Shown: piece by piece, positions 1 to 36,914 of the stretch
How positions within the stretch are numbered: the stretch's first letter is position 1
Layout: every line of letters starts with the position of its first letter
Assembly (NCBI GenBank): GCA_014728225.1
Contig: WJLX01000174.1
Coordinates: forward strand, 1-36,914
Direction of reading: 5' to 3'
DNA from: Candidatus Coatesbacteria bacterium
GTDB lineage: Bacteria > RBG-13-66-14
Length of the DNA: 36,914 nt
Notes under the pieces: generated by a model
Told to the model about the DNA's origin: nothing
The model's input: only the letters and a program-made list of their open reading frames with translations
Databases searched by the model: none
Program-made: the position numbers and the translations under genes

Positions 1-9
1 CGTGCAAAG

Positions 10-32
10 AAACCCTCCCCGCGGAGGGTTTT
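10..32 (+). terminator. Rho-independent terminator of an upstream gene
   Basis: Stem AACCCTCC (11-18) pairs with GGAGGGTT (23-30) around the loop CCGC, and the descending arm runs into T residues. It probably ends a gene lying left of the window. Confidence 0.7.
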
Positions 33-59
33 GCGGTGGAATCGCTTCACTCCACCGCA
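32..59. other. Second perfect hairpin directly after the terminator
   Basis: A 9-bp perfect stem, TGCGGTGGA (32-40) with TCCACCGCA (51-59), encloses a 10-nt loop. It has no T-tract of its own. It may strengthen termination or stabilise the upstream transcript's 3' end. Confidence 0.5.
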
Positions 60-252
60 GGGATACAGATATCTAACGTGCTCTGACACCGACGCTGAAG
101 GGCGAAATGGTCGTGCACGTTAGTTATCAGTTGCTCAGCTGAGCTCGAGTGTTTGATGGCGCACCGCCGCCGGCAGCCTGGGGAGGACTGATCCTGCGGC
201 TGGTAACCGGCGGCGCCGTTGACCAATAAACTACCCCCCCGGCCGAAATCAG
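60..252. other. Gene-free stretch before R1
   Basis: I see no convincing coding sequence here. The only structure is a 9-bp inverted repeat, CTAACGTGC (73-81) with GCACGTTAG (115-123), separated by 33 nt. Short ORFs in the area run into repeat element R1 and are not credible. Confidence 0.4.
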
Positions 253-441
253 CGGCGGGAGACCCGGGAAACCAGCTCGCTCCCCCACGAGCGATGAACT
301 CCAACCCCCGGAACCGGCACGGTTTTTGCATCTCGGCAACCGTTAAGCACTGAGATAACGGTTCGCCTCCGCAAAAACCGTGCCGGTTCCGGGGGTTGGG
401 GCTGACGAAGCGCCGTAATGGCTTCCCGGGGTCTCCCGCCG
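253..441 (-). repeat. Nested palindromic element R1
   Basis: Outer arms 253-270 and 423-441 pair over 18 bp with one bulged base. Inner arms 301-329 and 371-399 pair perfectly over 29 bp and contain the family core GGAACCGGCACGGTTTTTGC. The innermost stem is AACCGTT (338-344) with AACGGTT (357-363). The asymmetric segment reads GCATCTCGGC on the left and GCCTCCGC on the right, which I define as reverse orientation. The element lies 13 bp past the iscU stop codon. Confidence 0.9.
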
Positions 442-454
442 CCGGCTCGAACGG

Positions 455-919
455 TTAATCGTCGTCGTCGGCGGCGGCCTCGGCGTGGTGGGCGTGATCG
501 CACTCGCCGCCGAGGTCCATCTTCTCGAGTTCCGGGCACTCACCCTTGCGCCGGCAGTGGTAGTGGGCGATGGCGGCGCGCAGGGCGTCGGTGGCCAGGT
601 TGCTGCAGTGCATCTTCAGCTTGGGCAGCCCGCCCAGGGCTTCGGCGACGCGGTCCCGGGTCAACTGTTCGGCCTCGTCGATGTGCAGGCCGACGGCCAG
701 CTCCGTGGTGACCGAGCTGGTGGCGATGGCCGCTCCGCAGCCGAAGGTTTTAAACTTGCACTGGGTGATGATCCCCTGTTCGTCGACCTTGATATACATC
801 TCCATGATGTCGCCGCAGGTGGGGTTGCCGACGCGGCCGATGCCGTCGGCGTCGTCGATGGTGCCGACGTTGCGCGGGTTCATGAAGTGGTCCATCACCT
901 TGTCGGTGTAGTTGGGCAT
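455..919 (-). CDS. iscU: IscU/NifU-type iron-sulfur cluster scaffold protein
   Basis: The 154-residue protein is a scaffold on which [2Fe-2S] clusters are assembled in the cytoplasm before transfer to apoproteins. The three conserved cysteine ligands are present: Cys35 in GNPTCGD, Cys61 in FGCGAAIA and Cys105 in KMHCSNLA. Asp37 follows the first cysteine as in the family. A longer frame starts at 964, but the start at 919 is preferred. It has GAGGAAGG just upstream, and a good promoter has its -10 box at 956-961, so the longer start would precede transcription. The C-terminus adds an unusual tail after residue 121 with two more cysteines, several histidines and an acidic end. No iscS or other isc gene is visible next to it, so its cysteine desulfurase must be encoded elsewhere. 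Confidence 0.94.
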   Translation of the reverse strand: MPNYTDKVMDHFMNPRNVGTIDDADGIGRVGNPTCGDIMEMYIKVDEQGIITQCKFKTFGCGAAIATSSVTTELAVGLHIDEAEQLTRDRVAEALGGLPKLKMHCSNLATDALRAAIAHYHCRRKGECPELEKMDLGGECDHAHHAEAAADDDD

Positions 920-955
920 GGCCTTCCTCGGGGTTGCGTTGAGGTTGCACCAACC

Positions 956-984
956 ATTATGCACTAATATTAGGAAAACGGCAA
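956..984 (-). promoter_or_regulatory. Sigma-70-type promoter for iscU
   Basis: On the minus strand TTGCCG (979-984) is followed after 17 bp by CATAAT (956-961). This places the start of transcription about 30 nt before the iscU start at 919 and decides between the two possible start codons. Confidence 0.7.
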
Positions 985-1002
985 TCCCTAGCGGGATATG
1001 TT

Positions 1003-1758
1003 TTATTCCTCCGGCTCCTCGTGGGAGCGCCCGGTGATGTTGAACAAGCGCCGCAGGGTCGCACCCACTTGGCTGAAGGCCTCGCGCAGCGGGGCCAGGA
1101 TGAAGGTCAGCAGCGGTCGCAGAATGAAGCGCCAGCTCCCGGACAGCAAGCGCTCCTTGAACCGGCGCTCACGCCTGACGCGCAGCCGGGGCAGCAGGAT
1201 GCCGCTGCCCCGGCGGTATTCCCGGTATTCATCGCCGTAACGCTCGAGGAGTTGGTCTTCCTCCCCGCCCAGGCGGAGCATAACCAGCGGCAGGGTCAGG
1301 ACAAAGGTCGCCGAACCGGCGAGGCCGTTCCACAGCAGCAGGGGCTGGGCCAGACCCCACAGCAGGTGGGCGGCGTACATCGGGTGTCGCAGCCTAGCGT
1401 AGACGCCGTCGGTCACCAGCTTGGTCTCGGCCTCGGCCGCGACGCCGGGGGACCAGTTCCGCCCCAGCTCGACGTGGGAGCGCCACAGCAGCCAGGTCGC
1501 CAGGCCGAACAGCAAACCGCCGCCTACCAAGGCGGCGGCGTTCAGTTCGTAATCGGCGAAGTCCAGCCAATCCGTCAGGGCGTAGGCCAGGGGCAACAGC
1601 AGCATCCCGGCGGCGGGGAACAGCAGAAAAATGTACGCCAAGGGTGAGGCCGCCGCCCGGCCCCGGCGCGCCCGCCGCAGCGGCGCCGTGTAACGCACCC
1701 GCACGGCGACCGCCAGGAAAAACCAGGCGAAGTAGACGATTACACCGGCCGACCGCAT
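1003..1758 (-). CDS. Isoprenylcysteine carboxyl methyltransferase (ICMT)-family membrane protein
   Basis: This 251-residue integral membrane protein has about five hydrophobic segments and the signature of the ICMT/phospholipid methyltransferase family. The motif GVYARLRHPMYAAHLL (roughly 138-153) and the later EEDQLLERYGDEYREY form the SAM-binding part of the family. Bacterial members methylate small hydrophobic substrates, and the substrate here cannot be read from sequence. The C-terminus continues about 60 residues beyond the usual end as a basic, partly amphipathic tail. GAGGAG lies 6 nt before the ATG. The gene begins 26 nt after the gatD stop codon, so the two are probably co-transcribed, although no functional link is obvious. 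Confidence 0.8.
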   Translation of the reverse strand: MRSAGVIVYFAWFFLAVAVRVRYTAPLRRARRGRAAASPLAYIFLLFPAAGMLLLPLAYALTDWLDFADYELNAAALVGGGLLFGLATWLLWRSHVELGRNWSPGVAAEAETKLVTDGVYARLRHPMYAAHLLWGLAQPLLLWNGLAGSATFVLTLPLVMLRLGGEEDQLLERYGDEYREYRRGSGILLPRLRVRRERRFKERLLSGSWRFILRPLLTFILAPLREAFSQVGATLRRLFNITGRSHEEPEE

Positions 1759-1784
1759 CCGAGCTCCTCAAACGTTGGGGAACG

Positions 1785-3179
1785 TCAGCGCCAGTGGTCG
1801 TGGAGGAACTCGTCGACCTCGGGCAGGCCGCCCTGTAGTACGACGTAGGCGTTGTACTGCTCGCGCTCGGTGATCTCGCCGTTGACCGGGGTCAGCATCA
1901 GCCGGCGGACCTCGTCGGCGTCATCGCTCATCCCCAGAGCCCAGCCGAGCTTGATGTAGGCCGTCTCGGGCAGCATGTTGGCCAGCGGAACGACGCCGAG
2001 CTCCATCAGATCGCGACCGGTGTCGTAGACGTACATCTGGGCGTAGCCCCAGAGGGTCTGAACGGTCATGTAAACCTGGACCCCGGCTTCGCAGGCCCGC
2101 CGCAGGGGCTCGTAGAGCGGCTTGTTGACGTGGCCCAGCCCGGTGCCGGCGATGACGATCCCCCGATAGCCGTTGTCCACCAGGCTGTCGATGATGTCCG
2201 GCTGCATGTTGGGGTAATAGTAGACGATGGCCACGCGCTCGTCGAAGACGGCGTGAAGCTTGAGCTCACGTTCGGGATCGCGCTGGGTGTAGTCCGGTCG
2301 CAGCGCCTCCGGCGGTGCCTCCGGCGTTACCGTGGCCAGGGGGGTGTCGCCCAGGGTGCGGAACGTGCTGCGGTACGAGCTGTGCATCTTGCGCACCCGG
2401 GTACCGCGGTGTAGCAGATTGTAACGGTCCGAGGTCGGACCGAACATGCAGACGACGACCTCGGCAACATCGCCGTGGGCCGCCGACTGGGCCGCGCACT
2501 GCAGGTTGAAGGCCGCGTCCGAGGACGGGCGATCACTGGAGCGCTGGCTGCCCACCAACACCACGGGAACGGGCAGGTCCTGCAGCATGAACGACAGCGC
2601 CGCCGAGGTGTGATGCAGGGTGTCGGTGCCGTGGCCGATGATGATCCCGGCCACCCCCTGCTCGATCTGTTCGGCGATCTCCCGGGCCGTGATCATGTAC
2701 TGCTCCGGACCCATGTTCTCACTGAAAACACCGAAAAGCTTCTTGGTCTCCAGGTTGCAGATGTCCGCCAACTCGGGACAGGCGCCGTATAGCTCGCCGG
2801 GGCTGAAGGCCGGGATGACCGCTCCCGTGCGATAGTCCAGCCGGCTGGCGATGGTGCCCCCCGTCCCCAGCAGGGTCACGTTGGGTTTGACCGGATCGAA
2901 GGGGAATTCCTGCTCCGGGATCTTGTAATGGGCCTCTTTGTAGTCGTGCTCGACGATGCCATTGATCCGCTCGACGGCGATGCCGATGTTGTAGCCGGTG
3001 ATCATCTTGAGCACGATGTGGCGGTCGTCGGCCTGTTCGGAGCGGGGAAGGATGATACCGGAGAACTCGCCGGTGTCCGTGGTGATGGTGCAGTCGCTCC
3101 AGACCCGGGCGCCCAGGCGCTCCAGCAATTCACGGGCCCGGCCGTGGTAGCCCTTGAAAGGATCCGTTGGTTGGCTCAT
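1785..3179 (-). CDS. gatD: GatD-like asparaginase (archaeal-type Glu-tRNA(Gln) amidotransferase subunit D)
   Basis: The 464-residue protein has the GatD layout: an N-terminal beta-barrel domain of about 90 residues, then an L-asparaginase domain. Asparaginase motifs are intact: LGTGGTIAS with nucleophile Thr109, GHGTDT at 182-187, and GSQRSSDRPSSDAAFNL. In archaea GatD makes ammonia from glutamine for its partner GatE, converting Glu-tRNA(Gln) to Gln-tRNA(Gln). Full-length GatD is typical of archaea, and no gatE is present in this window. It could work with a GatE encoded elsewhere, or be a free asparaginase/glutaminase that kept the extra domain. A minus-strand promoter lies at 3222-3250 and GAGG sits just before the ATG. 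The ICMT-family gene follows at once. Confidence 0.85.
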   Translation of the reverse strand: MSQPTDPFKGYHGRARELLERLGARVWSDCTITTDTGEFSGIILPRSEQADDRHIVLKMITGYNIGIAVERINGIVEHDYKEAHYKIPEQEFPFDPVKPNVTLLGTGGTIASRLDYRTGAVIPAFSPGELYGACPELADICNLETKKLFGVFSENMGPEQYMITAREIAEQIEQGVAGIIIGHGTDTLHHTSAALSFMLQDLPVPVVLVGSQRSSDRPSSDAAFNLQCAAQSAAHGDVAEVVVCMFGPTSDRYNLLHRGTRVRKMHSSYRSTFRTLGDTPLATVTPEAPPEALRPDYTQRDPERELKLHAVFDERVAIVYYYPNMQPDIIDSLVDNGYRGIVIAGTGLGHVNKPLYEPLRRACEAGVQVYMTVQTLWGYAQMYVYDTGRDLMELGVVPLANMLPETAYIKLGWALGMSDDADEVRRLMLTPVNGEITEREQYNAYVVLQGGLPEVDEFLHDHWR

Positions 3180-3221
3180 CGGTGCCTCGGTGATGGTGAA
3201 GGATGGCGGGGACAGGCGGCG

Positions 3222-3250
3222 ATTTTAGCAGGGCCGCCCGGTCGAGTAAA
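3222..3250 (-). promoter_or_regulatory. Promoter for gatD
   Basis: On the minus strand TTTACT (3245-3250) and TAAAAT (3222-3227) are separated by 17 bp. The site lies between R2 and gatD and about 40 bp before the gatD start. Confidence 0.6.
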
Positions 3251-3260
3251 GTGGACGCCG

Positions 3261-3458
3261 CGGGGGAGTTTTGAAAAACAGCCCGCCGTGGGGGCGGTCT
3301 TCTGCAAGACCGCCCCGCCGGAACCGGCACGGTTTTTGCGGAGGCGGAGCGTTATCATCGTCAGTAACGCTCGCCGAGATGCAAAAACCGTGCCGGTTCC
3401 GGCGGGGCAGCCCGGCGGTGCCGCGAAAAGCTGTTGGGCTGTTTTCAAAACTCCCCCG
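3261..3458 (+). repeat. Nested palindromic element R2
   Basis: Outer arms 3261-3284 and 3436-3458 pair along their length with a single extra A/T and carry the GAAAAACAGCCC box. Inner arms 3312-3339 and 3381-3408 are a perfect 28-bp match containing the core. The innermost stem AGCGTTA (3348-3354) with TAACGCT (3365-3371) carries a paired C-to-G/G-to-C change against other copies. Forward orientation. A competing hairpin, GGGGCGGTCT (3291-3300) with AGACCGCCCC (3307-3316), overlaps the left inner arm. The element sits between two divergent promoters. Confidence 0.9.
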
Positions 3459-3505
3459 GAGCCACCGCCGAACAGGGCCGTTCCGTGGTGGTCCAGCGGA
3501 CGCAG

Positions 3506-3534
3506 TTGTCGTTTAAACAACAAACGGCTATAAT
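3506..3534 (+). promoter_or_regulatory. Strong sigma-70 promoter for the secreted protein gene at 3624
   Basis: TTGTCG (3506-3511), a 17-bp spacer and a consensus TATAAT (3529-3534) predict a transcript start near 3541, giving a leader of about 80 nt. It lies 47 bp right of the outer arm of R2. Confidence 0.8.
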
Positions 3535-3623
3535 GTCCTGAATTGGGTTTGTTGCACTGACCCAACCATTACCGAGCGAGAAGAACCCGACATTTCGTTA
3601 TCATGACGACCGAGGAGATCACG

Positions 3624-4205
3624 ATGAAGAGAATCCTGCCGGCTTTGCTTACCCTGACCGTCCTGGCCGCCCTGGCCAACCCGACCCCGGACTGCTGGGC
3701 CAACGAGGAGCAGTTCATCAAAGAAATGCCCAAGCTGATGGACGAGGTCCAGCGCTTCGGCGACAAGTTCGTCGGTTTGCAGGACAAGATCGTCGCCGTG
3801 GCCGACCAACAGGGATTGCCGGTGCCCATCCCCCTCGTCGACTTCACCGACGTGCGCAACCTGGTCGTCAATCCCGTCGCCGGCTCGGCCCAGTTGATCG
3901 TCGACTTCCACCAGGAACTCACCGACGCCAACATGCGGATGCTCAAGGCCCAACTGGATACCGCCGAATGGGTCGTCGAGCAGAACGCGGTTCTGCTGCG
4001 CACGCTCAACGATCAGCTCGCCACGGCCAACCAGATGCTGATCGATGTCAACACAGCCCTGGCCGAAGCGGCCACCGATCAGCTCCAGGCGCTGCACGAC
4101 AACCTGGCCGACACCGTCGAGACCCTGACGGACATGGTCAACGACTGGACCGGCGTCTCGTCGGCCGCCGAGGCCATCGAGGACGTCTTCGACGACTGGT
4201 TTTAG
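3624..4205 (+). CDS. Secreted helical protein of unknown function
   Basis: The chosen start gives 193 residues; GAGGAG lies 6 nt upstream, better than an in-frame ATG 21 nt earlier. The N-terminus (MKRILPALLTLTVLAALA) is a signal peptide, with likely cleavage after the CWA region around residue 26. The mature protein appears almost wholly alpha-helical, acidic and rich in Gln, Leu, Asp and Ala, with heptad-like stretches (for example ANMRMLKAQLDTAEWVVEQN). I recognise no family. A strong promoter precedes it and a hairpin terminator follows, so it is its own transcription unit. A periplasmic or surface coiled-coil role is a guess. Confidence 0.75.
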   Translation: MKRILPALLTLTVLAALANPTPDCWANEEQFIKEMPKLMDEVQRFGDKFVGLQDKIVAVADQQGLPVPIPLVDFTDVRNLVVNPVAGSAQLIVDFHQELTDANMRMLKAQLDTAEWVVEQNAVLLRTLNDQLATANQMLIDVNTALAEAATDQLQALHDNLADTVETLTDMVNDWTGVSSAAEAIEDVFDDWF

Positions 4206-4231
4206 GCTGTCGTAGAGTTAGTGATAAGCGA

Positions 4232-4265
4232 CGACGGAACCGGGTAGCCGGTTCCGTCGCTGTTT
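4232..4265 (+). terminator. Hairpin terminator after the secreted protein gene
   Basis: CGACGGAACCGG (4232-4243) pairs perfectly with CCGGTTCCGTCG (4248-4259) around a GTAG loop, followed by a short T-rich run. It resembles the core of the R family only in GGAACCGG and lacks the rest, so I do not count it as an R copy. Confidence 0.7.
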
Positions 4266-4289
4266 CCCGGGGCGGCTTTCTGGTACAAT
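4261..4289 (+). promoter_or_regulatory. Extended -10 promoter for the UbiA-family gene
   Basis: TGGTACAAT (4281-4289) combines the extended TGn with a TACAAT -10 box. A weak -35, TGTTTC (4261-4266), is 17 bp upstream and overlaps the tail of the preceding terminator. Two other plus-strand genes here use TGTTACAAT. Confidence 0.55.
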
Positions 4290-4330
4290 CAGCGAACTAA
4301 TCCAGCGTCTGTACCATCGGGGAGGACCTG

Positions 4331-5242
4331 ATGCGACTCGTCATCGGGCTGTTCAAGCTGATGCGGCCCAAGCAGTGGCTCAAGAACGTCATCCTGTTCG
4401 CCGGGGTGGTCTTCGGTGAGCTGTTCACCATCCCCAGCGCCCTGTTGACGTCCCTGGCGGGCTTCGGTGTCTTCTGTATGCTGTCCGGCGCCGTCTACGC
4501 GCTGAACGATTCCGTCGACGCCGAGAAGGACCGCCTGCACCCGGAGAAGCGTCGGCGTCCCATCGCCGCCGGCGACGTCCCCCGCCCCCTGGGTTATGTC
4601 TGGTCCATCGTCCTGGCCGGCGTCGGCTTGTATCTGGCCTGGACGATCAACCTCAACTTCGCCGTCGTCGGCGCCGTCTACCTGACGCTCAACCTGGCTT
4701 ACAGCTTCTGGGCCAAGGGCGTGGTCATCCTCGATGTCTTCCTGATCGCCGTCGGCTTCGTCCTGCGGGCCATCGCCGGTGTCGAGGCCTTGGTGGCCCT
4801 GCCTTACGCGCCGCCGGACTTCGCCCCCTCGAGCTGGTTCCTGCTGGTGACCCTCTTCCTGGCCCTGTTTCTGGGGCTGGAGAAGCGCCGCGCCGAGATC
4901 AACTCCCTCAAGGACGGCGCTGCGGGGCACCGCAAGACCCTCGACCACTACTCCCCCCGCCTGTTGGATCAGATGAGCGCCGTGGTGACCACGGCCACCG
5001 TCATCGCCTACAGCCTGTACACCATGTGGCCCGACACTGTGGCCAAGTTCGGTACCAACGCCCTGGTCTACACCGTGCCGATCGTGCTGTTCGGCATCTT
5101 CCGCTACCTGTATGATGTCGACAAGCGCAACCTGGGCGGTAACCCGTCGACGATCCTGTTCAAGGACGCCTTCCTGCTGGTGACCGTGGTGGTCTGGGTG
5201 GCCGCCGTGGTGCTGATCCTGTACTTCAAGCCCCAGGTCTGA
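4331..5242 (+). CDS. UbiA-family prenyltransferase, decaprenyl-phosphate phosphoribosyltransferase-like
   Basis: The 303-residue polytopic membrane protein has the two Asp-rich regions of UbiA enzymes. The first reads NDSVDAEKDRLHPEKRRRPI (residues 58-77). The second is the LAYSFWAKGVVILDVFLIAV region (from about 119). The ND..DAE.DR.HP.KR.RPIA pattern is typical of the subgroup that transfers phosphoribose to decaprenyl phosphate, the first step to decaprenyl-phospho-arabinose in actinobacteria. A related sugar-lipid carrier role is likely, but the polyprenyl length and acceptor cannot be read from sequence. GGAGGA lies 4 nt before the ATG. The gene has its own promoter and a very good terminator, so it appears monocistronic. 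Confidence 0.82.
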   Translation: MRLVIGLFKLMRPKQWLKNVILFAGVVFGELFTIPSALLTSLAGFGVFCMLSGAVYALNDSVDAEKDRLHPEKRRRPIAAGDVPRPLGYVWSIVLAGVGLYLAWTINLNFAVVGAVYLTLNLAYSFWAKGVVILDVFLIAVGFVLRAIAGVEALVALPYAPPDFAPSSWFLLVTLFLALFLGLEKRRAEINSLKDGAAGHRKTLDHYSPRLLDQMSAVVTTATVIAYSLYTMWPDTVAKFGTNALVYTVPIVLFGIFRYLYDVDKRNLGGNPSTILFKDAFLLVTVVVWVAAVVLILYFKPQV

Positions 5243-5267
5243 TTGCTTCGGTTAGCTGTTGTCCATC

Positions 5268-5295
5268 GGGGCGGGTCCGTTGACCCGCCCCTTTT
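5268..5295 (+). terminator. Rho-independent terminator
   Basis: GGGGCGGGTC (5268-5277) pairs perfectly with GACCCGCCCC (5282-5291) around CGTT, followed by TTTT. It ends the UbiA-family gene. Confidence 0.9.
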
Positions 5296-5635
5296 CCTAG
5301 GGAGGCACCGGCGTTGGTTCCTCCGCCCCCTCGGCGCGGCCGCTCTGCTGGAAGAAAGGAGGGCGAACCCGCCGGTGCCGGCCGTCGTCGATAACTCCAA
5401 CACATGCACCAGGCCGAGCCGGTGCGCTCGGTGTGGATACCCGCAGCGGCATTGGCTGGGGTGGGCCAACCGTCGGGGGCAGTTTATCGTTTTGCGCTAT
5501 GCGATATTCATCTGAGGTATTTTACCGACTGTTTTTTGTTAGGGATCATCACAGAAGATTACATCAGCTATTGCAGTTGGGCACTTATATCGGCGTGATC
5601 GGGTCTGTCATTCCGCCACCGATGAGGGGGGCAAT
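5296..5635. other. Gene-free stretch with more AT-rich DNA upstream of a transposase remnant
   Basis: No credible gene is seen. From about 5490 the composition turns markedly richer in A and T than the surroundings, a mark of foreign DNA. The segment GGGTCTGTCATTCCGCCA near 5600 looks like an insertion-sequence end of the IS1595 type, but I could not find a matching right end. Confidence 0.35.
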
Positions 5636-6103
5636 GTGGCGGGGAAGTGCGGGTCGCGGGAGCGGCGCGCCAAGCGTCCCGGCTGCAACGACCGTTACCA
5701 CTACCGCCGCGCCGAGGGAAGTCAAAAGGCCAGCGTCGCGGCAAGCCGTTCAAGCGTCGTCGCCGGGGCGTCGCAACGCGCCGCCGGAAAAACGCGGCGA
5801 GATAGCGCGTCTGTTCCGGCTCGGCGTCCCGACGGCGCGGGTCGCAACGGTCCCGGGCAGCCGGCGCGATACGGCATATCGCTACTACGAGCGAATCCGC
5901 CGGCGCTTGGCCGCCGTTGGCCAGGCCGCGCTCGACCCGACCAGCTACACCGATACGCCGACGGCCGGCGAGCCTGGACGAAACTGTCGCTCAACGGCTT
6001 CCACCACAGGCGCGTCGAGCACCAACGGGAATTAGCCTACGGCGGAATAATCAACAAAAGCATCAACGGTATCGAGACTTCCGAGGCTACGCAGAACGCC
6101 GCC
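5636..6103 (+). pseudogene. Decayed IS1595-family transposase
   Basis: Pieces of an IS1595/ISXO2-type transposase appear in order but in different frames. A zinc-ribbon-like start (KCGSRERRAKRPGCNDRYHYRR) is at 5645-5710. A helix-turn-helix region (EIARLFRLGVPTARV then RDTAYRYYERIRRRLA) follows in another frame at about 5800-5920. Then comes the C-terminal part (YADGRRAWTKLSLNGFHH, then SINGIETSEATQNA) at about 5955-6100. The NGIE motif carries the last catalytic residue of the family. The central catalytic portion between the HTH and the C-terminal part is missing, so the element has both frameshifts and an internal deletion and cannot move by itself. Confidence 0.75.
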
Positions 6104-6514
6104 ATGGCCCCCGGCTCCGACCTCGGCCGACAACTCCTCGAGGCCGTCTGCGCCGACAAGGGCTTAGAGGTAGCTGATTTCAAGCTGATCAACTTCTGGC
6201 CCAAGGGCGACGGCGGCTACGCCGTGGCCGTCTACAACCCGGAAACCGGCACCTCCTACGCCTGCGAGGTGGCCGACGATAAAACTACCGTCGAGAACAC
6301 CGGCTTCTACGTCGAGGGTCCCGGCGGCGATTACGCCAAGCTCGTCGAGATGGCCGCCGAGGGTCGCGGGCCCTTCAGCGACTACCCCGGCGGCGTGATG
6401 ATCGCCCGGGGTGCCGAACTGAACTCGGGCTGGCGGGTGACCTTCACTACGGGCTGGGATGACGAGCGGAACGGCCGGCCCCTCGAGGACATGTCCTCGA
6501 TCAGCCTGGACTGA
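6104..6514 (+). CDS. Small acidic protein of unknown function
   Basis: Starting at the ATG at 6104 the protein has 136 residues, with the high GC third-position usage of its neighbours, so it is probably real. It is acidic, with no signal peptide or membrane segment. It has a mixed alpha/beta look, with strands such as GGYAVAVYNPETGTSYACEV and SGWRVTFTTGW. I recognise no family. It begins exactly where the transposase remnant ends, so the insertion may have removed its original N-terminus or promoter. The ribosome-binding site is poor, and the true start could lie upstream in the remnant. A GC-rich hairpin follows. Confidence 0.55.
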   Translation: MAPGSDLGRQLLEAVCADKGLEVADFKLINFWPKGDGGYAVAVYNPETGTSYACEVADDKTTVENTGFYVEGPGGDYAKLVEMAAEGRGPFSDYPGGVMIARGAELNSGWRVTFTTGWDDERNGRPLEDMSSISLD

Positions 6515-6539
6515 CGGCAAACAGCTTCTTGTAACAGCA

Positions 6540-6569
6540 GGGGGCGGATCGTCCGATCCGCCCCCCGTC
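6540..6569 (+). terminator. GC-rich hairpin after the small acidic protein gene
   Basis: GGGGGCGGATC (6540-6550) pairs perfectly with GATCCGCCCCC (6555-6565) around GTCC. The T-tract is weak, so termination strength is uncertain. It could serve both the gene at 6104 and the minus-strand gene ending at 6714. Confidence 0.6.
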
Positions 6570-6713
6570 CTTAGCGGGTCCTTCCGCCGATAACGGACCG
6601 GGCCACCGGCTGCCACGCCGGCGGTCCGGGTGAAACGGGGCTGGTATCCGGGCCTTCCTGCGGCAAGATGCCGCCGAGGTACGGCGCCGGCGGCTCACGT
6701 GTGAATGTTCGTT

Positions 6714-7472
6714 CTACAGCCGGTCCTCGAGCTCGGTCATCGCGGAGTAGTTGACCGGGGTCAGCCCCGCGGAGCGCAGCAGGGCCTGGTAATTGCGGTA
6801 GAGCTTCTGCGCCGTCGCCGCTCCGCGCCGGGGATCGTCGCCGCACCACAGCTCGACGACCAGGTCGTCGTAGTCCCTGGGGGTCATGGCGAAGTTCCCG
6901 GCCTCGCGAATGCCGGCCAGTCCGGGTTTGCGGGTCCAACTGCGGTTGAGCAGGCAGAGGACTTCGCGCAGCTCCTCGAGCATCCGGTGAGCACAGTAAG
7001 AGAACTGGCCGCAGTCGGTTTCATCTTTGCTTTCCAGCACGCCGCCGTAGGCCTCATAGACCAGTTCGGGCAGGATGTCGGTCAGCAGGTCGTTGAAGCG
7101 CCCCTCGTCGACGAGGCGCCCCCGGGCCGACCATTTGTCCCGGAGCCGCTTATCGCCGGCCAGGGGCAACAGCTCATCGAGGACCCCCATCCAGTATGAC
7201 CAGCGGCGTCCCGGTCCCTCGAGCTGGGCCAGCAGCTCCTGCTCGTCGATCCGGGTAATCACCACGGGGACGTTGTGGTAGAGGAAGCTGGGGACCTTGA
7301 TCGTGCGGCGCTGCCGAACGACCAGCAGCAGCTCGATCGCGTTCCAGGACTCGGCGTCGCCGCGGCGAGTCGAGCCGTAGACCCCGGCCAGGCGCAGGCT
7401 GTCACCGCGCCGCTTGTCGATCTTCTCGACGATCAGTTGCGCCAGGGTGCTGCGTTGGACCTTGCTGAGCAT
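6714..7472 (-). CDS. Kanamycin-nucleotidyltransferase-like protein with altered active site
   Basis: The 252-residue protein resembles the KNTase branch of the nucleotidyltransferase superfamily, whose members add AMP or another nucleotide to small molecules. The GS motif is present in LAGVYGSTRRGD (Gly33-Ser34). The metal-binding pair, usually SDIE or DID, reads NAIE at residues 44-47, so the first catalytic aspartate is replaced by alanine while Glu47 stays. The C-terminal half is helical, as in the KNTase C-terminal domain. The gene follows murE after 40 nt on the same strand and is probably its operon partner. It may be a catalytically dead or reprogrammed member. An antibiotic resistance function is not supported by the sequence. 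Confidence 0.65.
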   Translation of the reverse strand: MLSKVQRSTLAQLIVEKIDKRRGDSLRLAGVYGSTRRGDAESWNAIELLLVVRQRRTIKVPSFLYHNVPVVITRIDEQELLAQLEGPGRRWSYWMGVLDELLPLAGDKRLRDKWSARGRLVDEGRFNDLLTDILPELVYEAYGGVLESKDETDCGQFSYCAHRMLEELREVLCLLNRSWTRKPGLAGIREAGNFAMTPRDYDDLVVELWCGDDPRRGAATAQKLYRNYQALLRSAGLTPVNYSAMTELEDRL

Positions 7473-7512
7473 TGTTCACCCGGTGTCGGGGTTTTTCTGG
7501 TTGTAATCGACG

Positions 7513-9027
7513 TCAGTCCGTCGGAGGGCGGCGCGGGGTGTCGACGCCGGCCTGGCGGCGGCTGAGGCCGAAGAACTCCAGGCAGAGGTCGATGTCGTTG
7601 GAGTGGACGGTGTGGTCGGCGAACTTGAGCAGGTTTTCGTCGCCCTTGCCGGCGACGATGACGCTGTCGCCGGAGCGGGCAACGTCGAGGGCGGCGTGGA
7701 CGGCGGCGCGGCGGTCGAGGACGGTGCGGACCTCGCAGGCCGGATTGTCGACGCCGGCGGCGATCTGGCGGGCGATCTGCGCCGGGTCCTCGCGGCGCGG
7801 GTCCTCGGTGGTCAGGATGACGAGGTCGGCCAGCTCGGCGGCGGCCCGTCCCATCTGTGGCCGCTTGGCGGCGTCGCGCTCCCCGGCCGAGCCGAAGACG
7901 ATGATCAACCGCCCCGGAGTGAAACGCCGGGCGGCGCCGAGGGCTTTGGTCAGGCCGTCGGGGGTGTGGGCGTAGTCGACGATGACGTTGAAGTCGGCGC
8001 CGACCTCGAGGAACTGGAAACGGCCGGGGATCTGGGACAGCTCGGCCAGGCCGCGAACCAGGGCCTCGTCGGTCACGCCCAGACCACGGCAGATTCCGAC
8101 GGCCAGCAGGACGTTGTAGACGTCGTAGGCTCCGGCCAGCGGGGCGCTGAGCCCGAGCTCCCAATCGCCGTGAACGGCGCGCAGGCTCAAGCTGCGCTCG
8201 CCCAGGCGAACGTCCTCGGCGCGCAGCTCGGCCTCGGAGCCGCGACCGTAGAGGAGCCGTCGTCCCGCGGGAACCGCGGTGCGCCGGACCCACTCGTCGT
8301 CGGCGTTGAGCAAAGCCGGGGCCGCGGGCTCGAGCTGCTGGAACAGCCGGGCCTTGGTGAAGAAATAGCCCTCGAGGCGCTGGTGGTAGTCGAGATGCTC
8401 CGGGGTCAGGTTGGTGAAGCCGGCGGCGGCGAAGCGCAGACCGGCGGTGCGCTCCTGGTCCAGGGCGTGACTGGTGACCTCCATCATCACGTCCTCGACG
8501 CCGGCGTCGACGGCGCTGCGCAGCAGCTCATGGAGCTTGAGCGGCTCCGGCGTGGTCCAGACGGCCTCCTCCCAGTCGTCGTCGATGTAGTAACCCGTGG
8601 TGCCGAACTGGGCCGTGCGGCGTCCGGCGGCCCGCAGTACGGCGGCGATCAGGTGGGCCGTCGTCGTCTTGCCGTTGGTGCCGGTGACGCCGATCAGGCG
8701 CAGCTTCTCGGCGGGGCGGCCGAACCAGGCGGCGGCCAGTTGGGCCAGGGCCAGCCGGGGCCGGGAGCTGACCGCCCAGGCGACATCGACACCGGCCGGC
8801 GGAGGCGTCGGGGCCACCACGGCGGCGGCGCCCATCTCCAAAGCGTGGGACAGATAGGCCAGGGCGTCGTGACCCACCCCGCCGGTGGCGACGAAGAGGG
8901 TTCCGGGCTCCACGGCGCGGGAGTCGTAGGCCAGGGCGGTGATCGTCGCCTCGCCCCGCGACTCCTCGACGGCGGGTGCCGCCGCCGTCAACTCGCTGAA
9001 CAGCAGCGCTTCGGGTTTTTCGCTCAA
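7513..9027 (-). CDS. murE: UDP-N-acetylmuramyl-tripeptide synthetase
   Basis: The enzyme adds the third residue of the peptidoglycan stem peptide to UDP-MurNAc-L-Ala-D-Glu with ATP in the cytoplasm. The 504-residue protein has the three Mur-ligase domains. GVTGTNGKTTT holds the ATP-binding loop (116-123), Lys225 in FFTKARLF is the carbamylated lysine, and VDYAHTPDGL starts the C-terminal domain. The specificity motif, DNPR in meso-diaminopimelate enzymes, reads EDPR (408-411), so the amino acid added cannot be assigned. A longer frame exists, but the TTG at 9027 is preferred: it has GAGGAG 8 nt upstream, begins with a normal MurE N-terminus, and overlaps the previous stop in TTGA, suggesting translational coupling. 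The neighbours are not other mur genes. Confidence 0.93.
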   Translation of the reverse strand: MSEKPEALLFSELTAAAPAVEESRGEATITALAYDSRAVEPGTLFVATGGVGHDALAYLSHALEMGAAAVVAPTPPPAGVDVAWAVSSRPRLALAQLAAAWFGRPAEKLRLIGVTGTNGKTTTAHLIAAVLRAAGRRTAQFGTTGYYIDDDWEEAVWTTPEPLKLHELLRSAVDAGVEDVMMEVTSHALDQERTAGLRFAAAGFTNLTPEHLDYHQRLEGYFFTKARLFQQLEPAAPALLNADDEWVRRTAVPAGRRLLYGRGSEAELRAEDVRLGERSLSLRAVHGDWELGLSAPLAGAYDVYNVLLAVGICRGLGVTDEALVRGLAELSQIPGRFQFLEVGADFNVIVDYAHTPDGLTKALGAARRFTPGRLIIVFGSAGERDAAKRPQMGRAAAELADLVILTTEDPRREDPAQIARQIAAGVDNPACEVRTVLDRRAAVHAALDVARSGDSVIVAGKGDENLLKFADHTVHSNDIDLCLEFFGLSRRQAGVDTPRRPPTD

Positions 9028-9992
9028 GGTCCCAACTCCTCGATCAGGCGGCCGATCCGGCCGCCACGGGAGTAAACGGCGTGACGGCCCTCGGCCTCGT
9101 ATTCGCTGTGATCGCCCCGGGCGGCGCGGCGGTAGAGCCGGACGCGCACCCGGCCGCCGAGCTCGTCGGTGACGGCGCCGGGAGAGGTAACGGGCGCCGC
9201 AGCGATCTCTCCGGCGGGAGCGCCGCGCCGCAGCTCCAGCTCCAGCCCCCGGGTGCGATCCTCCAGCCGCAGGCTCAAACCCCGCTTCGTCGCTTCGATC
9301 CGCAGCGGACGGGCGCCGGAAAAACTGCTGAAGCGGTGCAGCTCGCCCCGATGCCAGAGACCAACGACGAAGCCGCGGTGCGGTCCTTCGAGTTCGGCCA
9401 GCAGCGCCACCAGACAGACGCCGCCGCCGGGGAAATGGTTGCACTGCAACCGCAGCCAGGCCGTCGGCGACTCACTGCCCCAGCTCTTCTCGACGTACAC
9501 CCGGCCGTCCGTGAAGTCAAACCCGGTTCCGTCCAGGCGCAGCGAACCCGACAAGGGGCCGTCGAAATTGAGCACCTGAAAGCGGCTGCGGATCCAGGGC
9601 ACCAGGGCGGTGCGCCCCAGGGCTCCGGGCTCGAACAACCGCACCGGCCAGCCCCGACCGCCGTGGATGCGCACCAGGCCGCTCAGCTCGATCTCCTTCC
9701 GCTCCAGCTTGAGCTCCAGCCGGCGATCGCTGAACAGGCAGTCGCCCAACCGCAACCGCCAGCTCCGCCGGGAGTAATCGAAGGCGTCGGCGGGGAAGGT
9801 GAGGCGGCGACCACCGGCCTCCGTTTCCACCCCCAGGGTGCCCCGGAGTTCGCCCGACTCACCATCGACAACACAGCCCGGCTTGAGCAGCAGCGTCCGC
9901 CCCGCGGCGTCGAGCAGCTTGTAGCACAGGTCCTCGTAGTGCTGCGTCGCGCGGCGCGGTCCCTGATAAACGGCGGGTTTCCAGAGGGGCAT
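9024..9992 (-). CDS. Tocopherol cyclase-like protein
   Basis: The 322-residue protein resembles the tocopherol cyclase family of lipocalin-like beta-barrel proteins. Family-like segments include YEDLCYKLLDAAG near the start, FDGPLSGSLRLDG, and the hallmark GRVYVEKSWGSESPTAWLRL followed by QCNHFPGGG. Plant and cyanobacterial members close the chromanol ring of vitamin E. Bacterial relatives outside phototrophs have no established role, so vitamin E synthesis should not be assumed. There is no signal peptide. The gene is first in a minus-strand operon with murE, whose start overlaps its stop codon, and has a good promoter at 10158-10186. An isoprenoid-quinone or lipid substrate linked to cell-wall growth is an inference. 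Confidence 0.75.
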   Translation of the reverse strand: MPLWKPAVYQGPRRATQHYEDLCYKLLDAAGRTLLLKPGCVVDGESGELRGTLGVETEAGGRRLTFPADAFDYSRRSWRLRLGDCLFSDRRLELKLERKEIELSGLVRIHGGRGWPVRLFEPGALGRTALVPWIRSRFQVLNFDGPLSGSLRLDGTGFDFTDGRVYVEKSWGSESPTAWLRLQCNHFPGGGVCLVALLAELEGPHRGFVVGLWHRGELHRFSSFSGARPLRIEATKRGLSLRLEDRTRGLELELRRGAPAGEIAAAPVTSPGAVTDELGGRVRVRLYRRAARGDHSEYEAEGRHAVYSRGGRIGRLIEELGP

Positions 9993-10157
9993 CGCTGGGG
10001 TCCGTCGAAAGCCGGAACCACGCAGACCACGAAACGGCGCGGCGCCGACGGGAGGGAAGAACGGTAATCAAGCGAGCTTTGAACGGTTTACCCTTGCGTT
10101 GTCAACAAGATCGGGGCCTGGAACCTTCGTTGACGACCCGCGGTGTCGACCCATTTC

Positions 10158-10186
10158 ATCTTAGCATCGACCCGAAAAGCTGACAA
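10158..10186 (-). promoter_or_regulatory. Promoter for the tocopherol-cyclase-like/murE operon
   Basis: On the minus strand TTGTCA (10181-10186) is followed by 17 bp and TAAGAT (10158-10163). Its -35 box is only 5 bp from the -35 box of the divergent promoter, so the two probably compete or share a regulator. The leader to the start at 9992 would be about 160 nt. Confidence 0.75.
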
Positions 10187-10191
10187 GAGCC

Positions 10192-10221
10192 TTGGACAGC
10201 GGAGTCGATCTCCGCTAAGAT
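10192..10221 (+). promoter_or_regulatory. Divergent promoter with an operator-like palindrome
   Basis: TTGGAC (10192-10197), an 18-bp spacer and TAAGAT (10216-10221) form a promoter towards the dehydrogenase gene. A perfect 7-bp inverted repeat, AGCGGAG (10198-10204) with CTCCGCT (10210-10216), fills the spacer. A dimeric repressor bound there would block this promoter. Confidence 0.6.
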
Positions 10222-10336
10222 ATCCGTATACGATACTACTCGGTTTCACCGACGGCTTCATCCTGCAATTCACTCCAGCCGGGCGGCTACCATACCCACC
10301 GCGCAACCAGCGCGACGTGTCGTTTTCCTGCGGCCC

Positions 10337-11326
10337 ATGCGGCCGGAGCTGCGGGACCACCTGCACCGTGGTCTGCGCGACAGCGCCGTCGACCTCGTCT
10401 TTCCCGCTGCCCGGGAACCGGCCGCCCTGCTCCCCCTGGTCGGCGCCGCCGCCGCCCTCGTCGGCTGGCGACCCACCGCCGAGCTGCTGGCCGCGGCGCG
10501 CTTCCTGCGCCTGTTCATCAACCCCGGCGCCGGCGTCCAGGGCATCGTCCACCTCTTCCGCGAACTTAACACCGGGCGCGAGCCCCCCGTCGTCCTGGTC
10601 AACGGCCACGGCAACGCCTGCTTCACCGCCCAGCACACCGTGGCCCTGCTGCTGGCGCTGACCAACCGCATCCTGCCCCACCACAACTGGCTCGCCGCCG
10701 GACGCTGGCGCACCGGCGACGCCGAGGCCGCCTCGCTGCCCCTGCGCGGCCGCCGCCTGGCCCTGCTGGGCTACGGTCACGTCAACCGTCGAGTCCACCG
10801 CCTCCTCGCCGGCTTCCCCCTCGAATTCGCCGCCCTGCGGCGCGACTGGCGGAACGCCGCGCAGGACCCGCCGACCCCGCTGCGCCGCTGCGGCACCGCC
10901 GAACTCGCCGAACTGCTGGACTGGGCCGACATCCTCGTCTGTTGCCTGCCCGAGACCTCGGCCACCCGCGGCCTGATCGGCCGTGACGAGCTGGTCCGCC
11001 TGGGCCGCCGCGGGCTGCTGGTCAACGTCGGCCGGGGTCCCGTCGTCGACGAGAACGCCCTCTACGAGGCCCTCGACCAGGGACTCATCGCCGGCGCCGC
11101 CCTCGACGTCTGGTACGACTACCAACCCGCCGCCGACAGCACCGGACGCCGTCACCCCTGGCACCGGCCCTTCAACGAACTGAACAACGTCGTCCTCTCG
11201 CCCCACCGCGCCGCCTCGCCCTTCGATGACCTCGGGCGCTGGAACGAGGTCATCGAGAACCTGAAACGCCTGGCCGCCGGAAGGGACGACTTCCTCAACG
11301 TCGTCGATCTCGAGCTGGGCTACTAG
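10337..11326 (+). CDS. D-isomer-specific 2-hydroxyacid dehydrogenase-like protein
   Basis: The 329-residue protein has the two-domain layout of NAD-dependent D-2-hydroxyacid dehydrogenases, which interconvert 2-oxo acids and D-2-hydroxy acids. The nucleotide loop reads GYGHVN, where the third glycine of GxGxxG is asparagine. The NVGRGPVVDE segment carries the catalytic arginine and SPHRAA the catalytic histidine. In the usual DVFxxEP motif this protein has DVWYDYQP, so the catalytic glutamate seems to be glutamine. The reaction may therefore be changed or lost. The frame is open upstream with family-like residues (RRVVFLRP) but without a standard start codon, so the ATG at 10337 is tentative. 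The stop codon overlaps the outer arm of R3. Confidence 0.82.
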   Translation: MRPELRDHLHRGLRDSAVDLVFPAAREPAALLPLVGAAAALVGWRPTAELLAAARFLRLFINPGAGVQGIVHLFRELNTGREPPVVLVNGHGNACFTAQHTVALLLALTNRILPHHNWLAAGRWRTGDAEAASLPLRGRRLALLGYGHVNRRVHRLLAGFPLEFAALRRDWRNAAQDPPTPLRRCGTAELAELLDWADILVCCLPETSATRGLIGRDELVRLGRRGLLVNVGRGPVVDENALYEALDQGLIAGAALDVWYDYQPAADSTGRRHPWHRPFNELNNVVLSPHRAASPFDDLGRWNEVIENLKRLAAGRDDFLNVVDLELGY

Positions 11327-11514
11327 CCGCCGTTGAAATACAAACGCCTGAACCGCCGCAAGACCTTCATCTACCACGCCGGAACCGGCACGGTTTTTGC
11401 GGAGGCGAACCGGCCTGAAGACTTCGAAGACCGCCGAGATGCAAAAACCGTGCCGGTTCCGGCGGCGCTGATTCAACAACGCTGCCGAGAACAAACGGTC
11501 TTTCAACGGCGGCT
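11325..11514 (+). repeat. Nested palindromic element R3
   Basis: Outer arms AGCCGCCGTTGAAA (11325-11338) and its perfect complement (11501-11514) flank inner arms 11377-11400 and 11441-11464 (24 bp, perfect, with the family core). Forward orientation: GCGGAGGC left, GCCGAGATGC right. The innermost stem is weaker than in other copies. The left outer arm starts inside the stop codon of the dehydrogenase gene. The element separates that gene from the BtrH-like gene on the same strand. Confidence 0.9.
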
Positions 11515-11592
11515 TCATCGACCGTCGATTACGGCTCTGGCCACGCCGATTGAAACTGGATTCATCGTACGCGCAAACGGGGAGGAACGTCG

Positions 11593-12555
11593 ATGGAGGT
11601 CGAACTGCGGGAACTGCGTTGGGTGCCACGCTGGACGAGCCTGCTGGGCTGTCTGGAGGGCTGCCTGAGATTCCTGGGGCGGGAGGTGGAGCCGGTCTGG
11701 CTCTTCGGCGCCACGGGCCACGCCTTCGTCATCAACATCCACCGGCGGGACCTCTGCCCCAGCGGCCCGACGGCCTGGGATACGACGGGACTCTACGAAC
11801 TGGGCCGCCAAGCCGGCTTCACCACCGAGGCCGTATTCGCCACGCTCAACCAGCCCCATTTCGCCGCCAAACGCGTCGAGGCCTGGCATCGCGCCCAACG
11901 GGCCCTGAAAGCCGGCAAGCCCTGCATCGCCTGGGAGCTGCAGGTCCCCGAGTATTACATCATTAATGGATACGATGAGCTGGGTTACCACTACTCAGGA
12001 CCGCTGGCCGAAGAGAGCGCCGGACCCAAGGCCTGGGGCGAGCTGGGCGACAGCGAGATCGGCGTGCTCAACCTCATGATCGTTGAACTCAACGAACCGG
12101 CGCCGGAACGCGAACTCATCCACGCGGCGCTCGCCTTCGCCCTGCGCTTCGCGGCGAAGGCCAATCCCTACGTCCTCGAGGCTTACGCGGCCGGTCCGGC
12201 GGCCTACGAGGTCTGGCGTAACCATCTGGCGTCCGGCGACCCCAACCCCCACGGCACCGCCATAAACGCCCAGGTTTGGGCCGAGTGCCGTGGTTTCGCT
12301 CCCGCTTTCCTCCGGACGGCCGCCGGTCGCCTACCGGCCCTGGCCGGCGAGCTGGAAAAGGCGGCCCGAGAATACGATAGGGTCGCCACCGAACTCGGCC
12401 GGGTCGCCGAGCTGTTCCCCTTCCATGACGATCAGGAGGCCAACGCTCGCGACCGTCGGCTCCTCGACGAGGCCGTCGCTTGTTTGGAACGGGCGAGAAC
12501 AGCCGAGCTCGCCGGCCTGGCCAGGCTGGAACAGCTCGAGGTGGTGTTGAGGTGA
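11593..12555 (+). CDS. BtrH-like / cysteine-peptidase-fold protein of unknown substrate
   Basis: The 320-residue cytosolic protein resembles the butirosin biosynthesis protein H (BtrH) N-terminal family. It has a papain-like fold with an early cysteine-rich start (SLLGCLEGCLRFLG, residues 17-30). The HAFVINIH segment is near residue 43, and GKPCIAWELQVPEYYIINGY is followed by GYHYSGP at about 114-140. BtrH moves an acyl group from a carrier protein to an aminoglycoside, and most relatives are uncharacterised. The C-terminal half is helical, with GDSEIGVLNLMIVEL and a bundle-like region. GGGGAGGA lies 6 nt before the ATG. Its stop overlaps the start of the GNAT gene in GTGA, so the two are translated together and may modify the same compound. 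Which Cys and His are catalytic is not certain. Confidence 0.6.
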   Translation: MEVELRELRWVPRWTSLLGCLEGCLRFLGREVEPVWLFGATGHAFVINIHRRDLCPSGPTAWDTTGLYELGRQAGFTTEAVFATLNQPHFAAKRVEAWHRAQRALKAGKPCIAWELQVPEYYIINGYDELGYHYSGPLAEESAGPKAWGELGDSEIGVLNLMIVELNEPAPERELIHAALAFALRFAAKANPYVLEAYAAGPAAYEVWRNHLASGDPNPHGTAINAQVWAECRGFAPAFLRTAAGRLPALAGELEKAAREYDRVATELGRVAELFPFHDDQEANARDRRLLDEAVACLERARTAELAGLARLEQLEVVLR

Positions 12556-12983
12556 AGCGCACGGCGATCAGCTTCTCCAGCGATCGTTCAACCTTGACCC
12601 CCGCCGATCTCCAGCCCTTCTTCGTCGGCTGGCCCAATCCGCCGGAGGAGGCTGTCCGGCTGCAAATCCTCCGCCGAGCAGACCTGGTGATTCTGGCTCG
12701 GGTTCACGGTCGACTGGTCGGCTTCGTCACCTGCCTGACCGACGGCCTGCTCAGCGCTTTCATCCCCCTGCTCGAGGTGCTGCCCGAGCACCAGGGACGC
12801 GGGATCGGATCGCAGCTGATCCAGCGTCTGCTGGACGAGCTGGGACCGCTGTACGCCGTCGACGCCGTCTGCGATCCGCCGACGGCGACCCTCTACGAAA
12901 ACCTGGGTTTCACCCGACTTTGCGGTATGGCCCGCCGGGAACTCAGCCTTCAACGGGGAAGAACACCGGCGAGCGAGCGTTGA
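12552..12983 (+). CDS. GNAT-family N-acetyltransferase
   Basis: The 143-residue protein is a GCN5-related acetyltransferase that would transfer an acetyl group from acetyl-CoA to an amine. Motif A reads LEVLPEHQGRGIGSQLIQRL (about residues 74-93), with the Q-G-R-G-I-G acetyl-CoA pyrophosphate loop. ATLYENLGF near residue 115 is the usual C-terminal motif. A GTG start at 12552 is preferred because it overlaps the previous stop (GTGA). An earlier in-frame ATG would lie deep inside the BtrH-like gene. The last eight codons (RTPASER and stop) form part of the left outer arm of R4, so the 3' end of this gene is mirrored 150 bp downstream. The substrate is unknown. Confidence 0.85.
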   Translation: MKRTAISFSSDRSTLTPADLQPFFVGWPNPPEEAVRLQILRRADLVILARVHGRLVGFVTCLTDGLLSAFIPLLEVLPEHQGRGIGSQLIQRLLDELGPLYAVDAVCDPPTATLYENLGFTRLCGMARRELSLQRGRTPASER

Positions 12984-13175
12984 AAAACAGGCCCGCCACC
13001 GACTAAATCCGCCGGAACCTTAGCCCCGGAACTGGCACGGTTTTTGCATCTCGGTGACCGTTGGCGCGATGCTAACGGTTCACCTCCGCAAAAACCGTGC
13101 CAGTTCCGGGGCAAGTGTCGGTGGCGGCTCAGCGAGCGGGGGAGCCTGTTTTTCAACGCTCGCTCGCCGGTGTTC
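12961..13175 (-). repeat. Nested palindromic element R4, the most complete copy
   Basis: Three stems nest perfectly. The outer arms 12961-12992 and 13144-13175 pair over 32 bp. The middle arms CCGCCACCGAC (12993-13003) and GTCGGTGGCGG (13117-13127) pair over 11 bp. The inner arms 13023-13047 and 13088-13112 pair over 25 bp. The innermost stem is ACCGTT (13057-13062) with AACGGT (13074-13079). The inner stem has ACTGG paired with CCAGT where the other copies have ACCGG/CCGGT, a compensatory pair. Reverse orientation. The left outer arm includes the last 23 bases of the GNAT gene. Confidence 0.95.
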
Positions 13176-13209
13176 TCGAGGGTTGAGCGAGCCCCGCAGC
13201 GCCTGTTAA

Positions 13210-13231
13210 AACCGGCCCCGCAGGGCCGGTT
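13210..13231. terminator. Hairpin between R4 and the M23 peptidase gene
   Basis: AACCGGCCC (13210-13218) pairs perfectly with GGGCCGGTT (13223-13231) around CGCA. A-rich DNA precedes it and T-rich DNA follows on the plus strand, so it may act in both directions between the convergent genes. Confidence 0.6.
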
Positions 13232-13269
13232 GCTAGTTATGGGATGAGTGCGTAGTCCAGGGTACTCGC

Positions 13270-14370
13270 CTAGGGTTCGTCGGCGGCGGCATGGTCGAGC
13301 TTGACGTCGCCGAAGTGCAGCGGATCATCCTCGGCGGGGTTCATTTCGTGCTCGATGTTGGTCATGTCGAGATCGCCGCTGTTGAAGTCGTCGCTGATCT
13401 CGAGCTCCAGCGGTCCCTCCTCGAGGACGGCCTGGTTCTCTTCTTCTTTGGTGGGGGTGAAGGTGAACTGTCGGGCGGTCTGGATGGGGTCCTGATCCCC
13501 GAGGATATACAGTTCGGGATCGACGTTGATGCCGTTGTGCAGGACCTCGTAGTGCAGGTGGGTTCCGGTTGAGCGGCCGGTACAGCCGACGAGGGCGATG
13601 ACCTCGCCGCGTCTGACGTGATCGCCGGGTTTGACGTAGAGGTTGCGGCAGTGGCCGTAGCGGGTCTGGTAACCGTAACCGTGGTCGATACGGATCAGCA
13701 GTCCGTAGGCTCCGGCGGCCCGGGCGACGACGACGACGCCGTCGGCGGCGGCGACGATCTTGCCGTTGCCCCGGGGTACCAGATCGACGCCGTTATGGAA
13801 TTCGGTGCCGCCGGTAATCGGGCTGCGGCGGTAACCGAAACCGGAGCAATTGTGGGCGTAGGGCAGGGGATTGAGCGAGGGCAGGTGCTTGAGGTAATCG
13901 TTGCGCTGTTCGTTGAGCCGGACCAGCTCGCTGAGCTGATTGCGCTGGCGGTCGATGACGGCGCCGGCGTGGAGCAGGTCGACCTGGAAACGGTTGCCCG
14001 CGGCCAGGGCCTGCCCGAGTTCAGGACCACCGATGCCGACACCCTCGCCGAGTCCGGGATCGAAGCCGTGGTAGAGGCGCAGGGTGTCGTTGACGGGTTC
14101 GAATTCCTCGGCCCGGGCCAGCAACTCTTCGAGATGGAGCTCGAGCTCGGCGAGTTCCTCGCGCTGGCGGCTGTCGAGGTACTCCAACTCGGAGAGCTGG
14201 TGGAAATCGACGAGTTGGCTGAAGTAGACGACGACGAAGGTGATCGCACCGAGGACGGCCAGGGAAAGCAGGCCGCCGATAATGACCACTAGCGCCTTGC
14301 CCAGGCGCGAACGGCCGACATCGGCGCCGCGGTGGTGTTCGACGAGTACGGTAACGTCGCTCAGCTTCAT
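13270..14370 (-). CDS. M23 (LytM-type) metallopeptidase with membrane anchor and coiled coil
   Basis: This 366-residue protein is a candidate peptidoglycan endopeptidase or divisome activator. A short basic cytoplasmic start is followed by one membrane segment (about 28-50), a long acidic coiled coil (about 55-95), and an M23 domain from about residue 175. The zinc ligands are visible: HNGVDL gives His and Asp, and HLHYEV gives the last His; GHCRNL holds a further conserved His. The catalytic domain looks intact, unlike EnvC/NlpD-type proteins that lost ligands. A Glu/Asp-rich C-terminal tail of about 70 residues follows and is not part of the family. The architecture resembles the coiled-coil M23 proteins of cell-division or cell-shape systems. 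It stands alone, with an AT-rich upstream region. Confidence 0.88.
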   Translation of the reverse strand: MKLSDVTVLVEHHRGADVGRSRLGKALVVIIGGLLSLAVLGAITFVVVYFSQLVDFHQLSELEYLDSRQREELAELELHLEELLARAEEFEPVNDTLRLYHGFDPGLGEGVGIGGPELGQALAAGNRFQVDLLHAGAVIDRQRNQLSELVRLNEQRNDYLKHLPSLNPLPYAHNCSGFGYRRSPITGGTEFHNGVDLVPRGNGKIVAAADGVVVVARAAGAYGLLIRIDHGYGYQTRYGHCRNLYVKPGDHVRRGEVIALVGCTGRSTGTHLHYEVLHNGINVDPELYILGDQDPIQTARQFTFTPTKEEENQAVLEEGPLELEISDDFNSGDLDMTNIEHEMNPAEDDPLHFGDVKLDHAAADEP

Positions 14371-15053
14371 CAGTTGTCGCTTATATAGTTAAAGGTTGTT
14401 AGTAAGTCGTTTGGAATAATGCAGTGGTTTATTGTAGCGTCGATGATACAAAAAAAATGTGAGCCGTGCAAGAGGTTTTTGTGAATGCGTACCTTAGGGC
14501 TTGATGAGATTGGTTAGCTCACGGCGGAGTGGATGATCGAATGACGGCAGCGTGCCCATGGTGGCGGCATAACCGATGACGGCAACAAGCAGCAACTCAT
14601 GGAGCAGTAACTCATGGAGCAGCAACTCTCGAGTAGCATAAATGGGCGGCATCACCCACGCCGCTGTACCGTTCCGCGGAAGGTGAGGACTAGCGGGTGA
14701 CGTTGACGACCAGCCGGTCCCAGGGGTGATTGGCCGCCCTGACTGTTTGTACTGAACGGATCAGCAGTTGGTACCTACCGAGGTGGGTAGCTGTGACAGG
14801 CAAAGCACCAACCGTCCTCGGTCGTCGGAACCAGTATCGCGCCGGAGGAAACCGTTCAAGTCCCGCCGCGACAGAAGGCGGTTACTTGACTGTTTCACCT
14901 CTGATTATCGTTGGCGGAATAGAGTGATGCAGTCCCGGGTCACATGCTGCTTTGCGGTCCCAAAACGCCTCAATGATGACTGGAAACGAGGCTACGACAA
15001 CGGCGCCCATGCCCGGCGCCGTTGGTTGGAGAGCGTCGCCGCTTCGGTCCCGG
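14371..15053. other. AT-richer intergenic region with decayed coding fragments
   Basis: No intact gene is visible in these 680 bp. 14371-14460 is AT-rich and probably holds the M23 gene promoter, though no box pair is convincing. A short minus-strand frame at 14494-14652 would encode 52 residues (MPPIYATRELLLHELLLHEL, then GYAATMGTLPSFDHPLRREL). It includes a 15-bp tandem duplication around 14590-14625. At 14690-14830 the minus strand reads THLGRYQLLIRSV and then ANHPWDRLVVNVTR before a stop. This looks like the C-terminal beta-strand end of a secreted protein, with the upstream part lost or out of frame. I treat both as remnants at low confidence. Confidence 0.35.
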
Positions 15054-15593
15054 TCAGCCCCGGTCATCGCCGGCCGCCGAGGGCTCGGCTGTGCCGCCCA
15101 GGAAGATGTAGTTGATCAAGACCAGAGCCACGCCGATGACGATCGCCGCGTCGGCGACGTTGAAGGAGGGCCAGACGAACTCGCCGACGTTGAAGCGCAG
15201 GAAATCGACCACGGCGCCCAGGCGGACGCGGTCGACGAGGTTGCCGAGGGCGCCGCCGATCACCAGGCCCAGGCCCCAGACGACGCCGCCGCGCGGGCGC
15301 TCCTCCAGCGCCAACCAGACGAGCATCAGCACGGCGGCCACCAGGGTGACCCCGACCAGGATCCAGCGCACCCCGGGCAGTTCCCGCAGGAAACCCCAGG
15401 CCACCCCGGTGTTCTGGTGGTGGATGAGGTGGAAGAAGTCGGGGATGACCACCAGTCCGTGATGCCGGGGGATCAGGTTCTCGACGAGGATCTTGCTGAT
15501 CTGGTCCAGGACCAGGGCCGCCAAACCGACGAACAGCCCCAGGCGGCGTTCGCCGAGGTTCTTCCAAAAAACCGGCCAACCGGGCCACTTCAC
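15054..15593 (-). CDS. lspA: Lipoprotein signal peptidase (signal peptidase II)
   Basis: The 179-residue inner-membrane aspartyl protease cleaves the signal peptides of diacylglyceryl-modified prolipoproteins. Four membrane segments are seen. The conserved blocks are NTGVAWGFL, GGALGNLVDR with the first catalytic Asp, and VVDFLRFNVG...FNVADAAIVIG with the second. A GTG start at 15593 is preferred because it overlaps the ileS stop codon in GTGA and gives a normal-length protein; longer frames run into ileS. The ileS-lspA order is a common bacterial arrangement. The enzyme is needed for the lipoproteins encoded at 20192, 20894 and 35678. Confidence 0.95.
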   Translation of the reverse strand: MKWPGWPVFWKNLGERRLGLFVGLAALVLDQISKILVENLIPRHHGLVVIPDFFHLIHHQNTGVAWGFLRELPGVRWILVGVTLVAAVLMLVWLALEERPRGGVVWGLGLVIGGALGNLVDRVRLGAVVDFLRFNVGEFVWPSFNVADAAIVIGVALVLINYIFLGGTAEPSAAGDDRG

Positions 15594-18370
15594 TCGATCA
15601 CCCCCAGCTCGCTGGCGCAGCGTCGGCAGACGGGCTCCTCGCCGGGCAGGCCGTCGACGAGTTCGGCCTCCACGTGCCAGCAGCGCGGGCACTTGTCACC
15701 GGGAGCCTCGGCAATCTCGACGGCGGCGCGGGCCTCGGTGGGCACCTCGCCGACGCCGTCCAGCGCCACACCGCTGACGATGAACAGGTCGCGCAGCTCG
15801 TCGGCACCGTAATCGGCCAGCAGCGTCGCCGTTTCCTCGTCGGCGGCGCGCAAGGTGACCGCGGCGTCCAGGGAGTTGCGTTTGGCGGCGCGGAAGGGCT
15901 CCAGGGCCTTGAGAACGTCCTCGCGCACGGCCATCAGGGTTTCCCAGCGGGCGGCGAGGTTCTCATCGCGCCGGACGGCGTTGTCCGGCCAGTCGGCCAG
16001 GTGGACCGAGTCCGCCCGCTCGCCGGGCAGGTACTCCCAGGCCTCGTCGGCGGTGTAGGCCAGGATCGGCGAGAGGTAGACGATCAGCGACTCGGCGAGG
16101 CGATAGAGCGCCGTCTGGGCGGCGCGGCGTTTGGGCGAGTCCGCCGCCGAGCAGTAGAGCCGGTCCTTGAGCACGTCGAGGTAGACCGCCGACAGGTCGA
16201 CGGCGCAGAAGTTGTGCAGCAGGTGGCTGGCGCGGTGGAACTCGTAGGCCTCGTAGGCCCGACGAACCTCGCCGCCGAGCAGGGCCAGGCGGTGCAGGGC
16301 CCAGCGGTCCAGCTCCAGCAGGGCCTCATCAGCGACGGCGTCCGTCGCCGGATCGAAGTCGCCCAGGTTGCCCAGCATGAAGCGCAGGGTGTTGCGGATG
16401 CGCCGGTAGGCCTCCGTGCTCTGCTTGATCAGCTCCTCGCCCAGGCCGATGTCCCGGGTGTAATCGCCCGAGGCGGCCCAGAGGCGCAGGATGTCGGCAC
16501 CCCAGCGGTTGCAGATGTCGTCGGGGTTGACGACGTTGCCCAGGCTCTTGTGCATCGCCCGGCCCGTCGGATCGACCACCCAGCCGTTGGTGACCACGGC
16601 GGAATACGGCGCCTGATCGCGCAGGGCCAGCGCCGTCAGCAAAGACACCTGGAACCAGCCCCGGTACTGGTCGCCGCCCTCGAGGTAGACGTCGGCGGGC
16701 CAGCGCAGGCCGTCTTCGGCGCGCTTGAGTACGGCGAGATGGCTGACGCCGCTCTCGAACCACACGTCGAGGATGTCCGTCTCGCGCTTGAAGCTCCCGC
16801 CCCCGCACTCGGGACAGGTCAACCCTTCGGGAACCAGGGTCTCGACGGGCTCGCTGAACCAGGCGTCGCAGCCCTGCTCACCGGCCAGGTCCCGGGCCCG
16901 GGCGGCGATCCGCTCGTCGAGGATCAGCTCGCCGCAGTCGGCGCAGTACAGTGCGGGGATCGGCACGCCCCAGGTCCGCTGCCGCGACAGGCACCAGTCC
17001 GGGCGCTGCTCGAGCATGGTGCGCATCCGCTCGGCGCCCCAAGCGGGAACCCAGTCGACCGCGGCGGCGGCGCGGACTGCCTTCCGGCGCAAATCGGCGT
17101 GATCGGCCTTGAGGAAATACTGCTCGGTGGCGCGGAAGATGACCGGCTGCTTGCAGCGCCAGCAGTGGGGGTAGGAGTGACCCACCTTGCCGTGGGCCAG
17201 CAGGGAGCCGTCGGCGCGCATCCGCTCGACGATCGGCTCGTTGGCCTCGAAGACGTGCAGCCCCGCCCACTCGGGCACTTGATCGGTGAAGCGGCCGGCG
17301 TCGTCCACCGGCATGACGACGGGCAGCTCGAAGCGTCGACCCGTGTAAAAATCCTCGGCGCCGTGACCCGGGGCGGTGTGGACCAGCCCCGTACCCTGCT
17401 CCAGGGTGACGTAATCGGCGGGCACGAAGACCACCCGCCGCTCGAGGAAGGGATGGCGGCAGACCAGCCCGAGCAGCTCCTCGCCCTTGAAGGCCTTCAA
17501 CTCCCGCGGTTTCTCCCAGCCCAGCTCCTCGTAAACGCCGTCGGCCAGGCCCTCGGCCAGCAGGTAGCGGGCGCCGTCGCGCTCGACCAGCAGGTAGCGC
17601 AGCTTGGGGTGCACGGCCACGGCGACGTTGGAGGGCAGGGTCCAGGGCGTGGTGGTCCAGATGACGGCGTAGGCGCCGTCGAGCTCGCCGTCCAACACCC
17701 CGTCCGGATCCTCGACGACGGGGAAGCGGACGTAGACCGAGTGGCTGAGGTGATCGGCGTACTCGACCTCGGCCTCGGCCAGGGCCGTGCCGCAGGAGGC
17801 GCACCAGTGGACGGGCTTGAGCCCCTTGTAGATGTAGCCCGCGGCCAGCAACTCGCGGAAGGAGTCCAGGGTGGTGTACTCGTAGCTCTTGTCGAGGGTC
17901 AGGTAGGGCTCTTCCCACAACCCCAGCACGCCGAGACGCTTGAACTGGCCGCGCATCTTGTCGACGAAACGCAGGGCGAACTCCCGGCAGGCCCGGCGCA
18001 CGGCCACCCGGTCCATCCCCTTGATCTTGTCGCCCAGCTTGCCCGCCACCTTGTGCTCGATCGGCAGCCCGTGACAGTCCCAGCCCGGCACGTAAGGGGC
18101 GTCCCGGCCGATCAGGGTCTGGAACTTGACGATGACGTCCTTCAGAATCTTGTTCAACGCCGTGCCGGCGTGGACCTCGCCGTTGGCGTAGGGCGGGCCG
18201 TCGTGAAGGATGAATTTTTCCCTTCCCGCGCGGGATGCACGGATTCGGCCGTAAAGGTCCAGCTCCTCCCAGCGCTCCAGCCTCGCCGGTTCGCTCTGCG
18301 GCAAGCCGGCGCGCATGGGAAACTTGGTCCGGGGCAGGTTGAGGGTCGCTTTATAGGGTTTGGCTGCCAT
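15590..18370 (-). CDS. ileS: Isoleucyl-tRNA synthetase
   Basis: The 926-residue cytoplasmic class I synthetase charges tRNA(Ile). The HIGH-type motif is in PPYANGEVHAGTALNKILKD, where the four residues read HAGT (67-70) instead of HIGH. The KMSKS-type motif is AMHKSLGN. Between them lies the editing domain, with WTTTPWTLPSNVAVAVHP. The C-terminus has the zinc-binding pairs CPRCW and CRRC of bacterial IleRS. The start at 18370 gives the usual N-terminus (LNLPRTKFPMRAGLP). A minus-strand promoter at 18429-18458 precedes it. The following lspA overlaps the stop codon. Confidence 0.96.
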   Translation of the reverse strand: MAAKPYKATLNLPRTKFPMRAGLPQSEPARLERWEELDLYGRIRASRAGREKFILHDGPPYANGEVHAGTALNKILKDVIVKFQTLIGRDAPYVPGWDCHGLPIEHKVAGKLGDKIKGMDRVAVRRACREFALRFVDKMRGQFKRLGVLGLWEEPYLTLDKSYEYTTLDSFRELLAAGYIYKGLKPVHWCASCGTALAEAEVEYADHLSHSVYVRFPVVEDPDGVLDGELDGAYAVIWTTTPWTLPSNVAVAVHPKLRYLLVERDGARYLLAEGLADGVYEELGWEKPRELKAFKGEELLGLVCRHPFLERRVVFVPADYVTLEQGTGLVHTAPGHGAEDFYTGRRFELPVVMPVDDAGRFTDQVPEWAGLHVFEANEPIVERMRADGSLLAHGKVGHSYPHCWRCKQPVIFRATEQYFLKADHADLRRKAVRAAAAVDWVPAWGAERMRTMLEQRPDWCLSRQRTWGVPIPALYCADCGELILDERIAARARDLAGEQGCDAWFSEPVETLVPEGLTCPECGGGSFKRETDILDVWFESGVSHLAVLKRAEDGLRWPADVYLEGGDQYRGWFQVSLLTALALRDQAPYSAVVTNGWVVDPTGRAMHKSLGNVVNPDDICNRWGADILRLWAASGDYTRDIGLGEELIKQSTEAYRRIRNTLRFMLGNLGDFDPATDAVADEALLELDRWALHRLALLGGEVRRAYEAYEFHRASHLLHNFCAVDLSAVYLDVLKDRLYCSAADSPKRRAAQTALYRLAESLIVYLSPILAYTADEAWEYLPGERADSVHLADWPDNAVRRDENLAARWETLMAVREDVLKALEPFRAAKRNSLDAAVTLRAADEETATLLADYGADELRDLFIVSGVALDGVGEVPTEARAAVEIAEAPGDKCPRCWHVEAELVDGLPGEEPVCRRCASELGVIE

Positions 18371-18428
18371 GGTTACCGTAGTGGAAAAGGGCTCGTGTCG
18401 ACGGAGTGAACAGTGGATAAGCGGGGCA

Positions 18429-18458
18429 AAAGTAGCAGCGCCCGGACCGGATTGTCAA
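18429..18458 (-). promoter_or_regulatory. Promoter for ileS-lspA
   Basis: On the minus strand a consensus TTGACA (18453-18458) is followed by 18 bp and TACTTT (18429-18434). The leader would be about 55 nt. I see no T-box leader features. Confidence 0.6.
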
Positions 18459-18480
18459 GACTCCCGCGGTGTCGACCGTC

Positions 18481-18690
18481 TCGGCGTCCCCCCGCGGCGA
18501 CCCACGCCCTCCACCCCGCTTCACCGACACCACCCCGACCCGGCCCCGGAACCGGCACGGTTTTTGCGGAGGCGCAGCGTTGCCGCCGCACCAACGGGCG
18601 CCGAGATGCAAAAACCGTGCCGGTTCCGGGGCCGGGGAAGCGATATCCTGCACGGTACGGGGAGTCTAGTCGCCGCGGGCGGGGCGCCGA
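18481..18690 (+). repeat. Nested palindromic element R5
   Basis: Outer arms 18481-18501 and 18669-18690 pair with one bulge and one mismatch. Inner arms 18539-18567 and 18608-18636 pair perfectly over 29 bp and contain the core. The innermost stem is short, CGTTG (18578-18582) with CAACG (18592-18596). Forward orientation. It lacks the GAAAAAC box seen in several other outer arms. It lies between two divergent promoters, and its right end is only 9 bp from the -35 box of the regulator gene. Confidence 0.85.
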
Positions 18691-18699
18691 AGAAATATC

Positions 18700-18728
18700 T
18701 TGCTACCAATACTCCCGCCTGTTACAAT
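18700..18728 (+). promoter_or_regulatory. Promoter for the NtrC-type regulator
   Basis: TTGCTA (18700-18705), a 17-bp spacer and TACAAT (18723-18728), preceded by TG as an extended -10, form a good sigma-70 site. The leader is about 50 nt. Confidence 0.75.
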
Positions 18729-18782
18729 TCGACACAGGCAGTGGCCGCTTCCGTTTCGCACTCCCGCTCGAAGGAGGGGTAG

Positions 18783-20132
18783 TTGAAAATCCTCATCGTC
18801 GACGATCACCAGCCGACCCTGGCCCTGTTGTCGGCCATCGTCAAGAAGGGTGACTACGAGCCCCTGACCACGGAACGGGCCAAAGAGGCCCTCAAACTGC
18901 TCAACGAGAAACAGATCGGCGTGGTGTTCACCGACCTGGTGATGCCCCAGATGGGCGGACTGGAGTTCCTCAAGCGGGCCAAGGCCGTCGAACCGGACCT
19001 GCCGATAATCGTAATGACGGGTCAGGGTACCATTGAGAGCGCCGTCGAGGCCATGCGTCACGGCGCCGAGGACTACCTGACCAAACCCATCGCCCGCAGC
19101 GAGGTGCTGCTGCAGATCGAGCGCGCCCTGGAAAAACGCCGCCTGGTGACCGAGAACCGGGAGCTGCGCGGCGAGCTGGCCGAGCGCTACTCCTACGACA
19201 AGCTGATCGGCAACTCGCGCCAGATGAAAGAGGTCTACTCGATCATCGCCAAGGTGGCCCCCTCCGACGTCACGGTGATGATCAGCGGTGAGAACGGCAC
19301 GGGCAAGGACCTGGTGGCCCGGGCGCTGCATTACAACTCCCGCCGCTCTGCGGGACCCTTCGTCAAGATCGACTGCACCGCCCTGCCCGAGGGGCTGTTG
19401 GAGAGCGAGCTCTTCGGTTACAAGAGAGGCGCCTTCACCGGAGCCGACCGCGACAAGCCGGGCCGGGTCGAAAACGCCGAAAACGGCACCTTGTTTCTCG
19501 ACGAGATCAGCGATCTGACGATGCCCCTGCAGGCCAAGGTGCTGCGCCTGATCCAGGAGCACCGCTTCGAGCGTCTGGGCGAGAACAAGACCCGCAGCGT
19601 CGACGTGCGCATCCTGGCGGCCACCAACCGTGACCTGGAGAAGGAGATCGAGCGCGGCGCCTTCCGCCGGGACCTCTTCTACCGCCTCAACGTCGTGCCC
19701 ATCGAGCTGCCACCGCTGCGGGAACGCGAGGGCGACGTGCTGCTGCTGGCCACCAGGCTGCTCGAGCGGACCTGCGAACGTTACGAGCGGCGCAGCGGCG
19801 GTTTCGAGCCCGAGGCCGTCGACGCCCTGATGCGCTACCGCTGGCCGGGCAACGTCCGCGAGCTGGAAAACCTGATCGAACGCCTGGTCGTCCTCGCCGA
19901 CGGCCAGACCGTCCGCGTCGGGCTGGACGACCTGCCCGACGATGTCGTCGCCGCCGAGGACAGCTTCCTCAGCCAGGCCGCGGCCCGCGACCTCTCCCTG
20001 GAGGAGCTGGAGAAGGAATATATCAAGGTCGTGCTGACCAAGACCGGCGGCCACAAAGCCAAGGCCGCCGAGCTGCTGGGCATCAACCGCAAGACCCTGC
20101 TGGAAAAGCGCAAGCGCTACGGCCTGGATTGA
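18783..20132 (+). CDS. Sigma-54-dependent response regulator (NtrC family)
   Basis: The 449-residue regulator has three domains in order. The receiver domain has the acidic pair Asp7-Asp8, phosphorylation site Asp51 in VVFTDLVMP, and Lys101. The AAA+ domain has Walker A GENGTGKD (169-176), the sigma-54-contacting GAFTGA (216-221) and Walker B LFLDEI. A Fis-type helix-turn-helix (KAKAAELLGINRKTLLEKRK) ends the protein. All residues needed for phosphorylation, ATP hydrolysis and sigma-54 contact are present. The start is a TTG with a strong AGGAGGGG upstream; an alternative ATG would cut into the receiver. No sensor kinase is adjacent, so it is an orphan here. Two lipoprotein genes follow on the same strand. 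Confidence 0.94.
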   Translation: MKILIVDDHQPTLALLSAIVKKGDYEPLTTERAKEALKLLNEKQIGVVFTDLVMPQMGGLEFLKRAKAVEPDLPIIVMTGQGTIESAVEAMRHGAEDYLTKPIARSEVLLQIERALEKRRLVTENRELRGELAERYSYDKLIGNSRQMKEVYSIIAKVAPSDVTVMISGENGTGKDLVARALHYNSRRSAGPFVKIDCTALPEGLLESELFGYKRGAFTGADRDKPGRVENAENGTLFLDEISDLTMPLQAKVLRLIQEHRFERLGENKTRSVDVRILAATNRDLEKEIERGAFRRDLFYRLNVVPIELPPLREREGDVLLLATRLLERTCERYERRSGGFEPEAVDALMRYRWPGNVRELENLIERLVVLADGQTVRVGLDDLPDDVVAAEDSFLSQAAARDLSLEELEKEYIKVVLTKTGGHKAKAAELLGINRKTLLEKRKRYGLD

Positions 20133-20191
20133 AGTTTTCCGCTGACGACAGGCTTCATCGTGCAACGACTCGACCAACACGGGTGGCTATC

Positions 20192-20857
20192 GTGCGTAGA
20201 ACTGGACTGATACTGCTGACGATCCTGCTGCTGGCCACGGCCTGCTCCACCAGCCTCGAGGGCTCGGGCAGCGGCAAGGGTCTCGAATGGGCCCGGGAAA
20301 AGGCCGAGCCCCTGGCCGCCCTCTGGGACCCCGACTACGAGGAGGCCGGCCTCGTCGGCCTGTGGGTCGACGGCCGGGGCGAGTTGGGCGAGGAGGCCGA
20401 CAACCCCGCCTGGGCCCTGGCCTACACCGCCCCGACTAAACAGGAACCCGTCGTGGTCGTCGTCGACTATGACGGCCTGGCGGGCCTGGTGCCCACCGAC
20501 GAGTTCGAGCTCGAGTTCGAGCAACCCCTCGACCGCTACGACGACGAGGACGTCCGCAGTTGGACGGCCGCCGCCGGCGAGGCGATGGAGGAGCACCCCG
20601 CCCCGCTGGAGGCCTACGACCGACTTCTCGGCGTCAGCTACGACGGCTACCTCTTCCAGAGCGATCTGGCCGCCGTGGGTTTCTTCGAAGAAGCCGACCA
20701 GCAGACCGAGTTCGACCCCGAGAGCTTCGACCTCTTCAGCCTGATGGAGGGCGCCTACGCCTTCGTCCTCGTCGACTGCGGCAGCGGCAGCGTCCTGCTC
20801 AAGAGCTGGGAGATCATGCCCCGCGGCTCAATGAACTGCCTTAACCGGCTAAACTGA
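20192..20857 (+). CDS. Predicted lipoprotein, first of a paralogous pair
   Basis: A GTG start at 20192, with GGGTGG 5 nt upstream, gives a 221-residue protein. Its N-terminus (RRTGLILLTILLLATAC) is a lipoprotein signal with the acylated cysteine at residue 18, although -3 is Ala rather than Leu. The mature domain is very acidic. Blocks shared with the next gene are GLVGLWVD, then DNPAW, and later EHP.PLEAYD followed by a beta-rich end. I recognise no family. The two genes are adjacent with 36 nt between them and arose by tandem duplication. The gene begins 59 nt after the regulator stop and may be in its operon. Confidence 0.75.
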   Translation: MRRTGLILLTILLLATACSTSLEGSGSGKGLEWAREKAEPLAALWDPDYEEAGLVGLWVDGRGELGEEADNPAWALAYTAPTKQEPVVVVVDYDGLAGLVPTDEFELEFEQPLDRYDDEDVRSWTAAAGEAMEEHPAPLEAYDRLLGVSYDGYLFQSDLAAVGFFEEADQQTEFDPESFDLFSLMEGAYAFVLVDCGSGSVLLKSWEIMPRGSMNCLNRLN

Positions 20858-20893
20858 GGCAAACCAACGTACTACCACGGGGGGAAACGACCG

Positions 20894-21529
20894 ATGAAAC
20901 GCCCGCTTTACCTACTGCTGATCGCCTTGATCCTGCCGGCCGGCTTCGGCTGCGACGGCGGCACCGGCGCCGATGACGACGGCGGCGGCGGCGATGGAGA
21001 CAAAACCCTCTCCTGGGCCCTGGCCAAGACCGATCCCCTGGCCGACGCCTGGGACGCCGCCAACAAGCTCGTCGGCCTCGTCGGCCTGTGGGTCGACGAG
21101 AACGGCGCCCTCGACGAGCAACCCGACAACCCCGCCTGGGCCGCCCTCTACACCAACCAGGCCGCCGACGCCGGCTACGGCGTCCTCGTCCACTACGACG
21201 GCGCCACCGAAAGCGATATCGAAGAGGGCCCGCCGGACCTGACCGTCGAGATCGAACCGCCCGCCGACGACAAGGTCGACGACCTGATCGACGCCGCCGT
21301 CGAGGCGCTGGAGAGCCACCCCGAGCCGCTGGAAGCCTACGATTACGCCTTCTGGGTCGGTTACGACGACCAGCTCACCCAGGGCGTCGTCGCCATGGTC
21401 AGCTTCTACGCCGAGACCGACCAGGACACCCAGTACGACGAGGATTACTTCGACCTGCCCGAGCCCTACGCCTACGTCATCCTCGACCTGGAGACCGAGC
21501 TGATCCTCTGGAGATCCTGGCTGTTCTAG
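20894..21529 (+). CDS. Predicted lipoprotein, second of a paralogous pair
   Basis: The 211-residue protein starts with a signal (MKRPLYLLLIALILPAGFGC) placing the lipidated cysteine at residue 20. A Gly/Asp-rich linker of about 16 residues follows. The mature domain aligns along its length with the preceding lipoprotein: LVGLVGLWVDENGAL, QPDNPAWAALY, ESHPEPLEAYD, then VAMVSFYAETDQDTQYDEDY. It is strongly acidic, with no detectable catalytic motif and no family I recognise. A strong terminator follows at 21544, so it closes the transcription unit that may begin with the NtrC-type regulator. Confidence 0.78.
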   Translation: MKRPLYLLLIALILPAGFGCDGGTGADDDGGGGDGDKTLSWALAKTDPLADAWDAANKLVGLVGLWVDENGALDEQPDNPAWAALYTNQAADAGYGVLVHYDGATESDIEEGPPDLTVEIEPPADDKVDDLIDAAVEALESHPEPLEAYDYAFWVGYDDQLTQGVVAMVSFYAETDQDTQYDEDYFDLPEPYAYVILDLETELILWRSWLF

Positions 21530-21543
21530 CGCGAAAACGCAGC

Positions 21544-21583
21544 GCCAACACCCCCGGTTCCTGCACCGGGGGTGTTGGCTGTT
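21544..21583 (+). terminator. Strong Rho-independent terminator
   Basis: GCCAACACCCCCGGT (21544-21558) pairs perfectly with ACCGGGGGTGTTGGC (21565-21579) around TCCTGC, followed by TGTTT. It ends the regulator/lipoprotein unit. Confidence 0.9.
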
Positions 21584-21617
21584 TCACGGTGGATGCGAAG
21601 TGAACGGGGGAACGTCA

Positions 21618-21646
21618 TTGCAGACTATATTAATCAGCAATATGAT
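21618..21646 (+). promoter_or_regulatory. Promoter for the GT4 gene
   Basis: TTGCAG (21618-21623), 17 bp and TATGAT (21641-21646) lie in a short AT-rich island. A second, weaker pair (TTGTTA at 21647, TATGCT at 21671) follows directly. Confidence 0.65.
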
Positions 21647-21727
21647 TTGTTATTGTCCGTGCGCAAGTGCTATGCTAATGGTTGAGACGGCAACCCGACC
21701 CCCGCTTCCCTCCTCTCCGCCGGAGCC

Positions 21728-22894
21728 ATGCGCCAGCTGCTGATCACCAGCGACTATCCGCCCAACAACCCCGGTGGGATGACCAACTACTACCGCGGTC
21801 TGGTCGGGCACCTGCCCGGCAGTGTCAACGTGCTGACCGTCCAGACCCCCGGCGGGCCGGAATACGACGGCGCCAGCCTGGTGCCCACCCTGCGCCTGCG
21901 ACCCTCGACGGGCTGGCTCGACCGCCTCGGCGGCCACCGCCGTTGGTATCACGCCGCCCGCCGCCTGATCGAGCGCCGCGGCATCGAGCTGGTCCATTGC
22001 GGTAACGCCAGCCCCTACCGCTGGGTCGTTCAGCGGCTGTGGCGCAAGACCGCAACCCCCTTCGTCATCTACTTCCACGGCAACGACGTGGCCCGGGCCG
22101 GCCGGCGCCTGGCCGGCTCCCCCTTCCACAGCCGAAGCTGGCGCCGCATCGCCGACGCCTGCAGCGCCTTCGTCGCCAACAGCGCCTACACCGCCCGCCT
22201 GGCCCGCAAACTGCTGCCCATCAGCGCCGACGACGTCATCGTTTGCCACCCCGGCGTCGATGACGCCTTCCTCGGACTGCGATACACCGCCGTCCTCGAT
22301 CACACCGGTCCGCCGCGGCTGCTCGGCCTGGGACGACTGTTGCCGCGCAAGGGCTTCGACACCGTCATCCGCGCTCTGGCCCTGCTAAAACGCCGCGGTC
22401 TCGAAGTCCACTATCGATTGGCCGGAGGCGGCGATCAGACCCCCTACCGTCGGCTGGCCGCCCAACACGGCGTCGCCGAGCAGGTCGAGTTCCTCGGCTT
22501 CGTCGACGACGATTTCATCCCCGACCTGCTACGCTGGGCCGACGCCTTCAGCATGGTCTCCCGTCTCGAAGACCACGGCACCGACGTCGAAGGCTTCGGC
22601 ATCGTCTATCTCGAGGCCGGCGCCCTCGGCCGCCCCGTCGTCGCCGGACGCTCCGGCGGGGTCGAGGACGCCGTACTCGACGGCCGCACCGGTCTCCTCG
22701 TCGACGACCCCGGCTCCCCCGCCGCTGTGGCCGACGCCCTCGAACAACTGCTCCGCCATCCCAACCTGGCCCGCCGCCTCGGCCACAACGGCTACGAACG
22801 CGTCAACGGCGAATTCAACTGGGACCGCCTGGCCGGACGCCTCTACGACAACCTGCGACGCCGATTGGAAAACCGGCGGGCCGAAGCCGGTTAA
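21728..22894 (+). CDS. GT4-family glycosyltransferase
   Basis: The 388-residue protein is a GT-B fold, retaining glycosyltransferase of family 4. The N-terminal acceptor domain begins MRQLLITSDYPPNNPGGMTN, with the glycine-rich loop of the family. The donor domain starts near LLGLGRLLPRKGFDTVI and holds the EX7E-type motif in DVEGFGIVYLEAGALGRPVV, followed by AGRSGGVEDAV. Such enzymes build cell-surface glycans or glycolipids from nucleotide sugars at the inner face of the membrane. Donor and acceptor are unknown. It is a single gene between a promoter and a terminator. GGAG lies very close to the ATG, so the start is somewhat uncertain. Confidence 0.88.
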   Translation: MRQLLITSDYPPNNPGGMTNYYRGLVGHLPGSVNVLTVQTPGGPEYDGASLVPTLRLRPSTGWLDRLGGHRRWYHAARRLIERRGIELVHCGNASPYRWVVQRLWRKTATPFVIYFHGNDVARAGRRLAGSPFHSRSWRRIADACSAFVANSAYTARLARKLLPISADDVIVCHPGVDDAFLGLRYTAVLDHTGPPRLLGLGRLLPRKGFDTVIRALALLKRRGLEVHYRLAGGGDQTPYRRLAAQHGVAEQVEFLGFVDDDFIPDLLRWADAFSMVSRLEDHGTDVEGFGIVYLEAGALGRPVVAGRSGGVEDAVLDGRTGLLVDDPGSPAAVADALEQLLRHPNLARRLGHNGYERVNGEFNWDRLAGRLYDNLRRRLENRRAEAG

Positions 22895-22915
22895 CAATGC
22901 CGTCCCGTTAACGCC

Positions 22916-22944
22916 GACCCGACCGCCAGCCGGTCGGGTCTTCC
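22916..22944 (+). terminator. Rho-independent terminator after the GT4 gene
   Basis: GACCCGACCG (22916-22925) pairs perfectly with CGGTCGGGTC (22931-22940) around CCAGC, followed by TTCC. It sits just left of R6. Confidence 0.75.
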
Positions 22945-22954
22945 GTTGCGCACA

Positions 22955-23152
22955 CCCGGGCGATCCTGGAAAAACCCACAGTAATCCGGCTCGCGCTGCA
23001 GCCGGACACGCCGGAACCGGCACGGTTTTTGCGGAGGCCGACCGTTATCCTCGTTCGTAACGGTCGCCGAGATGCAAAAACCGTGCCGGTTCCGGCGGTC
23101 GGGGATACCGGGGGGCGCATGGTGGTGGGCTGTTTTTCCAGGATCGCCCGGG
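22955..23152 (+). repeat. Nested palindromic element R6
   Basis: Outer arms 22955-22978 and 23126-23152 pair with a small bulge and share the GGAAAAAC/GTTTTTCC box. Inner arms 23009-23032 and 23074-23097 pair perfectly over 24 bp with the core. The innermost stem GACCGTTA (23040-23047) with TAACGGTC (23058-23065) is 8 bp. Forward orientation. It lies between convergent genes, 10 bp from the stop of the minus-strand GT90 gene. Confidence 0.92.
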
Positions 23153-23161
23153 GGAAACGGT

Positions 23162-24103
23162 TTAGCCGGTGAGCAGCGGCTGCCCGGTGCGCTGAAAATA
23201 CTTCTCCAGGGTCAGGAAGGCCGCGGCCTCTTCGCGGGCCGGGTCGTCGAAGCGGGCCACATGCTCGTGGGCGCGCTCGATAATCGACTCCGCCGCCGCC
23301 GGATCGTCGAGGTAGCGACGGAGCTGGTCCTCCAGATCGGCGTAGTCGGGGCGCAGGGCGACGTAGTGCACGTCGGGTTCCAGCAGCCCCTCCATGAACC
23401 AGGTCTCGCAGCTCGGCGGCGGCATCACCGCCAGGGAGTTCGACGACATCACCCACTTGAGGTTGCTGGCCACGTCGTTGCCCTCGAGGCAGAGGATGAA
23501 CTTGAAGTCCAGGTGGCGGTGGATCGACAACCGGGGTTTGAAGCGCCGCGGGGCGCCCCGGCGGCGGTTGACCTGGCCCACGTCGCACAGTGGGTGATCG
23601 TGGTAGCGCTCCAGGAAGCGGATCCGGTTCGGTTGGGTGACGGTGGAGCGTCCGACGAGGAGATCCCGTTTCTCGCGCCAGGGCAGCCGGTCGCGGACGA
23701 AGTGGAAGTGGCGGATCCAGTTCAGCTTGAACAGTACGGCGTTACTGTTGTCTTCACCGAGGGGCCGGCTCTTGACCAGGGAGGGCGCCGGCGGCGTCCG
23801 GGTCAGGTCGCCGAAAACAAACCGGACCCTGAGGTCCGGCGGGAAGTAACGCAGAAAACGGTAGGCGTCGAAGAAGTAGGTTTTGGGCCTGATGCCGTAG
23901 CGGAACTCGTCCAAGGGGACGGCGCGCTCATCCAGGCCGACGGTTCCGGCGAGCTTGTTGTAGTAGTCCACCCGCTGGAGCAGCGCGGCGTCGGCGAGAC
24001 CGCGAGCCGTGGTCAACCTGGCCGCCAGCCGCCGCCGGAAGGGCCCCCGGGGCAGGAGTTGCCGCAGGTAGTTGCGGGCGTAGTAGGTGAACTTGGAGGT
24101 CAT
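23162..24103 (-). CDS. Glycosyltransferase family 90 (CAP10/LpsA-like)
   Basis: The 313-residue protein belongs to the GT90 group, which includes fungal CAP10, animal POGLUT enzymes and bacterial lipopolysaccharide-modifying LpsA proteins. The diagnostic C-terminal region is clear: FKFILCLEGNDVASNLKWVM, then SSNSLAVMPPPSCETWFMEG, LEPDVHYVALRPDYADLED. Bacterial members usually add xylose, glucose or a similar sugar to surface polysaccharide. There is no membrane segment. The frame could start two codons earlier at a GTG (24109), and neither start has a strong ribosome-binding site. It follows gyrB by about 50 nt on the same strand, an unusual partner. Confidence 0.8.
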   Translation of the reverse strand: MTSKFTYYARNYLRQLLPRGPFRRRLAARLTTARGLADAALLQRVDYYNKLAGTVGLDERAVPLDEFRYGIRPKTYFFDAYRFLRYFPPDLRVRFVFGDLTRTPPAPSLVKSRPLGEDNSNAVLFKLNWIRHFHFVRDRLPWREKRDLLVGRSTVTQPNRIRFLERYHDHPLCDVGQVNRRRGAPRRFKPRLSIHRHLDFKFILCLEGNDVASNLKWVMSSNSLAVMPPPSCETWFMEGLLEPDVHYVALRPDYADLEDQLRRYLDDPAAAESIIERAHEHVARFDDPAREEAAAFLTLEKYFQRTGQPLLTG

Positions 24104-24152
24104 CGGCACACCGCTGACGACGCTCTGGGGCGTGGGTGCTCCACGCGGCGAG

Positions 24153-26576
<2,424 letters not shown>

Positions 26577-26756
26577 TTATGGCGCTTTCTGTAACCGGAT
26601 TTCGCCGATCCGGCGCTCCGGATTCTCATCTCTTGTTGTTCCTCGTTCTCGTCAGTGACAGCAGCGTTGAGAATTCAACTAGCCGAACGGCCGAGCATCG
26701 TCAAGCAACCCTCGGCTTCGCCCCGCTGATCGGCCTCCAGCCCCGCCGCCGCAAAC

Positions 26757-27464
26757 TCAAAAGGTTAGGCTGAGCTCCAGCCCCGTGCGCCAGCCGCCGT
26801 CGACCTCCGGATACAGCACGGGCTCCACCTCGAGGGAAACACCGTTCTCCCGTGCTTCACCACCCGTCCCCGACGAGCCGACCAGGTCCTCGCCGACCTC
26901 GAAATCCCACAGGTGGGCGTCGACGTAGGCATCGATCATCGAGTAGACCACCACGAACACCGACAACCATAGATAGGTCTCGTAGCGTACCCGGTAGTCC
27001 TCGTATTGCGCGTAGTGGGCCTCGCGCTCGGCGCGCAGTTCACCCAGCTCCGGGCTGCTGAAATCGTCGGGCAGATCGATCTCCCGGCCCTCGGCCAACT
27101 CGTCGGACGCCAGCCCGGCGTAGTAGACCAGCCCGCCCAGAGTGAACAACTCACAGCCCATCATCACCGCGCCCTTGAGCCAGCGCTCGTTGTAGAACTG
27201 ACCCAACCCGGCCAGCACACCGGAACGCCAGAGCGCGCCGACGGGGTCCGGACTCCAGGGCTCGACGGCTACTTCCTCGGCCGATCCCGTCACCTCGTCG
27301 GCCGCTTCGGCTGCGCCCTCCGTCGACTCCGCCACCTCACCGCCGTCGCTTTGCTCCTGACCGTCGACCGCCGCCGGAACGACCGTTTCGCCCGCTCCGG
27401 CAGGCCCCGGTTCCTGCGCCCGCGCTCCCACAACGACGAAGGCGACATGGAAAACCAGCAACAC
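26757..27464 (-). CDS. DUF5683-like membrane protein
   Basis: From a GTG at 27464 the protein has about 235 residues. It begins with a signal-like segment (VLLVFHVAFVVVGARAQ), then an acidic Glu/Ala-rich linker. The core SPDPVGALWRSGVLAGLGQF followed by YNERWLKGAVMMGCELF matches the DUF5683 family of small envelope proteins. A second hydrophobic segment lies near VFVVVYSMIDAYVDAHLW, and the C-terminus ends in aromatic beta-strand style (LELSLTF). The frame stays open through R7 to 27647, but that N-terminus is just translated repeat sequence and should not be used. An ATC at 27494 has a better ribosome-binding site (GGGGAG), so the true start is unsure. No function is known. Confidence 0.68.
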   Translation of the reverse strand: MLLVFHVAFVVVGARAQEPGPAGAGETVVPAAVDGQEQSDGGEVAESTEGAAEAADEVTGSAEEVAVEPWSPDPVGALWRSGVLAGLGQFYNERWLKGAVMMGCELFTLGGLVYYAGLASDELAEGREIDLPDDFSSPELGELRAEREAHYAQYEDYRVRYETYLWLSVFVVVYSMIDAYVDAHLWDFEVGEDLVGSSGTGGEARENGVSLEVEPVLYPEVDGGWRTGLELSLTF

Positions 27465-27532
27465 GACGACCCGGCTGTGACTAAGACACTCGATGGCTGC
27501 TCCCCTGAGCCGGTTTTCAGCAGCCGGACGGA

Positions 27533-27721
27533 CGCGCCGCAGACCGCCGAAAACGAGCGGACACTCGAGACCCCGCGCCGCCGGAACCGGCACGGTTTTT
27601 GCGGAGGCGGACCGTTGCCGACCCCTCCAACGGTTGCCGAGATGCAAAAACCGTGCCGGTTCCGGCGGCGCTCCAGGCGTCGTTAACGCCGAAGCCGCAT
27701 TTTTCGGCGGTCTGCGGCGCG
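27533..27721 (+). repeat. Nested palindromic element R7
   Basis: Outer arms 27533-27553 and 27701-27721 pair perfectly over 21 bp. Inner arms 27575-27602 and 27644-27671 pair perfectly over 28 bp and contain the core. The innermost stem is ACCGTTG (27611-27617) with CAACGGT (27628-27634), changed in step compared with ACCGTTA/TAACGGT in R6 and R8. Forward orientation. It lies upstream of the DUF5683-like gene, between divergent genes. Confidence 0.92.
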
Positions 27722-27964
27722 ACGGGTATCGAGGTCCCGTGGCGTCTCCGGCGGGCTTGTTGACCCCGCGCTGTTTAACGGCTGTGCCGTACTCGGCCGA
27801 TCACTCGAGGGCCGCCCTAACAAACCCGGACCAGCCTGACGGCGGTCCGACCGAAGGGATATCATTGTACCCCGTGAAGTGGGAGAAAGTCAAGCTGGAC
27901 AAGCATCTAGGGCTACTTCGAGAGGGTGGGTGAGACCCTTGGTCGGGGGGTCGGCGGCGATGGA
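27722..27964. other. Gene-free stretch between R7 and the PBP1A promoter
   Basis: I find no gene or repeat. A possible upstream promoter (CTGACG and TATCAT, 18 bp apart, near 27835-27865) is weak compared with the site at 27965. Confidence 0.4.
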
Positions 27965-27993
27965 TTGACCCGACCGGCGGCGGCGGTTATAAT
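27965..27993 (+). promoter_or_regulatory. Near-consensus promoter for the PBP1A envelope cluster
   Basis: TTGACC (27965-27970), exactly 17 bp, and TATAAT (27988-27993). It is one of the two best sigma-70 sites in the window and predicts a leader of about 65 nt. Confidence 0.85.
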
Positions 27994-28025
27994 CCACCCG
28001 TCTAGGCGGGGAAATACCAGCCCAC

Positions 28026-28042
28026 GGCGGCCTCTGGCCGCC
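28026..28042 (+). other. Leader hairpin before PBP1A
   Basis: GGCGGCC (28026-28032) pairs with GGCCGCC (28036-28042) around a TCT loop, 24 nt before the ATG. It may affect translation or mRNA stability. There is no T-tract, so termination is unlikely. Confidence 0.45.
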
Positions 28043-28066
28043 CAAAAGGTAGAGCGGATACGACCC

Positions 28067-30496
28067 ATGAGCCCCCAACACGCCAAGCCCGGCTTCTTCG
28101 ACCGCGTCGGCACCTTCTTCAAGAACCTGTTCCGTAAGAGTCCGCCGCGGCGCGATCTGGACGGCAAGCCGCTGCCGCAGGCTCGGCGGGCCTTCAGCTG
28201 GCACACGGCCATCATCGTCATGGTGGTGACGGTCTTCTTCCTCGGCGGCATCGGTCTGGGGCTGCTGTTCGCCTTCTCCGACGATCTGCCCAAGATTTCC
28301 GGGCTGTGGGAGTTCGACAGCTACCTGCCGACGGAGGTCTACGACGCCGACGACCAACTGATCGCCAGCTTCCTGGTCGAGCGCCGCTACGTCGTGCCGA
28401 TGTCGCGGATGCCCCAGAACCTGGTCAACGCCACCCTGGCCGTCGAGGACCAGCGGTTCTACGATCACTGGGGGGTCAACCTCTACCGCACCCTGGAGGC
28501 GGCGATGGTCGATATCATCGCCGGAGCCAAGATCCAGGGCGCCTCGACGATCACCCAGCAGTTGGCCCGCAATTACTTCCTGACGATGGAGAAGACCTAC
28601 GTGCGCAAGATCCGGGAGGCCATCCTGGCCGTCCAGATCGAGAAGCGCTACTCCAAGGAAGAGATCCTCTACTTCTACCTCAACCAGATCTATTACGGAC
28701 ACGGTTGCTACGGTGTGGAGGCGGCGGCGCGAACCTTCTTCAACAAGCACGTCGAGGAACTGACCCTGCCCGAGGCGGCGCTGTTGGCCGGACTGCCCAA
28801 GAACCCGGGCGGTTTCTCACCCTACCTCAACCCGGACCGCGCCAAGCGCCGACGCAACACCATCCTCTGGCTGATGGCCGAGGTGGGTCACATCACCGAA
28901 GAGGAACGGGCCTGGGCCGCCGCTCAGCCCTTGGAGCTGGCCCAACGCCGACGCACCGAGCAGAAGGCGCCCTATTTCATCGAGTACATCCGCAGCGAGC
29001 TGGAGAAGGAGTTCGGTTCCAACGCCGTCTATCAGGCGGGGATGAAGGTCTACACCACCCTGGATTCGCGGATGCAGGAGCTGGCCGAGAAGCACGTCGC
29101 CGCCGGGCTGGAGCGGGTCCAGCAGCGCTGGAACTACCAGCCGATGCGCTACGACGACGGCCTGGAGATCGCCGAGCTCGAGCTGGGGCAGATCCGTGAG
29201 GGCCGCGTCCTCGAGCGTGACGACGAGTACGCCTACATCGACATCGGCGGCGGCATCACCGGGCGGATCGATATCACGCCGCTGTACTGGCACTGGGACA
29301 ACCCGCCGGAGATCGAGCTTCAGACGGGCTCGACGGTGCCGGTCAAGGTGACCAGCCTGGCGCGCTCGGCGGGTCGGGTGGACCTCTCCCTGGAGAAACC
29401 GCCCTACCCCCAGGCGGCCCTGGTGAGCATCGATCCGCGCACCGGCTTTATCCAGGCCATGGTCGGCGGCTCGGACTACGACGAGAGCCAGTTCAACCGG
29501 GCGGTCTACGCCCGCCGCCAGCCGGGCTCGGCTTTCAAGGTCTTCGTCTACACCGCGGCGATCGATTCGGGGTATTCAGCGGCCGATGTGATGCTGGATA
29601 AACCTTTCGTCATCAACGCCGACGGTGTCGTCTGGGCGCCGCACAACTACTCGCTGGGCTACTCGGGCAAGCCGATGACCTTCCGCCAGGCGATGGCGAT
29701 GTCGATCAACCTGGTGGCGGCGCGGCTGATCCTGCAGATCGGCGTCGAGCCGGTGCGGGCCTACGCCAAACGGATGGGGATCGAATCGCCCATCGCCCAC
29801 ACCTACTCGATCGCCCTGGGCTCCTCCGAGGTCACCCCCCTGGAGATGGCCTCGGCCTTCGGCACCATCGCCACCCTGGGAGTCCATGTCGAGCCTACGG
29901 CGATCCGCTATATTCTGGACCGCGACGGCAACAAGATCAAGGAGGTCGTCCCCCGGGCCGAGGTGGCCCTGCGCAAGGAGACGGCGGCGATCATCCGCTC
30001 GATGATGCACGGCGTCACCACCCAGGGCACCGCCGGGCGCGCGGCCCGCACACTGGGCCGGGACTGCGCCGGCAAGACCGGCACCACCAACAACGCCGAG
30101 GACTGCTGGTTCATCGGTTACGTGCCCCAGCTTTCCACGGCGGTCTGGGTGGGGTTCGACGACCACCGCACCCTGGGCTACAATGCCACGGGCGAGTCCC
30201 ACGCCGTCCCGCTGTGGAGCGATTACATGGCCGACGTCCTCGAGGAGTACGAGGTTCAGGACTTCACCCTGCCCGAGGGCCTGGCCCTGGAGCGTCACAC
30301 CGTCTGTGGCGAAACGGGGCTGCTGGCCCGGCCCGAGTGCCCGCACAAGGTGGGCGAGGACTTCATCGCCGGCACGGCGCCGACCCAGTTCTGCGATCTC
30401 CACGGCGCCGGGGCCACGGACTGGATGAGCGAGGACGCCGCCCGCCTGCAAGGTGACGATCCGGTACGCTACGTCTATCCGGAGGAAGAGGATTAA
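28067..30496 (+). CDS. Class A penicillin-binding protein (PBP1A type)
   Basis: The 809-residue bifunctional enzyme polymerises lipid II and cross-links stem peptides in the periplasm. A cytoplasmic start and one membrane segment (about 45-70) precede the GT51 transglycosylase domain, with catalytic Glu in VEDQRFYDHWG and the GASTITQQLARN motif. An OB/S1-like domain (IREGRVLERDDEYAYIDIGG onward) is inserted as in PBP1A proteins. The transpeptidase domain has SxxK in PGSAFK, SxN in AMSINL and the KTGT box in AGKTGTTNN. All catalytic residues are present. The frame is open upstream, but the ATG at 28067 fits both the promoter and the family N-terminus. It heads a cluster with an NlpC/P60 hydrolase and an O-antigen ligase-like gene. 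Confidence 0.95.
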   Translation: MSPQHAKPGFFDRVGTFFKNLFRKSPPRRDLDGKPLPQARRAFSWHTAIIVMVVTVFFLGGIGLGLLFAFSDDLPKISGLWEFDSYLPTEVYDADDQLIASFLVERRYVVPMSRMPQNLVNATLAVEDQRFYDHWGVNLYRTLEAAMVDIIAGAKIQGASTITQQLARNYFLTMEKTYVRKIREAILAVQIEKRYSKEEILYFYLNQIYYGHGCYGVEAAARTFFNKHVEELTLPEAALLAGLPKNPGGFSPYLNPDRAKRRRNTILWLMAEVGHITEEERAWAAAQPLELAQRRRTEQKAPYFIEYIRSELEKEFGSNAVYQAGMKVYTTLDSRMQELAEKHVAAGLERVQQRWNYQPMRYDDGLEIAELELGQIREGRVLERDDEYAYIDIGGGITGRIDITPLYWHWDNPPEIELQTGSTVPVKVTSLARSAGRVDLSLEKPPYPQAALVSIDPRTGFIQAMVGGSDYDESQFNRAVYARRQPGSAFKVFVYTAAIDSGYSAADVMLDKPFVINADGVVWAPHNYSLGYSGKPMTFRQAMAMSINLVAARLILQIGVEPVRAYAKRMGIESPIAHTYSIALGSSEVTPLEMASAFGTIATLGVHVEPTAIRYILDRDGNKIKEVVPRAEVALRKETAAIIRSMMHGVTTQGTAGRAARTLGRDCAGKTGTTNNAEDCWFIGYVPQLSTAVWVGFDDHRTLGYNATGESHAVPLWSDYMADVLEEYEVQDFTLPEGLALERHTVCGETGLLARPECPHKVGEDFIAGTAPTQFCDLHGAGATDWMSEDAARLQGDDPVRYVYPEEED

Positions 30497-30511
30497 CCAC
30501 CGGGAGAACCG

Positions 30512-31861
30512 ATGAAAGCGCGGTCTGCGCTGCTGCTGCTGCTGTCAGTCTTAGCGGTCCCGGCCCTCGCCGGCGCCGTCGTCGAGGACGTGGCCTACGA
30601 TCCCGCCGCCCGGGCCCTGACGATCTCCGTCACCGCCGACGAGGCTCCGGCCTGGAACGACTTCGAACTCAGCGGCCCTTCCCGGGTGGTGCTGGACGTT
30701 TCGGCCGACTCCAGCTTCCCCGGCAACGCCTTCAGCGCCCCGGTGGGCGACGGACTGGTGGAGCGTATCCGCGCCGCCCGTCATCAGCCCGATCCCCCGG
30801 TGACCCGGATCGTCGTCGACCTGGCCGCCGGAACCACGGGCTACGCCGTCAGCCTGGAGGGCGACGCTCCCAACTACACCGTTCGACTGAGCCTCTACCC
30901 CCCCGACGAGGTTCGTCTGGCCGAAGAGGAAGCCGCCGGCATCGAGGCTGCCCACTCGGGAGAGCTGACCGTCGGCGAGGGCGACGCCGAGGCCCCCCCG
31001 GGACATCAGACGCAGAAGCTGGTAATCGCCGTCAGCCCGACGGCGGTGCGCGAAGCGCCTTCGGCGGCCGCCCGCCGGGTCTCCGAGGCCCTGGCCGGCG
31101 AAGGGGTCCGTCAGACCGCCGAACTGGGCGACTGGCGGTTGGTGATCCTGACCGAGCAGGACGACCTGGCCGGCTGGGTCCGGGAGGACGACCTGGCCCC
31201 GGCGGGCAGCGTCGAACGCGACGAAGGCGGCGTACGCGCCGTCCCCAACCCGCGCACCCCGCCCGCGGGCACACCGCAGACCCCGCAAGGCGGCAGGGCT
31301 CCCCTGCGCAACGAGGCTCGTGAGGGCGCCGCGATCATCGCCCACCTGGGCCCGGGAACCGACTTCAACGCCTGGCGCCGCCGCGACGACTGGTACTTCA
31401 TCGTCCTCGGGGACGGCCGCGCCGGTTGGATCCACCGGCGCTACGCCTCCCTGGGCGGCGCCGAGGAAGGCCCCACCTCCCCCTGGCGCCAGGCGATCGT
31501 CTCGACCGCCGAGGGCTACCTGGGAACGCCCTACGTCTGGGGCGGCACCACGGCCACGGGCTTCGACTGCTCCGGCCTGGTCTGGCGCGTCTTCAAACAG
31601 AACGGCATCGAAGTCCCCCGCACCGCCGGACCCCAGTACCGCGAGGGTCGCAAGCTCGACCGCGACGAGCTGCTGCCGGGTGACCTGATCTTCTTCCACA
31701 CCTACTCCTCCGGCCCCAACCACGTCGGCATCTACGCCGGTGACGGCCGCTTCATCCAGGCCGAGAGCTCCCCCGCCGGAGTGCGCTACTCCGAGTTGGA
31801 CGGCGATTATTGGCGCGATCACATCTACGGCTACACCCGTTGGACCCCGGTGGAGCAGTAG
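30512..31861 (+). CDS. AMIN-SH3-NlpC/P60 cell-wall hydrolase
   Basis: The 449-residue protein begins with a signal peptide cleaved near residue 21. An AMIN-type domain (about 22-130) would bind peptidoglycan. Two bacterial SH3-like regions follow (about 170-235 and 260-315), joined by a Pro-rich linker. The C-terminal NlpC/P60 peptidase domain has the catalytic Cys in GFDCSGL and His in GPNHVGIY, with the GTPYVWGGTT lead-in. Such enzymes cut the bond next to the diamino acid in stem peptides. The ATG lies 15 nt after the PBP1A stop and has GGGAG upstream, so the pair is co-transcribed and joins wall synthesis with wall cutting. Confidence 0.92.
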   Translation: MKARSALLLLLSVLAVPALAGAVVEDVAYDPAARALTISVTADEAPAWNDFELSGPSRVVLDVSADSSFPGNAFSAPVGDGLVERIRAARHQPDPPVTRIVVDLAAGTTGYAVSLEGDAPNYTVRLSLYPPDEVRLAEEEAAGIEAAHSGELTVGEGDAEAPPGHQTQKLVIAVSPTAVREAPSAAARRVSEALAGEGVRQTAELGDWRLVILTEQDDLAGWVREDDLAPAGSVERDEGGVRAVPNPRTPPAGTPQTPQGGRAPLRNEAREGAAIIAHLGPGTDFNAWRRRDDWYFIVLGDGRAGWIHRRYASLGGAEEGPTSPWRQAIVSTAEGYLGTPYVWGGTTATGFDCSGLVWRVFKQNGIEVPRTAGPQYREGRKLDRDELLPGDLIFFHTYSSGPNHVGIYAGDGRFIQAESSPAGVRYSELDGDYWRDHIYGYTRWTPVEQ

Positions 31862-31890
31862 CCGCCTCCTCCAGCCCCCCACCAACGCCC

Positions 31891-33444
31891 ATGCTGCTGG
31901 AAAACCCACTCAAGCGCCTCGACAGACGAAAAGTGGGCGGCTTTTTCGCCCTGCTGGTCTTCTGCGCCCTGGTGGTCGGCGGCATCGTCTACCTCAGCTA
32001 TTATCAAAACAGCCTGTTCCTGTCGCTGGTCTTCGTGCTCGGTCTCGGCGGCATGATGATGTTCCTGGCCATCTCCGGACTGGAGAACTTCCGCCAGATC
32101 TGGGGTTTCGTCGCCGTGGCCATGATCCCCCTGGCCCTGACCGGTGATGTAGAGCTCGGCCCCTTCAAGGCCTCCTTCGGCATCCTGGTTTACATGATCA
32201 ACACCCTGATCATCGTGGCCGATAAGCTCTCCGGTTACACACGAGCCAACGAAAAACGCTCCGTTTTCAGCAAGCCCCTGCGGCTGCTGCTGATCCTGAC
32301 CGTCATCTCGACCCTGCTCTCCGCTTTCCGCCTTTACGGAATCATCGACCTGGCCTATTTCCTGCTGGCGTCCAGCACCTTCGTCTTCCTCCGCCGTTAC
32401 TTCAACACCAAAGAGCAACAGCTCAAACTGATCAAGCTGTTCGCCTTCGTCAGCATCTACATTCTGCTGATCGCCACCGCCGAGCACCTCAAACAGGGTA
32501 ACTACAACGCCTTGCTCACGGGGTTCAAGCCCTACGAGGGACTGGGCGACGAGCGCTTCCGTGTCAACGGCATTTTCCACAACGCCAACTCCTACGGCTT
32601 CTTCGCCGGGGCCGTCTCCCTGTTCTTCGGAGGGTTGAGCCTCTACTTTCATAAGCGTCGCCAACGCCTCTGGACCTATATCAGCGCGGGGATCTTCGTC
32701 TGGGGCGCCGCCACCCTATGGTTCTGCCAGTCCCGCGGCGCCTTCATCGCCTACCTGGCCGCCCTGCTGTTCCTGGTGCTGGCCGCCCCACCGCCGAAAA
32801 AACGCTTCGGGGTCTGGGTCGTCGTCATCCCGCTGATGGTGGGCGTCATCGCCTGGCTGTTCGTCTTCTCGGACACCGGCAGCCGCCTGACCAACCTCTC
32901 AGCCCTGACCACGCGCAGCATCCAAATCGCCACCGCCGAGGACGTCAAGGAGCAGATGAACCTGATCGCCACCCTGGCGAGACCCATCCTGTGGATCATC
33001 GGCTTCAAGCTCTGGCAGGCCAGCCCCCTGTTGGGCATCGGCCACTCCAACACCATCCACTACATCGGTCCCTACCTGCCGCCAATGCTGCGGCCGATTC
33101 AGGGCATCCTCTTCCACTTCCACTCCATTTATTTAAACATCCTCTACGAGGGCGGTTTACTCAGTTTCGGCGCCTTCCTGTGGTTTCTCGGCAAGTTGAT
33201 CAGCCATGTCTTCGGTGGCCTGCGCCACCGGGGGTATTTCACCGGCTATGCCTCCCTGGCCCTGGGCGCCGTCTGGGTCCACCTCTTCGCCCACGGGCTG
33301 GTCGACACCACCTTCGCCATGGGGCGACACTACGCCGAAGCCGGCATCTTCTTCCTCTTTCTGGCCTTTCAGGCCTTTATCGCCGACAGGGTTAAACGCC
33401 GCCGGCACATCGCCAAGCTGCGCCGGGAACGAGCGAGCTACTAG
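31891..33444 (+). CDS. O-antigen ligase / polymerase-family membrane protein
   Basis: The 517-residue protein has about 11-12 hydrophobic segments and the Wzy/WaaL-type region. SPLLGIGHSNTIHYIG is followed by the large periplasmic loop, and FHFHSIYLNILYEGGLLSFG is the typical family motif with its conserved histidine. These proteins ligate or polymerise undecaprenyl-linked glycans on the outer face of the inner membrane. Whether it is a ligase or polymerase cannot be decided from sequence. The ATG at 31891 lacks a clear ribosome-binding site; the frame extends upstream into the NlpC gene. It is 29 nt after that stop, so it probably belongs to the same transcript. Its stop is 13 bp before R8. 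Confidence 0.85.
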   Translation: MLLENPLKRLDRRKVGGFFALLVFCALVVGGIVYLSYYQNSLFLSLVFVLGLGGMMMFLAISGLENFRQIWGFVAVAMIPLALTGDVELGPFKASFGILVYMINTLIIVADKLSGYTRANEKRSVFSKPLRLLLILTVISTLLSAFRLYGIIDLAYFLLASSTFVFLRRYFNTKEQQLKLIKLFAFVSIYILLIATAEHLKQGNYNALLTGFKPYEGLGDERFRVNGIFHNANSYGFFAGAVSLFFGGLSLYFHKRRQRLWTYISAGIFVWGAATLWFCQSRGAFIAYLAALLFLVLAAPPPKKRFGVWVVVIPLMVGVIAWLFVFSDTGSRLTNLSALTTRSIQIATAEDVKEQMNLIATLARPILWIIGFKLWQASPLLGIGHSNTIHYIGPYLPPMLRPIQGILFHFHSIYLNILYEGGLLSFGAFLWFLGKLISHVFGGLRHRGYFTGYASLALGAVWVHLFAHGLVDTTFAMGRHYAEAGIFFLFLAFQAFIADRVKRRRHIAKLRRERASY

Positions 33445-33457
33445 GCAACGTCCGAGC

Positions 33458-33651
33458 CCCCGCGCTCCGGAAAAACGGCCTCTTCGACGGAGCCGTTCGT
33501 CAGCCGACGGCGCCGGAACCGGCACGGTTTTTGCATGTCAGCCACCGTTAGAGCTCTTGTAACGGTCGGCTTCCGCAAAAACCGTGCCGGTTCCGGCGCA
33601 GCGGTAACCATCGGCGGGCCGTCTTGCCGGGGTTTTTTCCGGGGCGCGGGG
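33458..33651 (-). repeat. Nested palindromic element R8
   Basis: Outer arms 33458-33475 and 33634-33651 pair with one T-G wobble and hold the GGAAAAAC/GTTTTTTCC box. A short middle stem, ACGGCC (33475-33480) with GGCCGT (33617-33622), follows. Inner arms 33510-33534 and 33575-33599 pair perfectly over 25 bp with the core. The innermost stem is ACCGTTA (33544-33550) with TAACGGT (33560-33566). Reverse orientation, with GCATGTCAGCC and GGCTTCCGC as slightly diverged asymmetric segments. It lies between convergent genes. Confidence 0.92.
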
Positions 33652-33685
33652 ACCGTTGGTGACGTTGGGCGCCGGAGATAGAGAT

Positions 33686-33716
33686 AGCGGGGTCGCCCGG
33701 ACCGGGCGCCCCCGCT
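33686..33716. terminator. Long GC-rich hairpin between convergent genes
   Basis: AGCGGGGTCGCCCGG (33686-33700) pairs with CCGGGCGCCCCCGCT (33702-33716) apart from one mismatch. The flanks (ATAG on the left, TCATTT on the right) suggest a terminator working in both directions, for ilvE and for the plus-strand cluster. Confidence 0.6.
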
Positions 33717-33733
33717 TCATTTGTGAGGGAGTG

Positions 33734-34786
33734 CTAGGTAGTAATCTCGTGGCGCCAGCCGAAGGGATCCTCCTCGGAGGCGGTCTGGATCCCGGTTAGT
33801 TTGTCGTAGAGCTGTTGCCAGCGTTTATCGAAGGGGAACTCCCAGCGTTTGTCCTCGCCGACGATCTCCTTGACCCAGGTGATGACGGCGGCGGTGCCGC
33901 AGCAGGCGGCGGCGTCGATCTCGTCGAGTTCGTTCAGGGTGATCTTCCGGTTTTCCGTGGGCCAGTCGAACAGCTCGGCGGCGATGGTCATGATCGAGCG
34001 ACGGGTGATCGAGGGCAGGATGCTGTGGCTCTCCGGGGTGATCAGGGTTTCGCCCTTGAGGGCCAGGAAGTTGGCCGCTCCGATCTCCTCGATGTACTTC
34101 TTTTCGGCGGGATCGAGGTAGAGGGCCTCGGCGTAGCCGGCGGACTTGGCCTCTTTGCCGCCGATGAAGCTGGCGGCGTAGTTGCCGCCGGCCTTGACGT
34201 GGCCGGTGCCCTTGGGGGCGGCGCGATCGTAGGCTGAGGTCCTGAAGCTTTTACCTTGGTCGGGGCCGAAGCCGCCCTTGAAGTAAGGTCCCACCGGGGT
34301 GACGAAGATACGGAAGATGTAGCTGGAGGCGGGTTTGACGCCGACGTTGTCGTCGACGCCCAGCCAGAAGGGCCGCACGTAGAGGGCGGCGCCGGAGCCG
34401 TAGGGCGGAACGTAGGGCAGGTTGCCCCGGGTGACCTCCTCGACGCCGTGGATGAAGAGTTCTTCGGGCAGCGGGGCGCCCTTGAGGTAGCGGGCGCCGT
34501 CGTTTAGCCGCCGGGCGTTCTCCCCGGGGCGGAAGGCGTAGACCTTGCCGTCGGCACCGGTCTGGACCTTCATCCCCTCGAAGAGCTGTTGACCGTAATG
34601 CAGACACTGGCTGCCCTCGGGCAGGCACATCTGGTTGTTCTCGACCAGGCCCCGGGAGCGCCAGACACCGTGCTCGTAGACGGCCTCGAAGCGGTAGGGA
34701 CAGCGGATGTAGTCGAAACCGAGGTGGGGGAAGTCGAGGGCGACTTTGCGGTTATCGTCGTTGAAGAAATAGCGCGGCGTTTCCAT
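33734..34786 (-). CDS. ilvE: Branched-chain amino acid aminotransferase
   Basis: The 350-residue fold-type IV PLP enzyme transaminates Leu, Ile and Val with 2-oxoglutarate. The PLP lysine lies in GHVKAGGNYAASF. Other family blocks are YGQQLFEGMK, YVRPFWLG and GAANFLALKGETLITPESHS, followed by ILPSITRRS. The length and the YGQQLFEGMK form match the larger type of BCAT. The ATG at 34786 has AAGGAG exactly 6 nt upstream and is preferred to a TTG two codons earlier. No other branched-chain amino acid biosynthesis gene is adjacent, so it is a lone gene here. No leader peptide or attenuator is apparent upstream. Confidence 0.95.
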   Translation of the reverse strand: METPRYFFNDDNRKVALDFPHLGFDYIRCPYRFEAVYEHGVWRSRGLVENNQMCLPEGSQCLHYGQQLFEGMKVQTGADGKVYAFRPGENARRLNDGARYLKGAPLPEELFIHGVEEVTRGNLPYVPPYGSGAALYVRPFWLGVDDNVGVKPASSYIFRIFVTPVGPYFKGGFGPDQGKSFRTSAYDRAAPKGTGHVKAGGNYAASFIGGKEAKSAGYAEALYLDPAEKKYIEEIGAANFLALKGETLITPESHSILPSITRRSIMTIAAELFDWPTENRKITLNELDEIDAAACCGTAAVITWVKEIVGEDKRWEFPFDKRWQQLYDKLTGIQTASEEDPFGWRHEITT

Positions 34787-34941
34787 CAGCAACTCCTTAT
34801 AGGTAAACCCGGTACCGTATCGCTCTCAAATGCCTCACAGCTGGAAAATGATAACGCAAACTTTGGCGGGCGGCAACCCCGGCGCCGCTCTTTTTATCCC
34901 TGCGGCCCGACCGGATCGGACTGGTCTCGAACCGGCCTATC

Positions 34942-34950
34942 TGTTACAAT
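34942..34950 (+). promoter_or_regulatory. Extended -10 promoter element
   Basis: TGTTACAAT (34942-34950) is an extended -10 of the kind used at 4281 and 18720. No good -35 box is visible, as expected for extended -10 sites. It would drive the small membrane protein at 35013. Confidence 0.5.
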
Positions 34951-35012
34951 ACTGTAGCCTTTTCAGGGGTGACCACGGTCACAGCACTGCCCAACCAACC
35001 CGGCCGACGCCG

Positions 35013-35381
35013 ATGAAGCAGACAGCAGACAGGGCGGGCGGTCCGTCGGGGTGCGGCCTGGCCGTCGTGGTGGGCCTGCTCGGCGCGGCGGCCGTTGTCG
35101 CCATCGTCGTCCTCCAGCACAACGCCCTCGTCGGCGAGATGGTCCGCGAAAGCTTCGCCGCCACCCTGGATCGGGCCCGATACGCCGAGCCGCTGGACAA
35201 CCCGGTGTTGCGCCTGGCTGTGCTGCGGCTGGACACCGAGCGTCCCGAAGCCGAACTGACCGCGATCGCCGAGGCGCTTGACCGCACGATTGAGGACGGT
35301 CTGGTCGAGCATCGTGAAGCCATCGTCCTGTTACGGTTGTTGACGCCGACCCCCGCACCGCCGTCGGCCGGGAACCGATAA
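35013..35381 (+). CDS. Small membrane protein of unknown function
   Basis: The 122-residue protein has one membrane segment (about residues 14-35, GLAVVVGLLGAAAVVAIVVL) preceded by a short positive start, so the remaining part is probably periplasmic. The rest is helical and charged (VLRLDTERPEAELTAIAEAL), without a family I recognise. The ATG at 35013 is chosen because it follows the promoter at 34942. The longer frame from 34830 would start before it. Composition and codon use match the neighbours. It stands alone between ilvE, which is divergent, and the next promoter at 35422. Confidence 0.6.
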   Translation: MKQTADRAGGPSGCGLAVVVGLLGAAAVVAIVVLQHNALVGEMVRESFAATLDRARYAEPLDNPVLRLAVLRLDTERPEAELTAIAEALDRTIEDGLVEHREAIVLLRLLTPTPAPPSAGNR

Positions 35382-35421
35382 ACGCCGTCGCGGCGCTCTC
35401 ACCCCGGCGTCGCAAAAGGAC

Positions 35422-35450
35422 TTGACATTTACTTGATAGCTGAGTAACAT
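35422..35450 (+). promoter_or_regulatory. Strong promoter for the lipoprotein/LysM pair
   Basis: A consensus TTGACA (35422-35427), 17 bp and TAACAT (35445-35450) predict transcription from about 35457, leaving an unusually long leader of about 220 nt. Confidence 0.85.
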
Positions 35451-35456
35451 CAAACC

Positions 35457-35677
35457 ACTTAATGGTTATGCTGGGTCTGTCTTCCCGGTAAACCACTAAA
35501 GCGGGGGACCTGGATCGATGGGTCCGATGTCGGCCGGCAAGCAGCTGATCAACGGTCGCGGGACCACCAGTCGTCCTCTACGAGAATCTCCGGGTGCCTG
35601 TGTTGTCAGCACCCTTCACACCCAACCCAACCTTGATAACCCGTAACTCGCACACAAAACCGGAGGTGGTGTTAAGA
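35457..35677 (+). promoter_or_regulatory. Long structured 5' leader, possible riboswitch
   Basis: Several stems can form. One is TTCCCG with CGGGGGA enclosing GTAAACCACTAAAG. Next is GGACC with GGGTCC around TGGATCGAT. Near the end GGGTGC (35592-35597) pairs with GCACCC (35609-35614). The element CACTAAAGCGGGGGACC recalls part of the c-di-AMP (ydaO/yuaA) riboswitch, whose targets often include LysM and other wall genes. The conserved 3' half of that class is not clearly present, so class membership is unproven. The leader is too long and structured to ignore. Confidence 0.4.
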
Positions 35678-36088
35678 ATGCGGAAATCGACCCTACGGTT
35701 GATGGTTCTCGCCTTCGCGTCTCTCCTCCTCGCCATCGTCCCCTTCATCACTAGCTGCGGCTATTCCGATGAAGAACTTCAGGAATACGACGATGCCGAA
35801 AAGGAATCCCGTGATGCCTCTGCCAACCTCGAAGACGAGCATAGCGAATTCGAGGGCTATGAGCAGAAGATCGCCCGGGCTGAGAGCGAACTTGAGAGCC
35901 TGAATAACCAGCTGGACCAGGCGCGCGAGAAGTACAACGATCCTGATCCCGACTGGGATACCGAAAAGCGCGACGAGATCGGTCAGGCCATCAGTGAGGC
36001 CGAGGCCAAGATCCAGCAGCTCGAGCGTGACATCGAAGCCATGAAGGAGAAGTACGAAGCCTACAAGGCCGAAGTCAACGCCGAGTAA
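35678..36088 (+). CDS. Coiled-coil lipoprotein of unknown function
   Basis: The 136-residue protein starts with MRKSTLRLMVLAFASLLLAI and then VPFITSC, a good lipobox (I-T-S-C) with the lipidated Cys at residue 27. The rest is a single long acidic coiled coil with regular heptads (YEQKIARAESELESLNNQLD, AEAKIQQLERDIEAMKEKYE), similar in style to Lpp or to periplasmic spacer proteins. GGAGGT lies 10 nt before the ATG. Third codon positions are less GC-rich than in most genes here, a bias often seen in highly expressed genes. With the strong promoter, this suggests an abundant envelope protein. It shares its upstream signals with the LysM gene 90 nt downstream. Confidence 0.78.
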   Translation: MRKSTLRLMVLAFASLLLAIVPFITSCGYSDEELQEYDDAEKESRDASANLEDEHSEFEGYEQKIARAESELESLNNQLDQAREKYNDPDPDWDTEKRDEIGQAISEAEAKIQQLERDIEAMKEKYEAYKAEVNAE

Positions 36089-36177
36089 CCACCGAGTTTA
36101 GCTTACAACAGATCGCGTACCCTTTGCACAGAAACCAACCTAGCTACCCAAAGTAGGGGAAGGGGGCGGAATAAGAT

Positions 36178-36693
36178 ATGAAAAAGCTTTTCCCGATCCT
36201 CCTGATTCTCCTCTTCGCCATTCCCGCTTTCGCCCAGGAAGAAGTTGAGCTGTCCGATACCGAGCGCGAACAGATCGAAGGCAAGCTCGAGAACGACCTC
36301 AACAAACCTGAGCACGACGGATGGGAACGCGAAGACCTGGTGGAGTACTACCAGAATCAGGCCGAGATGGATAACGAGAAGGCCCAGGACATCAGCGACA
36401 AGAACGATGACCTTGGCAACGACATGGGTGAGATCGACGGCCTCATCGCCGACATCAACTCCCTGATCCGTGACGCCAACAACGATCTTCGCCCGCTGCC
36501 TGAGCCGACCTACGACAGCTACGTTGTCGTCGAAGGCGACTGCCTGTGGAAGATCGCCGAGTACCACTGGGGCGGCCCCGATTCTTACAAGTGGCCCGCC
36601 ATCTATGATATCAACACCGACCTGATCAAGGATCCGGACATGATCTACCCGGGCTGGGAACTCAACATCCCCCGCGAAGAGCCCACCATGTAG
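36178..36693 (+). CDS. Secreted LysM-domain protein
   Basis: The 171-residue protein has a signal peptide (MKKLFPILLILLFAIPAFAQ, cleavage after AFA), a helical acidic middle part with coiled-coil character (about 25-100), and a C-terminal LysM domain. The LysM reads YVVVEGDCLWKIAEYHWGG, followed by WPAIYDINTDLIKDPDMIYP and GWELNIP, complete for binding glycan strands of peptidoglycan. It follows the coiled-coil lipoprotein and uses similar codons, so the pair may link peptidoglycan to a lipid-anchored partner. A purine-rich stretch (GGGGGCGGAATAAG) precedes the ATG. A clear terminator follows. Confidence 0.88.
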   Translation: MKKLFPILLILLFAIPAFAQEEVELSDTEREQIEGKLENDLNKPEHDGWEREDLVEYYQNQAEMDNEKAQDISDKNDDLGNDMGEIDGLIADINSLIRDANNDLRPLPEPTYDSYVVVEGDCLWKIAEYHWGGPDSYKWPAIYDINTDLIKDPDMIYPGWELNIPREEPTM

Positions 36694-36707
36694 CTCATGT
36701 GTATTTC

Positions 36708-36736
36708 CAAAAAGGGCCCCACAGGGGCCCTTTTTG
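36708..36736 (+). terminator. Rho-independent terminator after the LysM gene
   Basis: CAAAAAGGGCCCC (36708-36720) pairs perfectly with GGGGCCCTTTTTG (36724-36736) around ACA. It can work in both directions. Confidence 0.9.
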
Positions 36737-36894
36737 GTATGGAGATTTAAAACCCTTCAGGGACAATCGCCCGTTACCTGGAATACCTCCACGACCACCG
36801 GGGCCTTTTGTTGGTTTTCCTGGTTCAACCGGCGTTGCCGGCGTGAGTTGGATCCCTGGGATACCCCCCGAGGGGTCTTTTGGTATGGAGATTT
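36732..36894 (+). repeat. Direct repeat of a terminator-flanking sequence
   Basis: TTTTGGTATGGAGATTT occurs at 36732-36748 and again at 36878-36894. Each copy directly follows a hairpin ending in T residues: GGGCCCC/GGGGCCC for the first, ACCCC (36863-36867) with GGGGT (36872-36876) for the second. Weak Gly/Pro-rich frames cross the area on both strands, without ribosome-binding sites. Confidence 0.65.
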
Positions 36895-36914
36895 CAACAG
36901 GGATTATCACCTGA

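Follow-up and report, generated by a model that had tools for sequence, protein, structure and literature searches.

The window analysed here is a stretch of 36,914 nucleotides of contig WJLX01000174.1 from Candidatus Coatesbacteria bacterium (GCA_014728225.1). It contains eight copies (R1-R8) of a nested palindromic element of about 200 bp, all located between genes or touching gene ends, as first described. The copies are listed below, with the strand of each inner arm in parentheses.

R1, 253-441, minus strand: sigma-54-like inner arms 310-329 (+) and 371-390 (-), with 41 bp between them; an outer arm at each end.
R2, 3261-3458, plus strand: inner arms 3320-3339 (+) and 3381-3400 (-); the outer arm is TTTTCAAAACTCCCCCG, paired with its complement.
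R3, 11325-11514, plus strand: inner arms 11381-11400 (+) and 11441-11460 (-); tip hairpin not kept.
R4, 12961-13175, minus strand: inner arms 13028-13047 (+) and 13088-13107 (-); C-to-T on both arms; outer arm perfect over 33 bp.
R5, 18481-18690, plus strand: inner arms 18548-18567 (+) and 18608-18627 (-); left breakpoint of an inversion; 5' of an NtrC-type activator gene (18783-20132).
R6, 22955-23152, plus strand: inner arms 23013-23032 (+) and 23074-23093 (-).
R7, 27533-27721, plus strand: inner arms 27583-27602 (+) and 27644-27663 (-); missing from the orthologous gap in the sister genus.
R8, 33458-33651, minus strand: inner arms 33515-33534 (+) and 33575-33594 (-); right breakpoint of the inversion; orientation opposite to R5.

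The shared design of the eight copies proposed in the first-pass annotation is borne out. The core, GGAACCGGCACGGTTTTTGC, and its reverse complement are present at all eight places, giving 16 half-sites in the window and none in 100 shuffles. One of the half-site pairs (in R4) carries a matched single change. The inner stem is perfect over 24-29 bp, as reported earlier, and consists of the 20-bp core with an extension of 4-9 bp. The small ACCGTT/AACGGT stem at the tip, originally ascribed to every copy, is found in most of them, but it is altered in R2 and R5 and absent in R3. Terminal inverted repeats are present in R1-R8, and each outer arm aligns with its own partner with a score of about 19, compared to about 8 with the arm of another copy. 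Every window copy folds into nested hairpins, with energies of -97 to -174 kcal/mol.

With up to two mismatches allowed, 275 forward and 259 reverse half-sites are found in the genome (2.96 Mb, 181 contigs), and none in the control. There are 237 strict pairs, corresponding to about 240-270 copies, which supplies the whole-genome count proposed earlier. The density of one element per 4.6 kb noted for the window is correct, and the genome mean is lower, about one per 11 kb. Assembly duplication had been considered as a trivial origin. The copies are located on many contigs, however, and a sister genome, assembled separately, contains a version of its own, so this origin is rejected.

A pattern scan of 84,980 species genomes finds related elements only in Candidatus Coatesbacteria isolate Bin_537. 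This isolate has an element locus identical to that of G001, which belongs to another genus of the same family, and is taken as the G001 genome (to be referred to as the sister genome). The sister genus has its own arm version, with the inner arm GGC(G/T)TTGGCAC(G/A)(T/C)TT(C/T)TTGC, and the nested layout is unchanged. No element is present in the 123 kb searched of a third genus (G003), and viral contigs show no match. No open-access paper was found on Coatesbacteria palindromic repeats or on repeated sigma-54 palindromes. The R1-R8 family is a new, lineage-limited family of dispersed palindromes. One sister-genome contig (L148:1-289) has a 123-bp perfect inverted repeat around the element core, probably an assembly fold-back at the palindrome.

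The earlier reading overlooked what the inner arms contain. The part conserved across genera is GGCACG-N4-TTGC, which is present on both arms and faces inward. Known sigma-54 sites have TGGCACG-N4-TTGC at -24/-12 (Barrios 1999 consensus, cited in PMC3844500). In the element arms, ten bases separate a GG at -24 from a GC at -12, in this same context, and by consensus both inner arms are predicted sigma-54 (RpoN) -24/-12 promoter cores. The bases common to both genera are GGCAC(G)-N-TT-N-TTGC, of which GG, A, TT and TTGC show little or no variation, while the rest of the arm drifts. The variation is located in the N4 spacer, in the upstream bases and at positions that are variable in known sigma-54 sites as well. 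Agreement with TTGGCACG-N4-TTGC at each of the 12 fixed positions is seen in 57 arms from a sample of the sister genome. With up to two mismatches, and GG and GC kept, 176 arm sites match in this genome, where two thirds of the arms have C instead of T before GG, and half have G after TTGC. Isolated intergenic sites outside the elements, with 0-1 mismatch and a called downstream gene, are all in the sense orientation.

Strict convergent pairs of sigma-54 cores were searched for in 386 genomes. There are 106 in this genome, 128 in G001, a single one in each of G002 and G006, which represent two further genera of the family, and none in the 379 genomes outside the family. The exact core and spacing are thereby present on both arms in four genera. 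The single pair in G006 (L214:749-816) has perfect arms and that in G002 (L213:1501-1569) imperfect arms; both are possible low-copy forms of the element.

Both carrier genomes and most relatives encode rpoN, and each carrier has 9-10 matches to the activator domain, some of them weak. The NtrC-type sigma-54 activator gene of the window (18783-20132) adjoins R5, and in the sister genus, too, an element lies upstream of it. Another copy lies directly 3' of rpoN in this genome (G000 C26:10493-11140, L156). The gap between genes 11 and 12 of L156, near rpoN, is 376 bp with an element here, and 13 bp and empty in the rpoN contig of the sister.

The outer arms are made up of a second motif, about 16 bp long and situated 60-90 bp upstream of the two predicted starts. 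Its versions are GTTTTTCAAAGGTCTC in this genome and GGTTTGGCGAAGGTCGC in the sister genus, with TT..C.AAGGTC.C in common. The distance from this motif to the core is about 29 or 39-41 bp in the sister genus. These spacings are one helical turn apart, as expected for proteins on one face of the DNA; the spread is wider in this genome. Sigma-54 forms a stable closed complex, and its upstream activator sequences (UAS) are found about 70-150 bp upstream (PMC3844500). The outer motif is near this usual distance and might be an activator site. This role is a guess, as the motif is not found at the isolated sigma-54 sites of the same genomes. In this genome the outer arm carries a T-run, which is missing from the version of the sister genus.

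The sequence of the arms differs between copies, and the two arms within one copy match in the Watson-Crick sense. In a 24-row alignment of the inner stems, 26 cells are changed on both sides, none is changed on one side only or unpaired, and no G-U pairs are found. The 85 main-type copies show only two single core changes, plus one small indel. The outer arms have 1695 Watson-Crick pairs and 52 mismatches, and the nine G-T pairs among the latter equal the random share. G-U intermediates would be expected under selection on an RNA hairpin. Without an excess of such pairs, RNA selection on the stems is not supported, and a DNA-level process is indicated instead. Template switching between inverted repeats yields matched double changes in both arms without G-U intermediates, and also flips the spacer (PMC8794818, PMC8604942, PMC7202029). 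Such quasipalindrome homogenisation is a mutational process and the R1-R8 family is a set of elements, but the matched double changes in both arms are alike. Spacer asymmetry does not correlate with inner orientation in this genome, and spacer flipping fits the absence of this link. From the matched arms we infer that template switching probably homogenises the elements at the DNA level, and they constitute a large natural data set for this type of repair of inverted repeats. The spacers have an outward excess of G and T, which could mean outward transcription but equally an eroded palindrome.

The positions of the copies relative to genes were compared to those of intergenic gaps, using gene calls from a home-made codon model, so that distances to genes are approximate. 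No called gene is overlapped by more than 20 bp among the sampled copies. In this genome, 55, 17 and 10 of 82 copies lie in tandem, convergent and divergent gaps, respectively, compared to 117, 38 and 42 of 197 comparison gaps (at least 200 bp). The corresponding numbers for the sister genus are 21, 4 and 1 of 26, compared to 77, 15 and 22 of 114. Inner orientation relative to the genes is random (28 versus 24). Convergent gaps, where both promoters would be antisense, are neither enriched nor avoided (17/82 versus 38/197). The lack of enrichment argues against terminators, and the lack of avoidance indicates that the elements are not positioned so as to drive genes. Divergent gaps seem under-used in this genome (10/82 versus 42/197) and in the sister (1/26 versus 22/114), although the distribution is non-significant in either genome alone. 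Such under-use is expected if insertion there is harmful.

Copies have been gained and lost between the genera. Among 89 gene pairs that are adjacent in both carriers, an element is found only here in six, only in the sister in five, in both in three and in neither in 75. Whole units are present or absent; for example, one gap measures 234 bp in one genome and 5 bp in the other, and for another gap the lengths are 15 and 240 bp. The three common sites carry each genome's own arm version, and may represent independent insertions or concerted evolution. The dispersal part of the non-autonomous mobile element suggested in the first-pass annotation is thereby supported. Intergenic DNA is too diverged between the genera for element junctions to be read at orthologous empty sites.

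The segment from R5 to R8 (18481-18690 to 33458-33651) is inverted relative to the sister genome, which has elements at both matching junctions. At these junctions G003 has the gene order of the sister, and no elements. Given this order and the opposite orientations of R5 and R8, the inversion most likely arose in this lineage through recombination between two copies, a case that links such repeats to inversions. Of the chromosome-organising or recombination site envisaged earlier, the recombination part is supported by this one clear case. Elements are found at 9 of 12 lost adjacencies and 9 of 27 kept ones (p = 0.035, gap length controlled, contig ends included), a weak association in a small sample.

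The first-pass annotation recognised no REP/BIME, CRISPR or MITE family, and comparison with these classes agrees. REPINs and BIMEs with RAYT (Y1) transposases are, like the R1-R8 family, intergenic, palindromic, lineage-specific and present in hundreds of copies. The R1-R8 elements differ in their length of about 200 bp, two nested stems and sigma-54 core. Moreover, there is no Y1 (PF01797) transposase in this genome or in the sister, so a REP/BIME-RAYT system is not supported, and the search for a linked transposase suggested earlier finds none of this type. Y1 transposases occur in several Coatesbacteria relatives without a high-copy element. The copies are 1.6-8 kb apart and in both orientations, without the short regular spacing of a CRISPR array. 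An intrinsic terminator is likewise not supported, as the elements show neither enrichment in convergent gaps nor a bias in orientation to the genes, and the T-run is not kept in the sister genus. Rfam gives no match at the window elements or at four other loci; only a tRNA was matched.

Bacterial MITE-type repeats (Correia, ERIC, NEMIS, RUP) and mobile promoters are short, non-coding and dispersed, with terminal inverted repeats, and some carry promoters. The class is reviewed in PMC2229807 and PMC10969869. The R1-R8 family shares its short, non-coding, dispersed form and terminal inverted repeats, but has copy-specific, perfectly matched arms, and sigma-54 rather than sigma-70 signals. In addition, direct repeats at the element ends are no commoner than in shuffled pairs, which speaks against a MITE with target duplication. 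The double-hairpin elements and GC clusters of fungal mitochondria have paired hairpins that vary in sequence and stay paired. This is a likeness to R1-R8 by description; a mobile DNA family from yeast mitochondria is the subject of PMC4478555. The fungal elements are mitochondrial and shorter. To our knowledge, they have no promoter motif.

The explanation that we favour, with some reserve, is a dispersed DNA element of about 200 bp that has two putative inward-facing sigma-54 promoter cores on its inner arms and two UAS-like motifs on its outer arms. As in sigma-54 promoters with UAS, there is a GG-N10-GC core per arm and a second motif, a possible activator site, near UAS distance, and rpoN and activators are encoded. 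Here, however, two such putative promoters are convergent within a perfect inverted repeat, and the repeats number in the hundreds and are not positioned to serve genes. A selfish, non-autonomous palindromic repeat, MITE- or REP-like, would have no host function, and its sigma-54 likeness would be incidental or only aid its own spread. We regard this as unlikely, though it would account for the gain and loss at orthologous sites, the strictly intergenic location, the fewer copies in divergent, promoter-bearing gaps and the lack of preference for driving genes. Against it are the absence of a target duplication signal, of a Y1/RAYT transposase in both carriers and of a larger autonomous copy in the 704 kb sampled, and the fact that the part conserved between genera is the sigma-54 core.

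A structured RNA, or a bidirectional terminator or 3'-end element with the hairpin formed in the transcript, is improbable. The hairpins are very stable and the outer arm has a T-run in this genome, but the sister genus lacks this run, orientation is random, convergent gaps are not enriched and copies are also found in divergent gaps. G-U is not enriched among the mismatches and is absent from the inner stems, and Rfam has no match; the transcript-end structure proposed earlier is not supported on these grounds. We give equally little credence to a chromosome-organising or recombination site for another protein, such as a nucleoid protein or recombinase, that resembles sigma-54 sites by chance. 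The copy density genome-wide, the elements at both R5-R8 breakpoints and the breakpoint association would fit such a site. It does not explain the exact core and spacing on both arms in four genera, when the chance of one 20-base arm matching ten fixed positions is about 1e-5 by our own estimate.

The R1-R8 family remains most likely, as judged from its sequence, a double-ended sigma-54 docking or promoter site. Sigma-54 RNA polymerase would dock on both inner arms. From the outer motif, 60-90 bp upstream, an enhancer-binding protein would open the polymerase complex, and each inward-facing promoter would fire outward through the opposite arm. Template switching between the inverted repeats during replication would copy one arm onto the other and keep them identical. 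Spread of the elements may occur in trans or through recombination, and two copies in inverted orientation could recombine and so invert the DNA between them. A broader proposal is tentative, and we consider it rather doubtful as a whole: hundreds of units, each combining a pair of promoters with a pair of activator sites for bidirectional RpoN docking, would form a dispersed, mobile sigma-54 module that wires a large regulon or acts as polymerase roadblocks or insulators, with promoters kept identical by template switching and palindromes that seed inversions. If true, hundreds of copies of a regulated promoter pair would have arisen through the multiplication of a dispersed repeat, a direct illustration of how a repeat could build or jam a regulon.

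A second repeat type is also present in these genomes. It consists of GGCGCGGTTNTTGC, a copy-specific perfect hairpin of 12-13 bp, and GCAAGAACCGTGACG, with conserved mismatches between its arms. There are 25 strict copies in this genome, three in the sister genus and one in G005. Its locations include the following.

Second repeat type, L041:19104-19177, L044:5260-5329, L050:151-222 and others; in G001, C63, C331 and C405.

Follow-up and report, generated by a model that had tools for sequence, protein, structure and literature searches.

Short palindromic repeats dispersed between bacterial genes have been described under several names. REPINs, REP doublets associated with RAYT, occur as hundreds of short extragenic inverted-repeat units forming a hairpin in ssDNA or mRNA, and are lineage-specific in sequence and probably non-autonomous (PMC3116915). 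Prokaryotic MITEs, ERIC sequences and Rickettsia palindromic elements are likewise small intergenic palindromic repeats, often located near gene 3' ends and occasionally fused in frame to a gene (PMC10969869). A different route to matched arms is template switching, described in RNA genes and in genes of yeast; between inverted repeats, its published footprint is the homogenisation of the arms into perfect stems by arm-to-arm copying together with inversion of the enclosed spacer (PMC8604942, PMC8794818). In Nematomorpha mitochondria, coding sequence itself constitutes one arm of perfect inverted repeats, which are long and have both arms coding (PMC6649704).

The repeat family described here, with at least 236 exact-core copies in a 2.96-Mb Coatesbacteria metagenome-assembled genome (MAG), shares the traits listed above for REPINs and corresponds to their definition (an inverted REP doublet, abundant and extragenic) by its 236 exact cores and its placement at gene ends. 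Unlike REPINs, its units reach ~190-215 bp and comprise two stems and a locus-unique spacer, their arms covary within each copy, and a Y1 transposase is found neither in this genome nor in the sister genus. Small, intergenic, palindromic and often close to gene 3' ends, with an occasional in-frame fusion, they resemble MITEs, ERIC and Rickettsia elements but have no target-site duplication and, the shared motif aside, no fixed terminal repeat sequence, and their internal body is homologous only in the inner 40 nt. Perfect stems and inversion of the enclosed segment are common to this family and to template-switch hairpins, the present repeats being bacterial and dispersed. As in Nematomorpha, one copy, R4, has coding sequence as an arm of a perfect inverted repeat, but only one of its arms is coding and the encoded tail is unconserved in homologues. 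The R4 pattern is real and unusual, and the element is akin to palindromic intergenic repeats, of which it is a variant.

Eight copies (R1-R8) are located within the window, i.e., the whole stretch of 36,914 nt that was analysed (see table). Each copy is built as an outer arm, a spacer of ~30 nt, an inner stem CCGGAACYGGCACGGTTTTTGC and an inner segment of 40-41 nt, followed by the mirror image. Statistics were derived from 861 kb of the 2.96 Mb, partly from contigs picked because they contained copies; the density in these 861 kb is 0.107 copies per kb. The outer arms, whose consensus is about GACCKTTGAAAAACAGCC when read 5' to 3' into the element, score at least 14 in 86% of 87 copies in these 861 kb versus 1.9% for left flanks matched with right flanks taken from other copies, and are thus not due to chance. 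Outside the cores, these 861 kb contain hardly any instance of the motif (two look-alikes, both coding), which is therefore not a free target motif. Judged from the copies compared, the outer arm is a family motif and not an arbitrary flank, yet the arms vary between copies and fray outward. Spacer sequences compared between copies show no similarity beyond that of shuffled sequence; their length is roughly kept.

Coordinates of R4, of the GNAT gene which it overlaps and of the other copies in the window
Feature	Position	Strand	Basis or remark
GNAT acetyltransferase gene (PF00583)	12552..12983	+	ORF; codons 137-143 and TGA within R4 left arm
R4 left outer arm, 33 nt, AGAACACCGGCGAGCGAGCGTTGAAAAACAGGC	12960..12992	+	arm comparison
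Family motif GTTGAAAAAC, contains GNAT stop codon	12979..12988	+	motif comparison across copies
R4 left spacer	12993..13022	.	sequence unrelated between copies, length roughly kept
R4 left inner stem GCCCCGGAACTGGCACGGTTTTTGC	13023..13047	+	stem comparison
R4 inner segment, R orientation	13048..13087	-	descent common to copies
R4 right inner stem	13088..13112	+	stem comparison
R4 right spacer	13113..13143	.	spacer comparison
R4 right outer arm, exact inverse of 12960-12992	13144..13176	-	arm comparison
R1	252..442	.	outer arms 252-265/429-442
R2	3261..3458	.	outer arms 3261-3277/3442-3458
R3	11325..11514	.	outer arms 11325-11338/11501-11514; starts in dehydrogenase stop codon
R5	18491..18679	.	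weak outer arms (11 nt)
R6	22955..23152	.	outer arms 22955-22975/23132-23152
R7	27533..27721	.	outer arms 27533-27553/27701-27721
R8	33458..33651	.	outer arms 33458-33475/33634-33651

With genes called by codon bias and no gene finder, at least one neighbouring gene was found to end towards the copy in 73 of 80 copies. The arms often begin 0-30 nt past one stop codon, the distance to the other being 50-100 nt, and elements of the family seldom overlap coding sequence. A dependence of element orientation on the nearer gene was rejected, the counts being close to even; element orientation itself is 42:45. At several loci, read by eye, an ordinary hairpin terminator is located between gene and element. 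Copies are never less than 1.2 kb apart in the window and L016-L075, where 3.95-4.8 kb, a bin chosen after looking, accounts for 15 of 59 spacings versus 5.3 expected.

In R4, the initial annotation had pointed to an inverted copy of the end of the GNAT gene on the far side of the element. This match (12961-12983 with 13153-13175) is exact, and the full arms extend to perfect reverse complements of 33 nt (12960-12992 with 13144-13176), the longest uninterrupted outer arm among the 80 copies with a detectable arm. Starting at codon 137, the left arm contains the last 24 bases of the gene, including its TGA stop codon (12981-12983). The arm score of 33 compares with a maximum of 17 in the control that matches flanks across copies, and a search of the genome allowing up to three mismatches returned no second occurrence of the arm 30-mer. 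The stable hairpin envisaged at the 3' end of the GNAT mRNA is borne out as a prediction, with a predicted R4 RNA fold of -173.7 kcal/mol (z -15). It was also correctly noted that the R3 arm begins, at 11325, inside the TAG of a dehydrogenase gene; this overlap of 2 nt is ordinary.

The GNAT C-terminus carries the signature of the family. R4 fits the outer-arm motif at 16 of 18 positions, the last nine coding bases of the gene (GAG CGT TGA) are part of this family-wide motif, and the stop codon is the TGA of CGTTGAAAAAC; another gene, at L034:3713, also has the motif TGA as its stop codon and reads it in the frame used by GNAT. Distant homologues were used to compare gene ends because no GNAT orthologue was found in 14 relatives at 1e-8; as none was found from the same phylum, an element-free GNAT site was not encountered. 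The ends of six homologues correspond to query residues ~135, 136, 137, 137, 140 and 140, that of the nearest one (53% identity) to residue 137, the query reaching 143; they thus fall before or within the arm codons. Since the homologues end at 135-140 while the arm encodes residues 137-143 plus TGA, the last codons and the stop of GNAT were most likely supplied by R4 and not by the ancestral gene. The outermost ~12-15 bases of the R4 arm may nevertheless be mirrored, because arms pair in a locus-specific manner beyond the family motif.

Across the family, the two sides of a copy change together. In 59 anchored copies, outer arms are paired at 94.9% versus 64.0% expected, with a maximum of 68.7% in 2000 permutations; these copies were selected for having arms, so that the absolute percentage is somewhat inflated, the contrast being far beyond the permutations. 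In the same copies, departures from the arm consensus comprise 165 cells changed on both sides together and 39 unpaired. Pairing continues past the motif, with 64.6% paired in columns 15-21 versus 36.5% expected. In the inner stem, 799 of 800 pairs in columns 0-9 are Watson-Crick, and column 2 is C-C in 45 copies, T-T in 35 and mixed in none of the 80. The spacers adjoining the arms are not homogenised. Selection on RNA pairing is expected to proceed via G.U pairs; in the outer arms these amount to 0.8%, with 1.2% A.C, versus 5.2% G.U in tRNA stems of the same genome. RNA wobble covariation is thus not seen in the arms, and paired covariation by itself is no proof of a selected RNA structure. 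From these sequence patterns, and not from observed mutations, we infer that arm-to-arm DNA copying by template switching maintains matched arms.

The inner segment follows a history of its own. Its common descent is apparent from 25 copy pairs sharing at least 36 of 40 bases versus 0.2 expected, and from 29 pairs versus 2.0 expected in the 41-nt class. Neither the outer arms nor the two spacers track this descent (permutation p 0.72, 0.35 and 0.67), and at stem column 2, located three bases beyond the core 12-mer, 52% of close pairs agree versus 50% overall. Inner segments of neighbours within 6 kb are slightly more alike (p 0.008), which fits local conversion. Either the inner segment is swapped between sites, or the turnover of arms and spacers is far more rapid than its own.

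In the sister genus of the same family (G001), 153 copies have the same plan with a different inner stem, GTTGGCACRTTTCTTGC, and outer arms such as CCGAGACCTTCGCCAAACAG, which are paired in 17 of 19 copies versus 3.5% in the control. The GGCACNNTTYTTGC core and the two stems are kept in both genera, the sequences being otherwise different. The spacers of the G001 copies differ in length (about 35 versus 46 nt), and relative to them the inner segment occurs in either orientation (~8:9, a small sample). Covarying arms devoid of intermediates and inversion of the enclosed segment, the latter from this small G001 sample, are thus both found here, and are read as template-switch footprints since published cases produce both. 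Where orthologous gene ends allowed a comparison, about eight elements face an empty site in the other genus, and a single gene end is occupied in both; the distribution of the element is therefore lineage-specific. The doubly occupied gene end (L035:14343 and L155:351) bears different stems in the two genera. A lone copy of the type studied here occurs in G001 (L079:1490-1590; C353:5992); its inner stem is extended and it lacks A-tract outer arms. A lone G001-type copy is present in this genome (C10:1900-1970). In G003, another genus of G001's family, nested inverted repeats are almost absent.

Candidate mobilisers were sought. Y1_Tnp (PF01797, RAYT) is absent from this genome and from G001, whose MAGs are ~97% and 99% complete, and a search for a reverse transcriptase found none. 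The integron integrase IntI (TIGR02249) gave weak sub-cutoff matches only, as in all 14 control genomes. No autonomous partner element was found among half-sites in 29% of the genome, and direct repeats, which would indicate a target-site duplication, are not in excess outside the arms. Rfam yields nothing for the window at gathering thresholds. We also rejected a model in which a pre-existing outer hairpin receives an insertion in its loop, as no unoccupied outer-arm pair is found, the two coding look-alikes being the sole candidates outside the cores, and no unoccupied inner palindrome either.

R4 is probably best explained as a lineage-specific miniature palindromic intergenic repeat, inserted over the GNAT 3' end, whose arms are matched by copying at the DNA level. 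A REPIN-, MITE- or ERIC-like repeat would have spread in the two genera separately and for the most part at gene ends, and R4 would have landed over the 3' end of GNAT, its left outer arm replacing or extending the gene end with seven codons and a TGA owned by the element. Template switching or hairpin-mediated repair at replication would then rewrite one arm from the other, a process that can flip the enclosed segment, while the unpaired spacers would drift freely. A palindromic repeat of this kind would be able to rewrite the end of a protein. Against this explanation stand the descent of the inner segment, which is not followed by arms, spacers or stem column 2 and for which whole-unit transposition predicts otherwise, the failure to find a target-site duplication, Y1 transposase or reverse transcriptase, and the spacers beside the arms, which are not homogenised. 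In a further reading, which we regard as improbable, the moving unit would be only the inner segment and its immediate stem (~68 nt), swapped among sites or brought to them, stems and outer arms being written or rewritten at the destination; every locus would then build its own matched arms around the arriving cassette.

The main competing explanation, less probable but plausible, is that arms are kept paired by selection, a protein acting on the folded ssDNA or cruciform and compensatory changes being selected with no arm copying; REP hairpins are acted on in this way by RAYT. This would account for the conservation of architecture, motif and spacer length despite unconserved spacer sequence, and for the persistence of two stems and the GGCACNNTTYTTGC core in two genera of different sequence. 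However, single substitutions should leave intermediates, of which stem column 2 has none, pairing runs past the conserved motif, and free inversion of the inner segment is not predicted. Selection for an mRNA structure, a 3' hairpin ending transcription or protecting the message, would suit both the genes ending towards most copies (73 of 80) and the predicted fold of R4 (z -15). It is nonetheless unlikely, as G.U is not enriched over A.C in the arms, no terminator-like site (GC stem, short loop and T-run) is found in 12900-13320, ordinary terminators lie between gene and element at several loci, and element orientation is even.

The initial annotation had favoured the copying of existing flank into the element, i.e., an ancestral GNAT tail copied outward into the right arm. 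That the R4 arm is the longest of 80, extending ~12-15 nt beyond the usual arm end and inside codons, and that locus-specific pairing past the motif is general, speak for it, but the stop and the final part of the tail belong to the family motif, coding overlap is rare in the family and the homologues end at 135-140, essentially the outcome named in advance as contradicting a flank origin. Such an origin of the GNAT tail is therefore doubtful and flank copying is probably wrong as its source; what survives is the notion of copying, between the arms themselves, as suggested by their locus-specific pairing past the motif. Finally, an assembly or amplification artefact might be suspected in a MAG of 181 contigs, some of which end inside elements, but is highly improbable given that the arms are specific to each locus in hundreds of copies and that a separately deposited MAG has this architecture with a different stem.

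With hundreds of replicates in one genome and 153 in its sister genus, in which arms change together without mismatched intermediates, the family makes the upkeep of perfect stems, by compensatory selection or by template-switch copying, testable in bacteria. Another, smaller hairpin family, consisting of GCGGTTNTTGC, a variable GC stem and GCAANAACCGTGACGG, is also present in this genome and in G001 (L020:12252, L036:1848, L047:2151 and L077-L081), its stems being matched though variable.
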